This document shows, piece after piece, positions 1 through 64,000 of a stretch of DNA of 64,000 nt. The notes below the pieces were generated by a model, which worked only from the letters and a program-made list of their open reading frames with translations, had not been told where the DNA came from and did not search any database. The DNA is from Rhodocyclaceae bacterium (GTDB lineage Bacteria; Pseudomonadota; Gammaproteobacteria; Burkholderiales; Rhodocyclaceae), in contig VMSX01000011.1 in NCBI GenBank assembly GCA_013791905.1, positions 310,001-374,000 of the forward strand. The letters run 5' to 3'. A program made the translations under genes and the position numbers. The number at the start of each line of letters is the position of its first letter. Positions within the stretch are counted from its first letter, which is position 1.

Positions 1-699
1 GAAATGCGCCCACTCAACGTCCGTCAAACCGAAACCTCCGAGGGCTGTAACCATGCTTCCACTTGCCACACCCAAAGGTGAGGCAGGCGCACCGCCAAAC
101 CCGATAAACTGGGCAAACATACTACCCGGCATCAACATTTGCAGATCTAAGCCACCCCACAAATAGTCGATCGAGCCACCCACTTTGAAGTTGTCGTTAA
201 CATCGTAAGCCAGAGGGAAGATCAAACGGCCGATGCCGAGCTCAGAGCGGTTCGGCATTCCTGACATTCCGTTAGTAGCACCGGTGGCAGACTCGAAGCC
301 ACTAAGTAGACTATTCGAGCCGTATTCGGTACCCATACCACCCTGCGCCATCATGCCCAAACCATAGGTCAGTTTGCCGTCCTTGCGTACATAACCTACA
401 GCAGGCATGTAGTAAGCAGTACCGTCAGAATTGGCATCAGGCATGCCAGCCATCTTGGTGGTAACGTCAGGGTGCAGACCACCAATGGCGATATCGAACC
501 GTGCCGTGCCGCTTTTCATGAAACCCAGTGTTGCCGGGTTGTTGATCAGGCCGGCAGTACCGTTATCGTAAGCCAGCGACGCACCACCCATGCCGGTGGC
601 AACTGGACCATAGCCTTCCATGTTCATGCCATTTGTGGCAAGAGCCGGTGCGGAAATGCCAGCGACAGCGATCAGTGCAGCGATTTTCTTGAGTTTCAT
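1..699 (-). CDS. Partial FadL/OMPP1-family outer-membrane transport protein
   Basis: The start (ATG at 697-699, preceded by a G-rich Shine-Dalgarno AGGGGGG) and 233 codons are present; the C-terminal part lies beyond base 1. The first ~20 residues (MKLKKIAALIAVAGISAPALA) form a signal peptide. The mature N-terminus begins TNGMNMEGYGPVATGMGGAS and continues with SLAYDNGTAGLINNPATLGF, the hallmark start of the FadL/TodX porin family, whose 14-stranded barrels carry hydrophobic compounds such as long-chain fatty acids or aromatic hydrocarbons across the outer membrane. The glycine- and methionine-rich stretches that follow fit beta-hairpins. Substrate cannot be told from sequence. It is transcribed away from nothing else in the window; the dsrE2-like gene lies upstream on the same strand with a 159-bp gap, so it may have its own promoter. 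Confidence 0.85.
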   Translation of the reverse strand, partial: MKLKKIAALIAVAGISAPALATNGMNMEGYGPVATGMGGASLAYDNGTAGLINNPATLGFMKSGTARFDIAIGGLHPDVTTKMAGMPDANSDGTAYYMPAVGYVRKDGKLTYGLGMMAQGGMGTEYGSNSLLSGFESATGATNGMSGMPNRSELGIGRLIFPLAYDVNDNFKVGGSIDYLWGGLDLQMLMPGSMFAQFIGFGGAPASPLGVASGSMVTALGGFGLTDVEWAHF

Positions 700-858
700 G
701 TTCCCCCCCTAATGGGTTAGATTCAATCAGTTAGCGAAATATGCTGACAAACGACAACAAGTTGACATCACTCTAGACTTTCTTGCGGCGGGTGACAACT
801 ATTCCCCTGCTCTCATCCGCTTTACAAGCTGTCCGCGTTGCGGAGATACGACAGAAAA

Positions 859-1473
859 TCAAATAAACAGCGTCACATCTGCCACTTGGGCAACCGGCAG
901 GAAGGATGCAGCCCCAACGTAATCCATGCCTTCGACGAAGTCGTTGTGGTCGAAGCCGAACAACTCGACGGTCATCTGACAGACTGAGAACTTGACGCCG
1001 GCTTCCAGCGACAGTTCGCGCAGTTCTTCGAGGCCGGCGACGCCGTTGTTCTTGATGGTTTGCTGCATCAGGGCGGTGGCGAGATTCTCGAAGCCGGGTA
1101 CGCCCGCCTGGATGATATTGGGGATGTTCCAGTTCAGGCCCCTGAACCAGTCGGGGCCGAAGGGCATTTTCATGGGCATGCCGGGGTTGCCGAGGGGGCT
1201 GACCTTGAGGTCGGAAAGATCTTTTTTGACCAGTTGCAGGCCATAGAAGGTGAAGAAGATGGTGACATCCCAGCCCAGCGCGGCAGCGGTGGAGGCGAGA
1301 ATGAAGGGGGGGTAACCCCAGTCGAGCGTGCCCTTGGTGGCGATGATGGCCAGCGATGGCGTCTTCGCTTCTTCGCGCGCTTGCAGCAGGGCTTCGAGTT
1401 TTTGCGGCAACAGTTCTTCGAGTCGCTTGTTGATCAGCTCGTCGATGTTGGTCATGTCGGGGGTTGTTGTCAT
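859..1473 (-). CDS. DsrE/DsrF-like family protein (DsrE2-type)
   Basis: A 204-residue protein of the DsrE/F/H-like fold, with an N-terminal charged helix (residues 9-37, glutamate/lysine rich) before the core IIATKGTLDWGYPPFILASTAAALGWDVTIFFTFYG. Methionine-rich loops (GNPGMPMKMPFGPDW) and a single conserved cysteine in FSVCQMTVELFGF match the DsrE2/DsrE3 group, which in sulfur oxidisers works with TusA and rhodanese in cytoplasmic persulfide transfer. A tusA gene lies 110 bp upstream on the same strand but with its own terminator between. A Shine-Dalgarno CAGGAG stands 8 nt before the ATG. No membrane segment is evident, unlike membrane-bound DsrE2A forms. Family assignment is firm, exact partner is inferred. 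Confidence 0.85.
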   Translation of the reverse strand: MTTTPDMTNIDELINKRLEELLPQKLEALLQAREEAKTPSLAIIATKGTLDWGYPPFILASTAAALGWDVTIFFTFYGLQLVKKDLSDLKVSPLGNPGMPMKMPFGPDWFRGLNWNIPNIIQAGVPGFENLATALMQQTIKNNGVAGLEELRELSLEAGVKFSVCQMTVELFGFDHNDFVEGMDYVGAASFLPVAQVADVTLFI

Positions 1474-1540
1474 TCTTTTCTCCTGAATCGCACGGTTGTT
1501 GCAGAGCTTCAGAAAAGTCTGAATAGCTAATATGCTTGTG

Positions 1541-1569
1541 AAAAAAAAGGCGCCGGATTCTGGCGCCTT
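1541..1569 (-). terminator. Rho-independent terminator after tusA
   Basis: A perfect 8-bp stem (AAGGCGCC at 1547-1554 and its complement at 1562-1569) with a 7-nt loop is followed on the minus strand by a run of eight T (1541-1548). It lies 14 bp past the tusA stop codon. Confidence 0.9.
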
Positions 1570-1582
1570 CTAATTGCTGTAC

Positions 1583-1810
1583 TTACTTGCGCTTGATGTA
1601 GAACTCGAATTCCTTGTTGTTCTCGGCGCTGGAAAGCAGCTCGTTACCGGTTTGCTTGGCGAAGGCCACAAAGTCCTTCACTGAGCCGGGGTCGGTGGCG
1701 AGAATCCGCAGCACCTGACCGCTGGTCAGTTCGCCCAGTGCCTTTTTGGCACGCAGAATCGGCAACGGGCAGTTCAGCCCACGGGCATCAAGCTCTTTAT
1801 CAAAATTCAT
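1583..1810 (-). CDS. tusA: TusA-family sulfur carrier protein
   Basis: A 75-residue protein with the canonical TusA signature LDARGLNCPLPILRAKKAL, in which the CPxP cysteine (residue 15) carries the persulfide, followed by the two-layer alpha/beta core GQVLRILATDPGSVKDFVAFAKQTGNELL. In sulfur oxidisers TusA receives sulfane sulfur from rhodanese and passes it to DsrE/DsrEFH and DsrC in the cytoplasm. A strong Shine-Dalgarno (GGAGGAAA) precedes the ATG. The gene is flanked by its own promoter candidate (1871-1899) and a perfect terminator, so it is most likely transcribed alone, although the dsrE2-like gene follows on the same strand. Confidence 0.95.
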   Translation of the reverse strand: MNFDKELDARGLNCPLPILRAKKALGELTSGQVLRILATDPGSVKDFVAFAKQTGNELLSSAENNKEFEFYIKRK

Positions 1811-1870
1811 TGTGTTTCCTCCGGTAAGTTAATGAGTCGTTGCAAGCTTATTAAAAACTTCGGGTGCAGA

Positions 1871-1899
1871 ATCATAAGCCTCTTTTACTGTTGCGGCAA
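1871..1899 (-). promoter_or_regulatory. Sigma70 promoter candidate for tusA
   Basis: On the minus strand a -35 box TTGCCG (1894-1899) is separated by 17 bp from a -10 box TATGAT (1871-1876), which matches 5 of 6 consensus positions. It lies 61-89 bp upstream of the tusA ATG. Seen by eye only. Confidence 0.5.
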
Positions 1900-2070
1900 T
1901 TGCGAAATTTTATAATGGGGCGTTTGTCTTTAGGCTTACTGCACTGTTGTCTAATGGTCTTTTCTGTCGATCATTTGCAAAGACTATAAGAATTTTACGA
2001 TATTCTTGCAGCCTTTTACTTTTCCGCCACGGAGTTGCTTCCTTCCGTCAAGCAAACCAGGAGTTTAGCC

Positions 2071-2487
2071 ATGTCCCGCCCACCACCCAAATTCACCGCC
2101 AGCGAACGCCGGCTCGTCACCCAGACCCTAGAAGAACGCTATGGCAGACAGGTTCAGCTTCTAGACGCCGATGCCGAGTTGCTACTCGACCCGCTCGACA
2201 GCGATGTGACATCCCGCCCGACGCTGGCCTGGGAAGAGCGCGGCGCAAATTTCGTCCTTTTCAAGATCGCCGACAACCGGTTCCGCTGTCAGTTTTATTA
2301 CACCGCAGCAGAGCAATTTGGCACCGGCAAGGATGAATACGACACCCTCGGTGATTGCATCATTACCTTGCTGCAGGTGCAGTCCGACCATGAGCGTGAA
2401 CGCGAAGGCGTGCGCTCGGGCATGAATGCGGTCGACTTCAGCAAGGCCAACGATGGGGAGGAATACTTCCCACCCATCATTATTTGA
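2071..2487 (+). CDS. Conserved hypothetical protein
   Basis: A 138-residue protein starting at MSRPPPKFTASERRLVTQTLEERYG. I chose the ATG at 2071 because a good Shine-Dalgarno (CCAGGAG) lies 7 nt upstream; an earlier in-frame ATG at 2035 has none. The protein is soluble, acidic and mixed alpha/beta, with no membrane segment, no signal peptide, and one cysteine (GDCIITLLQVQSDHERER). I do not recognise a domain. Its stop overlaps the start region of the downstream phosphoesterase gene, so the two are probably translated together. Codon use matches the neighbours. Confidence 0.75.
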   Translation: MSRPPPKFTASERRLVTQTLEERYGRQVQLLDADAELLLDPLDSDVTSRPTLAWEERGANFVLFKIADNRFRCQFYYTAAEQFGTGKDEYDTLGDCIITLLQVQSDHEREREGVRSGMNAVDFSKANDGEEYFPPIII

Positions 2488-3014
2488 ATCGAATATCCGT
2501 GAAAATCTGCATTGTTTCAGATAGCCATGACCGCGGCCCACGCCTTGCTGCAGCCGTTGAGTCTGCCAAGGCCGAAGGCGCGGAAGCCGTGATTCATTGC
2601 GGCGACCTGATCGGCACCAATACGCTCAAGGCATCGTTGAAATTCGGCCTGCCGATCCATGCCGTGCATGGCAACAACCTCGGCGACCCGGTCGCCATCG
2701 CTCGTCTGGCCTGTCACTCGGAAGGGCTACTCCACTATCACGGCAACGATGCCAGCATCGAATTGGGCGGCAGACGCATCTTCGTCACCCACTATCCCCA
2801 CATTGGCCGCGCCTTCGCTTGCACTGGCGATTACGATCTGGTTTGTTGCGGCCACAGTCATGTACCGGCAGTACAGCAGGAGCCCAACGTAAAAGGGGGC
2901 AGCACCTGGCTGACCAACCCCGGTACGGTCGCCGGTCTTGGCGCCCCCGCGGCGACATGGATAATGGGCGACCTCGCCACTCTGCACTTCGAGATCCGCA
3001 CGCTGCCGCGCTGA
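2484..3014 (+). CDS. YfcE/MJ0936-type metallophosphoesterase
   Basis: A compact calcineurin-like phosphoesterase. Metal-binding motifs are in the family order: VSDSHD near the N-terminus, CGDLIG, a GNN motif (HAVHGNNLGDP), VTHYPH and CGHSHVP. YfcE-like enzymes hydrolyse phosphodiesters and need two metal ions (often Mn). The open frame can begin at a TTG (2484) that overlaps the stop of the preceding gene, or at a GTG (2499), which would give the typical family start MKICIVSDSHD; the latter is more likely to be real by homology, but neither has a strong Shine-Dalgarno. Translational coupling to the upstream gene is probable. A family A repeat and a composite repeat follow the stop. Confidence 0.88.
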   Translation: MNRISVKICIVSDSHDRGPRLAAAVESAKAEGAEAVIHCGDLIGTNTLKASLKFGLPIHAVHGNNLGDPVAIARLACHSEGLLHYHGNDASIELGGRRIFVTHYPHIGRAFACTGDYDLVCCGHSHVPAVQQEPNVKGGSTWLTNPGTVAGLGAPAATWIMGDLATLHFEIRTLPR

Positions 3015-3022
3015 GCTTTACG

Positions 3023-3046
3023 AAAGTCGGCGCTGGCGATACGGCG
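3023..3046 (+). repeat. Family A short repeat, intergenic
   Basis: Short form: begins AAAGTCGGCG and ends ACGGCG. It follows the phosphoesterase stop codon by 8 bp. Confidence 0.8.
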
Positions 3047-3070
3047 CGAAAAACCACCACACCAGCAGCT

Positions 3071-3218
3071 TTGCCGCCGGGCCGCCCCAAGGCAAGGCGG
3101 CACGCGGCGCCAGCCGCAACCCGCACCGATACGTGAACGGGTGTGCCCCATTAAAAACGAGAGTAGCGAGTCAACAGTCACCTCCCCCGCGAGGGGGGAG
3201 GCTGGGAGGGGGCGGGCT
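3071..3218 (+). repeat. Composite palindromic element (B+C), copy 1
   Basis: About 148 bp. The left part starts TTGCCGCCGGGCCGCCCCAAG; the right part is a near-palindrome CCTCCCCC/GGGGGGAGG followed by GGGAGGGGGCGGGC. The same arrangement recurs at 28123-28263 (inverted), 30308-30451 and, diverged, 33027-33127 (inverted). It fills the gap between two convergent genes and could act as a bidirectional terminator. Confidence 0.8.
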
Positions 3219-3222
3219 CTAC

Positions 3223-5157
3223 CTACGCTGCCTCGCGTCGCTCAGGGATGAGGGATGAACGTGGCACACCGCGGTTTTCCCCCATGTCGGAGAGCAGTTC
3301 CTTAATGTCGAGGATCAGCACGATCTGGCCGTTGGACAGCGTGGTGACGCCGGCCACGCCCTTTGGACGAAAGTCTTCGAGCGACTTGATCACGGCATCC
3401 TCGCGGCCCATGAAGCCGTCGATGGCCAGAATGAAGGCGTGATCGCCCGTCTGCATCAGTACGCCATATTCGGGCACCTGCACAGGTGTCCAACCAAGCA
3501 GATTGCAGATCGGATAGATCGGCATGACTTCGCCGCGCACCACCATCGTCGCGCGCCCGCCAACTTCCTGTACCTGTTCGATCTGGATTGGCAGAATCTC
3601 GCGCACCATTGAGAGCGGGACGGCAAATGGTTGCTCGCCCAGTTGCACCAGCAACACTGGCAGTATCGCCAAGGTCAGCGGCAACGATATGACAAAAGAA
3701 GTGCCCTTGCCGGGTGAGGACTTGATCTCGATGCTGCCGTTGAGCTTCTGGATGTTGGTTCTGACCACATCCATGCCGACGCCGCGGCCGGAAACGTCGG
3801 AGGCGACCTCCATGGTCGAGAAGCCGGGCAGAAACACCAGATTGAAACTCTGGCGCTCGTCCATGCTGTTGGCTTCTTCATCGGTGATGATGCCCTTCTC
3901 CAGTGCCTTGGCGCGCAACCGCTCGGCGTTCATGCCCTTGCCATCGTCGGCAACGATCAGCACGATGTGATCGCCCTCCTGACGCGCTTCAAGCCGTACT
4001 TGTGACTTTTCCGGCTTGCCGGCGGCGAGCCGTTCCTGAGTACTTTCGACACCGTGGTCGACTGCATTGCGGATCAAGTGAATGATCGGGTCGGAGAGAT
4101 CCTCAATCATGGTCTTGTCGATTTCGGTTTCTTCACCGACCAGCAGCAGTTCGACATCTTTGCCGAGGTTGCGCGCCAGATCGCGGGCAATGCGCGGATA
4201 TTTCTGGAACAGCCGGCCAATCGGCTGCATCCGCGTCTTCATCACCGCGTTTTGCAGATCAGATACCAGCAAATCAAGCTGGCTCACGGCCTGGTCGAGC
4301 GCATGCAGCGTGTCGGTATCGTTCCGTCCGTTGAGGATGTCGCTGCGGAGTGCGTTGAGGCGGTTTTTGGTAAGGCCGATCTCGCCTGAAAGATTGAGCA
4401 CCTGATCAAGACGCGAGGTATCCACACGAATCGAGTTGTCGCGGGATTTTTCGTTGTCGCGGCGTCCGACCGGAGCAGAGATGGCGCCTGGCTTGTCCGT
4501 AGCGCGCCGGCCGACGGCGTGCTGGATGATGGTTTCCGGCGCCTGACCTGCCACTTGGGTATGCATTGCCGGCACGGCCGGAGAAGTCGGCGCTGACTGG
4601 ATGAAATGCCCCGCAGCGGGTACGGCGGCAGGTGTGGCTGAAGCGGCGGGAACGCTGGCGACGGCACCATAGAGCTGGTTCCAGTCGAGGCCGGCAGTCA
4701 GCGCATCTGTCAGTGTTGGAGCGGAAACTACGGCAGCCATACTGGCAACAACGGGCTCTACCGGCTCGCCCGCCAGCGCGGCTTTGAGGTTGGCAATCAG
4801 ATTGGCATCGGCTGGCGGCGGCAGCACCCCATTGTCCAGATGCCCGAACATGTCGCGCACCGTCCCGGTAGCGGCCATGATGCTGTCCATGAGCTCCTTG
4901 GTCAGTGCCAATTCGCCATTGCGCAGCTTGTCGAAGAGATTTTCCGTCAGGTGGCAGAGCGTCACCAATTCGGCAGCGTTGAGAAAACCCGCGCCACCCT
5001 TGATGGTGTGAAAACCACGGAAAATATCATTCAGCAGACGATGATCCTGCGGATTCTTTTCCAGGTCCACCAACTTGTTGTCAACATCCGACAGCAAATC
5101 GGTGGCTTCAGTCAGGAAGTCCAGCAGCAGATCTTCCATACCGGCAAAATCACTCAT
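3223..5157 (-). CDS. cheA: Chemotaxis histidine kinase CheA (first copy)
   Basis: 644 residues. An N-terminal Hpt domain carries the phospho-accepting His50 in FHTIKGGAGFL. A proline/alanine-rich linker (about 135-235) precedes the P3 dimerisation helices, then the GHKL ATPase with N-box NAVDHGVES, the ADDGKGMN motif and [13 protein letters not shown], and finally the CheW-like P5 domain. No clear P2 CheY-binding domain is seen, so it is shorter than E. coli CheA. It is a cytoplasmic kinase that phosphorylates CheY and CheB under receptor control. It is the last gene of the che block, just downstream of cheZ. The linker contains a family A repeat read as VPAAGHFIQSAPTS. The stop abuts a composite repeat. 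Confidence 0.95.
   Translation of the reverse strand: MSDFAGMEDLLLDFLTEATDLLSDVDNKLVDLEKNPQDHRLLNDIFRGFHTIKGGAGFLNAAELVTLCHLTENLFDKLRNGELALTKELMDSIMAATGTVRDMFGHLDNGVLPPPADANLIANLKAALAGEPVEPVVASMAAVVSAPTLTDALTAGLDWNQLYGAVASVPAASATPAAVPAAGHFIQSAPTSPAVPAMHTQVAGQAPETIIQHAVGRRATDKPGAISAPVGRRDNEKSRDNSIRVDTSRLDQVLNLSGEIGLTKNRLNALRSDILNGRNDTDTLHALDQAVSQLDLLVSDLQNAVMKTRMQPIGRLFQKYPRIARDLARNLGKDVELLLVGEETEIDKTMIEDLSDPIIHLIRNAVDHGVESTQERLAAGKPEKSQVRLEARQEGDHIVLIVADDGKGMNAERLRAKALEKGIITDEEANSMDERQSFNLVFLPGFSTMEVASDVSGRGVGMDVVRTNIQKLNGSIEIKSSPGKGTSFVISLPLTLAILPVLLVQLGEQPFAVPLSMVREILPIQIEQVQEVGGRATMVVRGEVMPIYPICNLLGWTPVQVPEYGVLMQTGDHAFILAIDGFMGREDAVIKSLEDFRPKGVAGVTTLSNGQIVLILDIKELLSDMGENRGVPRSSLIPERREAA
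4584..4627 (+). repeat. Family A repeat inside cheA linker
   Basis: Form with the module ATGAAATGCCCCGCAGCGGG; 21 bp longer than the short form. Read in frame from the minus strand within the Hpt-P3 linker of the first cheA. Confidence 0.8.
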
Positions 5158-5208
5158 ATATTTCTCCTCATCCGGCGCTCACGGCCTTATCGATATCAAG
5201 ATACCGCA

Positions 5209-6039
5209 TCAGAATCCCAAACTTTCCAGCAAATCATCAACTTGTGCCTGACTGGTAACAATGTCCGTACGTCCAGCAGCATTGACCACCGGCCCATTCA
5301 TCAGACTGGCTGGCGCTTCGGCCTTCTTCTCTTCGGGCATCACTTCAATCAACACCTGCAGCAACTGTGTTTCAACGCCTTGTACCAGATCGACGACTTT
5401 CTTGATCACCTGTCCGGTCAGATCCTGAAAGTCCTGCGCCATCATGATTTCCCGGAGTTGGGCGTTAGTGATATCGATTTTGGATGGCGCCACGGCAAAG
5501 AATACCCGTGTATCGGCAGCCAGCGCCTTGAATTCATCGACTGACAACTGGTTGGCGAACATCTTGTCCCAGCGTGCGCCCATCTGCCGGGTGTGGTGTT
5601 CGAGTTCGGTTTGCACAGGGATGGCGATATCAGTGGCATTCAGCACACGACTGGCAGCCTGCTCGGTCATTTGGGTAATGTAGGCGAGACGCTCACGTGC
5701 ATCGGGAATTTTGCGTGCTGTTTCTTCGAGTCCCTTGTCATAGCCCAACTCGCGCATGCTGTCGTGCAATTTGCGCACCATGTGGCCGAGGCGGTTGTAC
5801 GTGGCCTCCTGTGTGACAACGCCCCCGGCGCCAGACTCGACTGCCGGCGCTGTAGTAGCGGCGCTCCCTGACACCTGGTCCGACACACTATCGAACAAGG
5901 ACTGTAAATCATCAGAGTCGCCAAATGAATTTGGCTCCGACACGTGAGCTACTGCCGCGGGAGCGGCCGCAATGGTATCAAACAGGGCCTGAAGGTCCTG
6001 CGAGTCACCAGATTCATCGAATTTGATCGGTTTTGCCAT
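5209..6039 (-). CDS. cheZ: Chemotaxis protein phosphatase CheZ
   Basis: CheZ dephosphorylates CheY-P. The long four-helix region carries the catalytic segment MAQDFQDLTGQVIKKVVDLV, with the Gln of QDLTGQ as the catalytic residue known in E. coli. The C-terminus ends VDDLLESLGF, the CheY-docking peptide. I start at the ATG at 6039 (MAKPIKFDESG), five codons after another ATG at 6054 whose Shine-Dalgarno spacing is too short. The N-terminal ~75 residues are an extension with two copies of a GDSxDLQxLFD motif (residues ~10-23 and ~40-53), which resemble the C-terminal docking peptide. It lies between cheY and cheA, 51 bp before the cheA start. Confidence 0.93.
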   Translation of the reverse strand: MAKPIKFDESGDSQDLQALFDTIAAAPAAVAHVSEPNSFGDSDDLQSLFDSVSDQVSGSAATTAPAVESGAGGVVTQEATYNRLGHMVRKLHDSMRELGYDKGLEETARKIPDARERLAYITQMTEQAASRVLNATDIAIPVQTELEHHTRQMGARWDKMFANQLSVDEFKALAADTRVFFAVAPSKIDITNAQLREIMMAQDFQDLTGQVIKKVVDLVQGVETQLLQVLIEVMPEEKKAEAPASLMNGPVVNAAGRTDIVTSQAQVDDLLESLGF

Positions 6040-6092
6040 GCTCTTTGCTTCCATCCCTGCCGCCCATGGCTCACTGGACGACCTGTTAGTGT

Positions 6093-6488
6093 TTACCAGC
6101 CCAATTTTTCGAAGATCTTGGTAAGTTTCTCGTTGAGGGTTGCCGCCGTAAAAGGTTTGACGATGTAACCGGTGGCACCCGCCTGTGCTGCGGCAATAAT
6201 GTTTTCCTTCTTCGCCTCGGCAGTGATCATCAGAACGGGAAGCGCCTTGTAGGTCGCGTTGCCGCGAATCGTCTGCAATAACGTCAACCCGTCCATGTTG
6301 GGCATATTCCAGTCGGTGATGATGAAGTCGAAGGCCGTGCCCTGAATTTTTTGCCAGGCAACTGCGCCATCCTCGGCCTCGTCAACATTGGTGAAACCCA
6401 GTTCCTTGAGCAGATTGCGAACGATGCGGCGCATCGTCGAAAAGTCATCCACGACAAGGAATCTGATTTTGCTGGGATCTGCTGGCAT
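6093..6488 (-). CDS. cheY: Chemotaxis response regulator CheY (first copy)
   Basis: A stand-alone receiver of 131 residues: acidic pair [10 protein letters not shown], phospho-acceptor Asp in [13 protein letters not shown], Thr in LMITAEAK and Lys in [26 protein letters not shown] is the signature helix of flagellar CheY. It should bind FliM when phosphorylated by CheA and reverse the motor. The Shine-Dalgarno CGGAGAA is well placed. Immediately followed by cheZ (gap about 53 bp), the usual pairing. It is distinct from the second cheY near motB. Confidence 0.95.
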
Positions 6489-6522
6489 TAAACGTTCTCC
6501 GGGTGAATCTGTTTATCTAAAA

Positions 6523-7491
6523 TCAGTCGCGTTGCGACCTGAGCAGTAACGGCCGCAAGGCATCGGACAAAGCTTCAGCATCGAACTTGGCAACGTAGGC
6601 ATCGACCCCGACGCTCTTGCCCATCGCACGATTGGCTTCGGAGGACAACGAGGAATGCATGACAACCGGGATGCCGTCAAAACGCTTGTCGGACTTGATA
6701 TGCTTGGTCAGCACATAACCGTCCATTTCGGGCATTTCGGCATCGACAAGGATGACATTCACCTCCTCGCGCAAGTTACTGCCGGTCTGTTGGGCGTGTG
6801 CCGCCATGCCTGACAAGCGCGTCCAGGCTTCCATACCGTTCAGCGCATGCTTGTGATGAACGCCCATCTTGTCGAGCACTTCAGCAATTTTTTTGCGGGC
6901 AACGGCAGAGTCGTCGACAAAGAATATCTCGTAGTCATCGCCTTCCACCTTGTCGATCTGGCCGACCAATGCCTCGCCGAAGGTGTTCGCCATGATTTGT
7001 TCAACATCGACAATCGACACCAGCTTGCCGCTATCCAATTCGGTGATGGCGGTAATGTAGGCATGGGTACCGCCCGTGACGGACTCGGGTGCACGAACCC
7101 GGTCCCAATCAACCCGGATGATGCGATCGACATCATGCACCAGAAAACCAAGCGTACGCTTGCTGTACTCGGTCACCATCATTGACCCACCGCGACCGGG
7201 TGGCGCATCGGCCAACTGCATGACTTGCGCCAAGGACACTACAGGAATCACGTTACCGCGCAGGCTGATCAGCCCCTCGACCCCGGAAGGCATATGAGGG
7301 GATTTGGTAATGCTCGGCGTCTTGCTGACTTCGCGCACCTTGAAGACATTGATGCCGAAGGTCTCGTTCGTGCCGAGCGAGAACAGCAGGATTTCCATGC
7401 GGTTCGATCCCGCCAGTTTGGTGCGGGCATCGACGCTCTCAATCATGGAAGCCGGGCTCTGGCCATCTGTCAGCGAGGCAAAATTGCTCAT
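6523..7491 (-). CDS. cheV: CheV-type chemotaxis coupling protein (CheW-REC), copy 1
   Basis: 322 residues. The N-terminal CheW-like domain (about 25-175; EILLFSLGTNETFGINVFKVREV, GVEGLISLRGNVIPVVSL) couples receptors to CheA, and the C-terminal receiver (about 190-315) has acidic DDSAVARKK, acceptor Asp in VDAEMPEMDGYVLT and Lys in VAKFDAEALSD. Phosphorylation of CheV is thought to mediate adaptation or to act as a phosphate sink. It is 13 bp downstream of a second cheV of equal length, so a tandem duplication. The Shine-Dalgarno CGGAGAT is good. Membrane segments are absent. Confidence 0.94.
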   Translation of the reverse strand: MSNFASLTDGQSPASMIESVDARTKLAGSNRMEILLFSLGTNETFGINVFKVREVSKTPSITKSPHMPSGVEGLISLRGNVIPVVSLAQVMQLADAPPGRGGSMMVTEYSKRTLGFLVHDVDRIIRVDWDRVRAPESVTGGTHAYITAITELDSGKLVSIVDVEQIMANTFGEALVGQIDKVEGDDYEIFFVDDSAVARKKIAEVLDKMGVHHKHALNGMEAWTRLSGMAAHAQQTGSNLREEVNVILVDAEMPEMDGYVLTKHIKSDKRFDGIPVVMHSSLSSEANRAMGKSVGVDAYVAKFDAEALSDALRPLLLRSQRD

Positions 7492-7504
7492 TTACAAATC
7501 TCCG

Positions 7505-8473
7505 TCAGGCAGCCTGCAGGGCCGGCTCATTCTTGAGTAGCAGACGACCGAGTGTCTCGGCCAGCCGCTGCGCTTCAAACTTCGGCACGTAATCATCAAC
7601 TCCCAGCGAACGGCCGAGTTGCTGGTTCGCCATTGATGACAGGGAAGAATGCATGATCACCGGCACACCGGCGAAACGCGGGTCTGTCTTGATGTTTTTG
7701 GTCAGGATATAGCCGTCCATCTCAGGCATTTCAACGTCAGTGAGCACCAACTGAATCATATCCTTGACCTTGCGCCCCGAGGCATCGGCATAGCTGGCAA
7801 TTTTCAACAACTCATCCCAGGCCTGCCGGCCATTGATTGTCGCCATCCCGCGGATGCCCATGGCATTCAAGGTGCGCTCTATCTGCCCGCGCGCCACGGA
7901 GGAATCGTCAGCGTAGAGAATGGCCAGCCCTTCCTTGCCGATAGGCTGGATGGCATTGAATACCATGTCGTCATCGTATTTGGCAGTTTCGGAAAGAATG
8001 CGCTCGACATCGAGCATCATCACCAGCCGACCGTCCTGCAATTCAGTCACAGCAGTCACCAGGCCACCCAGATTAGCGGTCAGCATCTCTGGCGGCACGC
8101 GCATCTTCGACCAGTCGAGACGCAGAATGGTATCAACCGACTGGACCAGAAAGCCCTGGGTATGACCGTTGTATTCAGTGACGATCATGATGTCGCGCGG
8201 CGTCTCGGTATGCATGCTGATGAAGTCGGCCAGATCAACCACCGGCACCAGGATGCCGCGCAGGGAAACCATGCCCTTGACGGCAGTCGGCATGTCGGGC
8301 GCAGAAGTAACGGGGGGCGTGCGCATGACTTCGCGCACCTTGAAAACGTTGATACCGAAGGTTTCTTCACGACCGGTACGCTGATCGACGCCCAGCGAAA
8401 ACAACAGAATCTCCAGCTTGTTGGTACCGGCCAAGCGGGTGCGCGCATCGATATTCTTCAGCAGTTCTGACAT
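7505..8473 (-). CDS. cheV: CheV-type chemotaxis coupling protein (CheW-REC), copy 2
   Basis: Also 322 residues, with the same CheW-REC order: EILLFSLGVDQRTGREETFGINVFKVREVMRTPPVTSAPDMP, then DDSSVARGQIERTL, VLTDVEMPEMDGYILTK and VPKFEAQRLAETLG. The insertion RTGREE distinguishes it from the neighbouring cheV, as does much of the sequence, so the duplication is not recent. The start is unusual: directly before the ATG are four tandem 13-bp units, each containing AAGGTGG (or AAAGTGG), so the ribosome-binding site is repeated. It follows the short receptor gene by 143 bp. Confidence 0.94.
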   Translation of the reverse strand: MSELLKNIDARTRLAGTNKLEILLFSLGVDQRTGREETFGINVFKVREVMRTPPVTSAPDMPTAVKGMVSLRGILVPVVDLADFISMHTETPRDIMIVTEYNGHTQGFLVQSVDTILRLDWSKMRVPPEMLTANLGGLVTAVTELQDGRLVMMLDVERILSETAKYDDDMVFNAIQPIGKEGLAILYADDSSVARGQIERTLNAMGIRGMATINGRQAWDELLKIASYADASGRKVKDMIQLVLTDVEMPEMDGYILTKNIKTDPRFAGVPVIMHSSLSSMANQQLGRSLGVDDYVPKFEAQRLAETLGRLLLKNEPALQAA

Positions 8474-8523
8474 TTGACCACCTTATTTGACCACCTTATT
8501 TGACCACCTTATTTGACCACTTT
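8472..8523 (-). repeat. Tandem 13-bp repeat carrying Shine-Dalgarno-like units
   Basis: Four head-to-tail 13-bp units (8472-8484, 8485-8497, 8498-8510, and 8511-8523 with one change), with a partial fifth. On the coding strand each unit is AAGGTGGTCAAAT; the last unit's final bases form the ATG of cheV. Confidence 0.95.
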
Positions 8524-8616
8524 ATTTGATCGCCATGGCGACAGTAAAGACTCATCGAACTTATCGAGCGAACGCCGTTACATCTAAAGACTTAAAAAAG
8601 GATATTACGCTATTCT

Positions 8617-9837
8617 TCATAATCTGAAGCGTTGCACGGCCATTTCCAACTCGTCCGCCAGCGTTTCGAGCTGTTGCGCACTTGCAACAGCATCACTCAC
8701 CGTAACACCGCAACTCGACGCCATCGAGACAATGCGCTCGATATTGGTAGAGATTTCTGCGCTGGCCTCGGTCTGTCCGGCGACGGCGACATTGATGCGC
8801 CCCATGCCATCGCTAGTCTGGCTGACCGTCTGGTTGATTTCGCCCAAGGTAATGGCGACGATTTCAAGATGCTCCTGCGAAGTACCGAGCGAGGTCAAAC
8901 CACTTTCCAGCGACGACTCGACCTTGCCCGCCTGCTGCTCAAGCCCACGGGTCACTTTGTCGATCTCGCTGGCCGTCTTCGCAGATTTCTCGGCAAGCTT
9001 GCGCACCTCATCGGCTACCACGGCGAATCCGCGTCCTTGTTCACCAGCACGCGCCGCCTCGATGGCGGCATTCAGCGCCAGCAGATTGGTCTGGTCGGCA
9101 ATATCACGCACTTCGCGTGTCATGCCGGTAATGGCTGAAGCACTGGTGACGAACTCGCGCGCAATATCGCTCATCTCGCGCACCGAGGTTTCGGCCATGT
9201 CGAGCTCGCCAATCATGCGCGACAGACTTTCATTACCATCCCGTGTACGCGTCAGACTGGCTGACGCCAAACTATCAACCTCGGATGCCTGAGCGGCAAT
9301 GCCCTCGACACCTGCTGAGATTCGGGCGATGACTTCTGCGGTGTTCTGTGCCGCAGCGGTCTGCTCGGCTGTGCTGGTCTGCACATCCCGGGTAATCCGC
9401 TGAAAAGCTGCGGAAGTGCCGCGCAACTTGCCGGCGGTTGCCTTCAGTTCGTTGGCCATGTTGCGCATACCAGCACTCATGCTGGCAATCGCTGCGAGCA
9501 AACTGGTGTTGTCGCCCGGCTTCAACTCGATGCGGGCAGTCAGGTCGCCATTCGAGATACGCTTGACCACGTCGGCGGCATACTGTGGATCACCACCCAG
9601 CAGAGACAACAACAGTCGCAGCAGATGCATGAACGCCGCAAGTCCGACCACGGATGCTGCAACGATAACAATGATTATCCAGTTGCGCGTCCCGGTTGCC
9701 TGCACCAGCAGTTGCGGGTCAAGCCGCCCGGCCTCGTCAGCCAGGCGCAGATACATGATGAAGGTAAATCCATTGGCCACCAATGCTGTCACTGCCAGAA
9801 TAGCCAGAACCCAAAACATACGCTGCCGTAATGCCAT
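8617..9837 (-). CDS. Methyl-accepting chemotaxis protein with tiny periplasmic loop
   Basis: 406 residues. Two membrane helices (about 7-31 and 50-75) enclose a periplasmic loop of only ~20 residues, too small for a normal ligand-binding domain. A HAMP-like linker leads to the signalling domain, whose hairpin tip is [34 protein letters not shown]. There is no C-terminal CheR-docking pentapeptide. Such receptors probably sense a membrane or cytoplasmic cue, or act through another receptor. It lies between cheB and cheV in the che block. Confidence 0.93.
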
Positions 9838-9949
9838 GCCGGATTACTCCTTTTAACATAGAGGGGCCATTACCCCTGCCGAAGGCATTGTAATCGAGAG
9901 AGTAGACAATGTCCTGCAATGTCAGAGGGGCCAAACCCTGACTTTTGTG

Positions 9950-10987
9950 TTACCTCAGTCGTGCTAAAACCCGTGCTGCAACGTTGCCGAGACTGACCAC
10001 CTCGTCGACGGCACCGACGAGCGCCGCCTCGCGCGGCATGCCATAGACCACACAACTCTCCTGATCCTGGCCGATGTTCCATGCCCCGGCCTGGCGCATC
10101 GCCAGCATGCCGGCTGCGCCATCCTTGCCCATGCCGGTGAGAATGACGCCGATGGCGCTCTTGCCCGCTTCTTTGGCCACGGAATTGAACAACACATCGA
10201 CGGCCGGCCGGTGACGATTGACGGGGGGCGTCTGCGCAAGCTCCGTCACCCAGCCGCCGCCGCTCCGCTTGACCGTCATGTGCGAGTGGCCCGGCGCCAG
10301 ATAGGCATGGCCAGGCTGGATACGCTCGCCTCCCTGTACCTCGATCACGCGCACCGCACCCAGCCCATCGAGCCGTTTGGCGAAGGATGGCGTAAAGTTT
10401 TCGGGCATGTGCTGCACCATCACGATGCCCGGCACTGCGGCAGGCAGTCGCATGATGACCTCCTTGATCGCCTCGGTACCGCCAGTCGAGGCGCCGATAG
10501 CGATGAGTCTGTCGTTGAGCAACCGCCCCGGAACGCCGCCCAGTTGCTCCGCGAGGCCCGATGCGAGATCGGGTGCCGCCCTTTTCAGGTGCGCATTGCG
10601 GGCGGCACGGATCTTGTCGCGGATTTCTTCGGCATAGCCTTGCAGAAGTGCCATGTTGCCGGCACTCGGTTTGGCGACGTAGTCAACTGCGCCTAGTTCG
10701 AGCGCCTTGAGGGTGACTTCCGAGCCGCGCGCGGTCAGGGCGGAAATCATCACCACCGGCATTGGCCGCAGTTTCATCAGCTTGTCGAGAAACTCCAGCC
10801 CACCCATTTTGGGCATATCGACGTCAAGTGTCAGCACATCGGGATTGAGTGCCTTGATCATTTCGCGCGCCACGAGTGCATCCGGTGCACTTCCGACCAC
10901 TTCAAGATCGGCAGCACCGCCAATGATCTCGGTAAGGAGCGCGCGCATCAGCGCGGAGTCGTCGACGATGAGAACCTTGATAGCCAA
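9950..10987 (-). CDS. cheB: Chemotaxis methylesterase CheB
   Basis: 345 residues: an N-terminal receiver (VLIVDDSALMR, Asp in LTLDVDMPKMGG, Lys in VAKPSAG) joined to the methylesterase/deamidase domain with the serine hydrolase residues Ser in IGASTGG, His in MVQHMPENFT and Asp in ILTGMGKDGAAG. It removes methyl groups from receptor glutamates and deamidates glutamines when phosphorylated by CheA. The apparent start is a TTG at 10985-10987 giving MAIKVLIVDDSA, which fits the family N-terminus; the Shine-Dalgarno is weak. It follows cheD by 11 bp. Confidence 0.95.
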   Translation of the reverse strand: MAIKVLIVDDSALMRALLTEIIGGAADLEVVGSAPDALVAREMIKALNPDVLTLDVDMPKMGGLEFLDKLMKLRPMPVVMISALTARGSEVTLKALELGAVDYVAKPSAGNMALLQGYAEEIRDKIRAARNAHLKRAAPDLASGLAEQLGGVPGRLLNDRLIAIGASTGGTEAIKEVIMRLPAAVPGIVMVQHMPENFTPSFAKRLDGLGAVRVIEVQGGERIQPGHAYLAPGHSHMTVKRSGGGWVTELAQTPPVNRHRPAVDVLFNSVAKEAGKSAIGVILTGMGKDGAAGMLAMRQAGAWNIGQDQESCVVYGMPREAALVGAVDEVVSLGNVAARVLARLR

Positions 10988-10998
10988 TTACACTACTT

Positions 10999-11607
10999 TC
11001 AAAAGAGTTCAATTTCGCCGGAAACCGGCGCTTCGGCAAGGCGGGCAGCGTATTCGGTTTCGCGCCGCAGGAGCGTGTCATTATGCTGACGCTTCAGTTT
11101 CTTTACCAATACCCGGCCGTTCTCCGGGAAAAAATAGACCTTGCGCGGATAGACGTCGAGCATATCCTGAGCGGCAATGTTGATGCCCTCGGTGTTAAGG
11201 AAATCCATGACGAACTTCGCATTGCGCTCACCCACCTGCGAATTGGTCAGCTTGGCCATTACCCGCCCGCCGCCGAATACCTTGGCCTCAAGCCGGCTTT
11301 TGCGGGCACCCAGTTTGAGCAAATGGTTGATGAGTATTTCCATTGCATAAACGCCATAGCGCGCCGACGCCGACGCCACGCCAGACTCCGCAGAATCGGC
11401 CAGCATGAAATGGTTCATGCCGCCAATACCATTGTCACGATCGCGAATGCAGGCTGATACGCAGGAACCGAGCACCGTCACCATCAGCAGCTTGGCCGTC
11501 GTCACATAATATTCACCTGGCAGTACCTTCACCGCCTCCGATGCGAATTTGCGATCAAAATAACGATTGCCGGCCAGATGTTCTGCGGGGTGCAGATCCC
11601 CAGTCAC
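10999..11607 (-). CDS. cheD: Chemoreceptor glutamine deamidase CheD
   Basis: 202 residues with the catalytic Cys in LGSCVSACIRD, the His in GGMNHFML, and FGGGRVM, all features of CheD, which deamidates receptor glutamines. It starts at a GTG that overlaps the stop of cheR by four bases (GTGA), so the two are translationally coupled. The order cheR-cheD-cheB is the usual beta/gammaproteobacterial one. Confidence 0.95.
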   Translation of the reverse strand: MTGDLHPAEHLAGNRYFDRKFASEAVKVLPGEYYVTTAKLLMVTVLGSCVSACIRDRDNGIGGMNHFMLADSAESGVASASARYGVYAMEILINHLLKLGARKSRLEAKVFGGGRVMAKLTNSQVGERNAKFVMDFLNTEGINIAAQDMLDVYPRKVYFFPENGRVLVKKLKRQHNDTLLRRETEYAARLAEAPVSGEIELF

Positions 11608-12545
11608 GGCGTCGTCCCGGGCTTGGCACCACGACGGTCGGCACGCTCATAGACGGTACGCCCCAGCGAGCGAAACAGGTCGGTCGCATGCAGGAAACTC
11701 TCCGAATGGCCAGCATAGAGCAGCCCCTCAGGATGCAGCAAGGGCACGAATTTTTTGAGTATCTGGTATTGCGTGGGCTTGTCGAAGTAAATCATTACAT
11801 TGCGACAGAACAATACATCCAGCGGCCCCTTCACAGATGGCCACTGAGCATCGAGCAGGTTTATGCGACTGTAGGTGATCAGCTTTTGCAACTCGGGACG
11901 CACCCGCACTTGGCCAGCCTGCACACCCGCACCCTTGAGGAAGAATTTGCGCAGCCGCTCGGGGTCAAGCCGCTCGACCCGATCGATCGGGTACACACCG
12001 CTGGCGGCCGTCTTGAGTACATTGGTATCGATGTCACTGGCGTGAATCTGCACTGGTGGCGTCAGGCTGTTGAAGGCTTCACAGGCGGTAATCGCCAGCG
12101 AGTAGGGTTCTTCGCCAGTTGAGGCGGCGGAGCACCAGATCCTGATCGGCCGCTGCGGCAGACGGAGCAGATGCTTTTGCAGCATCTCGAAATGATGGCT
12201 TTCGCGGAAGAAAGAAGTGAGATTGGTCGTCAGAGAATTGACGAAAGTTTCCCACTCTGCGGCATGCCCCTGTTCGAGATAGGCCAGGTACTGGTCGAAA
12301 CTCGCCATGTTGAGCGCCCGCAAGCGCCTCGCCAGACGTGAATAGACCATATCCTGCTTGATCGGCGCGAGCGAAATGCCGGCATGCTTGTGAATGAGTT
12401 GCCGTACCCGGTCAAAATCCGCCACAGTGAACTGGAACTCGCGGCCAGCCCCGAGGCTGGATGGCAGAGCAACACTTGGCGCGGTTCCACCAGTCCCACT
12501 GGGATTGCCTGCGGTCATGCCGACTTTTCCTGAATTGGTTGTCAA
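11604..12545 (-). CDS. cheR: Chemotaxis receptor methyltransferase CheR
   Basis: Up to 313 residues. After a low-complexity N-terminal ~35 residues come the CheR N-domain ([38 protein letters not shown]) and the SAM-binding methyltransferase core ([42 protein letters not shown]). It methylates receptor glutamates. The start is unclear: a TTG at 12545 overlaps the receptor gene stop, while an ATG at 12518 falls inside the family A repeat (AGGA nine bases upstream). The N-terminal extension is encoded by that repeat ([16 protein letters not shown]). The upstream receptor carries a matching pentapeptide docking site. Confidence 0.94.
12480..12529 (-). repeat. Family A repeat at the cheR 5' end
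   Basis: Long form (24 bp longer than the short form) with the stem AATCCC/GGGACT. Read in frame as [16 protein letters not shown] and containing a possible cheR start codon. Confidence 0.8.
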
Positions 12546-15397
12546 AATTCGGCCCAGTCCTCATCATCGTCCGCCAGATAGGGTGGCGGCAGCTTTGAAC
12601 CTGCTGTCGCCGTCTTGTCAGCGCCGACTTTCTTTTCGCCGCTCACCAGACGCTTTGGCGTGACATCACGCAGTGCCGGTCCCGGCAGGTTGGTGCCACC
12701 TTCATGCAACTTGAACATGCCCACCGCCTGCACCAGTCCGTGCGCCTGCTCTTCCAGACTCTCGGCCGCCGCTGCCGCCTCTTCCACCAGCGCCGCGTTC
12801 CGTTGTGTCACCTCATCCATCTGGTTCATCGCCTGCGTTATCTGGTCAATGCCGCTCGACTGCTCGCGGCCGGCGTTGGTGATGTCCGTGACGAGCCGGG
12901 CAACCTGCTGGAAACTGCTGACGACTTCGTCCATGGTGCTGCCGGCCTCATTCACCAGACGGGCACCCACCTCGACCTTGTCGGCCGATTCGGCAATCAG
13001 CGCCTTGATTTCTTTTGCTGCCGTTGCGCTCTTCTGCGCCAGGTTGCGGACTTCGGCGGCCACCACCGCAAACCCCCGTCCCTGTTCGCCCGCGCGTGCT
13101 GCTTCGACCGCGGCATTCAGCGCCAGGATGTTGGTCTGAAAGGCGATGCTGTCGATCACGCCGATGATGTCGGATATTTTCTGCGCGCTGGTCTGAATGC
13201 CCGTCATGGTCGTAACCACCTGCCTGACGATCTGTCCGCCGCGCACGGCGATGGCATTGGAAACACTGGCCAGTTCGTTGGCCTGGCGCGCGCTTTCCGC
13301 ATTCTGCCTGACGGTACCGCTGAGTTCTTCCATCGAACTGGCTGTCTCTTCCAGGCTGCTGGCCTGTTCTTCGGTCCGCGAGGACAGATCCTGGTTCCCC
13401 GCCGCGATCTGCTGCGCCGCGATATTGATGGCTTCGGTCGCCTCCTGGATGCGACTGATAACATCCCGCAAGCGCTCGACCGTCGTGTTCGTGTCGTCTT
13501 TCAGCTGACCGAAGGTACCCTTGAAATTACCGGTCATGGTCTGGGTCAGATCGCCGCGCGACAGCGCACCCAGGACTGCGGCTACAGCGGACAAACCCGC
13601 CGCAGCCGTATCCAGCAACTGATTGAGCCCCGTCGACAGGTCGCGGAAGAAACCCGTCTTGCCTTCTAGCGCAAGACGGCGGGTAAAGTCGCCTTCGGCC
13701 GCGCCGCTGACGATCGACTCGACCTCAAGCTCCACCGCCACCTCGGCAGTGCGATCCTGCCATTCGGCGACCGTGCCCAGCCGCTCGTTTGCAGCGTTGA
13801 ACACCGGATTGAAAGTAACCGACAGGTGGCGTGTGCCAATGACCAGATCGGTCAAGTGCTTGCCAGCGAGATCGGCCAGCAGTCCGGTCTGATGCGACGG
13901 ATTTTTGTGGAAGCCATCGATATTCGCACCAATCAGCTGGTCGACATCGAAGTGCGGCAGTTGCGTGCGTATGTCTGTCTCGGCGTTCTTCAGGATCGCC
14001 TGCACCGACTTGTTGGCGTAGATGATGGTGCGCTCCGGGTTGACGATCATCACGCCGGTGCTGACGTTGTCCAGCGCGATCTTGATGCGTGTCATCGCGT
14101 CGGCCACGCGCCGGGTTTCGGCCATGTCGAAACCCAGCCGCGTCTGCATCGCCTGCAGGGCCTGGTTCAGCCTGCCCAGCTCGTCGTTGCGGGTGATGTC
14201 GATGGCGTTGTTGTAATTACCGCCCGCGATACCGTGAAAGGTATCGATGGCTGCCTGGATCGGACGACGGACACTGCCAATCAGGCGCACGGCGGCCAGC
14301 AAACCAATGACCAGCAAGGCCAGCAGCGCAGCAATCATGCCAATGAAGGCATTATGGTAGCGCTCCTCCGCATTGGCCATATCCAGCAGGGCGCGATCCT
14401 TGTGATATCCGAAGAGCCCTTCGGCCTTCCCGGCGGCGGCGTTATAGCCCGGGTTGACCTTCATCAATAAGAGCAGTTGGGCCTCGGAATAATTGCCATC
14501 CACTTGGGCCTGAAGCATGGGCACTTGCCCATTCAGCAAGTAAACCTTGCGCGCGGCGGCATATGCCTCCGCCAGGGCGCGGTGCTCGTCACCCAGAATG
14601 CTTTTCTGATATTCCTCCCACAAGGCCGTAGTTTCGGCGATGTTCCGGTGGACAACGTCAGTATGCAAGGTAATCGGATGATCATGCTCTTTGGAGAACG
14701 GATTAATCGGATCGTGCTGCAGGCCGAGCAAGAGTTGCGCGCGGCTGTCGGCCATCAGCGTATTGATGCGGCCGATGATGCGGATCGGTTCCAGATCATG
14801 ATTGAAAATCTGTTCCAGGCTGTCGTTGGTGCGCGACAAGGATAGCAGCGCATAGGCCATCACGGCAAAGACGATCAATCCGAGCCCGCCGAGCACCATG
14901 CCCATGCGGCCAGCCAGGTTGAGTCTGCTGAATATTCCCTCGCCACCGCTGACCACCTGCCCATAGCGGATTTTCAGCCCGCCCTGCTGCTTGTCGCGAA
15001 ACTTGCGATACATCGCCTCAGCAGCAGCGCTGTCGGCTGGCTCGGCCTTACGGCGTACCGATAAGTAGCCGGCGATCTGGCCGCCCTCCCAGAGCGGCGT
15101 CGTGTTCGTCAGCGCCCAGTAATAATCGCCGTTCTTGCAGCGGTTCTTGACAAGACCCACCCAGGGCCGCCCGGCCTTGAGCGTACGCCAGAGATCCGCG
15201 AAAACCTCGGCCGGCATGTCCGGGTGGCGCATGATGCTGTGCGCTTCGCCGATCAATTCGGCCTCGCTGTAGCCGCTGGTTTCCTGAAAGTCGCGATTGA
15301 CATAGGTGATGATTCCCTGCAGATCGGTCTTGGAGACGACCAGAGTATCGTCGGCGAGCTTCACCTCGTTATCGGTCACGGGCAGGTTGGTACGCAT
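12542..15397 (-). CDS. PAS-containing methyl-accepting chemotaxis protein with CheR-docking tail
   Basis: 951 residues. Order: an Aer-like PAS domain (about 15-130; [36 protein letters not shown]), a membrane helix (~180-200), a four-helix-bundle sensor segment in the periplasm, a second membrane helix (~345-370), HAMP, a second PAS-like segment ([18 protein letters not shown]), another HAMP-like region and the MA signalling domain with [22 protein letters not shown]. It ends in DWAEF, fitting the xWxxF pentapeptide that tethers CheR/CheB. The tail before it contains a family A repeat (KKVGADKTA). Known Aer-type PAS domains bind FAD and report on redox state; that role is inferred here. Its stop overlaps the start of cheR. 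Confidence 0.93.
12609..12632 (-). repeat. Family A repeat in the receptor tail
   Basis: Short form in coding orientation, read KVGADKTA, between the signalling domain and the terminal DWAEF pentapeptide. Confidence 0.75.
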
Positions 15398-15454
15398 GGC
15401 TTACCTCTTCTTCAAGAAATCGTTAATCTGCTTAAGCAAAAACAGCTCATCGCC

Positions 15455-15967
15455 TCAGGCGGCGGCATCCGCCGCTTCATCGACCAGGGCCATCTCGCCG
15501 GACAGCATCAGCCGTTCGATGTCGATGACGATCAGCATGCGCGCGTCCAGCGTGCCAAGCCCCTTGATGTAACGGGTGTCGACGCTGGCGGAAAATTCCG
15601 GTGCGGGACAAACCTGGTCGGCGCGCAGGCGCACGACATCGGAAACCCCATCCACCACGATGCCGACGACACGACTGTCCAGCGACAGGACGATGACGAC
15701 GGTGAACGGAGTGTATTCGACACGGCCAACGCCGAACTTGATGCGCAGGTCGACAATGGGGACGATGATGCCGCGCAGGTTGATCACGCCCTTGATGAAG
15801 GCCGGCGCGTGGGCGATGGTGGTGGGCGGCTCGTAGCCGCGGATTTCCTGCACCTTGAGAATGTCGATGGCGTATTCCTCTGGGCCGAGCGTAAAGGTGA
15901 GGTACTCCTGGTCGTAACCACCCCCCTCAGCGCTGGCGTTGGCCTTGGTGCCATTTGCGTGAAGCAT
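15455..15967 (-). CDS. cheW: Chemotaxis coupling protein CheW
   Basis: 170 residues with the CheW fold: [69 protein letters not shown]. It links receptors to CheA. AAAGGAG stands before the ATG with good spacing. It sits directly between cheA and the PAS receptor, and probably serves that pair. The C-terminus is alanine rich (DEAADAAA). Confidence 0.95.
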
Positions 15968-15990
15968 GCGTGTTTCTCCTTTGGCGAATT

Positions 15991-18135
15991 TCAGGCAGCG
16001 GCCGGCAAGGCGCTGCGCGCCATGCTGACAAGCATTGAGACATCGAGAATCAACGCGACGCGGCCATCGCCCATGATGGTGGCGGCCGAAACGCCGGGTA
16101 CCTTGCGGTAGTTGGATTCAAGGCTTTTGATGACGACCTGGTGCTGGCCGACCATGGCGTCGACCAGCAGCGCGGCCTTCCTCCCGTCGGCTTCGAGGAT
16201 GATCATGATGCCCGCTTCAAAAGCAGTGGCAGCCCCGGGCACCCTGAATATCTCATGCAGGGCGACCACCGGCAGATATTCGTCGCGCACCTGGATCAGC
16301 TTTGCGACGCCCGCCACACTCTTGATCATGCTGCGCTCGACCTGCATCGATTCGATGACGTAGCCGAGCGGGACGATATACATCTCGCGGCCCACGGCGA
16401 CCGACATGCCGTCAAGAATGGCCAGGGTGAGCGGCAGCCGCACGGTCATGCGCGTGCCGATGCCGCTCATCGACTCGATCACCACGCGACCGCCCAGCGC
16501 GGCAATGTTGCGCCTGACGACATCCATGCCGACGCCGCGGCCGGAAACCTCGGTAACCGTTTCGGCGGTGGAAAACCCCGCCTCGAAGATGAGTTGAAAA
16601 ACTTCCTGGTCGCTCATTTGCTCATGCACGCCGCAACCGCGCTCTTTCGCCTTGGCGAGAATCCTGGCGCGGTTCAGTCCCGCCCCGTCGTCGCCGACTT
16701 CAATGACGACGTTGCCGCCCTGATGATAGGCTTTCAGCGTGATCGTGCCGACCGGCTGCTTACCCATGGCGGCCCGGACTGCGGGCGACTCGATGCCGTG
16801 ATCGAGGCTGTTTCTCACCAGATGGGTCAGTGGATCGGCGATGCGTTCAATGAGGTTCTTGTCGAGCTCGGTATCCTCGCCCGAAAGTTTCAGTTCGACC
16901 CGCTTGCCGAACTTTTGCGCGAGGTCATGCACCAGACGCGGGAAGCGCGCAAACACCACCGAGACCGGCAGCATGCGGATCGACATGACCGCTTCCTGCA
17001 GGTCGCGGGTATTGCGTTCGAGCTGAACCATGCCGTTATGCAGCCGCTCGAATTCGGCAGGATCGAGTTGCGCGGTCGATTGCATCAGCATCGCCTGCGT
17101 GATGACGAGTTCGCCAACCAAATTGATAAGCTGGTCAACCTTGTCCACGCCAACACGAATGGTGGCGTCGGCGGCAGCGGCAGCCGCTTTCGTCACAAGG
17201 GTTGGCACAGCTTCCGGCGTTGCCGCGACAGGCAGTGGCGGCAGCGGCTCGAAAAATCCATAGGCCTCCTCTACGATGGGCAGCGTGGCCGGCACGGCGG
17301 GCTGTGCAGCGCTGACCAAACTATCAGCCAAAGGCTCAAAAAAACCGTAGGCCGCGGCGGGAGAGTCGAGCAGCGCGGCAGCGGAAAGGCTCAGAGGCTC
17401 GATGCGGATACTGTCGCTGCGGGCGACAAATTCGAGAAGGGCACGCAGTGTCGTGATGTCGGCAGCGCCAAGCAAGCGGAGATGCCAGGGTTGGCCGGCA
17501 GACGCAGCACCTTCGACGATACGCACTTCGCCAAGGCCACCCAACTCCGTCAGCAGATTGTCGATCAGGCGTTCCGCACTGTCAGCGTCGCCAGCAAGCA
17601 CAAAATATAACTCGCAACCTGTCGCGGCAAGCGCGGGCGGCGTCCCGCTTCCGGCAATGGTCGGCGTGACCGGAGGGAATCCCCCGGGGACTGGCGGGAC
17701 GGAGTGCCCCGCAGCGGGTACCGCGCCAGGCGGAGGGGCGCAGGCACTTTCTCCAGACAACGCACTCAAACGCTGGCAAATCAGCGCCGCTGCCGCGAGA
17801 TCTGCCACGCCACTACCTTGATGGGCCGCCAGCATTCCCTGCAACACATCTCGCGCATCCAGAAAGACGGCGATCATTTCCTCGTTCAGCCGGAGCTTGC
17901 TTTTGCGGATGCGATCGAGCAGATTTTCGAGGATGTGAGTCACCTCGGCCAGGTCGTTGAAACCGAAGGTACCGGAGGAGCCCTTGATGGAATGCGCTGC
18001 ACGGAAAACGGCATTGAGCTGTTCGGGGTCGGGTGCAGCGACATCCAGCGTGAGCAGCAGATTTTCCAGTGTCGCCAGGTGTTCTCCAGTCTCTTCAAAA
18101 AAGATCTGGTGAAACTGGCTCATGTCGATGGCCAT
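15991..18135 (-). CDS. cheA: Chemotaxis histidine kinase CheA (second copy)
   Basis: 714 residues. The Hpt domain has His48 ([16 protein letters not shown]). A linker carrying a family A repeat ([20 protein letters not shown]) leads to a small alpha/beta domain (~175-250; [24 protein letters not shown]) that may be a P2-like regulatory domain. Next comes a second linker with the motif AYGFFEPL written twice, then P3, the GHKL ATPase ([31 protein letters not shown]) and the CheW-like P5 domain. It is longer than the other CheA, which is 11 kb away in the same block. An excellent Shine-Dalgarno (AAGGAGG) precedes it. Confidence 0.95.
17659..17724 (+). repeat. Family A repeat, double-module form, in cheA linker
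   Basis: The longest variant: it contains both the AATCCC/GGGACT module and the GTGCCCCGCAGCGGG module, 45 bp more than the short form, that is 24 plus 21. Read in frame on the minus strand. Confidence 0.8.
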
Positions 18136-18167
18136 GGCGCCTCCTTGTTTGATCAGGGAAGCGGCGG

Positions 18168-18533
18168 TCAGCCGATCACTTTTTTGACGACCTCGACAAG
18201 CTTTTGCGGGTCGAAGGGTTTCACCAGCCAGCCGGTGGCACCGGACGCACGACCCTGCTGTTTCATGACATCAGACGATTCGGTGGTGAGCATCAGAATC
18301 GGCACGGCCTGGTATTGCGGCAGATTGCGCAGGTTCTTGATGAGTGTCAGGCCATCCATGCGCGGCATGTTCTGGTCGGTCAGGACCAGACTGAACATCC
18401 TGGCTTTCGCCTTTTCCAGGCCGTCCATGCCATCAACCGCCTCGACCACTTCGTAACCGGAACTTTTGAGCGTAAAGGTCACCATCTGACGAATGGAGGC
18501 AGAATCGTCGATCGCGAGTATTGATTTGACCAT
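18168..18533 (-). CDS. cheY: Chemotaxis response regulator CheY (second copy)
   Basis: A 121-residue single receiver: ILAIDDSASIRQMVTFTLKSSGYEVVEA, acceptor Asp in VLTDQNMPRMDGL, Thr in LMLTTES, Lys in VKPFDPQKLV. The pattern is that of the CheY in Tar/Aer-type clusters beside cheA-cheW. The Shine-Dalgarno CAGGAG is well placed. It lies 32 bp upstream of cheA and 57 bp downstream of motB. Confidence 0.95.
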   Translation of the reverse strand: MVKSILAIDDSASIRQMVTFTLKSSGYEVVEAVDGMDGLEKAKARMFSLVLTDQNMPRMDGLTLIKNLRNLPQYQAVPILMLTTESSDVMKQQGRASGATGWLVKPFDPQKLVEVVKKVIG

Positions 18534-18590
18534 CTTCAGCTCCTGAATTCAAAACCGCCTGATGCTGCACAACGACAAGTTGGCAGAATG

Positions 18591-19547
18591 TTATCGAATG
18601 ACCGCCGGGCCCGTCGGCAGCGGTGGCGCAATGACCCGCTCGGCCAACTCCTCGGCATCACCCACTTCGGCCACCGGATTTTCCTTGCCGTCGCTGAGAA
18701 TCGCCTCTTCGGTACGCTTGTTCATGACGACGATGCTGATGCGACGATTGCTGGCACTCTGCGGTTGCTCCTTGTCGTAGAGCACCGTCGAGGCAAACCC
18801 GACCACCCGGATGATCTTTGCGTCGTCGAGACCGCCGGTGACCAGTTCGCGGCGGGAAGCATTGGCACGATTGGTGGATAACTCCCAGTTGCCGAAACCA
18901 CGGTCGCCGCCGGCAAATGGCGTGGCATCGGTATGGCCGGAAAGCGTGATGCGGTTCTCCACCTGATTGAGCAAGGGGCCGAACTCGCGCAGAATCTGTT
19001 TGGTGTACGGCTTGAGTTCCGAGCTGGCCAGATCGAACATCGGCCGATTTTTCTCGTCAATGATCTGGATGCGCAAGCCTTCGCTGGTGATGTCAAGCAA
19101 GAGCTGGCTTTTGAACTGCTTGAGCGCCGGGGTGGCCTCGATCAGTTTTTCAATTTCTTCCTTCAAATTCTGCAGACGTTCGCGCTCCTTGCGCTCGAAC
19201 TCTTCTTTCATGCGCTTTTCGCTGATCTTGCGGTCTGACTTGGTTTCCCCGCGCTTGACCTGACCATAGGATTGCGAGAGATCTTGCCCGCCACCCTGGA
19301 TGATCGATGAGGCATCGCCGGCACCCGAGCCGCCAAACATGGCAACCAGCAACGGAGTCTGGAAGTGATCGGCGATGCCCTTCAGATCGCCTTTGGAGGT
19401 CGAGCCGAGCAACCACATCAGCAGGAAGAAAGCCATCATCGCCGTCACGAAGTCGGCATAGGCAATCTTCCAGGCACCACCGTGCGCGGCGCCGCCGCCT
19501 TTCTTGATCTTCTTGACTACGATCGGCTGCTGGGAATCGTCACTCAT
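18591..19547 (-). CDS. motB: Flagellar stator protein MotB
   Basis: 318 residues. One N-terminal membrane helix (~28-50, IAYADFVTAMMAFFLLMWLLG) carries the proton-binding Asp32, equivalent to Asp32 in E. coli. A glutamate/lysine-rich coiled-coil segment (~105-145) is followed by an OmpA-like peptidoglycan-binding domain (ITLSGHTDATPFAG, NWELSTNRANASRRELV). It anchors the stator to the cell wall. A family A repeat lies in the gap from motA. No convincing Shine-Dalgarno is seen. Confidence 0.96.
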   Translation of the reverse strand: MSDDSQQPIVVKKIKKGGGAAHGGAWKIAYADFVTAMMAFFLLMWLLGSTSKGDLKGIADHFQTPLLVAMFGGSGAGDASSIIQGGGQDLSQSYGQVKRGETKSDRKISEKRMKEEFERKERERLQNLKEEIEKLIEATPALKQFKSQLLLDITSEGLRIQIIDEKNRPMFDLASSELKPYTKQILREFGPLLNQVENRITLSGHTDATPFAGGDRGFGNWELSTNRANASRRELVTGGLDDAKIIRVVGFASTVLYDKEQPQSASNRRISIVVMNKRTEEAILSDGKENPVAEVGDAEELAERVIAPPLPTGPAVIR

Positions 19548-19569
19548 GATAATTCAGGCTGTGCGGGTT

Positions 19570-19615
19570 AAAAGTCGGCGTTGGCGGGATGAAATGCCCC
19601 GTAGCGGGTACGGCG
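19570..19615 (+). repeat. Family A repeat between motA and motB
   Basis: The +21 form with ATGAAATGCCCCGTAGCGGG, lying in the 102-bp gap and 22 bp upstream of the motB start. Confidence 0.8.
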
Positions 19616-19649
19616 TCAAGCAGTACGCACCAGCCCGTGGCCGGGTAAA

Positions 19650-20507
19650 TCATTTACCCTTGCGGCTCTTGAGGTCTTCCTCGAGTTCGATGAAGGTCGG
19701 ACGGTCAGTCGAGAACAGCACCTTGCGGCCAAACTCGACGGCGACCTGCGGGGCGTAGCCGTTCATGCTGGCCAGGAGTACCGCCTTGATGCATTGGTAG
19801 ATCTTGCTGCCCTCCTCCACCTTCTGTTCGAGTTGGCTGGCGATCGGCGCGACGAAACCATAAGAAGCCAGAATGCCAAGGAAGGTGCCGACCAGCGCAC
19901 CGCCAATCATCTTGCCCAGTACGGCGGGCGGCTGACCCACCGAGCCCATCACGTTGACCACGCCCATTACCGCGACGACGATACCAAATGCCGGCACGGC
20001 ATCGGCCACCTTGCTCATCACATGCGCCGGCACATGCGCTTCCTGATGATGGGTCTCGATCTCGATGTCCATCAAATTCTCGATCTCGAAGGCGTTCAGG
20101 TTGCCGCCGACCATCATGCGCAGATAATCCGTAATGAACTCCATCACATGGTGATCATGGGAAACGGATGGATACTTCGAGAAGATCGGGCTGGCTTCGG
20201 GGTTTTCGACATCGTTCTCGATGGACATCAGGCCTTCCTTGCGCACTTTTGCAAGGACCTCGAACAACATGGCCAGCAGGTCCATGTAGAGCGCCTTGTT
20301 GAAGGACGAACCCTTGAGGACGGTAGGCAATGCAGCGAGGGTGGCCTTGATCGCCTTGGTACCGTTGCCGGCGATAAAGCCGCCGATCATCAGACCGATA
20401 ATGGCGACGTACTCGAGGGGAACCCAGAGCGCACCCAGACTGCCATGCAGAGAGTAGGTGCCGATGGAGGCGAGCAGAACAATGACGTAGCCGACGAGCA
20501 GTAGCAT
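19650..20507 (-). CDS. motA: Flagellar stator protein MotA
   Basis: 285 residues with four membrane helices (about 2-20, 32-50, 168-190, 202-222). The cytoplasmic loop has the charged segment EVLAKVRKEGLMSIENDVE that contacts FliG, and FGIVVAVMGVVNVMGS and the second helix pair match the TonB-ExbD-like MotA family. With MotB it forms the proton channel of the motor. A hairpin terminator lies between flhC and this gene, so motAB probably has its own promoter; none could be identified by eye. Confidence 0.96.
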   Translation of the reverse strand: MLLLVGYVIVLLASIGTYSLHGSLGALWVPLEYVAIIGLMIGGFIAGNGTKAIKATLAALPTVLKGSSFNKALYMDLLAMLFEVLAKVRKEGLMSIENDVENPEASPIFSKYPSVSHDHHVMEFITDYLRMMVGGNLNAFEIENLMDIEIETHHQEAHVPAHVMSKVADAVPAFGIVVAVMGVVNVMGSVGQPPAVLGKMIGGALVGTFLGILASYGFVAPIASQLEQKVEEGSKIYQCIKAVLLASMNGYAPQVAVEFGRKVLFSTDRPTFIELEEDLKSRKGK

Positions 20508-20612
20508 GAATATTCTCGATTGTTTTCAGCCGGCGCGGGACACGGCGCAGGCCAGCAAACGCGATGATAGCGGCAAACACAGCCTCATGGCACGACGAAT
20601 TTGACCCAAATG

Positions 20613-20653
20613 AAAAGGGCACCCCCTCCAGCCACGGAGAAAAGGATGCCCTT
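20613..20653 (-). terminator. Rho-independent terminator after flhC
   Basis: Stem AAGGGCA at 20615-20621 pairs with TGCCCTT at 20647-20653, with an inner CTCC/GGAG pairing. On the minus strand the stem is followed by TTTTCATTT. It separates flhDC from motAB. Confidence 0.75.
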
Positions 20654-20683
20654 CAAAATGCCGGGAGGACGAATCAGGCCATA

Positions 20684-21229
20684 TCAGGCCACTGCCACAG
20701 GAACAGCCTGGGCTGGCCGACGGGTCTTGCCGGCGCGTGCCGGCATGTGGCAGAGACCGCAAACATAGTCGCGCTTCGGGTCATGGGCATGGGCAACAAA
20801 CTCACCGCCACAAGTCTTGCAGCGGGTCACCTGCAACATGCCCGCGTCGAAGAAGCGCACCATGGTCCAGGCGCGCGTCAGCGACAGCACGCTATCCATG
20901 CCGGAGCGACCAATTTGCTCCGAGTAAAGACGGTAGGCCTTGATGATGCGCTCAAGGCCGGAAAGGCCAGTGTGGCGCCCGAGGAAATTGAAATACGCCA
21001 TGAATAGAGAGGCATGCACGTTAGGCTGCCAAGTCATGAACCAGTCGGTCGAGAAGGGCAGCATGCCTTTAGGGGGCGAAACGCCGCGCACTTCCTTGTA
21101 CAGCTTGAGCAAACGCTCACGGGAAAGTTTGGTTTCGGCCTCAAGGAGTTGCAGGCGGGCGCCGAGCTCGATGAGTTCAATGGCAAGACGAATATCTCTC
21201 GCCTCCGAGATTACGGATTTATTACGCAT
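20684..21229 (-). CDS. flhC: Flagellar master regulator subunit FlhC
   Basis: 181 residues. The N-terminal part (AIELIELGARLQLLEAETKLSRERLLKLYKEVRG) and the C-terminal zinc site, with four cysteines in RCKTCGGEF and YVCGLCHMP, are diagnostic. With FlhD it forms the FlhD4C2 activator of class II flagellar promoters. The gene overlaps no neighbour and follows flhD by 33 bp with a good Shine-Dalgarno (CAGGAGA). A basic C-terminal tail (KTRRPAQAVPVAVA) follows the zinc site. Confidence 0.96.
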   Translation of the reverse strand: MRNKSVISEARDIRLAIELIELGARLQLLEAETKLSRERLLKLYKEVRGVSPPKGMLPFSTDWFMTWQPNVHASLFMAYFNFLGRHTGLSGLERIIKAYRLYSEQIGRSGMDSVLSLTRAWTMVRFFDAGMLQVTRCKTCGGEFVAHAHDPKRDYVCGLCHMPARAGKTRRPAQAVPVAVA

Positions 21230-21262
21230 GGGGGTCTCCTGAAAGTGCTGGGATCGACAGCG

Positions 21263-21580
21263 TCAGGCAACCGACTCAACCGGCCTGCCGGCGGCAAGAA
21301 TGGCCGCATGGATATGACCGACGCCGCGCTCGCGCTCGTGGTTGGCCAGCAGATCGATCAGCAGCGTATCGTCAAACCGGAAACTGCACAGCAACATGTC
21401 CGAGCTGGCCATTTTCAGGACCTGCCCAGGGGTCAGGGCTTCCAGAATGTCGGCAATCTCCTCACTGATGCCCAGACGAAACACGGCGGTTTCCCGATCG
21501 GAACGAACCATGTTCTGCGCCAGCATCAGGTAAGCAAGATTGACTTCCTTTATGTCATTGTAGGTGTCAGTCGGTTTCAT
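21263..21580 (-). CDS. flhD: Flagellar master regulator subunit FlhD
   Basis: 105 residues from the ATG at 21580 (MKPTDTYNDIKEVNLAYLMLAQNMV). I chose this start over an in-frame ATG 25 codons upstream because AAGGAGAG lies 7 nt before it and the family starts here. LGISEEIADILEALTPGQVLKMASSDMLLCSFRFDD matches the FlhD dimer core, with the cysteine that forms the disulfide in E. coli FlhD. First gene of the flhDC operon. Confidence 0.95.
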   Translation of the reverse strand: MKPTDTYNDIKEVNLAYLMLAQNMVRSDRETAVFRLGISEEIADILEALTPGQVLKMASSDMLLCSFRFDDTLLIDLLANHERERGVGHIHAAILAAGRPVESVA

Positions 21581-21699
21581 CTTGGCTCTCCTTGCATTGC
21601 CGCCATACCGGGGCGAGGAGACTTTCCGCGCATGCCCGTTTGGCAGTGATGGCATTGTCGAGCGTTTTTGACAAGAAGAAAATCACTGGAAAGACCATC

Positions 21700-21750
21700 C
21701 TTTTGTAAGAATAGGATGGGAGCCTCTTGTAAGAAAAAACCTTACAAAAT
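21700..21750 (-). promoter_or_regulatory. Inverted repeat in the flhDC upstream region
   Basis: The 215-bp gap between the diguanylate cyclase stop and flhD contains TTGTAAG (21727-21733), a 7-bp spacer and its complement CTTACAA (21741-21747), plus a further direct copy TTTTGTAAGAA at 21701. No typical U-tract follows, so an operator is more likely than a terminator. A -10/-35 pair could not be placed with confidence. Confidence 0.4.
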
Positions 21751-21795
21751 TGCTCTTATCTCATGTTTTGAATTGATTTTTTCTGGTTAGCAGTG

Positions 21796-23736
21796 CTACT
21801 GGACGGTCTCAACGCAGTTTTTGCCCAGCTGCTTTGCCTGGTAAGCCCCCTCATCGGCGCGCTTGATCAAGGCATCGATATCCGGGGTATCCATGCCACG
21901 TGCCGCCACGCCGACACTGATACTGCATTTGAGAGCCATTCCACCTACGGGCAACTTGACCTCGGCAACCGCCTTCCGCACGCGCTCACCGCACAGCATT
22001 GCAGCCGCGAGATCGGTTTCCGGGCAGATGACAATGAACTCGTCGCCACCGGTGCGGCAGACCACATCCTGCGCACGCAACCCGGACTTGATCGCCTGTG
22101 CCGTCTGCTTGAGCACCACATCGCCAACATCGTGGCCATGCGTGTCGTTGATCGCCTTGAAGTTATCGACGTCAATCATCATGCAAGCCATCGACCGCTT
22201 GCTGCGGTTGGTTGCCTGCCATTCCTGCTGGAAGCGTTCGATGGCGTAGCGCCGATTCGGCAAGCCGGTCAGCACGTCGGTGAGCGCGGCTTCCTGCAGG
22301 CGTTGATTGGTGACCGCCAGTTCAGCGGCGAAGCGGCGAATTTCCTCGCGATCGCGTTCGATTTCCTGTTGCAGAGTCATCACACGCTGACCGGCGCGCA
22401 TGCGGGCGCCCAGCACGCGGGCTTTGAGCGGCTTGCTCATGAAGTCGTCCGCACCGGCATCGAAGGCCTCGATCAATTTTTCCTCGGTATCCAATGCCGT
22501 CAGGATGAGAATGTAGATGGCCCGGCCGAGCTTGGTCTGCCGCAGCGAGCGTGTCAGTTCAACGCCATCCATGCCAGGCATCATCCAGTCGGTGATCAGG
22601 ATGTGCGGCTGGATTTCAAGCGCCATGTCGAAACCGTCCCGACCATTGCTCGCTTCAAATACGACATAGCCCGCCTGCAACAATATCGTGCTCAGGAGCG
22701 TGCGGATGCTTTGATCGTCATCAACCACCAGCACCCGCAAATTGCCATTGACACCGGTCGCGCTGGGCATGCCGGTCTGCGACAGTTCGGGCGCCGCCGG
22801 CGCCCTGGATAGCTCATCAAAGGGTGGCACATCATTGGCATCAACGCTCAACTGGGCAGCCCATTCCTGCCAGTCGCGCACCACCCGGTCGCACACGGTC
22901 GTCAGTGCCTCGCTATTCAGGGAAAGTTTGCTGCCGACCAGAAACAGCTTGAGCATCAGTCCGCGTCGTTCCGCTTCGGCGGCCAGACAAATGTCGGCAA
23001 TCAGCCGTGCCAGGGTAAGCGTCCAGGTCAAGCGATAGGGACGCGAATCGGCCGGGAACGCTGCGTCATCCGGCGCTTCATGCGCCAGCACCGGATCGAT
23101 AAACATGCGCGGCAGCCCCCAGTCCTGCAATATCGCTGCCGTCAATTCGGTGTGCGTCAAGGCGAAAGCATTTTGCTCAAGGGCACTGAGCGAAATGCTG
23201 CGATCACTCATGATCTGCCCCAGCAGCCGCGAGTACTCCTCGGGGAACACTGTGGCCAGCGACAGTTCGCCAATGCGACACAGCAGTCCGACACTGAAAG
23301 CCTCCTCGGGAGGCGCCGTGCGTACCTGTGCGGCAATCGTCTGTGCGGCAACTGCGCAAGCCAACGAATGCGACCAGAAACGGCGGTAGTTGAAATTGGC
23401 ACATTGCCCGCTGCGATGTCCGGTCAGCAGCGAAAAACTCAGCGCGAGGTAGCGCACTGTCGGAGTACCCAGCAGGATCAACGCGTCCTGCACCGCCGCG
23501 ACGGGCCGCTGTGCACCAATCTCCGGAGCATTGGCAGCCTTGATCAACCGACCGACCAGGGCCGGGTCAGTCTGCACGGCGCGCACCAGCTCGGCAATCG
23601 ATACATCATCCTTGCGTGTCAGCCGCATTACCGCCAAAGCTGCCCCTTTGGGCGAAGGCAGTTCGCCCATCGCCTTGAGTTCCTGCAACCGGTCAAACCG
23701 GAAATGTTTGACGTTGTCGGGAAGCGGCTCGCTCAT
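21796..23736 (-). CDS. HDOD-receiver-GGDEF protein, probable diguanylate cyclase
   Basis: 646 residues. An HDOD domain (about 15-215, LPSPKGAALAVMRLTRKDD, FWSHSLACAVAAQTIA) precedes a receiver (~335-450; LVVDDDQSIRTLL, ITDWMMPGMDGVE, KPLKARVLGAR), a short coiled coil (MTLQQEIERDREEIRRF) and a GGDEF domain (~480-646). The active motif RTGGDEF is intact, and RAQD five residues before it matches the allosteric c-di-GMP inhibitory site. It should therefore make c-di-GMP under control of a phosphorelay. It lies next to flhDC on the same strand, suggesting a link between c-di-GMP and motility. The gene is followed by the flhDC regulatory region. Confidence 0.93.
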   Translation of the reverse strand: MSEPLPDNVKHFRFDRLQELKAMGELPSPKGAALAVMRLTRKDDVSIAELVRAVQTDPALVGRLIKAANAPEIGAQRPVAAVQDALILLGTPTVRYLALSFSLLTGHRSGQCANFNYRRFWSHSLACAVAAQTIAAQVRTAPPEEAFSVGLLCRIGELSLATVFPEEYSRLLGQIMSDRSISLSALEQNAFALTHTELTAAILQDWGLPRMFIDPVLAHEAPDDAAFPADSRPYRLTWTLTLARLIADICLAAEAERRGLMLKLFLVGSKLSLNSEALTTVCDRVVRDWQEWAAQLSVDANDVPPFDELSRAPAAPELSQTGMPSATGVNGNLRVLVVDDDQSIRTLLSTILLQAGYVVFEASNGRDGFDMALEIQPHILITDWMMPGMDGVELTRSLRQTKLGRAIYILILTALDTEEKLIEAFDAGADDFMSKPLKARVLGARMRAGQRVMTLQQEIERDREEIRRFAAELAVTNQRLQEAALTDVLTGLPNRRYAIERFQQEWQATNRSKRSMACMMIDVDNFKAINDTHGHDVGDVVLKQTAQAIKSGLRAQDVVCRTGGDEFIVICPETDLAAAMLCGERVRKAVAEVKLPVGGMALKCSISVGVAARGMDTPDIDALIKRADEGAYQAKQLGKNCVETVQ

Positions 23737-23870
23737 GATTGTTATTGTGTCAGCCTCCCTCTTAAAAGGGTTGTATTGGTCACCCCAGAAGGTGCCCCCT
23801 GATTTAACAGGGATTTATACCACTGCCGTAACGCTTTGTGTTGCTGGCTGACGCGCTAAAATCCTCTGCC

Positions 23871-24419
23871 ATGGAACCCGCCATCAACTATTGCTGCACC
23901 TGCGCCGCGCCAGTCAGCTTGCGTGTCCCGCAGGGCGATAGCCTGCCACGTCATGTTTGTGACGTCTGCGGCGCCATCCACTACCGCAACCCGCGCATGG
24001 TGGTGGGCGCTTTGCCCCTCTGGGAAGATCGCATCTTGCTGTGCCGCCGCGCCATCGAGCCACGGCACGGTTACTGGACACTGCCCTCTGGCTTCATGGA
24101 AAATCAGGAAACCATTGCGGAAGCTGCTGCACGCGAGACCCGCGAGGAAGCCTGCGCCGACATCGAACTGGATGACCTGTACACGATGATTTCCGTGCCG
24201 CACATCAACCAAGTGCATTTGGTTTTTCGTGCCCGCTTGCTCAAGGCGGAGTTCGCGCCAGGCGAAGAAAGTCTCGAAGTGGCGCTGTTCGACGAAGCCA
24301 GCATCCCCTGGGATGAAATTGCTTTCCGCACCATCGCCATCACCCTGCGCCACTTCTTTGCCGATCGCGCGGCGGGGCGCTTCGGGTTTCACGTCGAGGC
24401 GATCGCACCACCGCGCTGA
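23871..24419 (+). CDS. Nudix hydrolase with N-terminal zinc ribbon
   Basis: 182 residues from ATG at 23871 (MEPAINYCCTCAAPV). Cysteine pairs CCTC and CDVCG form a zinc ribbon. The Nudix box GFMENQETIAEAAARETREE holds the metal-binding glutamates, followed by ACADIE. Close relatives of this type (NudC-like or YjaD-like) act on nucleotide substrates such as NADH, but the precise substrate is unknown. An upstream in-frame ATG (23838) lacks a Shine-Dalgarno. Convergent with tonB. Confidence 0.88.
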   Translation: MEPAINYCCTCAAPVSLRVPQGDSLPRHVCDVCGAIHYRNPRMVVGALPLWEDRILLCRRAIEPRHGYWTLPSGFMENQETIAEAAARETREEACADIELDDLYTMISVPHINQVHLVFRARLLKAEFAPGEESLEVALFDEASIPWDEIAFRTIAITLRHFFADRAAGRFGFHVEAIAPPR

Positions 24420-24448
24420 CAGCCCACGCTCCCGATTGAGCGTCCCGC

Positions 24449-25303
24449 CTACTCTTCAACCTCGAACACCACTGGCAGCGACACCGCGAAGCTTTGTCCA
24501 CGCAAGGACTCGGGCAACACGACCCGCGTTACCGCCTGCCGCAACATCTCCAGCGCCGCCGCATCGAGAACGGCATAACCGCTGGACCGGCTCAGGTCGA
24601 CTCGGCGCACCGGCAACCCCGTCTCTATTGTGACCCGCACTTCGGCGGTGCCGGCCAAACCATCGCGCCGGGCCACCTCGGGGTAACGGCGGAAGCGCCG
24701 CGCCTCAACTGCCAGCGCCATGCGGAACTGCCGCAATCCGGCGGCATTTGCGCCACGCTCATCGGCCTCTTTCGCAAGGGCAACCGTAGCCGGGCCGGAT
24801 GTGGCGCGCGACACGACACCACCCGGAGTTTCGCTGGCGATTGCCCGGGTTTTGTTCGGAACTGACGGCTGGGCAAAAGTCGGCGTGACCGAAGGAAATC
24901 CCTGTGGGACTGGCGGTACGGCGATAGCCGGTACCGCCGCGTGGGATTGGACGGCATTAGCTGCTGCCGGTTGCGTTGGCGCAGGATCAGGCTGAGGTTT
25001 TTGCGTGGCTGCAACATCAGCCTCGTGCACCGGGCTTGGCGGGGTTGCAACCACCGGTGCCGGGGATAAATCACGCTGCAAAATCGCCGCAGGCTCAGCG
25101 GCTGCAACTGAAACAGGAGGCGTCCCGGGCAGCAATACACCGCGCAGGATACTGGCGGGCGGCAAACTGAATTCCGCTGGAGCAAACTGCGGCGCCAGCC
25201 CCAGCAACACCAGCGCGTGCAGGAACAATGACAAAAGCACGGGGCGCAACGGAAATCCCCGCAAATACCGGGTCTTTTCCTGCTGCCAAGACGAACTTTC
25301 CAT
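24449..25303 (-). CDS. TonB-family energy transducer
   Basis: 284 residues from ATG at 25303 (MESSSWQQEKTRYLRGF). One N-terminal membrane helix (~18-37, PVLLSLFLHALVLLGLAPQF) leads to a long proline/alanine-rich periplasmic spacer and a C-terminal TonB domain (RYPEVARRDGLAGTAEVRVTIETG, ALEMLRQAVTRVVLP). It transmits proton motive force to outer-membrane receptors. The spacer includes a family A repeat read as VPPVPQGFPSVTPTF. A much longer in-frame ORF reaching 26338 runs through unrelated genes; I reject it. The neighbouring exbBD genes are not in the window. Confidence 0.9.
   Translation of the reverse strand: MESSSWQQEKTRYLRGFPLRPVLLSLFLHALVLLGLAPQFAPAEFSLPPASILRGVLLPGTPPVSVAAAEPAAILQRDLSPAPVVATPPSPVHEADVAATQKPQPDPAPTQPAAANAVQSHAAVPAIAVPPVPQGFPSVTPTFAQPSVPNKTRAIASETPGGVVSRATSGPATVALAKEADERGANAAGLRQFRMALAVEARRFRRYPEVARRDGLAGTAEVRVTIETGLPVRRVDLSRSSGYAVLDAAALEMLRQAVTRVVLPESLRGQSFAVSLPVVFEVEE
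24875..24923 (+). repeat. Family A repeat in the tonB spacer
   Basis: Long (+24) form; after it GGTAC/GTACC arms form another stem. Read in frame on the minus strand. Confidence 0.8.
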
Positions 25304-25369
25304 TGTCACAATGCTCTGATAGGCTTCGGGACTAATTGTAAGGCGAATGCAGTCTGGCCAATCGAAACC

Positions 25370-25945
25370 ATGGGCGCTTATCCCCTGATCCTCACGCTTG
25401 ATCCGCATGGCGTGCCACACCGCTGGGTGACGTGGCAGCACGCCTGTTTCTATTACGCCAAGGACCAAGTGGCCTGGGTCGCCGGGGATAACAGTTTCAC
25501 CATTCATGGTGGTCTCAGCCGCTTGACCGGGCAGCAATCGGAAATCTGCACGAACAGCATCATCGCCATCAAGGGCCGCGCGCTGGCCGGGCGTCAATTC
25601 ACCCAGGTGCCGCCACTCGACAACTGCGAGCTGTTTCATCGTGACCGCCACATCTGCGCCTATTGTGGCGACAGCCTGTCCAGCACCCGCCTGACGCGCG
25701 ATCATGTGGCACCGGTTTCGCAAGGCGGCCGCGACACCTGGATGAACGTGGTCACCGCCTGCCGGTCCTGCAATCAGCGAAAAAGCGGGCGCACGCCCGA
25801 GCAGGCCGGCATGCAACTCCTGTATGCGCCCTATGTGCCCAACAAGGCGGAATACCTGATTCTCTGCAACCGCAACATCCTGGCCGACCAGATGGACTTC
25901 CTGGCACGGCATGTGCCGAGCGCAAGTCGCATACTGCAGGCATAA
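25370..25945 (+). CDS. HNH endonuclease family protein
   Basis: 191 residues. The C-terminal half has the HNH nuclease core: paired cysteines CAYCG and CRSCNQRKSGR bracket LTRDHVAPVSQGG and WMNVVTAC. The N-terminal ~90 residues (PHRWVTWQHACFYYAKDQVAWVAGD) are as in standalone bacterial HNH proteins found in many beta- and gammaproteobacteria. Function is unclear: a housekeeping or repair role is as likely as defence. It is divergent from tonB with a 66-bp gap. No Shine-Dalgarno is obvious. Confidence 0.85.
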   Translation: MGAYPLILTLDPHGVPHRWVTWQHACFYYAKDQVAWVAGDNSFTIHGGLSRLTGQQSEICTNSIIAIKGRALAGRQFTQVPPLDNCELFHRDRHICAYCGDSLSSTRLTRDHVAPVSQGGRDTWMNVVTACRSCNQRKSGRTPEQAGMQLLYAPYVPNKAEYLILCNRNILADQMDFLARHVPSASRILQA

Positions 25946-26004
25946 GCGTCTCTTAATCTTCGGCGCGCAACATGGCCCCTGTCGAATCACGATAGGAGCC
26001 AACC

Positions 26005-26120
26005 ATGAACAACAGGTTTTTCTCGCCGTCGCCATCACCCCGGCGGCGTTTCGGTGGAAAAGTTGCAGAATGACGATGAGCACATGACCAGAGCGGACAC
26101 GCAAGAAAACATCAGGATGA
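26005..26120 (+). pseudogene. Possible remnant of a PepSY-type gene before the response regulator
   Basis: ATG at 26005 with a strong AGGAG reads MNNRFFSPSPS and stops after 22 codons. Shifting frame once gives FLAVAI, a signal-peptide-like stretch, and the next frame reads VSVEKLQNDDEHM at the far end, resembling the C-terminus of the small PepSY-domain periplasmic proteins often encoded next to QseBC-like pairs. This fits a small gene with an internal deletion; alternatively it is a short leader peptide. Confidence 0.3.
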
Positions 26121-26130
26121 CTACTAGACC

Positions 26131-26790
26131 ATGCGCATCCTGATCGTCGAAGACGACCGCCTGCTCGGCGCTGGCATCCTCGCCGGCGTGAAGCAGGCGG
26201 AGGTTCAGGCCGACTGGGTGGAGGACGGCGCGGCAGCGTTGGCAGCGCTCCAGTCCGAGCCCTTTTCAGCGGTGGTGCTCGATCTCGGCCTGCCGCGCCT
26301 GTCGGGGCTCGAGGTGCTGCGCGAACTGCGTGCGGCACGCAATACCATTCCCGTACTGATCCTCACCGCTCGCGACACCTCGCAGGACGTGATCGCCGGA
26401 CTCGACGCGGGGGCAGACGACTACATGATCAAACCCTTCGACCTCGGCGAGCTCGCGGCCAGGCTGCGCGCACTGGTGCGGCGTGCCGCCGGCAGTGCCG
26501 CGCCACTGCTCGAACACGGCGACCTGCAGCTTGACCCGGCGGCACGCCAGATCAGCTGGCAGGGCAAACCGGTCGATCTCGCACCACGCGAGTTCGCCGT
26601 GCTGCACGAACTGCTGCTCAACGCCGGCCGCGTGCTGACCCGCGCCCAGATCGAAGCCAAGCTCTACCCTTGGGGCGAGGAGGTCGAGTCGAACGCGCTG
26701 GAGGTGCATATTCACCATCTGCGCAAGAAGCTCGCGCCGGAGTTGATCCGTACCGTGCGCGGCGTCGGCTACATGGTGCCGCGTGAATAG
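26131..26790 (+). CDS. OmpR/PhoB-family response regulator (QseB/PmrA-like)
   Basis: 219 residues. Receiver: ILIVEDDRLLGAGI, Asp in VVLDLGLPRLSGLEV, Thr in LILTARD, Lys in MIKPFDLGEL. The C-terminal winged helix (SWQGKPVDLAPREFAVLHELLLNAG, NALEVHIHHLRKKL, IRTVRGVGYMVP) binds DNA. It pairs with the histidine kinase that follows, overlapping it by eight bases. The target genes are unknown. Confidence 0.93.
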   Translation: MRILIVEDDRLLGAGILAGVKQAEVQADWVEDGAAALAALQSEPFSAVVLDLGLPRLSGLEVLRELRAARNTIPVLILTARDTSQDVIAGLDAGADDYMIKPFDLGELAARLRALVRRAAGSAAPLLEHGDLQLDPAARQISWQGKPVDLAPREFAVLHELLLNAGRVLTRAQIEAKLYPWGEEVESNALEVHIHHLRKKLAPELIRTVRGVGYMVPRE

Positions 26791-28156
26791 CCTGAGGGCG
26801 CGGCTGATCGCCGGCGTGGTCGGCCTCGTCACGGTCATCTGGCTCGGCGTGACGCTGGCCGCCTGGCTCGAGACCCGCCATGAGACCGAGGAAATCCTCG
26901 ACGCCCACCTGGCCCAGGCGGCGGCGCTGTTGACCGCCTTCGTCGGCCACGAAGCCGACGAACTCGACGAACATCTGCCGACCAACCGTTACCTGCACAA
27001 GGTGACATTCCAGGTCTGGGACGGTGGACGCAAGTTGCTCGTCCATTCCGCCAACGCACCCGATCATCGGCTGTCCGCCAGCGACCACGGCTTCTCCGAT
27101 GCCAGTTTCGACGGTGACCGCTGGCGCGTTTTCAGCCAGTGGAGCGACGATGGCCGCTATCTCGTCCAGGTCGGCGAAACCTTCGATGTGCGGGACGACA
27201 TTTCGCGCGAACTCGCCGGCCACCTGCTGGCGCCACTTGCCGTCGCCCTGCCACTGCTGGCGCTCGGGCTGGCGCTGCTGATCGGTCGCGGCCTGCGGCC
27301 ACTGTCCACCCTGGCCGACGACATTGGCCGCCGCGATGCCAACCGTCTTGACCAGGTCGATACGGCGCGCGCACCCAGCGAACTCAAGCCCGTGCTCGAC
27401 CGGCTCAACCAGCTGTTCGCGCGCCTGAGCCGTTCGATCGAGCTTGAACGCCGCTTCACCGCCGACACCGCCCACGAGCTGCGCACCCCGCTGGCAGCCA
27501 TGCGCACCCATGCCCAAGTGGCACAAGGGGCAACCTCGGTTGATGAACGTGAGGCCGCCATTTCCCATGTCATCGAGGCTACCGACCGCGCCACTCATCT
27601 GCTCGAACAATTGCTGACGCTGGCACGTCTCGACGCCCCTGCGGCCAGCCAGTCGTTTGTCGCCTGCGACCTGCGCCAGATTGCCCGCACCGTGTTGGCC
27701 GCCGCCGCACCGGCAGCATTACTCAAGCAGATCGAAGTTGAGCTCGTCGAAGGGCCCAGCGTTGCCGTACCCGGCGACCCGACGCTGCTCGGCGTGCTGT
27801 TGCGCAACCTCATCGACAATGCCGTGCGTTACAGCCCGCCAAAAGTCGGCGTTGGCGTGACGGCGGGCCTTACCGCAGCCGGAGAACCCTTCGTTGCAGT
27901 CAGCGACCAAGGTCCCGGTATTCCACCCGCCGAGCGCAGTCGCGTCCTCGACCGCTTCCACCGCATCGCCGGTAGCGGTGCTTCCGGCTCCGGCCTGGGC
28001 CTGTCGATTGTCGCGCGCATCGCCGAGTTGCACGGCGCCCGCCTTGAGCTCGACAGCAGCCCCGACGGTAAAGGCCTTGGCGCGCGCGTGGTGTTTTCGT
28101 CGCGCGGTTCCACAGTTAAAGACCGCCCCTCCCAACCTCCCCGCGCGGGGAGGTGA
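26783..28156 (+). CDS. Sensor histidine kinase (QseC-like)
   Basis: 457 residues from GTG at 26783 (MNSLRARLIAGVV). Two membrane helices (~7-30 and ~150-172) flank a periplasmic domain of ~120 residues. A HAMP region precedes the dimerisation helix with phospho-accepting His in DTAHELRTPLAAM, then the ATPase with NAVRYSP (N-box), DQGPGIPPAER and GSGLGLSIV. A family A repeat (KVGVGVTA) is inserted between NAVRYSPP and GEPFVAVSDQG, at a beta-hairpin. The C-terminus (DRPSQPPRAGR) and the stop come from a composite repeat. Whether the kinase is still active needs testing. Confidence 0.92.
   Translation: MNSLRARLIAGVVGLVTVIWLGVTLAAWLETRHETEEILDAHLAQAAALLTAFVGHEADELDEHLPTNRYLHKVTFQVWDGGRKLLVHSANAPDHRLSASDHGFSDASFDGDRWRVFSQWSDDGRYLVQVGETFDVRDDISRELAGHLLAPLAVALPLLALGLALLIGRGLRPLSTLADDIGRRDANRLDQVDTARAPSELKPVLDRLNQLFARLSRSIELERRFTADTAHELRTPLAAMRTHAQVAQGATSVDEREAAISHVIEATDRATHLLEQLLTLARLDAPAASQSFVACDLRQIARTVLAAAAPAALLKQIEVELVEGPSVAVPGDPTLLGVLLRNLIDNAVRYSPPKVGVGVTAGLTAAGEPFVAVSDQGPGIPPAERSRVLDRFHRIAGSGASGSGLGLSIVARIAELHGARLELDSSPDGKGLGARVVFSSRGSTVKDRPSQPPRAGR
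27841..27865 (+). repeat. Family A repeat inside the histidine kinase ATPase domain
   Basis: Short form, 25 bp including AAAAGTCGGCG, read in frame as KVGVGVTA just after the N-box. Confidence 0.8.
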
Positions 28157-28263
28157 CGGATGCTCGCTACGCTCGATTGTTACGGGGCGCGTTGTTGTAG
28201 CCGTGGCGCGGATTGCGGCTAGCGCCGCATGCCGCCCTGCCTTGGTGCGGCCCGGCGGCAAGG
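28123..28263 (-). repeat. Composite palindromic element (B+C), copy 2
   Basis: Inverted copy between the histidine kinase and ygiQ. It contains a perfect 18-bp palindrome (half CCTCCCCGC). It provides the last codons and the TGA of the kinase gene. Confidence 0.85.
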
Positions 28264-28292
28264 CTGCATTCGTGGTGAGTTAAGATGCGGAG

Positions 28293-30395
28293 ATGAACGC
28301 TCCGCTCCCCCTGTCCCAGCCTGCCCGCCTGCTCTCCGCCTACAAGCCCTACTGGGCCAAACGCTTCGGCATTGCGCCCTATCTGCCCATGTCGCGCGCG
28401 GAGATGGATCAACTCGGCTGGGACGAATGCGACATCATCCTCGTCACCGGCGATGCCTACATCGACCATCCCAGCTTCGGCATGGCGCTGGTCGGTCGCC
28501 TGCTCGAAGCGCAGGGCTTTCGCGTCGGCATCATCAGCCAGCCGGACTGGACCTCGGCTGACGATTTTCGCCGTCTCGGCCGGCCCGCGCTGTTTTTCGG
28601 CATCACCGCCGGCAACATGGATTCGATGGTCAATCGCTACACCGCCGACCGCAAGATCCGCTCCGATGACGCCTACACGCCCGACGCTGCGCCCAACAAG
28701 CGCCCCGATCACGCCGTCACCGTGTATGCCCAGCGCGCGCGCGAAGCCTTCCGCGACGTCCCGGTGGTGATTGGCGGCATCGAGGCCTCCCTGCGCCGCA
28801 TTGCGCACTACGACTACTGGTCGGATACGGTGCGCCGCTCAGTGCTGGTCGACAGCAAGGCCGATCTGCTGCTGTTCGGTAATGCCGAACGTGCGCTGGT
28901 GGAACTCGCGCATCGCCTCGCCAGGGGCGAAAAGATCAGTGCCATGCGCGACCTGCGCGGCAGCGCCTTCATGGCGCCGACCGACTGGAAACCGGATGAG
29001 AGCTGGGCGGAAATAGATTCAAGCACCGTGCAGGATGCAAAAGTCGGCGCCGGCGGGACAGCGATCCCGATCCAGTTTCACCCGCGCCGCGCGCGCAGCC
29101 AGACCGTGATCCGTTTGCCGTCCTACGAAGCGGTAAAAGCCGATCCAATACTGTATGCCCACACTTCGCGGATTTTCCACCTTGAATCGAACCCCGGCAA
29201 TGCGCGCGCGCTAGTGCAGTGTCATGGCAAGCGCGATCTGTGGCTCAACCCGCCACCCTTGCCGCTATCCACCCCCGAGATGGATTACGTTTTCGGCCTG
29301 CCCTACGCCCGCGCCCCGCATCCGGCCTACGGCGACGCCAAAATTCCGGCGTGGGAGATGATCCGCTTCTCGATCAACATCATGCGCGGCTGCTTTGGCG
29401 GCTGCACCTTCTGTTCGATCACCGAACACGAGGGGCGCATCATCCAGAGCCGCTCGGAAGAATCGATCCTGCGCGAGATCGAGGAAATCCGCGACAAGAC
29501 ACCGGGCTTCACCGGCGTCGTGTCGGACCTGGGCGGCCCGACGGCGAACATGTACCGCATGGCCTGCAAGGACGTAAAAATCGAAGCGGCCTGCCGACGG
29601 CTGTCCTGCGTTTATCCGGACATCTGCCCGAACCTCGACACCAGCCACGCCCCGCTGATCTCGCTTTATCGCAATGCGCGCAAGATTCCGGGCATCAAGA
29701 AGGTGCTGATCAGTTCGGGCCTGCGCTACGACCTGGCGGTGCGCTCCCCCGAATACGTCAAGGAACTGGTCAGCCACCATGTCGGTGGTTATCTGAAGAT
29801 CGCGCCGGAGCACACCGAAGAAGGTCCGCTGTCGAAGATGATGAAACCCGGCATGGGTGCCTACGACAAGTTCAAGCGCATGTTCGACGCCGCCTCGCAG
29901 GCCGCCGGCAAGGAACAGTATCTGATTCCCTATTTCATCGCCGCGCATCCGGGTACGACCGATACCGACATGCTCGAACTTGCGCTATGGCTCAAGCGCA
30001 ACAACTTCCGCCTCGACCAGGTGCAGACCTTCCTGCCGACGCCGCTGGCGATCGCCACCGGCATGTGGCACACCGGCAAGAATCCGTTGAAGCGCGTCTC
30101 GGCGACTTCAGAGGACGTTGCCGTCGTGCGCGGCGGCCGCCAGCGCAAACTGCACAAGGCTTTTTTGCGCTATCACGATCCGAAGAACTGGCCGCTCCTG
30201 CGTGAGGCGCTCAATGCCATGGGACGCGCCGATCTGATCGGCAACGGCAAGAAACACCTGATCCCTGCGTGGCAGCCGGGTGGAGAAAAAATCGGATACC
30301 ACCGCAGCCTTGCCGCCGGGCCGCCCCAAGGCAAGGCGGCACGCGGCGCCAGCCGCAACCCGCGCAACAGCCAAAAAAAAGCGCCCCATAACTAA
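28293..30395 (+). CDS. ygiQ: YgiQ-family radical SAM protein
   Basis: 700 residues of the YgiQ/UPF0313 family. N-terminal cobalamin-like or Rossmann part ([28 protein letters not shown]), then the radical SAM cluster motif CFGGCTFC in [19 protein letters not shown], and the family's [18 protein letters not shown]. The substrate is not known. A short insertion [13 protein letters not shown] (residues ~248-260) is encoded by a family A repeat, and the tail after [11 protein letters not shown] ([16 protein letters not shown] and on) is encoded by a composite repeat, so the protein is about 35 residues longer than its ancestor was. The ATG (28293) is preceded by only GCGGAG, right at the edge of a composite repeat. 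Confidence 0.92.
29039..29063 (+). repeat. Family A repeat inside ygiQ
   Basis: Short form, read KVGAGGTA, in a variable segment before the radical SAM domain. Confidence 0.8.
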
Positions 30396-30451
30396 TGAGC
30401 GCAGCGAACTACCGTCACCTCCCCGTGCGGGGAGGATGGGAGGGGCGGGCC
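30308..30451 (+). repeat. Composite palindromic element (B+C), copy 3
   Basis: Same order as copy 1. It encodes the final ~29 residues and stop of ygiQ and ends 5 bp before the dsrC stop, so it spans the convergent junction. Confidence 0.85.
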
Positions 30452-30455
30452 TTTA

Positions 30456-30785
30456 TTAAACGCAACCAGTCGGCTTGGGCATTCCGGCGTAGCGGCAGGC
30501 CTGCTTCGCAGGGCCGTAGGGGAACAGGTCGAACAGATATTTCTTGTCGGCGTACTCTTCGCCCAGATCGTTGGGGAGCAGCTTGGTGATCAGGCGCAGA
30601 TTGGGCGCTGTGCCGGTTTCGGCGTAGTAATCACGAATCCAGTTGATGATCAGCCAGTGCTTTTCCTGCAGCGGCAACTGATCCTCGCTGGAAAGATAAT
30701 TTGCTACATCCTCAGACCAGTCATCCAAGTTGGCCAGATAACCTTGTGCATCGGTTTCGATGTCCTTGCCATTTACGTTGATCAT
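30456..30785 (-). CDS. dsrC: DsrC, sulfur-relay substrate protein
   Basis: 109 residues of the DsrC/TusE family. The C-terminal arm ACRYAGMPKPTGCV contains both conserved cysteines, ten residues apart, with the last at the penultimate position; this marks a true DsrC, the trisulfide carrier of reverse dissimilatory sulfite reductase, rather than TusE. Thus the organism probably runs the rDsr pathway. GAGAGGAC precedes the ATG. It is the last gene of the sulfur block and has its own strong promoter at 30868-30895, so is likely expressed independently. Confidence 0.94.
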   Translation of the reverse strand: MINVNGKDIETDAQGYLANLDDWSEDVANYLSSEDQLPLQEKHWLIINWIRDYYAETGTAPNLRLITKLLPNDLGEEYADKKYLFDLFPYGPAKQACRYAGMPKPTGCV

Positions 30786-30867
30786 TTTTTGTCCTCTCTG
30801 AAGGATTGGGGGTGTTATTGGGTGTTGGTGTTGGGGTCGGGGATATTACTTGACTTGTTTGGTAAGG

Positions 30868-30895
30868 ATTATAAATAGCCTTACAGAACATTCAA
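30868..30895 (-). promoter_or_regulatory. Sigma70 promoter for dsrC
   Basis: On the minus strand a -35 TTGAAT (30890-30895), 16-bp spacer and perfect -10 TATAAT (30868-30873). The ATG is 83 bp downstream. Confidence 0.75.
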
Positions 30896-30905
30896 CTAAT
30901 ATTTG

Positions 30906-30921
30906 CTTATGGACACATAAG
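30906..30921 (-). promoter_or_regulatory. Operator-like palindrome upstream of dsrC promoter
   Basis: CTTATG, a 4-bp spacer and its complement CATAAG (arms 30906-30911 and 30916-30921) lie about 10 bp upstream of the -35 box, a typical activator position. Confidence 0.4.
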
Positions 30922-30953
30922 GCAGACTGATTCAGACGCGACGAAGACTCTAC

Positions 30954-33026
30954 TCAAGCGGTCAGCTTGCGATAGATCTCTGCCACCTTGAGCGGCAATT
31001 TTTTCGCATCGTCGAGCACCGTGTAGCTGGCCGGACCGACCATGTGGCGCAGGTAATCCGCACCGTGCCGGTCGATGGTGATGCAATAGCTGCGGATACC
31101 CTGTTCGCGGGCTTCCTGCAGCGCGCGCCGGGTATCCTCGATGCCATACTGACCGCGATATTCATCCCCGAAGTCGTCCGGACGCCCGTCGGAGAGCGTC
31201 ACCAGCAGCTTGTGGCGCGCCGGCTGCGCTGACAGCAGATGGCTCAGGTGGCGAATCGCCACGCCCATGCGGGTGTAATCCTTGGCTTCGATGGCATCGA
31301 TGCGGGCGCGCACGGCGTCATCGTAGGGATCGGCGAAAGACTTGATGCGATAAATGTCGCAGCGCGTGCGGGTCCAGCCACTGAAGCCGTAAATCGCATA
31401 GGCGTCGCCAAGTTTTTCGAGTGCCTCACACAGCATCACCAGCGCCTCGCGCTCGGCATCGTTGACCCAGCCCTTTGTCGAACCGCTCATGTCGATCATG
31501 AACATCGCAGCCAGGCTGCGCTCGTTCCTCACGCGCCGGCAAAACAGGCGCGTGGAAGGTTCGGCACCGCTTTTGCGGTCATTCACCGCCTCGACCAGCG
31601 CATCGACATCGATCTCCTCGCCATCCTGCTGGCGCCCCAGAATGCGGTCCTCGCCGCGCACCGCCTCGAAACGGCGCTTGATCTGCTGGATGTGTGGCGC
31701 AAAGCGGGTTTTAACATCCCGGACAAACTGCCCATCGCCGGGCGTCACTTCATTCACATAGACATGACACCACTTGCGGCGGTAGGCATTGCGATGATAG
31801 TCCCACTCGTCATAACGGAAATCCGCCGCGCGGTTGCTGATTTGTTCGGGCAGACCGAGATCCTGGCCCGACGGGTTCCACAGCCCGTCGCCCGCCGGCG
31901 TCAGCGCTTCGGGAGGCAACTCACCGAGATCCTGCAGCAGCGATTGTGCAGCGGCCTTGGCATCGGGCGGCAGGGTCACCGCCTCGCCGTCAAGCTGGAT
32001 TTCGACCTCGCCAGTTTCCGTTTTCAGTTGCGCAGCAAATTCTGAGGGAGTCGCCGGTTTTCTGCCTGCAGTCCCCTTTAGCGCACCAAGCGCGCGGCGC
32101 AGCACTTCGGTCTCGCGGGCGATGCGCTCGTTGCGCGCCAGCGCGGCAGCAGCCGGATTGAGGCGCGGCACAAAAGTCGGCGCTGGCGGGACGGCGTCCT
32201 GTGCCATGAAACGGGCTAGCCAGGCCAGCGTCACGCCGACGTCGGCATCCGGCGACTGCAGATCAGACCATGCAGCGTGAAGTTCTTCCGGCCAGGTGTC
32301 GTGCAAGGCAACCAGCATTTTCCCGAGGCCCGGCAGATCGCGCAAGATGCAGGCCTCCAGCCGCATGGCTTCCAGTACCGCCAGCCAGTTGAGTGCAATC
32401 TCGCGGCCGGGCCAGCGGGCCAGTTCGGCCTCCAGATCAATGTTGAAGGTGCCATACCGCGTCTGTGCCCACATCTGCACCGCCAGTCCCGTATACAGCA
32501 GACGATTGTCTTCCGTCACGGTTGAGTGGGCGATGCGTTCGGGGAGGTAAATAGCTTCAGTATCTGTCCAAGGGTAAGTACCTACTTTCAGGGAAAGGTG
32601 CCGGCCGGAAAGCCCGTGGACAAATCGCCCAAGCCGTTGCTCGACCTCGACAAAACGCACCGGTCGGCGTCCCGCGCGGACGGCGACGAAGCCGTCCAGA
32701 TCGCGCAGGGACTCCATGGCGGGACGCAGGCCCTCGCGATCATAGGCATCGAGTGCAGTGATTACCCAACTTTCGAAACCGGCGGCATCCAATCGCTCCA
32801 GTGCCTGCGGCGCGAGCGTGGCCACCATGTGGCCGATTTCAGCGTAGGTTTGCGAAGCAACGCCGGCCAGGTGAAGCACCAGATCCTGCTGCTGGCGCGG
32901 AAGTGCTTCAAGGTCGGCCGCAAGTTTCCCGAGCTTGCGATGCGAGGATGAAGCGAACAGCAGCACATCCAGCCGCTCTTCTAGTTCGTGTTCGAAGAGG
33001 CGCCGCTCGGACACTGTCACCACCAT
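30954..33026 (-). CDS. VWA-domain protein of the CbbO/NorD class
   Basis: 690 residues from ATG at 33026 (MVVTVSERRLFEHELEERLD). The C-terminal von Willebrand A domain has an intact MIDAS (MIDMSGSTKG, DGRPDDFGDEYRG). The long N-terminal region is all helical. With the upstream MoxR ATPase it forms the CbbQ/CbbO or NorQ/NorD type of metal- or enzyme-activating chaperone pair. The frame can be opened further by a GTG at 33038, but that is in repeat DNA. A family A repeat is read as AVPPAPTF in the middle of the protein. The gene is 102 bp downstream of its ATPase partner and upstream of dsrC. Confidence 0.87.
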   Translation of the reverse strand: MVVTVSERRLFEHELEERLDVLLFASSSHRKLGKLAADLEALPRQQQDLVLHLAGVASQTYAEIGHMVATLAPQALERLDAAGFESWVITALDAYDREGLRPAMESLRDLDGFVAVRAGRRPVRFVEVEQRLGRFVHGLSGRHLSLKVGTYPWTDTEAIYLPERIAHSTVTEDNRLLYTGLAVQMWAQTRYGTFNIDLEAELARWPGREIALNWLAVLEAMRLEACILRDLPGLGKMLVALHDTWPEELHAAWSDLQSPDADVGVTLAWLARFMAQDAVPPAPTFVPRLNPAAAALARNERIARETEVLRRALGALKGTAGRKPATPSEFAAQLKTETGEVEIQLDGEAVTLPPDAKAAAQSLLQDLGELPPEALTPAGDGLWNPSGQDLGLPEQISNRAADFRYDEWDYHRNAYRRKWCHVYVNEVTPGDGQFVRDVKTRFAPHIQQIKRRFEAVRGEDRILGRQQDGEEIDVDALVEAVNDRKSGAEPSTRLFCRRVRNERSLAAMFMIDMSGSTKGWVNDAEREALVMLCEALEKLGDAYAIYGFSGWTRTRCDIYRIKSFADPYDDAVRARIDAIEAKDYTRMGVAIRHLSHLLSAQPARHKLLVTLSDGRPDDFGDEYRGQYGIEDTRRALQEAREQGIRSYCITIDRHGADYLRHMVGPASYTVLDDAKKLPLKVAEIYRKLTA
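32172..32196 (+). repeat. Family A repeat inside the VWA protein gene
   Basis: Short form in antisense orientation, read in frame as AVPPAPTF. Confidence 0.8.
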
Positions 33027-33127
33027 CCCCCCGCCCACCTTCCCCGCGCAGGGAGTGACTGAAGTTCGCCGCTGCTGGCGGCTCCGCGTATTTTGCTTGC
33101 CACGTCTTGGGACGACCCGGCGCCGTG
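33027..33127 (-). repeat. Composite palindromic element (B+C), diverged copy 4
   Basis: Inverted, shorter and more mutated: GTCACTCCCTGCGCGGGGAA and GCGCCGGGTCGTCCCAAG remain. It fills the gap between the two chaperone genes, directly upstream of the second start codon. Confidence 0.6.
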
Positions 33128-33128
33128 G

Positions 33129-33944
33129 CTAAAACACCGCCCGCACCAGGTCGTCGAGGGTCTGCGTCATTTCCGGATCATCGGTCAGCGCCCTGGCCAC
33201 CGCGGCCGTACTGGCCGTTGCCGGCGTCATGCCGGCATCGATCAGCTGTGCAGCATGGATCAACAGACGGGTACTGGCGCCCTCGTCGAGACCGGCGCCC
33301 TTGAGATTGCGCGTCAACTCGCCGAGCTTGACGAGTTTTCTGGCCAGGTCGGGCTGAATGCCGCCCTCGGTCGCGACGATGCGTGCTTCGACCTCGGCGG
33401 CTGGATAGTCGAACTGGAGCGCAACAAATCGCTGGCGCGTGCTCGGCTTGATTTCCTTGAGGACGCTCTGGTAACCGGGATTGTAGGAAATCACCAGCAT
33501 GAACTCGGGCGGGGCGACCACCAGTTCCCCGCGCTTATCCACCGCCAGCGCACGGCGGGTGTCGGCCAGCGGGTGAATCACCACCGTGGTGTCCTTGCGC
33601 GCTTCGACGATTTCATCGAGATAGCAAATGGCTCCTGCGCGCACGGCGGCGGTCAATGGGCCGTCAAGCCAAACGGTATCGTCGCCGACGATCAGATAGC
33701 GGCCGACCAAGTCGGCGGTGGTCAGATCGTCATGGCAGGCAACCGTCACCAGCGGGCGCTGCAACTTCCACGCCATGTACTCGACAAAGCGTGTCTTGCC
33801 ACATCCGGTCGGGCCTTTCAGCAGCACTGGCAATCGTTTGGTAGCAGCTGCGTCGAACAGCGCCACTTCATCGCCGACCGGCAGGTAGTAAGGCTCCTCC
33901 CCGAGACTGGCGAGTTGCGGCGTGATCTGTTCGAGCGGCTTCAT
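33129..33944 (-). CDS. MoxR-type AAA+ ATPase of the CbbQ/NorQ class
   Basis: 271 residues from ATG at 33944 ([27 protein letters not shown]). P-loop GPTGCGKT, Walker [15 protein letters not shown], sensor motif [14 protein letters not shown] and arginine finger [11 protein letters not shown] are all present. Such ATPases act with a VWA partner to insert or activate cofactors in Rubisco, NO reductase and other enzymes. I favour this start because the preceding ykgJ-like gene ends 20 bp upstream; a longer reading starts at 33980. The nearest target candidates are the APS reductase genes next door. Confidence 0.9.
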
Positions 33945-33964
33945 CTTGGTTACAAACCTGAACT

Positions 33965-34885
33965 TTAATCCTTGCCGCAACTCCCGCTGCCGTCGGCTTC
34001 GGCATCGTCGTAATCACCGACCTCGCCGCGGGCGATGCGCTCGGCTGCAATTTTCTCTTCGATCGTGCGTTTAGCCATGGTTTTCTTCAAGCGTTCGGCT
34101 GATTGCGCTTCATCGAGCGGAATGGACTGCTCGCCGAACAGCACCTGCTTGAGAAAACGGAAAGAGAATTGCAGCAACTCGACATCATCGGCAAGGATGC
34201 GCGTCTTCTCATCTGGGGAGAGGGTAAACAGTTTGCCGAAGGCGTCGCTCTCGACAAAAACGCGGAAGGTATCGATATCGTAGCAGGACATGAAAAATAG
34301 CTGACGGCTCTTCAGCGAAGGGGCGCCAATCGCCGGGCCGGAGGACTTTTTCTTCAACACCAATTGGCGCCAGCCACGCGCGAGTTCGTCGTATTCCGTA
34401 AGCCCCTGCTCCTGGCGGTAATCGGCAATGGTGATCGGGCGATTGACTTCGTGCCCCTTGCAGTGGTCTTCCTTCACCAAGGCATATGAATTGCGGTCGA
34501 CGTATTCGTCCTGCATGCGCATCGAAAGCAGCGCGACCGGGTAATAGCGACAGGCGGTCGGGCGGTCGGCATACACACCGCAACCCTCGGGCTGCATGAA
34601 GCGACAGGCGGTGCCGTCTTCGATCGACCGCAGCTTCACGCCGGCGATGCCGTCTTTCTCGAATTCGTAGGGAACCGTATAGTCCTGCAGAAATTTCGTC
34701 GAAGTGATCCCGAGGTGTTGCTTGAGCCGCACGATGTCGTAGGGCGTCAACGAAATGTCGATGTTGGCGCAACAGGCGTTCCAGCAGCTAATACCTTTGT
34801 GGCAGGAAAACTGGATGACGTGCTCGGGCTCCAGCATCGTGGGGACGACCGGACTTTGCGGGAAGGGGATTTCTGGCTTGGACAT
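33965..34885 (-). CDS. YkgJ-family cysteine-cluster protein
   Basis: 306 residues. The N-terminal half has the YkgJ (CxxCxxxCC-type) metal-binding pattern: [17 protein letters not shown], then [24 protein letters not shown], and later DHCKGHE. This family coordinates zinc or an Fe-S cluster. The C-terminus ends in GSGSCGKD. It lies between aprA and the MoxR ATPase on the same strand, which suggests a role in APS reductase maturation or electron transfer, but that is inference. Shine-Dalgarno AAAGAGG. Confidence 0.85.
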
Positions 34886-34928
34886 AAAAACCTCTTTGGG
34901 ACTGGGGTTGGAGCAATTACAAATAGAA

Positions 34929-34958
34929 CAGGCCGGGAGCCTTGCGGCTTCCGGCCTG
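34929..34958 (-). terminator. Strong hairpin after aprA
   Basis: A 13-bp stem with one mismatch (arms 34929-34941 and 34946-34958) around a 4-base loop. It lies 22 bp after the aprA stop; the following tract is T-rich (TTCTATTTGTAATTG) but lacks a clean U-run. Confidence 0.7.
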
Positions 34959-34980
34959 CGTCCTACACAGGTACGACTAC

Positions 34981-37008
34981 TTAGTGCGGCGCAGCAGCCT
35001 TGAACAGCTTCGACTTATCGATCAGATCGATGTGGGCGCGCTTGAAGCAGGTCCACTTCTTGGACTTCTTGTCGTAAATCGAGTTAACAAAACACTTCCA
35101 GTTCTTCTCATCGACGAAGTTCTTGTCGGTGCGATAGTAGAAGCCGGGGTAACGGCTTTCTTCACGGAACTGGATATGCTTCATGTGGGCTTCGGCCGTC
35201 AGGATGCGATGGTAGTTTTCCCAAGCGCGCAGCAGTTCGTGCAGGTCTTTCGCACGCATCTTCTGGGCGTCTTCTTTCAGCATCTCGAGCTTCTCTTCGG
35301 CCACGGCAAGCATCTTGTCGTTGGTCGTGTAGTAAGTCGCAACACCGGCAACATACTCGTCCATGATTTTCTGCAAACGCATTTGCAGCATCTTGGGCGT
35401 GATGTAGTTGGGGTTGACGTCGATGGCGGTTGAGTAGTCCTTGAACTCAAGGAAGGTACGCACTGGCTTCCAGATCGCGGAGGCGATTTCTTCGGCGGTC
35501 TCGTCAAGCTCTGGTTTGAAGTCGGCATTGTCAAGGCAGTACTTGACCATCGCCTTGGCGGCCAGGCGGCCTTCGGCATGCGAACCGGAGGAGAACTTGT
35601 GGCCGGATGCGCCCACGCCGTCGCCGGCGGTGAACAGACCCTTGACGGTGGTCATGGAGCGATAGCCCCAGTTCCAGCCTGCGGGCAGGTGTGCGGGCAC
35701 GCCAGCCTCGGTCTCAGTGGTCGGTGCGCCGAGGTCAGTCGGGCCGGACACCCAGATACCGCAGCAGCCGGAGTGCGAACCAAGCAAGTAGGGCTCGGTC
35801 GGCATCAGCTCGGACATCTTCTTCTCGGGCTCGATGTTCTCGCCAACCCAAACGCCGCACTGACCGATACACATGTCAAGGAAGTCTTCCCAGGCTTCGG
35901 CTTCGAGGTGCTTCACTTCCTTGGGCGACAGGGTCTCGCGCAGTTTGGCCAGCGCGGTGACGGTGTCCATCCAGATCGGGCCGCGACCTTCCTTCATCTC
36001 TTTGAGCATCAGGTGGTTGCGCAGGCAGGAAGCGGGAACGGCGGCCTGCCCGTAGGGCGGGTAGTCGTTCAGCATGTCCTTGTTCTTGGTCATGTAGTCT
36101 TCGCCGTAGGCGTTGGCGGCACGGGCCTTGAACAACAGGAACCAGGCGCCGACCGGGCCGTAACCGTCCTTGAAGCGGGCGGGCACGAAGCGGTTTTCCA
36201 TCAGCGTCAGTTCGGCGCCGGCTTCGGCAGCCATCGCGTAGGTCGAACCGGCGTTCCACACCGGGTACCAGGCGCGGCCAGAAGCCTCGCCCACGGAACG
36301 CGGACGGAAAATGTTCACACAACCGCCGGCCGCCAGCATGATGGCCTTGGCTTTGTAGATGTAGATCTTGTTCTCGCGCACGGAGAAACCAGCGGCGCCG
36401 GCGATGCGGGAGGGATCGTTCTTGTCGTTGATCAGATGAACGATGAATACGCGCTCTTCGATGCGAGCCAGGCCGAGGGCCTTTTTGGCGGCTTCAGCAA
36501 CGATCCACTTGTAGGATTCGCCGTTGATCATGATCTGCCACTTGCCCGAACGAACCGGCAGACCGCCGTCCTTCAGCAGGGGCAGGCCTTCCTTGATGGC
36601 GTCGGCGCCGTCGTGACGAACACCGGCGGCGTCGGTTTTCCAGATGGGCAGGCCCCACTCTTCGAACAGATGCACGGAGTCATCGACGTTACGACCGCAG
36701 TCGTAGGTCAGGTCGTCACGGGTGATACCCATCAGGTCGTTGGAGACCATGCGGGCGTAGTCGGCGGGATCCTGCTTGTCGCCAATGTAGGTGTTGATCG
36801 CGGACAGACCCATCGCCACGGCGCCGGAGCGGTCCAGAGCGGCCTTGTCGACCAGCTTGATCTTGAGGTCTTTGCCGGTCTCGTTCTTGAGAGCCTCGGC
36901 CCAGCGCATGATTTCGTATGCCGTACCGCAGCAGGCCATGCCGCCGCCGATCAGCAGAACGTCCAGCTCTTCCTGGACGACTTCCGGTTTGTCAAATGTA
37001 CCAGCCAT
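34981..37008 (-). CDS. aprA: Adenylylsulfate reductase alpha subunit AprA
   Basis: 675 residues. The FAD-binding start is VLLIGGGMACCGTAYEIMRW, with DRSGAVAMGLSAINTYIG, RPRSVGEASGRAWYPVWNAG and GVGASGHKFSSGSHAEGR as typical of the fumarate-reductase-like AprA flavoprotein. It interconverts sulfite plus AMP and APS; in a sulfur oxidiser it works toward APS. A partner aprB lies 23 bp upstream, and sat further upstream. No qmo or aprM genes are in the window, so the electron acceptor is unknown. A good Shine-Dalgarno (CGAGGAAT) precedes the ATG. Confidence 0.97.
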   Translation of the reverse strand: MAGTFDKPEVVQEELDVLLIGGGMACCGTAYEIMRWAEALKNETGKDLKIKLVDKAALDRSGAVAMGLSAINTYIGDKQDPADYARMVSNDLMGITRDDLTYDCGRNVDDSVHLFEEWGLPIWKTDAAGVRHDGADAIKEGLPLLKDGGLPVRSGKWQIMINGESYKWIVAEAAKKALGLARIEERVFIVHLINDKNDPSRIAGAAGFSVRENKIYIYKAKAIMLAAGGCVNIFRPRSVGEASGRAWYPVWNAGSTYAMAAEAGAELTLMENRFVPARFKDGYGPVGAWFLLFKARAANAYGEDYMTKNKDMLNDYPPYGQAAVPASCLRNHLMLKEMKEGRGPIWMDTVTALAKLRETLSPKEVKHLEAEAWEDFLDMCIGQCGVWVGENIEPEKKMSELMPTEPYLLGSHSGCCGIWVSGPTDLGAPTTETEAGVPAHLPAGWNWGYRSMTTVKGLFTAGDGVGASGHKFSSGSHAEGRLAAKAMVKYCLDNADFKPELDETAEEIASAIWKPVRTFLEFKDYSTAIDVNPNYITPKMLQMRLQKIMDEYVAGVATYYTTNDKMLAVAEEKLEMLKEDAQKMRAKDLHELLRAWENYHRILTAEAHMKHIQFREESRYPGFYYRTDKNFVDEKNWKCFVNSIYDKKSKKWTCFKRAHIDLIDKSKLFKAAAPH

Positions 37009-37031
37009 TTTTTATTCCTCGATTCGTTAGA

Positions 37032-37505
37032 TTACTTGCGGATCAGTTCGGCGGGGTTACCAGCGCGATAGCCACCCATGACTTCCTTGGTGAACACGCC
37101 GGGGAGGTCCAGATCGGCCACCTTGGGCATCGGCTTGCCGCCGAACGGGTCGATCGAACCCTCGGGGGTGGTGCGGATCGGGAACTTGAAGCGCTTCACC
37201 ACGCCATTGCGGAACTTGATGGTCCACATGATGGAGTCGGAACCGCGCATCGGCTGGACGGAGCCGCCCAGCGGCACGACGTCAGCGTAGTGGCGGCACT
37301 CGATAGCGCCCTGCGGGCAGATCTTGACGCAGGAATAGCACTCCCAGCACTGCTCCGGCTCCTGGTTGAAGGCCTTCATTGCATGGCCGGTTTCGGATCC
37401 ATCTTTGTCAAGCTTCATCAGATCGTGCGGGCAGATGTACATGCAGGCGGTCTTGTCCTGACCCTTGCAGCCGTCGCACTTCTCGGTACGAACAAATGTT
37501 GGCAT
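37032..37505 (-). CDS. aprB: Adenylylsulfate reductase beta subunit AprB
   Basis: 157 residues with two [4Fe-4S] binding sets: CDGCKGQDKTACMYICPHD and CWECYSCVKICPQGAIECR. The remainder (DVVPLGGSVQPMRGSDSIMWTIKFRNGVVKRFKFPIRTTPEG) wraps AprA, as in known structures. It carries electrons to or from the FAD. The leader contains a 6-bp inverted repeat and there is a strong AAGGAGAAGAGG. Confidence 0.97.
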   Translation of the reverse strand: MPTFVRTEKCDGCKGQDKTACMYICPHDLMKLDKDGSETGHAMKAFNQEPEQCWECYSCVKICPQGAIECRHYADVVPLGGSVQPMRGSDSIMWTIKFRNGVVKRFKFPIRTTPEGSIDPFGGKPMPKVADLDLPGVFTKEVMGGYRAGNPAELIRK

Positions 37506-37532
37506 TACCTCTTCTCCTTGCTAGCTAACAAT

Positions 37533-37555
37533 CCGCTGCTATTTAAGTACAGCGG
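37533..37555 (-). promoter_or_regulatory. Inverted repeat in the aprB leader
   Basis: CCGCTG (37533-37538) and its complement CAGCGG (37550-37555) flank an 11-bp AT-rich spacer, 28-50 bp upstream of the aprB start. It may be an operator or a leader hairpin. aprBA seems to have its own promoter, since sat is closed by a terminator upstream. Confidence 0.35.
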
Positions 37556-37631
37556 TCCATTTAGAACCGAACCTCACCTTGGCCGGGGCGTATCGCGAAT
37601 CCGCTTCCGGCGGGAACGGAACTCCAAATCC

Positions 37632-37662
37632 AAAAAACCGGCTCACCAAAAGCGAACCGGTT
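37632..37662 (-). terminator. Rho-independent terminator after sat
   Basis: A 9-bp stem with one G-U pair (arms 37636-37644 and 37654-37662) is followed on the minus strand by TTTTTT. It lies 9 bp past the sat stop codon. Confidence 0.85.
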
Positions 37663-37671
37663 CCCACGAAA

Positions 37672-38877
37672 TCATGCAGCCGAATGGCCTTTCATCTCGA
37701 TCTTGACGTTCTGTTCCGCGCTCAAGCTAGCGTAGTACTTCTGCAGCACTTTTGCCACCTCGGGACGGCTGAATTCAACCGGCAGTTCCTGGCCTTCGGA
37801 GAGCATCGAACGAACCTTGGTGCCAGACAACAGAATGCGGTCGTCCTTGGTGTGCGCACAGGTGCGCTGCGAGGCCATACCACCGCACTTCTTGCACCAG
37901 AACGTCCAGTCGATATTCATGTTCTTGGTTTCCAGCGAGCCGGCAGGAATCTCGTCGAAAATCTTTTGCGCATCGAACGGGCCGTAGTAGTCGCCGACAC
38001 CAGCGTGGTCACGGCCGACGATCAGGTGCGAGCAGCCGTAGTTCTGGCGGAACAGGGCGTGCAGCAGGGCTTCGCGCGGACCGGCATAACGCATATCAAG
38101 CGGGTAGCCCGCCTGGATCACGGTATTCGGCGCGAAATAGTTCTTGACCAGCACGTCGATCGCCTCGGAGCGTACTTCCGCGGGAATATCACCCGGCTTC
38201 AGGGCGCCCAGCAGCGAATGCACCAGCACGCCGTCCATGGTTTCGATGGCGATTTTTGCCAGATACTCGTGGGAGCGGTGCATCGGGTTGCGCGTCTGGA
38301 AGGCAGCGACGCGCTTCCAGCCCATCTGTTCGAATTTGGCGCGGGTTTCGGCAGGCGTCATGAACTGCTCGCCGTACTCTTCCTTGAAGGTACCCGTGGA
38401 CAGAACCTTGATCGAACCGGCCAGGTTGTATTTGCCCTGAGCCATGACCATCTTGACGCCGGGGTGCTCCATGTCGGTCGTCTTGTAGACCTGCATGCAC
38501 TCGTGGGCCTTGTCGATCGTGTATTTCTCGGTGACCTTCATGGTCGCCAGGGTGATGCCGGTTTCGCCATCGACCAAAGCAATATCGCTACCGGCTTTGA
38601 CTGCTTCGTCGTCGGTCGACAACGTGACAGGAATCGGCCAGAACAAACCGTTTGCCATCTTCATGCCGTCGCAGACACCTTCCCAGTCGGCACGTGTCAT
38701 GAAGCCGTCGAGCGGGGTAAATCCGCCGATGCCCATCATGATGATATCGCCCGATTCGCGCGAACTGACCTTGAATTGCGGCAATGCCTTGGCACGCGCC
38801 GTTTCGTCTTTTTGAGCCTGACCTTCAAGCAGCAGGGGCTTGAGACTGCCACCCCCATGCGGATTAACCAACGCCAT
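37672..38877 (-). CDS. sat: Dissimilatory ATP sulfurylase Sat
   Basis: 401 residues of the homooligomeric Sat family. Conserved elements: [13 protein letters not shown] (the QxRNP-H motif), [16 protein letters not shown] (the HxxH-like phosphate-binding loop) and the C-terminal [23 protein letters not shown]. It makes ATP and sulfate from APS and pyrophosphate when sulfur is being oxidised. A cysteine set [15 protein letters not shown] near residue 320 forms the zinc site seen in many dissimilatory forms. A strong Shine-Dalgarno GGGAGG precedes the ATG. Confidence 0.97.
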
Positions 38878-39034
38878 GTGACCTCCCGGTAACTTGTGTG
38901 TTTATGGTTGCGCTAGCCGCTCTATTGGCCAACCGAACTCTCGGCACAGACAACGCGGCATTTCAAGCGAGGTCGCAGACTAACACCTCCGTCAGGGAGG
39001 ATTAATCCTAATTTTTGATTAGAGAATAAGCCAC

Positions 39035-39083
39035 CCATATTTAGGATAAGGCCCGCCGGATCAGTGAGTTTGATCTAGATCAA
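39035..39083 (-). promoter_or_regulatory. FNR/CRP-type box and class II promoter candidate for sat
   Basis: TTGATCTAGATCAA at 39070-39083 is a perfect match to the FNR consensus TTGAT-N4-ATCAA. On the minus strand a -10-like TATCCT (39043-39048) is centred 31 bp from the box centre, the spacing expected when an FNR dimer sits at -41.5. The sat start is 166 bp beyond the -10. The box is also only 7 bp from the stop of the M48 protease gene upstream. Confidence 0.65.
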
Positions 39084-39089
39084 TGTCCA

Positions 39090-40544
39090 TCAGAATTCCC
39101 TTTGACGCCGGTCACGGCGCAGCTCTTCGAGTCTGCGTTGCTTAAGCTCACGCAGGCGCGCATCTACCTGAGACAATGCATAAAAATCGCCGTCATCGGC
39201 CTTGCGTGCCAATTCCAGCTGTTCAATGGCCGGGATCAACAACCCGTCTACCAGATAGGCTTCCGCTTGGGCGCGGTGTTGCTGCAGGCGCTTGCCAAGC
39301 GCGGCAAAGGTTTTTGCTTGCAGGGCATGCAGGCGTGAATCCCTTGGCGCGAGTTGCAGTTCCTTTTGCGTCAATGCCAGTGCTGCTGACGCTTCTCCGC
39401 CGCCAATCTGCGCTTCGATCAGGGCATACACCAACGCCCGCGCATGCGGGTAACGTTGCACTGCAGCGCGCAGTGTCTGCAAGGCGCTGGCGCTATCCCT
39501 GCGTTTGAGTTGGAGCTGCGCCGTCAGGCTTTCGAGCAACGGCGATTCGAGCTTAAGCCGGCGCAAGGCTGCCACTTCACGTTCGGCCTCGGCAACTTTA
39601 TTGTCTCGCAACAGGGCATGAGCGTAGCCGAAGCGAACATCAGACTCGCGTGAATACTTTCCAGACTTCAGCTGGGTAGTGAAGTCGGCCACAGCTTCGC
39701 CAGGCGTGCCATTCTGCGCCTGCAACTTGGCGCGCACCAGGCCGAACTCGACACTGTCGGGCACCTGCCGATACGGCCGCTGGGCAATGCGGTTCTCCAT
39801 ATCGGAGATGCGCTCGGTGGTCAGCGGGTGCGTGCGTAAATACCCCGGGGCATTGTTTTCATAGAGCCGGCCAAACTGCAGCATGCGCTCGAAGAATGTC
39901 GCCATGCCGCGCGTGTCGTAACCCGCCTGGTCGAGCATATTCAAGCCGAGCCGATCAGCCTCGCGCTCGAAGTCGCGCGAAAAATTCAATTGCTGCTGAA
40001 TACCTGCCGCCTGACCGGAAAGCGCCGCACCGATCGCCACGTCAGGATTGCTGCGCGCCGCCAGTATCGCCACGGCCATCGACAGCAAGGCCGCAAGTTG
40101 GGCTTGACTCTGCTTGCCGAACAGCCGCGCCAGATGACTTTGCGTGACATGGGAGATTTCATGCGCCAGCACGGCCGCCAATTCGGACTCGGCGCGCGCC
40201 GCCAGAATCAATCCGGTATGCACGCCAATGTATCCACCCGGCAGGGCGAAGGCATTCAGCATCGAATCCTTGATGACAAAAAACTCGAAGGACGGACGAG
40301 TGCCCTCGGCATGGCTGGCCAACCGTTGCCCCAACCTGCTGACGTAGCCCGCAACCTCGGGGTCGTCGAGATAGGCCGGATCACGACGGATCTCCTGCAT
40401 GATCTGCTCGCCCAGCCGCCGCTCGGCCTGTGGCGATAACGCGGCGCGATCGGATTCGCCCAGATCCGGCAGACCATCCGCCCGCACCAGGACACCCGGC
40501 AACAGGAGAAACCCCGCCAAAATCAGCCACAGAAATGATTTCAT
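39090..40544 (-). CDS. BepA-like M48 metalloprotease with TPR repeats
   Basis: 484 residues from ATG at 40544 (MKSFLWLILAGFLLLPGVLVRADG), which gives a clean signal peptide. The protease core has the zinc-binding HEISH in LAVLAHEISHVTQSH, and a downstream glutamate (ADRLGLNMLDQAGYD). The C-terminal half is tetratricopeptide-like. E. coli BepA clears misassembled outer-membrane proteins such as LptD. The next upstream gene is the divergent moaC, 49 bp away. Confidence 0.9.
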   Translation of the reverse strand: MKSFLWLILAGFLLLPGVLVRADGLPDLGESDRAALSPQAERRLGEQIMQEIRRDPAYLDDPEVAGYVSRLGQRLASHAEGTRPSFEFFVIKDSMLNAFALPGGYIGVHTGLILAARAESELAAVLAHEISHVTQSHLARLFGKQSQAQLAALLSMAVAILAARSNPDVAIGAALSGQAAGIQQQLNFSRDFEREADRLGLNMLDQAGYDTRGMATFFERMLQFGRLYENNAPGYLRTHPLTTERISDMENRIAQRPYRQVPDSVEFGLVRAKLQAQNGTPGEAVADFTTQLKSGKYSRESDVRFGYAHALLRDNKVAEAEREVAALRRLKLESPLLESLTAQLQLKRRDSASALQTLRAAVQRYPHARALVYALIEAQIGGGEASAALALTQKELQLAPRDSRLHALQAKTFAALGKRLQQHRAQAEAYLVDGLLIPAIEQLELARKADDGDFYALSQVDARLRELKQRRLEELRRDRRQREF

Positions 40545-40593
40545 GCGGCTATGATACCGGCTCCGCAATTCAGTTCCGCCGGACGCTTACAAG

Positions 40594-41169
40594 ATGTCAC
40601 AGAATTCGCATAGGAAACACGCCGGGCCGCCCCAAGAGTTTCTTGGCCCCCTGGGGGGAGAACTCCGCGATGCGGAGTTTGCGGGGGGGGCTCAATTGAC
40701 TCATTTCGATCCCGCTGGTCAGGCCCACATGGTCGATGTCGGCGCCAAGGCCGAGACTGCCCGCCTCGCCCGCGCTAGTGGCCGCATCCGCATGCAATCC
40801 GCCACCTTCGCCCTGATCGAATCCGGCTCGGCAAAAAAAGGCGATGTGCTCGGCATCGCGCGCATCGCCGCCATCCAGGCCGCCAAGCGCACTGCTGACC
40901 TGATTCCGCTCTGCCACCCGATCCCGCTTACCCGCGTGGCCGTCGAGTTCGCACTCGACGCCACAAACGCCAGCGTCACCTGCACGACCACAGCCGAAAC
41001 CTTCGGTCGCACCGGCGTCGAGATGGAAGCGCTGACCGCCGCCAGCGCGGCGCTGCTCACCATTTACGACATGTGCAAGGCCGTTGATCGCGGCATGGTG
41101 ATCGAGGAAATCCGCCTGCTGGAGAAGTCCGGCGGCAAGTCGGGACACTGGCTGGCCGAACTACCTTAA
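40594..41169 (+). CDS. moaC: Cyclic pyranopterin monophosphate synthase MoaC
   Basis: 191 residues. The MoaC core starts at [25 protein letters not shown] and contains the active-site segments [11 protein letters not shown] and [23 protein letters not shown]. It converts the radical SAM product of MoaA into cPMP in molybdenum cofactor synthesis. The N-terminus is odd: MSQ is followed by about 31 extra residues ([19 protein letters not shown] and on) encoded by a palindromic repeat before the family sequence resumes at QLTHF. An internal TTG (40696) could restart translation after the insert. Confidence 0.93.
40619..40690 (+). repeat. Palindromic repeat (B2 type) inserted in moaC
   Basis: Starts CGCCGGGCCGCCCCAAG and contains three hairpins (CCAAGA/TCTTGG, CCCCC/GGGGG, AACTCCGC/GCGGAGTT). 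It shares its left end and its CCCCC/GGGGG and TTTGCG parts with 45573-45645. Read in frame. Confidence 0.8.
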
Positions 41170-43163
41170 GACGCCGTCCCGCCGGCGCCGACTTTCGCCT
41201 GGCCTCTTGCCGCCGCCACGTCGCTTGCGACACCCTGCGCGAGATGCACCCAATCCACAATCTCGCCACTCGGATGATAGCCAGGCACCAATTGTTCGAG
41301 CATGCCCCGCATCACGGGCACATCATTCACGTCCAGTGCAACGCGTAGCGCCGCGAGCTTTTCTTCCAGCTCGGCCCACGGCAAGCATTCGTCGCGTGCC
41401 TTCATGATGCGCGGATGGGAAGTCGGCTCCGGGTTGTCGCCAATCAGCAGTTCTTCGTAAAGCTTTTCACCGGGTCGCAAGCCGATGATCCGGATTTCAA
41501 TATCGCCCTCCGGGTAATCCGCATCCTGCACCGCCAGGCCGGAGAGTTCGATCATGCGCCGCGCCAGATTGATGATTTTGACCGGCTCACCCATATCGAG
41601 GACGAATACATCGCCTCCTTTGCCCATCGCTCCGGCCTGGATCACCAGTTGCGCCGCCTCGGGAATGGTCATGAAATAGCGGGTGATCTCGGGGTGAGTC
41701 AACGTGATGGGTCCGCCATCCTTGATCTGCTGCCGGAACTTCGGCACCACCGAGCCGGAAGAACCCAGCACATTGCCGAAGCGCACCATCGAAAAGCGCG
41801 TCCCATCATGCTGTCCGGCTGCATTGGCACTGAGCGCCTGCAGCACCAGCTCGGCCAGCCGCTTGCTCGCACCCATGACATTGGTCGGCCGCACCGCCTT
41901 GTCGGTGCTGATCAGCACAAAATTTGCCACGCCCTGTTGCTGCGCCACCCGGGCCACGGTCAGCGTACCGAACACATTGTTAATGATGCCCTCGGCCGGG
42001 TTGTGCTCGACCAGCGGCACATGCTTGTAGGCGGCGGCGTGATAGACGGTATGCGGGTGCCAGGCTGCCATGATTTCGCGCATGCGCGCAGCATCGCGCA
42101 CCGAGGCCAGCAAAGGCACCAGCCGTGATTCATCTGCCGCCATCGCCGGCAACAACTCTTGATGCAATGCATACAGGGCGAATTCGCTCTGCTCGACCAG
42201 CAACAAGGATGCCGGGCCGAGCTTGATGATCTGACGACACAGTTCGCTGCCGATCGAACCGCCGGCTCCGGTCACCAGCACGACCTTGCCGCAAATATCC
42301 TGGCCCAGCAGGACCGGGTCAGGCGGCACGGGCACCCGTCCCAGCAAATCATCGAGCTCCAGTTCGTGCAAATCCGTGGTGCTCACCCGGCCGTGCGCCA
42401 GATCCGTCACACTCGGCAGGGTGCGCACGGACACATGGGCCGGCAGTATCTGCTTCAATATCTCATTGCGGCGCCGTCGCCCGGCCGAAGGGATAGCCAG
42501 CAACACATCCCTGATCCCCAGCGACTCGACCAGGGCAGATAGATCATCCGGCTTGTAGATGGTCAGGCCATTCAAGGAATTGCCCTGCAAACGCGCGTCA
42601 TCGTCGAGAAAACCCACCACCCGCATTTCCTGGCTGTTGGCGAGCGCCGCAGCCAATTGGCTGCCCGCATTGCCGGCGCCGTAAATCAGGGCCTTGGGCA
42701 AGTCGCTGCGTTTGAGATAACTCTGATAAAGCCCGCCCAGCCAATAACGGGCAAACGCACGCGAAGCACCCACCGCCAGCAGCAGCAGCAACGGCTGGAT
42801 CAGGCCGACCGTGCGCGGCACACCCGGCACGCCCACAGCAGTAAATACTGCGGCGTACAACAGGCCGTAAATCACGATTGCCCGCGTCACCGCCATCAAG
42901 GCTTGCCAGCCGGCATAACGGAAGATCGCTCGATACAGGCCGGAGACAATGAAAGCCGGCAAGGCAAGCACCAAGGCGCCTGCCACGGCCAGTTCGGCAG
43001 ACCAGACAGGATCTCCGGACAGCGCCACCCACTCCCCCAGGCGCAAATAAAAAGCCAGCCAGACCGTGAGCACGCATAAGCTTGCATCGACGCTCAATGC
43101 CAGCAGGCGCTTCATCACCCGCGGCAGTGCCAGCATCGGCACGGCAACTTTAGGAAAGGACAT
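41166..43163 (-). CDS. WbpM/CapD-like UDP-sugar 4,6-dehydratase
   Basis: 665 residues from ATG at 43163 ([21 protein letters not shown]), at which the gene overlaps the upstream transferase by 14 bp. Four N-terminal membrane helices (~25-140) precede a small Rossmann domain ([17 protein letters not shown]) and the main SDR domain ([31 protein letters not shown]). The catalytic segment [17 protein letters not shown] has Met in place of the usual Tyr, as in the WbpM group. It makes UDP-4-keto-6-deoxy-GlcNAc, the precursor for FucNAc or QuiNAc. The last residues, [10 protein letters not shown], come from a family A repeat. The stop overlaps the convergent stop of moaC. Confidence 0.93.
41172..41195 (-). 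repeat. Family A repeat at the 3' end of the wbpM-like gene
   Basis: Short form, coding orientation, read KVGAGGTA, ending one codon before the stop. Confidence 0.8.
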
Positions 43164-44112
43164 TGTTCCGCCCCAGCGCATCAATTTTTTGCATCAATCC
43201 TCCCAACACCAGAAGCCAGATGGCCAGCCCGGCAGCCTGCGCCTCGGGCGGCCAGGTCAGCATCCAACATCCACTCAGCGAGATGCCGGCCATCAAAGCA
43301 TATTCATGCAGCGCCAGCTTGCGATGGCTCCAACCCGAGCACACCAGCCGCTGATAATAATGCTCGCGATGCGCCTGCCAGATTTTTTCGCGGCACCAGG
43401 CTCGCCGTAGCAAGGTCACCGTGGCATCGACGATGAAGGGCGCAAACACGAGAACCGGAAACCACAGCGGCCAGACCTCGCGCTGAATGCCCAGCAGACC
43501 AAGCGAGGCGGCCAGAAAGCCCAAGGGAATCGAGCCGACATCGCCCATGAAAATACGCGCAGGGTCGAAATTGAACAACAAGAATCCCGCCGCTGCTGCT
43601 GCGATGCACGCTGACCAAATTGCCAGCGGCATGGCGCCGGCCATACCAGCCGCCACCGCATACGCCCCAAAACCGAACAGCGCCATGCCCCCCGCGAGGC
43701 CATTCGCACCATCCATGAAATTGTAGAGATTGGTCATCCACACGATGAAGAACAGCGCCAGCACCAAATACCATACAGCCACATCGGGGACCACAGTCGC
43801 CACAACCAGGCCGGCGGCCACAAAGTGGCACGCGAAGCGCACCGCCACCGGCAGGGAACGCCGGTCATCCCACCACGACACCAGCGTCAGCAACAACAAC
43901 CCCGCTACGAACGTGAAGGCCGGGGTCACTGCCACGAAACCAACCATCACACCTGCCATGACGCCCACCCCGCCGCTGCGTGGCACCGGTGTCGCATGCA
44001 AGGAACGCTGATTGGGCAGGTCGAGCGGTCCGGCAGCGCCCCAGCGCAGCATGAGAGCAATTGTGAGGCTAGTAACCAGCGCCGACAGGATCGGATAGAA
44101 CAGCAAGCTCAC
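43150..44112 (-). CDS. WbpL/WecA-like undecaprenyl-phosphate sugar-1-phosphate transferase
   Basis: 320 residues with about ten membrane helices. The MraY/WecA-family signatures are DLPNQRSLHATPVPRSGGVGV, the acidic loop TNLYNFMDGANGLAGG and FDPARIFMGDVGSIPLGF. It should transfer a sugar-1-phosphate (such as FucNAc-P or QuiNAc-P) to undecaprenyl phosphate to start O-antigen-type synthesis. It lies between the epimerase and wbpM-like gene in a pairing also seen in Pseudomonas B-band loci. Confidence 0.92.
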   Translation of the reverse strand: MSLLFYPILSALVTSLTIALMLRWGAAGPLDLPNQRSLHATPVPRSGGVGVMAGVMVGFVAVTPAFTFVAGLLLLTLVSWWDDRRSLPVAVRFACHFVAAGLVVATVVPDVAVWYLVLALFFIVWMTNLYNFMDGANGLAGGMALFGFGAYAVAAGMAGAMPLAIWSACIAAAAAGFLLFNFDPARIFMGDVGSIPLGFLAASLGLLGIQREVWPLWFPVLVFAPFIVDATVTLLRRAWCREKIWQAHREHYYQRLVCSGWSHRKLALHEYALMAGISLSGCWMLTWPPEAQAAGLAIWLLVLGGLMQKIDALGRNNVLS

Positions 44113-45104
44113 CGCAGCATCTCCCTGACGCCTTCAGCCAAACCAATCTTCGCCCGCCAGCCCAATTCCCCCTGTATCCGCGCCGGGGAATAGCAAGCCG
44201 AATCGAGCAAACGGGATACGACCTCGGAACTCAGGGGCAAAGGGCGGCGCAGCAGCATCCCAAGCGCATCGCCAACCTTGCCCCCACCGCGCAGCAAACC
44301 CACCGGCACGCTCCAGCGCAAAGTCGGCGTGACCGAAGGAAATCCCCATTTCGGGACTGGCGAGATGGCGTCACGCGTATTGACGTATATGGCATCGTAT
44401 ATCTGCCGTCCAGAATAAGCTTGCGGATCAGCCACGATATAGGTCCTGCCGTTTGCCGCCGGCGCATCAGCCACTAAACGCATGGCGGCCACCACGTCAC
44501 TCACATGCACCAGCGAACGCCGGTTGCCCGTCTCGGGCAAGGGCGGAAACCAGCCGGTGCGAATGCCGCGCGCCATGCGTTCCAGATTGCCCCGCCCGCC
44601 ACGGCCATAAACCATTGCCAGCCGCAGATTGACCACATGCATGCCAATTTTCGCGCCCGCTTCTAGCACCGCATCTTCCGCCGCCCGCTTGGCGCGACCG
44701 TAAGGCGTGGCCGGCTCGCCCGGCCAATCCTCATCGACACACTCGTCGCCCGGCTCGGCCATCGCCTTGACACTGGAAAGAAACACGAAACACCGCACCC
44801 CCGCCGCGCCGGCGGCAGCCAGCAGATTGCGCGTGCCTTCGAAATTGATGCGCCAATGGGCATCGGGATCGGACGAAGCAAACGCATGCGCGTAACCGGC
44901 GCAGTGGAAGATGGTGTCGACGCCTGCGCAGGCTTCCATAAGCGATGCGGAATCGAGAAGATCGCCGACGACGCTATCAGGATTGTTGCTGGCAGTTCGC
45001 GCCAGCGCGCGGTCGCCGGGGCGAAGCAATCGCCGACCGATAAACCCACGTGCACCCGCCACCAATGTTTTCCCGGAAGAATTGGCTTCGTTTCGAAATT
45101 TCAT
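44109..45104 (-). CDS. NAD-dependent epimerase/reductase (WbpV-like)
   Basis: 331 residues of the extended SDR type: GARGFIGRRLLRPGD, YAHAFASSDPDAHWRINFEGT, and the active-site Tyr-x-x-x-Lys in TPYGRAKRAAED. It most likely reduces or epimerises UDP-4-keto-6-deoxy-HexNAc made by the WbpM-like enzyme. It overlaps the next gene by four bases. The segment PVPKWGFPSVTPTLR (~residues 249-263) comes from a family A repeat. Confidence 0.9.
   Translation of the reverse strand: MKFRNEANSSGKTLVAGARGFIGRRLLRPGDRALARTASNNPDSVVGDLLDSASLMEACAGVDTIFHCAGYAHAFASSDPDAHWRINFEGTRNLLAAAGAAGVRCFVFLSSVKAMAEPGDECVDEDWPGEPATPYGRAKRAAEDAVLEAGAKIGMHVVNLRLAMVYGRGGRGNLERMARGIRTGWFPPLPETGNRRSLVHVSDVVAAMRLVADAPAANGRTYIVADPQAYSGRQIYDAIYVNTRDAISPVPKWGFPSVTPTLRWSVPVGLLRGGGKVGDALGMLLRRPLPLSSEVVSRLLDSACYSPARIQGELGWRAKIGLAEGVREMLR
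44320..44370 (+). repeat. Family A repeat inside the WbpV-like gene
   Basis: Long (+27) form: the AATCCC/GGGACT stem carries a 6-base loop instead of 3. Read in frame in antisense orientation. Confidence 0.8.
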
Positions 45105-45140
45105 AATTTTCCGGTTGCTCGATGGCTTCGCACGGTCTGA

Positions 45141-45569
45141 TCAGTTTTCAGCCAACACCGCAAGAAATTCCTCAGCGGTCATGATCGGGCAGTCAAACTC
45201 ACCCTTCAGGCTCAAAATATTCCGGTCACCACTCACAAGAAAATCCGCATTCCCTGCAATGGCAAGTTGCAGGAAAGGGATATCAAAGGCATCCCGACAG
45301 GCCGGGATCTTGGGCAGTTTGTCGGGAATGGCGACCGTAGTGCAGTAAGGAAGGTAATCAGCCAACAGTTCCTGCTGATCAGCGGCTGACAAGCCAAACT
45401 TTGGATAGGCCAGCACTCGCAACAGATCTTCGGTCATTAGCTTTGACACCAGGGGGTGGAAAACCACGCTTTGCCAGGCTCGGCGCAGCGAAACAAGTTT
45501 GCCGTTGGCAAAGATGAGCGCAGACAGAACGACATTGGTATCCAGAACCACCTGGGGCGGAATCTTCAT
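45141..45569 (-). CDS. PIN-domain toxin
   Basis: 142 residues from ATG at 45569 (MKIPPQVVLDTNVVLSALIFANGK). The PIN acidic residues are in VVLDTNVVLS, MTEDLLRVL, DAFDIPFLQLAIAGNADFLVSGD. As a toxin it would be an RNase, and the AbrB-type gene 76 bp upstream is its likely antitoxin. Between them lies a palindromic repeat (45573-45645). The frame is open further upstream (to 45698), but that part overlaps the repeat and antitoxin gene. Confidence 0.85.
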   Translation of the reverse strand: MKIPPQVVLDTNVVLSALIFANGKLVSLRRAWQSVVFHPLVSKLMTEDLLRVLAYPKFGLSAADQQELLADYLPYCTTVAIPDKLPKIPACRDAFDIPFLQLAIAGNADFLVSGDRNILSLKGEFDCPIMTAEEFLAVLAEN

Positions 45570-45572
45570 GCC

Positions 45573-45645
45573 TCCGCCGGGTCGCCCCAAGGAGACAACG
45601 CCCCCCGTGGGGGGCAGCGAGCCGGGTTTGCGAGCGTGGGGGGCA
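45573..45645 (-). repeat. Palindromic repeat (B2 type) between antitoxin and toxin genes
   Basis: Shares GCCGGGTCGCCCCAAG, a CCCCC/GGGGG hairpin and the TTTGCGAGCG end with the element in moaC. It sits exactly between the antitoxin stop and the toxin start. Confidence 0.8.
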
Positions 45646-45885
45646 TTATTTCGTGACGCCATCTGCGGACCGTCTAACCCAGGCCACGGCATCCACAATA
45701 TCTTGCTCCGTCAGAGACAACTCGGCCAGTTTGGCGCGCACAGCATCGGCGCGCTGAATGCGCACGGGCGTTAAAACAATCTGGCCATCCCTGGTTTCCA
45801 CATCGAAGTACTCTACCGGGCCAATCGCATTGGTCACCGACTTGGGTAGCGTCAGCTGATTCTTCGCAGTGATTTTCGCAAGCAT
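45646..45885 (-). CDS. AbrB/MazE-type antitoxin
   Basis: 79 residues. The N-terminal swapped-hairpin AbrB fold, KITAKNQLTLPKSVTNAIGPVEYFDVE, binds DNA; the C-terminal helix (VRAKLAELSLTEQDIVDAVAWVRRS) should neutralise the PIN toxin. Upstream is a 17-bp palindrome at the promoter. A family A repeat lies further upstream. Confidence 0.87.
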   Translation of the reverse strand: MLAKITAKNQLTLPKSVTNAIGPVEYFDVETRDGQIVLTPVRIQRADAVRAKLAELSLTEQDIVDAVAWVRRSADGVTK

Positions 45886-45906
45886 CTGAAACCTCGTATT
45901 TGCGAA

Positions 45907-45949
45907 TGTAAGGATTCCTTACAATAGCATCAGCTTAAAACCAACTCAA
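45907..45949 (-). promoter_or_regulatory. Promoter and operator palindrome of the AbrB/PIN module
   Basis: On the minus strand: -35 TTGAGT (45944-45949), 17-bp spacer, -10 TATTGT (45921-45926). A 17-bp palindrome TGTAAGGATTCCTTACA (45907-45923) overlaps the end of the -10 and the expected transcription start, as for autoregulated toxin-antitoxin operons. Confidence 0.65.
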
Positions 45950-45993
45950 GGGCATTTCGCGGGCAGCACGCCACCGCCACCGGTATTCCCCAG

Positions 45994-46017
45994 AAAGTCG
46001 GCGCTAGCAGGACGGCG
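45994..46017 (+). repeat. Family A repeat between the two toxin-antitoxin modules
   Basis: Short form with two changes (CTAGCAGGACGG in place of CTGGCGGGACGG). Confidence 0.75.
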
Positions 46018-46039
46018 CTAATTGCATCGAAGATCATGG

Positions 46040-46450
46040 TCAGCCACGCAACGTCAAGAGGCGCAGGCCTGGCAATCCGACAAAGTCTGCAGCATTGATG
46101 GTCAGCACTGCATACCCGTTCTCGATGGCCTGTGCGGCAATCCACAAGTCGTTGTAGCGCGGCCGGGGTGAGCGTCCCGCCTGTTTGACAGCAGCGGCCA
46201 GCACCCCGAAGGCAGCCGCCGTGTGGCGGGTGACGACCAAGGTCGGGCGGCTTTCGATTTGCCGCAGGCTGGCGGCGCGTGCAGCGCGCTCCGTCGGGTC
46301 GGAACAGGATTCGACACCAAAGGCCAACTCGCCAAGCGAGATCACCGAGGTGAAAACGGGTTCCTCGCCAGCCGAATCGATGACCGCCTGATGATGGATC
46401 TGGCCGGATGCGAGTCCTACCCAAATGCAGCTATCGAAGATTATGCCCAT
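46040..46450 (-). CDS. vapC: VapC-type PIN toxin
   Basis: 136 residues. PIN motifs FDSCIWVGLASG, SLGELAFGVE, YNDLWIAAQAIENGYAVLTINAADF hold the metal-binding acidic residues. The gene overlaps the antitoxin gene by 10 bp, typical of a VapBC-type pair. It is not closely similar to the PIN toxin of the neighbouring module. Confidence 0.9.
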   Translation of the reverse strand: MGIIFDSCIWVGLASGQIHHQAVIDSAGEEPVFTSVISLGELAFGVESCSDPTERAARAASLRQIESRPTLVVTRHTAAAFGVLAAAVKQAGRSPRPRYNDLWIAAQAIENGYAVLTINAADFVGLPGLRLLTLRG

Positions 46451-46695
46451 GGATCACGCAGCGTCTCGTCAAAGTCACCACGGCTGTCCTTCTGCCAAGC
46501 AGCGGCTTGCCGTGGCGTCAGCATGGGGCGCAGCCCCGCCAGCGCCTGGGCTGCGGTCATGGTGACTTCGGATGGCATGATCTTGGCGATCATGATGTGG
46601 TTGCGCTCGATAGCCACCGTTTCGCCCTGCCTGGTCACCGTATCCAGAATCTGGCGGGTATGTCGCGCCAGGTCGGTTGCGCTGATCGTCTGCAT
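46441..46695 (-). CDS. Phd/YefM-type antitoxin
   Basis: 84 residues from ATG at 46695 (MQTISATDLARHTRQILDTV). The Phd/YefM DNA-binding N-domain (RQGETVAIERNHIMIAKI) is followed by a helical toxin-binding tail ending in DPWA. CGGAG lies 7 nt upstream. A longer in-frame start at 46803 would run through the promoter and is rejected. Confidence 0.9.
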   Translation of the reverse strand: MQTISATDLARHTRQILDTVTRQGETVAIERNHIMIAKIMPSEVTMTAAQALAGLRPMLTPRQAAAWQKDSRGDFDETLRDPWA

Positions 46696-46706
46696 GTTGT
46701 ACTCCG

Positions 46707-46755
46707 TATAATATGTATTGTTACATATTATATGTACTACTCTTGAGAGAGTCCA
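46707..46755 (-). promoter_or_regulatory. Promoter and operator palindrome of the Phd/VapC module
   Basis: On the minus strand: -35 TGGACT (46750-46755), 17-bp spacer, -10 TATAAT (46727-46732). A perfect 11-bp inverted repeat (arms 46707-46717 and 46722-46732, spacer 4) covers the -10 and start site, consistent with autorepression. Confidence 0.75.
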
Positions 46756-46878
46756 GCACGAGATAATGGCTGTGGCGGTAACTCTGCCACACCCACAGGG
46801 CAAACCTGTTCTGTCCTTCAGCTACATCCCGCGCAGGCTGGAATCCAGCAAGCCGGGTGGCATCTGTAACTACAATTT

Positions 46879-48006
46879 TCAATGCCGCCACACAACGCGC
46901 TTCACATAATCCGTATAGCTCAGAATAATGCGTAGCACTTTGTCAGACACATTCTCGACTACATAGTCCTGAACCGGACGAATCAGGCGATGACTACGTG
47001 GCTGGTCAGCGAGAATTTCCAGTGCCTGCGATATTCGTGTGAGCGACAGGCCGGTCATCATGACCGCACCTTCCTCCATCCCCTCAGGCCGCTCATGTGC
47101 TTCGCGGATGTTGAGGGCGGGGAAATTCAGGATGTTGGATTCCTCGGTAATCGTCCCACTGTCAGACAAAACTGCACGTGCATGTCGTTGCAGTTGCAGA
47201 TAGTCCGGCAAGCCCAATGGTTTCATAAGTTCGACCAGCGGACCGAGCTGGGCGCCACTCGACATCAACCGATTGCGGGTTCGCGGATGCGTGGACATGA
47301 TGATGCGGAAACCATACTGATCGGCCAGGCCATTCAGGGTCTGAACCAGTTGATCCAGGTGCTGATCAGAGTCCACATTCTCTTCGCGGTGGCAACTCAC
47401 CAGAAAATAACGCTCCGGCTCCAGGCCCAAGCGAGTCAGAACGTCAGACGCATCGACCAGCGGCAAATAGTGATGAATCACCTCGTACATCGGACTGCCA
47501 GTTTTAATAATGCGATCAGGAAATAATCCTTCTCGCAGCAGGTATTCGCGAGCGATATCGCTGTACGGCATATTGATATCAGCCAGATGATCGACCACCT
47601 TACGGTTGCTCTCTTCCGGAACGCGTTGATCAAAGCAGCGATTCCCGGCTTCCATGTGAAAAATTGGAATCTTGCGCCGTTTGGCCGCGATCACGGCCAA
47701 ACAGGAATTGGTGTCGCCCAGCACCAGCAGAACATCCGGTTTTTCGTTTTCTAGCAGCGGATCAACTCGCGCCAGAATATTGCCGATCGTTTCGGCCACA
47801 CTGCTTCCCACTGCCTCGAGAAAATGATCCGGACGGCGCAGCTTCAGTTCGTCGAAAAATATCTCGTTCAGCTCGTAATCGTAGTTTTGTCCCGTATGAA
47901 CGAGAACATGGTCGGTGTATTGATCAAGCTTCGCCAGCACGCGCGAAAGACGAATGATCTCCGGCCGCGTACCGACTACCGTCATGACTTTCAGTTTTTT
48001 CATCAT
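46879..48006 (-). CDS. fnlC: UDP-HexNAc 2-epimerase (FnlC/Cap5G/WbjD-like)
   Basis: 375 residues from ATG at 48006 (MMKKLKVMTVVGTRPEIIRLSRV). The non-hydrolysing 2-epimerase fold is shown by VLVHTGQNYDYELNEIFFDEL, GDTNSCLAVIAAKRRKIPIFHMEAGNRCFD and SDSGTITEESNILNFPALN. In the UDP-N-acetyl-L-fucosamine pathway this enzyme performs the last step. Its start overlaps the stop of fnlB by four bases. Confidence 0.92.
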   Translation of the reverse strand: MMKKLKVMTVVGTRPEIIRLSRVLAKLDQYTDHVLVHTGQNYDYELNEIFFDELKLRRPDHFLEAVGSSVAETIGNILARVDPLLENEKPDVLLVLGDTNSCLAVIAAKRRKIPIFHMEAGNRCFDQRVPEESNRKVVDHLADINMPYSDIAREYLLREGLFPDRIIKTGSPMYEVIHHYLPLVDASDVLTRLGLEPERYFLVSCHREENVDSDQHLDQLVQTLNGLADQYGFRIIMSTHPRTRNRLMSSGAQLGPLVELMKPLGLPDYLQLQRHARAVLSDSGTITEESNILNFPALNIREAHERPEGMEEGAVMMTGLSLTRISQALEILADQPRSHRLIRPVQDYVVENVSDKVLRIILSYTDYVKRVVWRH

Positions 48007-49112
48007 GGCACGTCCACCAGTTCGGGAAAGGTATCCGGGTCTCCCGGATCGAAGATCTCGTTCGCCCAAAACAGCGTCACCAGTTCAGACTGCCCGGTAT
48101 TGCTGATGTGATGGGTGTGGAAAGTCGGGATATCCACGTAACAAGGCGTCTCGCCACGAACCTTAAAACTGGTCACCTCATCGCTGAACAATTTGCGTAG
48201 GCGAATGTCCGCTTCGCCGCTTGCCACCAAAAAGCGTTCGACCTTGCGAGTATGGAAATGGTTGCCACGGGTGATCCCTGGATGGGTGGTGGACATGAAC
48301 ACCTGGCCGCCACTGTTGCTTTTGACCACCTCGAACAGGCTGCCGCGTGCATCGCTGTGCAGGGTGAGTGCAACAGGATAATAGCCAGGAAACAGATAGG
48401 AGCGTAGTGTGTTGAACAGGCGCACATCCAGCACGGATTCGAGCGGAGGCATCACCATCGCCTGGTAGCGGTCACGCATTACGGTCAGGTGCCGTAACAG
48501 TTCGCTGACCTTCATGCCGACGCCAGCCATACGGATATCGCCGCGCTGGTTTTCCTGGATTGCTTTCCAGCACTGCGCCACCACGTCCTGCGCGTGCAAT
48601 AGCTCAAGATCGCCATCCGTAATGATCTGCGGCGCTTCTTGACGCGCCAGCTGATGGCAGAACGTAGACACGACGGAATTGTAGAAAGGCTTGCCGAATT
48701 CGCCGAAAACATGCGGGAGGATAAGATTGGTAAAGCCAGCGCCACTCCGTTCCGCCCAGCGGTGAAAAGTATTGGCCGCAGCCCGCTTGCCTCGTCCATA
48801 GGCAGTATCCTGATCCTCGTGCGTGGAATTGGCATACACCACAAAAGGACGAGCACCTGTCTGCTCGCAGGCCGCAACCAGATCGTGGGCCAGCGCTCTA
48901 TTGGTCGCCTCGACCTGTGCGTCGTTGCCGCGATTCATTCCGGCCAGATGAATGATCGCATCCAGCCCGTTTACAAACTCACTCAGCAAACCAGGCTGCT
49001 TGAACGTCTCACGATTGGCGAGGCGAATCTCGTGGTCGCCACCGATTGTCTTGAGATAGGCCCGCTGGTGCCAGCCGATCAGCCCCTCAGCCCCGGTAAT
49101 GCCTATTTTCAT
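48003..49112 (-). CDS. fnlB: SDR-cupin reductase FnlB/Cap5F
   Basis: 369 residues from ATG at 49112 (MKIGITGAEGLIGWHQRAYLK). An N-terminal SDR domain (IIHLAGMNRG, and SxxxY-x-x-x-K type TAYGRGKRAA) is fused to a C-terminal cupin (RGSLFEVVKSNSGGQVFMS, GNHFHTRKVERF, FHTHHISNTGQSELV), the fusion found in Cap5F/FnlB. It epimerises and reduces the 4-keto sugar made by FnlA. Stop and next start overlap. Confidence 0.93.
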   Translation of the reverse strand: MKIGITGAEGLIGWHQRAYLKTIGGDHEIRLANRETFKQPGLLSEFVNGLDAIIHLAGMNRGNDAQVEATNRALAHDLVAACEQTGARPFVVYANSTHEDQDTAYGRGKRAAANTFHRWAERSGAGFTNLILPHVFGEFGKPFYNSVVSTFCHQLARQEAPQIITDGDLELLHAQDVVAQCWKAIQENQRGDIRMAGVGMKVSELLRHLTVMRDRYQAMVMPPLESVLDVRLFNTLRSYLFPGYYPVALTLHSDARGSLFEVVKSNSGGQVFMSTTHPGITRGNHFHTRKVERFLVASGEADIRLRKLFSDEVTSFKVRGETPCYVDIPTFHTHHISNTGQSELVTLFWANEIFDPGDPDTFPELVDVP

Positions 49113-49122
49113 GCGCCGCTCT

Positions 49123-50160
49123 TCATGCATAACCCGCCGCCTGCAACGCTTCCCGCACCTCGGGCAAGGTCAGCATCAGGGTTTCAACCGCCGCCACATC
49201 TAACTGCTCGGTATTGTGCGAGGTGTAGTCTTCGAGGGAGGACTCGTTCGTGTCGCCTTCGGTGAAATACTTGCTGTAATTCAGGTCCCGGTCATCCATC
49301 GGCACCCGGTAATAGTCTCCCATGTCCTCCGCTTTGGCGAGCTCCTCGCGGGTAGCCAGTGTTTCGTAGATCTTTTCGCCGTGGCGCATACCAATGACCT
49401 GTATCGGCACATCAGAGTGAAACAGATTCTTCAGCGCCTGCGCCAGATCGGCGACCGTGCATGCTGGCGCCTTACGCACGAAAAGGTCACCTTGCTGGCC
49501 GTGGTTGAAAGCAAATGCCACCAGTTCTATGGCCAGTGGCAGCGGCAAAAGAAATCGTGTCATCACCGGCACCGTCACTGTCAAAGGCTTCCCCTCGCGC
49601 ATTTGCTTGACGAACAGTGGAATGACCGACCCGCGCGAAGCCATCACGTTTCCATATCGCACACTGGACAACAACGTTCCCCCTTTGAGACGGGCACGCG
49701 CCGCCGCCTGGGTAACCTTTTCCATCAGCGCCTTGGTCATGCCCATAGCGTTGACTGGATAAACCGCCTTGTCGGTAGACAAACAAACCAGCCGCTGCAC
49801 GCCATGTGCCATGGCCGACTCGATCACGTTGTGGCTGCCGGTCACATTGGTCAACACTGCCTGCATGGGAAAAAACTCGCAAGAAGGCACCTGCTTGAGT
49901 GCCGCCGCATGGAAGACGTAGTCAACCGACCGCATGGCATTGTCCACACTATCGCGATCACGCACATCGCCAATGTAGAACTTGATTTTTGGGTCGGCCA
50001 AAGCCACCCGCATGAGCTCCTGTTTCAACTCATCGCGCGAGAAAATACGAACTTCACGGCAGTCGCGAGATTTCAGATAGTCGAGAAACTCATGGCCGAA
50101 AGAACCGGTTCCCCCGGTAATCAGCACGGTGCTATTGGCGAATGGATTGTGATCTGTCAT
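49123..50160 (-). CDS. fnlA: UDP-GlcNAc 4,6-dehydratase/5-epimerase FnlA/Cap5E
   Basis: 345 residues from ATG at 50160 (MTDHNPFANSTVLITGGTGSFGHEFLDYL). SDR motifs TGGTGSFG, VFHAAALKQVPSCEFFPMQAVLTNV and STDKAVYPVNAMGMTKALMEK (Met in place of Tyr) mark the short soluble Cap5E type. It starts the UDP-L-FucNAc route. It is separated from fnlB by 10 bp and overlaps the preceding glycosyltransferase by four bases. Confidence 0.94.
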   Translation of the reverse strand: MTDHNPFANSTVLITGGTGSFGHEFLDYLKSRDCREVRIFSRDELKQELMRVALADPKIKFYIGDVRDRDSVDNAMRSVDYVFHAAALKQVPSCEFFPMQAVLTNVTGSHNVIESAMAHGVQRLVCLSTDKAVYPVNAMGMTKALMEKVTQAAARARLKGGTLLSSVRYGNVMASRGSVIPLFVKQMREGKPLTVTVPVMTRFLLPLPLAIELVAFAFNHGQQGDLFVRKAPACTVADLAQALKNLFHSDVPIQVIGMRHGEKIYETLATREELAKAEDMGDYYRVPMDDRDLNYSKYFTEGDTNESSLEDYTSHNTEQLDVAAVETLMLTLPEVREALQAAGYA

Positions 50161-51389
50161 TTTGAATGCTTGCTTTCCTGTATGGCGTCTTCCAGCCATG
50201 TCTCCAATTGGTCGAACAAACGGGTTCGATCGAAATGTACCTCATAATATTTCCGGCCGTTGAGCCCCATTGCCCTGCGTTCAGTTTCAGGCGTGGCAGC
50301 CATGCGCAGAACTTGCGCCGCCAACCCATCAGCATCGCCCGCCGGGCAGGCCAAGCCCGCACCGGCTTCCTCAACGATGTGGGCACCCTCGCCATCAAGC
50401 ATGGCGAGAACGGGTCTGGCACAAGCAAGATAAGATTGTAGTTTGCCCGGTATGGTCAAAGCGAAGATGTGTTCCCGCTTGAGCGGGAGCAACAGCGCAT
50501 CGGCTGCCGCATAAAAATGCGGCATCGATTCAAGCGGATGCCGGCCCAGAAAATGCACCTGCGACAGACCACGCCGCTGTACCTCCGCTTTTGCCCACGC
50601 CGCCATACGGCCATCGCCCACCAACAACCAATGAATATCGGCCCGATCACGCAAAAGCTCAGCCGCCCTCAGAACGGCCGGTAAGTCCTGCGCCTCCCCC
50701 AGGTTACCGGCAAAGAGCACCGTGAAGCCTGCCGGCAACGGTGGCAGCAAGGTGGCATCCGCCTGCTGGAAAGGCTGGAACAGCGATTCGCCCCAGCTAG
50801 GGAAGTACAGGATGTTTGCATCTGGCACCCCATGGCGGGCAATTTCCGGCACGAACGCACGTGACTGCACCAAGACACGAGCGCAATTCCGATAAATCCA
50901 TTTCACCAGACGATCAACGGTCCGCAACACCATGGGGGATTTCACCGCGCCTGCCGCCGTTAACGACTCCGGCCATAAATCGAGCACCCAGAACAACACC
51001 GGCGCCTTGAACCGTCGGCCGGCCGCAATGGCCGGAATCCCCACCGTAACCGGTGACACCTCGAATACAAACACAGCATCAAACTTGCCTTGAAGTCTCA
51101 GCCAAACACCAACTGCGCCAAAAAAGGCAAATGAAATGTAGTTCAGCGCCAACCTGATGGCCCCGGCTGAACCCCTTGGAACAAGGGGGACACGAACGAC
51201 TCTCGTACCCTGATAGTTTTCAATGTGGGGACGCGTCCAACCATAACCAGGAAAAAATCGTCCTGATGGGTAATTGGGTTGCCCTGTCAGAACCGTGACC
51301 TCGTGGCCGCGTGCGGCCATGTCAGCCACAAGATCATTGATGCGAAAGTTCTCAGGCCAGAAATACTGGGAGACGACCAACAGACGCAC
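50157..51389 (-). CDS. Glycosyltransferase family 4 (WcaI/WbuB-like)
   Basis: 410 residues from GTG at 51389. MRLLVVSQYFWPENFRINDLVADMAARGHEVTVLTG and the C-terminal donor-binding region (FTVLFAGNLGEAQDLPAVLRAAELL, ALLLPLKREHIFALTIPGKLQSYLACARPVLAML) are those of GT4 enzymes of the WcaI/WbuB group. Because it is coupled to fnlABC, transfer of L-FucNAc is likely, by analogy with WbuB. Acts at the inner membrane, cytoplasmic face. Confidence 0.88.
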   Translation of the reverse strand: MRLLVVSQYFWPENFRINDLVADMAARGHEVTVLTGQPNYPSGRFFPGYGWTRPHIENYQGTRVVRVPLVPRGSAGAIRLALNYISFAFFGAVGVWLRLQGKFDAVFVFEVSPVTVGIPAIAAGRRFKAPVLFWVLDLWPESLTAAGAVKSPMVLRTVDRLVKWIYRNCARVLVQSRAFVPEIARHGVPDANILYFPSWGESLFQPFQQADATLLPPLPAGFTVLFAGNLGEAQDLPAVLRAAELLRDRADIHWLLVGDGRMAAWAKAEVQRRGLSQVHFLGRHPLESMPHFYAAADALLLPLKREHIFALTIPGKLQSYLACARPVLAMLDGEGAHIVEEAGAGLACPAGDADGLAAQVLRMAATPETERRAMGLNGRKYYEVHFDRTRLFDQLETWLEDAIQESKHSK

Positions 51390-52408
51390 TACTGATCCAT
51401 AACCCGAACAACCTGCAGGAACGCCGCTGGTGACATCGGCAACAACGACGGCTCACCCATGCCCAAGTGACGTTTGACGGCACGTGCAATGGATACTGGA
51501 GAGCCAGGATCAAAAGTCTGCACAGGCACAGAAACGTCGCGCACATAGTCAAGTTCCGCAGCAAGTATCGGCAATTTCATGGCGGCGGCTTCCAACAGAG
51601 GCAGGCCGAAGGACTCCAAGGTTGATGGGTAGATCAGCGCACCAGACTCCCGGTAAAGCTGATCAACATCCTCTCGTGATCCGGGACCGACATTCTCAAT
51701 CTGCAAATGATTACTACGCACCTGCAATTCAATCCAACTCACCAAGCACCGATCCTCCTCATGGTCGAGAGTTAGGCTCAATGTCGGATACAGACCTTCC
51801 ATAGCAAGTATTTTCCAAGCCTCGACAAGATTGCGATGATTTTTATGGGGCTCGCCCGAAGCTACATAAATAAAATCAAATCGCCGCGGCGTCCGCCCGG
51901 ACTTGCTAAAAGACGCGACTGGAAGAAATGGCAGCACCCGTGCCTGTATGCCAGAGTCCATCGCGAGTTCGCGCGCCATCGTCGGTGTTTGCACAAACAC
52001 CCGCATCGTATTCTTCAATCTGTAGCCCAGCCAAAATCTCTCTAACTGGAGGCGTAACCTCGTTCGCCAACCAAATACGGTCAAATCACGCTTTCCAAAC
52101 AAAAAGCGATTTTGAAGAAAAACCTGCACGCAACCAGCATTGCCGAACAGCGGGGGCAAGTTACCAAAACAAAGCACTACGTCCCCAGTCATTGCAAGCC
52201 GACTCAAGCGCCACTCGCCAACCAGTCTTCCTACCAAGGTCGGGGGAACACGCATCACCACGGTACTTGATGGCAATGCCGTTTGCAGACTGAGCCTCGC
52301 ATCGAGAATAGCAATACATGGCAAACCATTTACCGCATCAAGCAGCGGCACGAGTAATGCGCGGCCCCCGCCCTGATGGACGTTCGGCGCATGGATAATA
52401 AATGTCAT
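51389..52408 (-). CDS. Glycosyltransferase family 1-like
   Basis: 339 residues. The C-terminal GT-B half is recognisable: FDFIYVASGEPHKNHRNLVEAW, LQIENVGPGSREDVDQLYRESGALIYPSTLESFGLPLLEAAAMKLPILAAEL, in which ESFGLPLLEA contains the usual donor-sugar glutamate. Overlaps the next gene by one base (TAGTG). Donor and acceptor unknown. Confidence 0.87.
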   Translation of the reverse strand: MTFIIHAPNVHQGGGRALLVPLLDAVNGLPCIAILDARLSLQTALPSSTVVMRVPPTLVGRLVGEWRLSRLAMTGDVVLCFGNLPPLFGNAGCVQVFLQNRFLFGKRDLTVFGWRTRLRLQLERFWLGYRLKNTMRVFVQTPTMARELAMDSGIQARVLPFLPVASFSKSGRTPRRFDFIYVASGEPHKNHRNLVEAWKILAMEGLYPTLSLTLDHEEDRCLVSWIELQVRSNHLQIENVGPGSREDVDQLYRESGALIYPSTLESFGLPLLEAAAMKLPILAAELDYVRDVSVPVQTFDPGSPVSIARAVKRHLGMGEPSLLPMSPAAFLQVVRVMDQ

Positions 52409-52708
52409 GCAGCGTACCGGGGGCGCCTCCGCCCCATCGGTGATACACCATACCGTAGCCGTGTACCGTCATCTCGATCAAGCAGCACAGGTGAGTCCAC
52501 TCAGCAGACCAATAATAGTCACGCGGTTTGTCACAAAAGAGCCAAGACGAAAAAGCTTAACATTAGAGAATCCCTGAACAAGTCATTCGACAAACTCAGA
52601 ATAAACGGCAAATGCTTGATTTCGTTCATGATGAAATTATAAAACCGTACAGAAAACCGACTTGATCAAGAGTACCTTATAACTAAAGGGATTTATTCTC
52701 CTGATCGG
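52409..52708. other. AT-rich intergenic stretch
   Basis: 300 bp with no convincing gene. An 88-codon frame on the plus strand (52376-52642) is considered non-coding. It contains TTCGACAAACTCAGAATAAAC at 52589, resembling the widespread TTCGACAAGCTCAG-type palindromic repeat, and GAATCCCTGAACAAG just before. Confidence 0.5.
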
Positions 52709-53848
52709 CTAAATAAATCTTCGCTCCCCAGCCATGAATTTCACAAAATCGCTAATGTTAGACGGATATTGGATATTGGCCTTGTTTAGCATCACATTTA
52801 GCACACGCCTTCGAAACGCAAAAATTTTGTGGGTGGCAGAGTAGATAATAAACTTTGCAGCACTAAAAGAATGGTATTTCCGAATTTCTTTACGTCTTCT
52901 CAATGTGTTACTGCTGCTGTTGAAAAAGGAAATCCGATCAATGTAGGCCCACATCGCAGTGTAATTGAACTGCTGGTTCTTATAATAGTTCGGAAACAAA
53001 TCCATCGCGATCAGAGCAGTATCTGCGATCATATTGATAGCAAATGGTGCGGATGGATCAAGAGTCGCATGCATGCGGTAGTCTCCATATTCATCCACAA
53101 ATTTCTGGAAAACAGCGGCCCCATCTTTCGCTATAAAACTACCGCCGTTTGACTTTGCTGATCGGCCATTCACTGTAATGCTCTCCCCGACATTGATTGC
53201 GGTATCAGCGAAAACCGGCAGAGCAAAAGCCATAAACACGTCTGGGTTCGTGGAATGGAAAACCCGACCAGTTTGGTGACGGATAACATCCAGAATCTGT
53301 CGTGAGACCGCCGAATGGTACAGGAGTGGCAGCGCTCCATAGCGCCACCCCCCCCAACGAATAGCGAACCGCACCAATCGCCCCAAGTTCATATTGGAAG
53401 GTGCCATCTTAGGCACGATATTGGACACGGAAGGTGGAACATCGCCTATTGGCCAAAAATACTCATGTGTCTGCCAATAGTAGATAGGGCTGGGATTATC
53501 GGTTATGTAATTGTATAGCCGGTCTATCGCACCAGGCATCACTCCATCATCGTCACCGATAATGATAACGTAGTCGCCCCGTGCTCGGCTTAATGCAAAA
53601 TCCCAGTTGTCACACATTGACATCCGCCGCCCTGTGTTTATATACACAATTCTATTGTCAGAGAAGCTTTCGACAACCTGTTTTGTGTGATCTTGGCTGA
53701 AGTTATCACTCACCACGATCTCGTAGGAATCACAGATTTGATCTAACGCCGTTTCAAGCGTGTACTTAAGCGTATCAGCCCTCTCACGGGTAGGAATAAT
53801 TAGGGTAATGCGTGGCTGCGTAGAAGAAGATATTGACAGTTCTTTCAT
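52709..53848 (-). CDS. Glycosyltransferase family 2
   Basis: 379 residues. The GT-A core is at the N-terminus: ITLIIPTRERADTLKYTLETAL, CDSYEIVVSDNFSQDHTK, NWDFALSRARGDYVIIIGDDDGVMPGAIDRL, with the metal-binding DDD. Codon use and base composition are markedly more AT-rich than in the neighbours, a sign of acquisition. Substrate unknown. Confidence 0.88.
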   Translation of the reverse strand: MKELSISSSTQPRITLIIPTRERADTLKYTLETALDQICDSYEIVVSDNFSQDHTKQVVESFSDNRIVYINTGRRMSMCDNWDFALSRARGDYVIIIGDDDGVMPGAIDRLYNYITDNPSPIYYWQTHEYFWPIGDVPPSVSNIVPKMAPSNMNLGRLVRFAIRWGGWRYGALPLLYHSAVSRQILDVIRHQTGRVFHSTNPDVFMAFALPVFADTAINVGESITVNGRSAKSNGGSFIAKDGAAVFQKFVDEYGDYRMHATLDPSAPFAINMIADTALIAMDLFPNYYKNQQFNYTAMWAYIDRISFFNSSSNTLRRRKEIRKYHSFSAAKFIIYSATHKIFAFRRRVLNVMLNKANIQYPSNISDFVKFMAGERRFI

Positions 53849-54095
53849 CGATTTCAGTATCCAAATTTAGAGTGGGCATGCTTCATAAAGCCTGCCTTGG
53901 GATGGTGCCATAAGTCCTACTTCACACCACAACAATATCAACACCACTGCGATTTAGTCCAGCGAAGTTAAGCAGCCATCGACTCGCGGCACGAACAAAT
54001 GATTTAGCATGGCCATCAGTCTAGCGCCGAGAACGGCATCAGAACCGCACACCGTTACCAAGAATTCCTCACCCCGCGCAGCCGTGTTTACGAAA

Positions 54096-55616
54096 TTATG
54101 GACCCCTAAGCTTTCCGAAACGCATCCATTGCGACACTTGGGCGCGCATTTTTTGTCTAATGCTGGGCGCAAACATTCCTGCCATCATTAAAATGGTGCC
54201 ACTTGCGCCAGCCAGAGTAAGAAGTTGTGCAAATGCCGTCGATTGTCCTGCGGGAATCAATTTATGAACGATCAGGGCGGTAATTGCGGCTGCGCCGAGC
54301 GGCTGGATGATATCGTTTTTGTACCAACACCATTTTTCAGCCTGAAGAATTTTGCGGTACATGAAATGAACCCCGATCAGAACATAACCCGTATTCAGGC
54401 AGATCCACACCCAGGCTGCACCTTCGGCGCCATAACGCGGGGTCGCCCATAAAATAGCCGGCACGATAACCAGCACCGCGATGATGTTGATCCGTGCGGT
54501 GAGACCAGTCCATCCGTGCGCAAGCTGAGCCTGACAGGGTATCCACATCAGCCCGTTAAGTAAGTTCCCCAGTGCCAACAGACTAACAAGCAGGGCAGTA
54601 CGGCGTGCGAGTTCTGCATCCTGGGTCCAAAGATGGAGTATCTGCTCTGCAAAAACCATCATGACCACCGCCGCACTGCCCATGGTGACCGAAACGAGCT
54701 GAGCGCCCTGATGATATGTTGCGATGAGGCCGGGCTGATCGTGCCGGGCATAAAGCTCAGTCAAGCGAGGAAACCAAGCCTGACCAATTGGGTAAATCAT
54801 CACATAGAGAGCACCGGCAACCGCTGATGCCAGCATGTAATAGCCATATTCCGAAAGATTGAGAAGCTTGGAGAGCACAATTTTGTCCACTTGTATTAGC
54901 AGCAGGGACAGGAAGGTGATACCCATCATACCGCCCGCAAAACGCCCAACACCCTGCAACGCTTCCAGTGAGAAACGCCCGGCCTGATCAGCTGTCGGCA
55001 AGGCATGGTAGGTGATCCAGCCTAGCGTGAACAAGGTAAGTATAGAAACGATGCCTTGCCAAATGAAAAAAGCCCCGATGGTCGGCGAGACCCAAACAAG
55101 AATTGCGACCGCACCGAAACCCCTGAGCGTGGCCATGGCACTGTTGACAACATTGAACAGCACCTGCCGTTGCAGGCCCACAATGCTGCTGCGGTAAATG
55201 CCTTCCACAAAGCGCAAAGCAGCGACCACGCCCATCACAGTAAAGGCCTGCGCAACGGTTTCAGCGGACAGGCTTTCGGCCCTCAGCCAATCGCTGGCTA
55301 GCCAGCCCGAGGCGGCCCAGATGCCTGCTGCGATGAAAAAGGCCATCCCCAACGCGACCACCTCGATGCTGCGCAACAAATCCCGGATGGATTGCGCAGT
55401 ATGGGTACCCCCCGTGAACCGCGCCATTTCCCGGCCTAGAGTAGGGGTCATGCCCATATCAAGCAACGAGAGCCACGCCTGCAATACCGCAAACAGGCCG
55501 ATGAGCCCATATGACTCGATGCCGAGATACTTGATGTACAGCGGGATGAACGCCAGGCTCATCAGAGCAACCCAGCCCTGACCAAGGTAGTTGGCGATGA
55601 GATTGCGTTTAAGCAT
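54096..55616 (-). CDS. Wzx-like oligosaccharide flippase
   Basis: 506 residues with about 12-14 membrane helices (starting LIANYLGQGWVALMSLAFIPLYIKYLG). Conserved MATE/PST features include LLDMGMTPTLGREMARF and QVDKIVLSKLLNLSEYGYYMLAS. It should flip lipid-linked O-units. The next 247 bp (53849-54095) hold no convincing gene. A family A repeat lies upstream. Confidence 0.9.
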   Translation of the reverse strand: MLKRNLIANYLGQGWVALMSLAFIPLYIKYLGIESYGLIGLFAVLQAWLSLLDMGMTPTLGREMARFTGGTHTAQSIRDLLRSIEVVALGMAFFIAAGIWAASGWLASDWLRAESLSAETVAQAFTVMGVVAALRFVEGIYRSSIVGLQRQVLFNVVNSAMATLRGFGAVAILVWVSPTIGAFFIWQGIVSILTLFTLGWITYHALPTADQAGRFSLEALQGVGRFAGGMMGITFLSLLLIQVDKIVLSKLLNLSEYGYYMLASAVAGALYVMIYPIGQAWFPRLTELYARHDQPGLIATYHQGAQLVSVTMGSAAVVMMVFAEQILHLWTQDAELARRTALLVSLLALGNLLNGLMWIPCQAQLAHGWTGLTARINIIAVLVIVPAILWATPRYGAEGAAWVWICLNTGYVLIGVHFMYRKILQAEKWCWYKNDIIQPLGAAAITALIVHKLIPAGQSTAFAQLLTLAGASGTILMMAGMFAPSIRQKMRAQVSQWMRFGKLRGP

Positions 55617-55637
55617 GCCTGTCAGCGCCGGCTTTCG

Positions 55638-55661
55638 AAAGTCGGCGCTGGCGGGACGGCG
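55638..55661 (+). repeat. Family A repeat with inverted partner
   Basis: Short form. Immediately left of it AGCGCCGGCTTTC (55624-55636) is the start of another copy in the opposite orientation, giving a head-to-head pair with a single mismatch. Confidence 0.8.
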
Positions 55662-55777
55662 CGAACGGACTACGCAGCAAGTTCGTAACGAGGCAGTCGA
55701 CCGCGATTAACCAAGGTGGGCTTGGCCAGCAGTGAGTTAAATGCAAATGAGCAGCCGCCGCTTCCATTTCGTTGTTG

Positions 55778-56557
55778 TCAGGATACCCGTTTCAAATATC
55801 CATCCGGTGCGACAGTAATCAGCAACTTGTGTTGAATGCTCTTGTCAATTTCGAACTCGGGGTGAGTCTTGAGGTATTCCCAGACAGCAGTCTTTGGGTT
55901 GTTTCCCGGCCCCCAGGGACGGTCGGGGAACATTTCGGCGGGCATGTCTTCGACTACGGTATCAAATACCACGCAATAGCTGCCGATGGAGGTCAGAGAC
56001 GCATATGCCTGCAACTCGGCCAGGACGTGCTCGTGCGTATGGTTACTATCGAGGCAGACAAGGATGCGTTGGTAACCCGCAGCAACCTGCTTGACCTGTT
56101 CGATGATATCTGGCGCGATACTGGAACCCTGGATCATCTGGATGCGCGAAGCCATCGGATGGGCCTCGATGGCGGTGCGGTTGTGGGCGCGGATGTCGAT
56201 GTCGATGCCCAACACCTTGCGCCTGGATTCTTTGGGGCTGATGCTGACACCGCCGTCGATCGCTTCGGTCATGTCCAACAAGGCAAGCATGGCGGCGCTG
56301 AAGATCAGCGAACCACCATGGGCGATGCCGGTTTCGATGATGAGGTCGGGCTTGATTTGCCAGATAAGTTCCTGCATGGCAACCATATCCTGGGGGTACT
56401 GGATGATTGGTCGCCCCATCCAGGAGAAATTGTAAGAGTACTTTGGTTGGGTACTGGCACGCATAAACTCAGCCGCAGCGCGCATAATTTCCGAGTCCGG
56501 ATAAGAGGAAACCCTAGACTGGCATTCTTCTAGAAATTCAATGTGTTTGCTTGTCAT
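55778..56557 (-). CDS. CmcI/RhlM-like SAM-dependent methyltransferase or hydroxylase (cephalosporin hydroxylase family)
   Basis: 259 residues. YNFSWMGRPIIQYPQDMVAMQELIW, IKPDLIIETGIAHGGSLIFSAAML, VLGIDIDIRAHNR and RILVCLDSNHTHEHVLAEL are characteristic of the cephalosporin-hydroxylase family, Rossmann proteins that mostly act as SAM-dependent O-methyltransferases on sugars. Here it would methylate a sugar of the polysaccharide. Its start overlaps the epimerase stop by four bases. Confidence 0.85.
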   Translation of the reverse strand: MTSKHIEFLEECQSRVSSYPDSEIMRAAAEFMRASTQPKYSYNFSWMGRPIIQYPQDMVAMQELIWQIKPDLIIETGIAHGGSLIFSAAMLALLDMTEAIDGGVSISPKESRRKVLGIDIDIRAHNRTAIEAHPMASRIQMIQGSSIAPDIIEQVKQVAAGYQRILVCLDSNHTHEHVLAELQAYASLTSIGSYCVVFDTVVEDMPAEMFPDRPWGPGNNPKTAVWEYLKTHPEFEIDKSIQHKLLITVAPDGYLKRVS

Positions 56558-57399
56558 GTTGCTTTACCAATAAATGTTGAAAGTTTTCTTGAATCACCCC
56601 AAAACGCCATAGGCTCGTAATCAGGATAGGGATAGTGGCCGAGATTGAGCGCGATTGACCAACCTTTTTCCTTGATCCAGCCCTCTACGAGTTTTCGCAC
56701 GGAAATGGGGACGCCAGAGCAGACGTTTACCGCGCCTATATCTTTTGTTGCCAAGGCCAACGAAACAAGGTGCCTGGCGACCTGTGTAACAGGCAGATAG
56801 TCACGCAACTGCTCTCCGCCAGACATATTGAAAACCGGATCACCCCGTACAGCGGCCTGTCTGAGTTGTGGCAGCAACGAGCTTTCAGCCTGCCCCTCTC
56901 CATAGAGATAAAAAAGACGCGTCCAAGTCAGCTGGAATGGGTGGGTCGATTTCAGATACTCGAGTTGGCATCGAAGCGCATCTTTTGCGAATCCATAGGG
57001 ATTGCTGGGGCGCGGCACGACACACTCACTCAAAGGACCGGATTGCATGCCATATTCAAAACATGTCCCTGCAACGACAAGTTTCTGCAAACCGGACTCG
57101 ATCAGATTCTTGAGGAATTGATATTGCGCTGGAAGTTCGTGCTCGAAGTGGTGCAGAGACTTGTAGTTAGGTAAACCGGACCACGCCAAATGGATGAGCA
57201 CATCCGGCCGCCCCATCAAATCGAAAGCATTGGCTGGCGCATCATGCAGATCCAGTTGGACAACCCTGCTGCTGGAATGCCCCATTGACTTTGCCGTAGC
57301 CGGCCTGACAAGTGCGATGGCTTCGACTGACCTTGCCTCCAACTCAGCAAGAACATGCCGCCCAATAAAACCCGTTGCCCCAGTAACTGCGACTTTCAT
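56554..57399 (-). CDS. NAD-dependent sugar epimerase/reductase
   Basis: 281 residues from ATG at 57399 (MKVAVTGATGFIGRHVLAELEARS). SDR motifs GATGFIG, VLIHLAWSGLPN, and Tyr-x-x-x-Lys in NPYGFAKDALR. Coupled by 4-bp overlaps to the C-methyltransferase before it and the CmcI-like gene after it, so it probably reduces the 4-keto group of the branched deoxysugar. Confidence 0.87.
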   Translation of the reverse strand: MKVAVTGATGFIGRHVLAELEARSVEAIALVRPATAKSMGHSSSRVVQLDLHDAPANAFDLMGRPDVLIHLAWSGLPNYKSLHHFEHELPAQYQFLKNLIESGLQKLVVAGTCFEYGMQSGPLSECVVPRPSNPYGFAKDALRCQLEYLKSTHPFQLTWTRLFYLYGEGQAESSLLPQLRQAAVRGDPVFNMSGGEQLRDYLPVTQVARHLVSLALATKDIGAVNVCSGVPISVRKLVEGWIKEKGWSIALNLGHYPYPDYEPMAFWGDSRKLSTFIGKAT

Positions 57400-58625
57400 G
57401 GCGTAATTCGCAGCTCCGGAACGGCCGTTACAAAACGCCCACCCCAAGCGCTGATGTATTCGAGTTGCTGCATCACTTCCGTCTTCAGATTCCACGGCAG
57501 GATGACCACGTAGTCTGGCTTGGCAGCCTGTAGCTGTTCTTCATTCACGATAGGAATGCGACTGCCCGGCATGTACTTGCCCTGCTTGGCCGGGTTGCGG
57601 TCCACCACGAATGAAATCAGGTCGGGGCGGATGCCGGCGTAGTTCATCAGGGTGTTGCCTTTTGCCGCCGCACCATAGGCGGCCACGGTTTTGCCCTGGC
57701 GCCTGGCTTCCAGCAAGAAGACTAGAAAGTCATTCTTGACCTGATCGGTCTTGCCCTGGAAGCCGGTGTAATAGTCAGCGCTGAGCATGCCTGCCCGCGC
57801 TTCGCGCTGGAGCAATTCATCTACTCGAGCACTCCGTGGCTGTTGCGCGGTATCACTGCGCTGGGCAAACACGCGCAGACTACCGCCATGCGTGGGTTGC
57901 TCTTCCACATCGAACACGGCGAGGCCATTGGCAGCAAAGATGCAGTTGACTGCCGTGAGCGAAAGGTAGGAAAAGTGCTCGTGGTAAATGGTGTCGAACT
58001 GGTTTTCCTCAACCAGTTTGAGCAGGTGGGGAAACTCAAAGGTGGACACGCCCTGGGGCTTGAGCACTTTGGCAAATCCCGCCACAAAATCGTTGATATC
58101 GGGCACATGGGCCAGCACATTGTTGGCGGCGGTGAGATCGGCCTGCTTGCCCTGGGCGGCCAGTTCCTGTGCCAAACGCACCCCGAAAAAGTCCTCCACT
58201 ATCGGAATGCCTTTGGCCCGCGCCGCAACGGCAGTGCTGGCAGTGGGCTCCACGCCGGTGCAGGGAATATTGCGTGCCTTGACGTATTGCAGAAGGTAAC
58301 CGTCGTTGGCCGCGACTTCGACGACGTGGCTATCGGCGGTCAGATCGAAGCGTGCCACCATGTCGGCCACATAACGCTCGGAATGTGCAAGCCAACTACT
58401 GGAAAACCCGCTGAAATAGGCGTATTCGGCATCGAACAGTTCACTTGCCTGGGCAAAATCCTCGGTTTGCGCCAGCCAGCAATGCTCACACACCAGCACG
58501 CGCAGTGGAAACCATTTTTCCGGCACGTGCAGGGTCTGCGCGGTGAGATAGGCGTTGGAGGGCGGCGCGCTACCCAAGTCCACCAGGGGCAACTTGAGCT
58601 CCGATCCGCAATGACGGCATTTCAT
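57396..58625 (-). CDS. Sugar C-methyltransferase (TylC3/NovU-like)
   Basis: 409 residues from ATG at 58625 (MKCRHCGSELKLPLVDLGSAPPSNAYL). A zinc-binding N-terminus (CRHCG, CEHCW), the SAM-binding VVEVAANDGYLLQYV and a C-terminal domain with AYGAAAKGNTLMNYAGI match the 3-C-methyltransferases of branched deoxysugars (mycarose, virenose-type). It takes a 4-keto-6-deoxy nucleotide sugar. Coupled to rfbC upstream and the reductase downstream. A start at 58706 would overlap rfbC extensively and is rejected. Confidence 0.9.
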   Translation of the reverse strand: MKCRHCGSELKLPLVDLGSAPPSNAYLTAQTLHVPEKWFPLRVLVCEHCWLAQTEDFAQASELFDAEYAYFSGFSSSWLAHSERYVADMVARFDLTADSHVVEVAANDGYLLQYVKARNIPCTGVEPTASTAVAARAKGIPIVEDFFGVRLAQELAAQGKQADLTAANNVLAHVPDINDFVAGFAKVLKPQGVSTFEFPHLLKLVEENQFDTIYHEHFSYLSLTAVNCIFAANGLAVFDVEEQPTHGGSLRVFAQRSDTAQQPRSARVDELLQREARAGMLSADYYTGFQGKTDQVKNDFLVFLLEARRQGKTVAAYGAAAKGNTLMNYAGIRPDLISFVVDRNPAKQGKYMPGSRIPIVNEEQLQAAKPDYVVILPWNLKTEVMQQLEYISAWGGRFVTAVPELRITP

Positions 58626-59185
58626 GGCGCCACCCCGGTAAAGCTTTTGTCCAGCAGGGGCTGTGCAGCATCGCGCGGCGACAGCCCGGCAACCGGCAGT
58701 GGCCACTGGATGGCCAGCCGGGGATCCTGCGCATTGAGGCCGCCTTCGGCGCCTGGCTGGTAGGCGGCGGTATGGAAATACAGCATTTCGCAGTTATCGG
58801 TGAGCGTTTGAAACCCGTGGGCAAAGCCTTCCGGGATAACGAGGGTTTTGTGATTGTCGGCGCTGAGCACTTCGGCGTGCCAGCGCAAAAAAGTGGGCGA
58901 ATTATCGCGCAGGTCCACGGCGACATCAAAGACTTCGCCGCGCAGGCAACTCACGAACTTGATCTCGGCATGGGGCGGGCGCTGGAAATGCATGCCACGC
59001 ACGGTGCCGCGAGTTGCAGTCAGCGTGTGGTTGATCTGGGTGATGTGCCTGCCCGGGGCGAGCGCCTGCAATTCCTCACTGCAGAAAAGGCGCTCCAGAT
59101 AGCCCCGGCTGTCACCAATGAATTTACGCTGCAGGATCCGCAAGCCGGCAAGCGGTGTATCCAGGATGTCGAATCGGGTGCTCAT
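58622..59185 (-). CDS. rfbC: RfbC-like 3,5-epimerase
   Basis: 187 residues from ATG at 59185 ([25 protein letters not shown]). Cupin-like RmlC motifs: DSRGYLERLF, TVRGMHFQRPPHAEIKFVSCLRGEVFDVAVDLR, VIPEGFAHGFQTL, catalytic His in RGMHFQ. In this operon it probably acts on a CDP- rather than dTDP-linked 4-keto-6-deoxyglucose. Four-base overlaps on both sides. Confidence 0.92.
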   Translation of the reverse strand: MSTRFDILDTPLAGLRILQRKFIGDSRGYLERLFCSEELQALAPGRHITQINHTLTATRGTVRGMHFQRPPHAEIKFVSCLRGEVFDVAVDLRDNSPTFLRWHAEVLSADNHKTLVIPEGFAHGFQTLTDNCEMLYFHTAAYQPGAEGGLNAQDPRLAIQWPLPVAGLSPRDAAQPLLDKSFTGVAP

Positions 59186-60252
59186 GCCTGCCCTGCTTCG
59201 GCCTCGTATGCCTGGATCTGTTGCAGACTGGTGGCCGCCATGTCCAAGCCTTGCTTCCAGGCCTGATGCCAGGCCAGCGTCATGCCCAGCGCGGTTTGCA
59301 GGTTCCAGCGTGGGCGCCACCCAAGCAGGACTTTGGCCTTGGAACTGTCCAGCTTGAGCATGTTGGCCTCATGCGGTTGCAGCGTGGCATCACATTGCCA
59401 GGTGGCATCGGGTACTTGGCTGCATAGATATTCGACGATCCACTGCACCGGCTTGGCGTCAGCTTCTTCGGGGCCGAAATTCCAAGCCTCGGCAAAACCC
59501 TGGCCTTTTGTGAAAAGGCTTTCGGCCAGCATGAGATAGCCCGACAACGGCTCAAGCACATGCTGCCAGGGGCGCGTGGCTAGCGGCGAGCGAATGACAA
59601 GCGCCTGGCTAGCATCCAGCGCACGCAGGAAATCTGGAACAAGTCGGTCGTCAGCCCAGTCACCGCCGCCAATAACGTTGCCGGCGCGCGCACTGGCCAG
59701 ATGGATGCCGGCAGCTTCCAGAAAGGAGCGGCGGTAGGCTGCCGTCACCAGTTCTGAACAGGCCTTGCTGCTGGAATAGGGATCAAAGCCTCCCATGGCT
59801 TCGTTTTCACGGTAGGGCCAGACCCATTCCCGGTTCTCGTAGCACTTGTCGGTGGTGACGTTGACTACCGCTTTGACGCTGGGCGTCTGACGTATGGCTT
59901 CCAGCAGATTGACCGTACCCATAACGTTGACGGCATAGGTCTCAACCGGCGCCACATAGGAATAACGCACCAACGGCTGTGCGGCAAGGTGCAATACGAT
60001 GTCGGGCCGGGCTGCCTGCATGGCCTGCGTGAGCGTCGCTGCGTCACGTATGTCGGCAATCGTGCTGCGAGCCAAGCGGTCCGGCAGGTTCGCAACCGTG
60101 AATAAATTGGGTTGCGTTGGCGGCGTCAGCGCATAGCCGTGGACGTCGGCCCCCATGTCGGCCAGCCACAGGGCGAGCCAACCACCCTTGAAACCGGTAT
60201 GGCCGGTCAGGAAAACCCGCTTGCCACGCCAGAATGCCCGGTTCATTGCCAT
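59182..60252 (-). CDS. rfbG: CDP-glucose 4,6-dehydratase
   Basis: 356 residues of the RfbG type: [57 protein letters not shown], and Tyr-x-x-x-Lys in [15 protein letters not shown]-dependent. It makes CDP-4-keto-6-deoxyglucose. Overlaps rfbF by 10 bp. Confidence 0.94.
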
Positions 60253-61016
60253 TTTTTCCAGGGTGCCTTGCCCGTAGCCCAGAGGTCTTCGAGCAGATTT
60301 TTTTCGCGCAGGGTGTCCATGGGTTGCCAGAAACCATCGTGCTCAAACGCCATCAGTTGCCCGTCTGCCGCCAGCCGGGTCAGTGGCTCACCTTCCCAAC
60401 TGGATTGGTCGCCCGCGATCTGGTTTATGCACTTGGGCGAAAGCACAAAGAATCCACCATTGATAAGACCGCCATCACCCCGTGGCTTCTCGGTGAAGCC
60501 AGCCACCCTGTCGCCCTCCATTTGCAAAGCGCCGTAGCGCCCAGGCGGTTGAACAGCGGTAACGGTCGCCAGCTTGCCATGCTGCTTGTGGAAGGCAATC
60601 TCGCGCGAAATATCCACATCCGACACGCCATCGCCGTAGGTGAAACAAAACGCTTCTTCGTCCTGGACGTATTCCGCAACCCGCCTCAGACGCCCTCCGG
60701 TGAGCGTCTCTTCACCGGTATCCACCAGTGTCACGCGCCATGGTTCAGCCTTCTGCTGATGGACTTCCATCCTGTTGTGCTCCATGTCGAATGTGACGTC
60801 CGACATGTGCAGAAAATAGTTGGCGAAGTATTCCTTGATGACGTAGCCCTTGTAGCCACAACAGATCACGAAATCATGAACTCCATGCGCGGAATACAGC
60901 TTCATGATGTGCCAGAGAATGGGCTTGCCACCAATCTCGATCATCGGCTTTGGCTTGAGATGGGTTTCCTCGGAAATACGAGTGCCGAGACCACCCGCCA
61001 GAATCACGGCCTTCAT
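60243..61016 (-). CDS. rfbF: Glucose-1-phosphate cytidylyltransferase
   Basis: 257 residues: the nucleotidyltransferase start [41 protein letters not shown] and [15 protein letters not shown] are those of RfbF. Makes CDP-glucose from CTP and glucose-1-phosphate, the entry to the CDP-deoxysugar branch. Overlaps the fcl stop by four bases. Confidence 0.95.
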
Positions 61017-61999
61017 ATATGGTTCTCCATGCTCCTATAAATCTGATACGCCAGAGCCAAGCCCATCTCCAATGAGGTTATTGGCTGCCACCCCAGATTT
61101 TGTAGGCGCCGAATATTCAGCAACTTCCTCGGTGACCCGTCGGGTTGGGTTGGATCAAATTCGATTGTGCCTGCATAGCCGACGACTTTCCTCACCGTCT
61201 CGGCCAGTTCCTTGATGGTGAGGTCTTCTCCTACGCCGATATTCACAACTGGCGGCATAAAGATGCCCGTCCTGGCTTCGTCGCTGCCCAGCAGGGTCTG
61301 ATAATTCTCGTCCGGCAGATTCATCAGGAAGACGCAGGCGTCGGCCATGTCGTCGCTGTAGAGGAATTCGCGCCTTGGGGTACCGGTGCCCCAGACGGTG
61401 ACGGTCGCGGCGTTCGCCACCTTAGCTTCGTGGAACTTGCGGATCAGTGCCGGGATGACGTGGCTGTTTTCGGGGTGGTAGTTATCGCCGGGACCGTAGA
61501 GGTTGGTGGGCATTACCGCAAGGTATTGGGTGCCGTATTGCCGGTTGTAGCTCCAGCACATTTCGATGCCGGCGATCTTGGCCAGGGCGTAGGGGCGATT
61601 GGTGGGTTCGAGCGGGCCGGTGAGCAGGTATTCCTCTTTCATCGGCTGCGGGGCGAGCTTGGGGTAGATGCAACTGGAGCCCAGGAACATCAGGCGCTTG
61701 ACCTGGCTCTGCCAGGCGGCGTGGATGATGTTGGTCTGGATGGCGAGGTTGTCGCGGATGAATTCGGCGGGGTATTCGTTGTTGGCGTGGATGCCCCCGA
61801 CCTTGGCGGCGGCGAGAAAAACGTAGTCGGGCTTTTCCCGTGCAAAGAATGCTTCGACGTCGGCCTGGCGGGTCAGATCGAGTTCCGGGTGGGTGCGGGT
61901 CAGCAGGTTAGTGTAGCCCTTGGCCTGCAGATTGCGCATGAGGGCGGAACCGACGAGGCCGCGGTGGCCGGCGATGTAGATGCGGGAGTCAGGTTTCAA
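61013..61999 (-). CDS. fcl: GDP-L-fucose synthase (first paralogue)
   Basis: 328 residues from a TTG at 61999 ([22 protein letters not shown]), with an upstream alternative TTG at 62020; no ATG is available near the family start because the region upstream is tandem CAAGG repeat DNA. SDR motifs GHRGLVGSA, Tyr-x-x-x-Lys in [11 protein letters not shown], and [27 protein letters not shown]. Follows gmd. The 3' end overlaps rfbF. Confidence 0.92.
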
Positions 62000-62036
62000 G
62001 GAACAAGGCTCAAGTTGCAAGGTTCAAGGCTCAAGA
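61996..62036 (-). repeat. Tandem CAAGG/CAAGGCTCAAG repeat
   Basis: Imperfect units of CAAGGNNCAAGGCTCAAG occur between fcl and gmd; the fcl start codon lies in it. Confidence 0.75.
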
Positions 62037-62039
62037 TGC

Positions 62040-62064
62040 AAAAGTCGGCGCTGGCGGGACGGCA
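62040..62064 (+). repeat. Family A repeat between gmd and fcl
   Basis: Short form; it ends just before the gmd stop codon at 62066. Confidence 0.8.
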
Positions 62065-62065
62065 C

Positions 62066-63202
62066 TCACTCGTGATAATCCATGGCCTTGTAGCCATGTT
62101 TCTTGATCAGTTCGTCGCGTTCGGCGGCTTTCAGGTCTTCGCGCACCATTTCGGCGACGAGTTCGTCGAAGCTGATCTTCGGCGTCCAGCCGAGCTTTTC
62201 CTTGGCCTTGGTGGGGTCGCCGAGCAGGGTTTCGACTTCGGTGGGGCGGAAGTAGCGGGGGTCGACGGCAACGATGGGACATTCACCACCCCCTGGATTC
62301 CGGCTTTCGCCGGAATGACGGTTTAACCAATAGCCCTTTTCATCGACGCCCTGACCTTCCCAGCGGATTTGCATGCCAAGTTCGGCGGCAGCGGCAGCGG
62401 CAGCGACAAAGTCGCGCACGCTGTATTGCACGCCAGTAGCGATGACGAAGTCTTCAGGTTTATCTTGCTGCAGCATGAGCCATTGCATTTCGACATAGTC
62501 TTTTGCATGCCCCCAGTCGCGCTTGGCATCGAGGTTGCCCAGATACACGCAGTCCTGCAGGCCGAGCTTGATTCTGGCCAGTGCGCGGGTGATCTTGCGG
62601 GTGACGAAGGTCTCGCCGCGGACAGGGCTTTCGTGGTTGAAGAGGATGCCGTTGCAGGCATACATGCCGTAGGCTTCGCGGTAGTTCACGGTGATCCAGT
62701 AGGCGTAGAGCTTGGCCACGGCGTAGGGACTACGTGGGTAGAAGGGGGTGGTTTCCTTCTGGGGGGTTTCCTGGACGAGGCCATATAGCTCTGAGGTGGA
62801 TGCCTGATAGAAGCGAGTCTTCTTTTCCAAGCCGAGGATGCGTATGGCTTCAAGGACACGCAGGGCACCCAGCGCATCGGAGTTTGCGGTGTATTCGGGT
62901 TCCTCGAAGCTCACCGCGACATGAGACTGGGCTGCGAGGTTGTAGATTTCGTCGGGCTGCACCTGCTGGATGATACGCACCAGGCTGGAACTATCGGTCA
63001 TATCGCCGTGGTGCAGGACGAAGCGGCGATCTTTCTCATGCGGGTCCTGGTAAAGATGGTCGATGCGGTCGGTGTTGAAAAGGCTGGTGCGACGCTTGAG
63101 GCCATGCACTTCATAGCCCTTGTTCAGCAGAAATTCGGCGAGGTAGGCGCCGTCCTGGCCGGTGATGCCGGTAATGAGTGCAACTTTGCTGGATTGGGTC
63201 AT
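62066..63202 (-). CDS. gmd: GDP-mannose 4,6-dehydratase
   Basis: 378 residues: [32 protein letters not shown], the Tyr-x-x-x-Lys in [12 protein letters not shown], and [27 protein letters not shown]. It converts GDP-mannose to the 4-keto-6-deoxy sugar for GDP-fucose or relatives. A loop between VDEKGYW and [10 protein letters not shown] is made of [15 protein letters not shown], encoded by a palindromic repeat. Only 4 bp separate its start from the second fcl gene. Confidence 0.95.
62290..62325 (-). repeat. REP-like palindrome inside gmd
   Basis: ATTCCGGC and its complement GCCGGAAT (62297-62304 and 62309-62316) flank a four-base loop, preceded by CGTCATT on the coding strand. This is the widespread ATTCCNGC dispersed repeat (dRS3-like), read in frame. 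Confidence 0.9.
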
Positions 63203-63206
63203 GGCT

Positions 63207-64000
63207 TCAATTCATTGATGATCTGAGGAAATCGGCATACGCTTGGGCGATGCCGTCACGCAACGATGTGTTCGCTCGCCAGCCGAGGTGCGACATGCGC
63301 GAGACATCGAGAAGCTTTCTCGGAGTACCGTCGGGCTTGCTACTGTCGAAGACGATATTGCACTTGAAATCGACGACGTCCATGATCGTTTCGGCTAGCT
63401 GCCGGATCGTGACGTCCTCACCCATGCCAACATTATATATGCCGTCTCCGATGTCCTGCTCCATTAAAAAGACGCAGGCATCAGCCATATCGTCGACATA
63501 AAGAAATTCGCGCATCGGCCGCCCTGTGCCCCAGACGACGAATTCGGCATCGCCGCGCTGTTTGGCCTCATGCGCCTTGCGGATCAGCGCGGGCAGGACA
63601 TGGCTGTTGGCAAGATCATAGTTGTCATTGGGACCGTAGAGATTGGTGGGCATGACGCTGACGAAGCGGGTGCCGTACTGGCGGTTCATGCTCTCGCACA
63701 ACTTGATGCCGGCGATCTTGGCGATGGCATAGGGCTCGTTGGTCTGCTCCAGCGGTCCGGTCAGCAGGTATTCCTCCCTGATGGGCTGCGGGCAGTCGCG
63801 CGGGTAGATGCAACTGGAGCCGAGAAAGCACAGATCCTTGACGCCGGCCTTGAAGGCGCCATGAATGATGTGGCTCTCGATGGAAAGATTTTCGTAGATG
63901 AAGTCGGCGCGCAGGGTGTTGTTGGCGTGGATGCCACCCACCTTGGCGGCGGCGAGAAAGATGTAGTCGGGCTTTTCATGAAGCAGGAAATCATGGACGG
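63207..64000 (-). CDS. fcl: GDP-L-fucose synthase (second paralogue, partial)
   Basis: The 5' end runs past base 64000; about 264 codons are present, from [26 protein letters not shown] to the stop. NAD(P) SDR features: Tyr-x-x-x-Lys in [57 protein letters not shown]. It is a true paralogue of the fcl gene on the other side of gmd rather than a copy of it ([14 protein letters not shown] versus [13 protein letters not shown]). One may make a different GDP-6-deoxyhexose. Confidence 0.9.

Follow-up and report, generated by a model that had tools for sequence, protein, structure and literature searches.

A dispersed 24-bp motif with genome dialects and in-frame inner modules in Rhodocyclaceae, possibly an uptake sequence

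The window, by which we mean the whole 64,000-nucleotide stretch of Rhodocyclaceae DNA analysed here, holds 15 copies of a short repeat, ten in open reading frames (ORFs) and five intergenic (Table 1). A preliminary description had reported at least 15 copies with ten in genes, and both counts stand: the family is real and modular, occurs in both orientations and is read inside proteins. The CheR copy is genic only with an upstream TTG start; our own gene call starts downstream. Gene calls came from our own script, not from an annotation pipeline, and missed the start of tonB. ORF names follow Pfam, except that WbpM-like and WbpV-like are the names of the preliminary description (Pfam: Polysacc_synt_2, Epimerase) and that the Radical_SAM_N protein is one we take to be YgiQ. 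The starts and ends originally described need some correction: the copy at 4583 starts GAAGTCGGCG, those at 17657 and 12480 are degenerate, and the ends GATACGGCG, GACAGCG and GACGGCA also occur. Below, G000 is the genome of the window, from an environmental betaproteobacterium, and C1 coordinates are its own; other G numbers are compared genomes and L numbers compared loci or contigs. At the cheA1 site several relatives carry short or degenerate forms in the same place (judged by eye), the motA-motB spacer element is found in 10 of 12 genus genomes compared, and the G014 copy at the WbpM-like gene sits past the stop codon.

Table 1. Copies of the motif in the window, and one site that is not a copy
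Feature	Position	Strand	Location and reading
Short form, 24 bp	3023..3046	+	Intergenic
B form, 45 bp	4583..4627	+	In cheA1, between Hpt and dimerisation domains, antisense; reads AVPAAGHFIQSAPT
Degenerate A form, 48 bp	12480..12527	-	cheR N-terminus (TTG start) or just upstream
Short form	12608..12631	-	Near C-terminus of MCP with PAS/HAMP domains; reads KVGADKTA
Degenerate A+B form, 69 bp	17657..17725	+	In cheA2, between Hpt and dimerisation domains, antisense
B form, 45 bp	19571..19615	+	motA-motB spacer
A form, 48 bp	24876..24923	+	In tonB, antisense; relative G008 has short form in same place
Short form	27842..27865	+	In HATPase_c domain of histidine kinase; reads KVGVGVTA
Short form	29040..29063	+	Length-variable loop in Radical_SAM_N of YgiQ; reads KVGAGGTA; G008 has B form
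Short form	32173..32196	+	In VWA-domain protein gene, antisense; reads AVPPAPTF
Not a copy: counterpart of motif-like 24-mer in G015, G008 and G016	34418..34441	+	Colinear
Short form	41172..41195	-	Last codons of WbpM-like gene; KVGAGGTAS then stop
A form, 51 bp	44320..44370	+	In WbpV-like epimerase, antisense
Short form	45994..46017	+	Intergenic
Short form	55638..55661	+	Intergenic, exact consensus
Short form	62041..62064	+	Short gap between two genes

The core of the repeat is 24 bp long, AAAGTCGGCG-CTGGCGG-GACGGCG, with sharp edges and two conserved boxes at a fixed spacing, and hundreds of copies, genic and intergenic, are present in G000 and its relatives. In the window we found 24 matches to AAAGTCGGCG with at most one mismatch (12 of them exact) against 5.6 expected, a number reached by none of 100 shuffles. 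Genome-wide, AAAGTCGGCG-N7-GACGGCG with at most two mismatches gave 538 matches, equally divided between the orientations (273 and 265), as compared to a single match for the reversed pattern. Our other G000 statistics use 854 kb out of 3.64 Mb, and in this sample too the motif ranks with the most over-represented 10- and 12-mers. Such strong over-representation in both orientations is a mark of the known uptake sequences, the DUS of Neisseriaceae and the USS of Pasteurellaceae.

In this sample, 151 copies comprise 123 short, 12 A, 13 B and 3 A+B forms, the longer ones carrying hairpin-like inner modules of 24 or 27 bp (A) or 21 bp (B). Copy lengths are 24, 45, 48, 51, 66, 69 and 72, although the finder permits little else; in the window every length is divisible by three (24, 45, 48, 51 or 69). 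The earlier statement that all size steps are multiples of three holds for these 15 copies. A looser scan returned exceptions to the lengths listed for the sample, among them a full-ended 44-bp copy at C1:302516, a copy at C1:124607 with a middle 12 bp longer and one at C1:9640 that is 3 bp shorter. Modular copies outside genes in the sample are divisible by three as well; divisibility therefore belongs to the modules themselves, and we reject it as proof of selection in genes.

Copies are depleted in genes, with 83 of 151 genic where 86% of the sample is coding (P 4e-20). Within the window, the five same-strand copies all lie in frame 0 (KVG...TA) and the five opposite-strand copies all lie in one other frame (AVP or AIS ... 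PT), as first noted. The preference for one frame per orientation is weaker among short forms of the sample (same-strand 37/0/9, opposite-strand 10/0/18), where two of six frames are nearly unused, and the order of frames is broadly that of weak background matches. Coding depletion combined with orientation or frame bias within genes is a second mark of DUS and USS. Spacing is more even than chance: the mean gap is 5.6 kb, gaps below 1 kb make up 6.8% as against 16.2% in simulations (0 of 2000 simulations), and the 151 copies include a single close inverted pair, separated by 8 bp. The largest element-free gaps do not look like acquired islands, one of 32 kb having a GC of 0.571 with transporter and kinase genes and another holding leuA, ilvC and lptF/G-type genes; the 20 proteins scanned there gave no clear sign of mobile DNA.

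The genomes divide into motif dialects, and the few comparable shared sites match the local dialect. G000 uses AAAGTC..GACGGCG. Copies in G002 and G017 end GACGGCAC, with 70 of 79 having A at position 24 as compared to 9 of 148 in G000. The G016 dialect is AAACTC..GGCGGCG, where 11 of 13 copies have C at position 4 and 12 of 13 have G at position 19, and G028, from another genus, has AAAGTCAGTC-N6-GGACGGCG at the same length. Between 2 and 148 copies per genome were available for reading the dialects, with more than 10 only in G000, G002, G012, G016, G017 and G028, and some dialects are defined from few copies, among them the compared site itself. The local dialect is followed at the motA-motB spacer, window 34418, C1:72235 and the cheA1 linker (the last by eye), so that species dialects with concerted change, also typical of DUS and USS, are seen at about four shared sites.

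Comparison with relatives separates the core from its modules. At six coding sites, a small sample and all within gene calls or long open frames, the core aligns with a comparable element-free relative colinearly and with zero length difference, three of the six being weak copies with 4 or 5 mismatches. One is window 34418, within the gene at 33965-34885, whose 306-aa product has a CxxCxxCC domain. Eight genomes align there without gaps (mismatches hand-counted): relative to the G000 consensus G015 has 4 mismatches and G008 has 5, G016 differs from its own dialect at 4 positions, and G000, G009, G010, G012 and G017 are at least 9 away. At window 39387, also in a gene, a full match in G012 faces an unlike 24-mer of equal length in G000; the others are L254:2033, C1:134548 (2 mismatches) and C1:136834 (4) against L090, and L136:1969 (4) against L135. 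Among the absent-element comparisons, no clean 24-nt empty site for the core was found. One set of these comparisons held 34 pairs derived from 15 query elements; of its 19 equal-length pairs, 15 represent one site and two more are elements overlooked by the finder. Excluded from the absent class were L188:7735, L239:18154, and L189 and L205 against G016 and G000 (elements present but missed by the finder), L221:11513 and L248:16322 (module differences), and L249:256 and L195:11940 (ambiguous). At some spacer and gene-end sites the element is missing together with flanking sequence, with irregular length differences.

Unlike the core, the modules appear or disappear precisely at sites shared between genomes. 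Module A is an exact, in-frame 24-nt indel in tonB and module B an exact, in-frame 21-nt indel in ygiQ, G008 being the other partner in both; an exact 27-nt module indel separates C1:15641, outside our gene calls, from L043. The proposal of a frame-preserving insert in proteins, to be judged on empty sites in relatives, is thus correct for modules A and B and finds no support for the 24-bp core at the sites compared. Positions are conserved where comparison was possible: G000 and its close relative G008 have the element in common at 12 of 12 and at 11 of 12 such sites. Over 110 pairs, conservation within the 24 bp does not exceed that of the flanks (0.76 versus 0.81, P 0.22). Two close genomes are nearly without the motif, G006, of the same genus, with 1 copy at one mismatch and G194 with 3. 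Single exact-consensus copies occur in distant genera, and phage contigs also carry copies, which fits mobility or gene transfer too.

Mobilisation by a REP-associated transposase, raised in the preliminary description, was rejected. Of 19 same-genus genomes, 14 gave no hit to Y1_Tnp, the one transposase family searched, among them the carriers G011 (99% complete, 550 copies) and single-contig G017 (170 copies). Uptake machinery does not discriminate either. ComEC was found in 24 of 24 genomes, the element-poor G006 and G194 included. A pilin of ComP_DUS type occurred in 37 of 41, whether the motif was present or not; G006 and G023 have it, and it was not found in the carriers G012 and G015 (76% and 83% complete).

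In phage contigs, genes are mosaics joined at the element, and the phage relatives found, being such mosaics, offer no readable empty site. Alignments at viral loci end at the element edge in 116 of 209 cases versus 33 of 272 at control positions, totals that omit the class ending just before the element (62 and 59) and come from partly duplicate contigs, so that independent events are fewer than the counts. On the chromosome, a role as synteny breakpoint was dismissed, breaks showing no excess over matched controls in genes (21 of 67 versus 124 of 415) or in spacers (29 of 53 versus 127 of 200). An insertion sequence bounded by inverted copies (viral L365, L392 and L400) was also discarded, the segment consisting of small phage-like ORFs and the contigs looking like one phage.

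Several known repeat families resemble the motif in part. The small dispersed repeats (SDR) of Nostoc are 21-27 bp long, occur in genes and are described as mobile with empty sites; our motif is of similar size and has genic copies, but precise empty sites in orthologues were not found among the absent-element comparisons. Rickettsia palindromic elements (RPE) are longer, palindromic inserts. As with RPE, the repeat is read inside proteins, and modules A and B extend it in frame, whereas the core at the compared sites is colinear with element-free homologues; insertion of the RPE type is seen for the modules only. Nested modules are, to our knowledge, no known feature of uptake sequences, USS included. 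REP/REPIN sequences are likewise short, dispersed and present in hundreds of copies; REPs are presented in parts of PMC3116915 as extragenic palindromes tied to RAYTs, unlike a motif that is genic in 83 of 151 copies, has no obvious palindrome in its core (by eye) and is not tracked by Y1_Tnp.

The uptake-sequence families named in passages of PMC7811141 and PMC1939737 are those of Pasteurellaceae and Neisseriaceae. The DUS, to judge from sections of PMC3630211 and PMC2346458, shares with our motif many copies in both orientations, intragenic copies in permissive regions and dialects, which differ between species with a conserved core (PMC3630211); the reverse of DUS (TTCAGACGGCAT) contains GACGGCA, like the G002/G017 ending (by eye). 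At 10-12 bp, however, DUS is about half as long, and it reaches thousands per genome in several species, as compared to a mean gap of 5.6 kb and inner modules here. For USS, passages of PMC7811141 describe an origin by point mutation ("are not inserted elements"), underrepresentation in coding sequence and a relatively even spread, the last two as seen here and the first in line with the six colinear sites, three of them weak copies; orientation bias within genes is described for uptake sequences in part of PMC2346458. Both motifs start AAAGT (by eye), but the USS core is 9-10 bp (AAAGTGCGGT, in a passage of PMC2346458) and belongs to another family.

Judged from sequence comparison, we give about an even chance to the 24-bp core being an uptake-sequence-like motif, a DNA-level label for a trans-acting protein, most likely one acting in the uptake step of natural transformation. 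The uptake step would favour incoming DNA with a better copy, and this DNA would displace the resident allele, so that copies might accumulate by point changes (molecular drive) at tolerant places such as spacers, gene ends, linkers and loops, in the reading frames that give harmless residues. With a change in the specificity of the recogniser, the sites would gradually shift towards another dialect. Modules A and B may have passed from one existing copy to others, probably through recombination of copies. The recogniser, its uptake role, the drive and the way modules move are what we infer. Several observations count against the uptake-sequence reading. A gradual origin would predict a halo of imperfect copies, and little is seen past 6 mismatches (48 versus 39 at 7; 182 versus 191 at 8). 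The length and the nested modules differ from those of known uptake sequences, substitution is seen at six sites of which three are weak copies, dialects are compared at about four shared sites, ComEC and the pilin do not discriminate, and the 24 bp are conserved no more than their flanks. The single copies in distant genera and the copies in phage contigs also fit mobility or gene transfer, and the largest element-free gaps gave no clear sign of mobile DNA.

The main rival, which we consider rather unlikely, is a site for another genome-wide DNA-binding protein, a chromosomal protein of nucleoid organisation, segregation or replication control, with selection keeping a few hundred evenly spaced sites and dialects following protein specificity. 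Even spacing, two boxes at fixed distance, dialects, positional conservation and equal orientations would all suit such a protein, but G006 and G194 manage without the motif, copies in phage contigs would be odd, and we know of no chromosomal site of such length and number. It seems less likely still that the core is a very small mobile element like the Nostoc repeats, inserted long ago in genes and spacers, vertically inherited and later supplied with modules. Colinear replacement in genes without a clean 24-nt empty site, local dialects at shared sites, the uncorrelated Y1 transposase, little turnover between G000 and G008 and over-dispersed spacing speak against it, while sharp 24-bp boundaries, exact module indels, low-copy exact matches in distant genera and phages, and spacer and gene-end sites lacking element plus flank are what it would leave.

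Quite improbable, in our view, is a short homology patch spread and homogenised by recombination between copies (e.g., by phage annealing proteins) with no recognising protein. It would account for the phage mosaics, for viral alignments stopping at the element edge and for the left box found near 20 of 25 module-A matches; yet on the chromosome elements have no higher rate of breaks than matched controls, the partly duplicated viral contigs reduce the independent events, and even spacing is left unexplained.

Returning to the uptake-sequence reading, we tentatively suggest, at somewhat less than an even chance, that Rhodocyclaceae may have a third, independently evolved uptake-sequence system, with a 24-bp two-box label, genus and species dialects in at least eight genera, and a parasitic layer of hairpin modules, 21-27 bp long and in frame, that would be confined almost entirely to the label and would lengthen proteins on invading genic copies. 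In the open-access literature no report of an uptake sequence in Rhodocyclaceae was found, and among the matches listed for the motif 10-mers no title concerned this motif. One contig of Sulfurisoma sediminicola BSN1 has an exact pattern match, and this strain appears to be a cultured carrier. A third family with uptake sequences, if real, would be one of environmental bacteria with several dialects in one genus; the dialects and possible natural losses (G006, G194) would open the drive-versus-benefit question and the recogniser to comparison. The inner modules show clearly how a small piece of DNA can add 7-9 residues to a protein gene, or take them away, with the frame intact.

The window holds 15 copies of the motif family, 10 in ORFs and five intergenic, and genome-wide there are 538 matches to AAAGTCGGCG-N7-GACGGCG as compared to one for the reversed pattern (up to two mismatches), which bears out the preliminary description of a repeat family read inside proteins. 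Copy statistics for this genome were taken from 854 kb, sampled as stretches, in which 151 copies were found. The short form, a 24-bp core made of a left box, a middle, and GACGGCG, accounts for 123 of them; inner modules A (24 or 27 bp) and B (21 bp) lengthen the rest to 12 A forms of 48 or 51 bp, 13 B forms of 45 bp, or 66 bp with the B module twice, and three A+B forms of 69 or 72 bp. The copy finder permits few other lengths, and a looser scan returned the off-length copies in the table. The 24 positions are sharply bounded, with information content near zero outside them, save for a purine at −1. Sites at zero to six mismatches numbered 29, 39, 42, 16, 16, 12, and 7 in the sample, as compared to 0, 0, 0, 0, 0, 0, and 2 for the reversed motif, over which no clear excess was found at seven or more mismatches.

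Location, genome, and nature of individual features
Location	Genome	Feature
Window 34418	own	True gapless absence, in a 306-aa gene
Window 39387	own	True gapless absence; element present in G012 (L227:13087)
L254:2033		True gapless absence
C1:134548	own	Copy at 2 mismatches; gapless absence in L090
C1:136834	own	Copy at 4 mismatches; gapless absence in L090
L136:1969		Copy at 4 mismatches; gapless absence in L135
C1:302516	own	Copy of 44 bp
C1:124607	own	Copy with middle 12 bp longer
C1:9640	own	Copy 3 bp shorter
C1:15641	own	27-nt module difference from L043
C1:72235	own	Follows local dialect, G002 and G017 vs G000
Window about 3060-3217, 28118-28267, 30304-30453	own	Repeat of ~155 bp
C1:120247, C4:90426	own	~155-bp repeat adjoins or lies within 24-bp element
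Window 8472-8536	own	ATTTGACCACCTT in tandem, about five units
Window 61322-61837 vs 63462-63977	own	Neighbouring stretches, 74-77% identical across ~500 bases, probably from a gene duplicated in tandem
L221 near 9576	G008	ygiQ also with ~27-residue insertion just upstream of element, beside B module
L265 about 600-830	G023	15-bp unit GGGACAGCTCCCACA in tandem array, 13 matches

The family had also been read as an element inserted in frame into proteins, and for the core the empty-site comparison does not support this at the sites compared. Query elements were limited to one mismatch from the dialect-tolerant motif, with a flank identity of 70% or more, and the finder then gave 34 element-absent pairs from 15 query elements. 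Nineteen pairs had zero length difference; the site at window 34418, seen from three genomes, makes up 15 of these, and two more are present elements that were overlooked. All six gapless absences (table) fall within called genes or long open frames, and the remaining ones lie chiefly in spacers or at gene ends, with irregular length differences (−38, −37, −11, −8, +1, +9, +107, −1, +6, and −42); no absent-element comparison shows a clean 24-nt gap. Between this genome and G008, 12 elements on each side had two mappable flanks (from 163 and 95 finder hits, weak ones included), and the partner has the element at 12/12 and 11/12 of these sites, respectively. Across 110 genus pairs, however, element identity (0.76) is not higher than flank identity (0.81).

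The insertion reading stands for the modules, which are gained or lost as exact 21-, 24-, or 27-nt indels at sites common to genomes. In tonB, the difference is 24 nt (A form here, short in G008); in ygiQ, it is 21 nt (B form in G008, short here); and in the motA-motB spacer, only this genome and G012 among the carriers, 10 of 12 genomes, have the 21-nt B module. The left box lies within 60 nt of 20 of the 25 module-A matches in the sample, and two of the five lacking it resemble, by eye, part of another repeat family, some 155 bp long; that family has many copies in G000, G008, G009, and G015 and one or more in G010. Module-B matches have a left box in 17 of 36 cases, and the majority of the remaining 19 look like weak chance matches. 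Modules are scarcer in genic copies (9/83 vs 19/68 in non-genic ones, P 0.011), and we infer that they move by recombination between copies. A different 54-nt addition occurs upstream of a short copy in G002 and G017 (L239, L246, L252, L257, L235, and L199; once in tandem), which by eye is an imperfect inverted pair of the motif.

Genes hold fewer copies than expected (83/151 vs 86% coding, P 4e-20). Reading frames are biased, though the proposed single main frame per orientation is less marked in the sample: the 74 short genic copies divide 37/0/9 on the same strand and 10/0/18 on the opposite strand, with one copy in a fifth frame when up to five mismatches are allowed, and weak background matches in genes divide 276/85/115 and 199/40/165. 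Spacing is more even than chance (gaps below 1 kb, 6.8% vs 16.2% simulated, 0/2000 simulations; gap CV 0.82 vs 0.98, P 0.0075).

Within proteins, the copy in the window's histidine kinase is read as KVGVGVTA inside the HATPase_c domain. The YgiQ loop that holds the element differs in length between genomes, and in G006, where it is without the motif, it is only slightly shorter than in G012. The copy in the WbpM-like gene forms the final codons in this genome; in G014, it follows the stop codon. Retention of the position without its reading points to a constraint acting on the DNA.

The motif exists in dialects. Relative to the reference dialect of G000 (AAAGTC..GACGGCG), copies in the same-genus genomes G002 and G017 end GACGGCAC, with A at position 24 in 70/79 copies vs 9/148 (P 2e-38, computed on a set with one copy counted twice). 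The G016 dialect is AAACTC...GGCGGCG, with C at position 4 in 11/13 copies vs 5/148 and G at position 19 in 12/13 vs 10/148 (P ~1e-11 each). G008, G009, G010, and G015 resemble G000 (2 to 9 copies each), and dialects in G004, G005, G007, and G012 rest on few or mixed copies, the motA-motB site itself included. In G028, of another genus, AAAGTCAGTC emerges from a k-mer search that assumed no motif, and the majority of 16 sites found by AAAGTCAG are AAAGTCAGTC-N6-GGACGGCG or near it, also 24 bp. Common sites follow the local dialect: the motA-motB spacer, window 34418 (G016 vs G015 and G008), C1:72235 (table), and, by eye, the cheA1 linker. Since the same positions are altered at old common sites, vertical inheritance of dead inserts is hard to reconcile with the pattern, and the change points to recognition at the DNA level.

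Point-mutation origin, depletion in coding sequence, and even spread are described for uptake sequences in PMC7811141 and PMC1939737, orientation bias within genes in PMC2346458, and dialects in PMC3630211. The motif shows the depletion, the even spread, the dialects, and a frame bias in genes, and the six gapless absences would fit an origin by point mutation; we therefore prefer to call it uptake-sequence-like, a label with about an even chance of being right. Against it, the motif length is unusual, inner modules are present, weak matches form little halo, the substitution comparison rests on few sites, and no gene tracking the motif was found, ComEC and ComP_DUS failing to discriminate. 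The main rival, a chromosomal binding site, seems rather unlikely. As for a recombination patch, no excess of breaks at elements was found on the chromosome. Phages leave room for such a role: the motif occurs in 71 stretches of viral contigs, one phage has it within a gene, and related phage genes form mosaics whose joins coincide with the 24-bp element. Of the 107 copies in these loci, 50 are no more than 1.5 kb from where the locus ends, which is not always a contig end, and host flanks there are possible. Some viral stretches (L365, L392, L400, and L408-L414) show small phage-like genes with attC-like (integron) sites between them, by eye.

At one mismatch, 18 of 19 genomes of the genus, including this one, have 60 to 550 copies of the motif, G006 being the exception. 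Among 18 other family genomes, two carry 334 and 561 copies, and the others, like 24 genomes from the wider order, carry 0 to 4. A looser pattern gives at least 10 copies in 25/199 family genomes, spanning eight genera (control maximum, 4 per genome), and the exact pattern occurs in at least 80 named contigs, 64 of the 80 matches listed being titled Rhodocyclaceae, Rhodocyclales, Sulfuritalea, Sulfurisoma, or Propionivibrio. G006 (1 copy) and G194 (3 copies), members of carrier genera nearly without the motif, retain ComEC, and both may be natural losses of the system.
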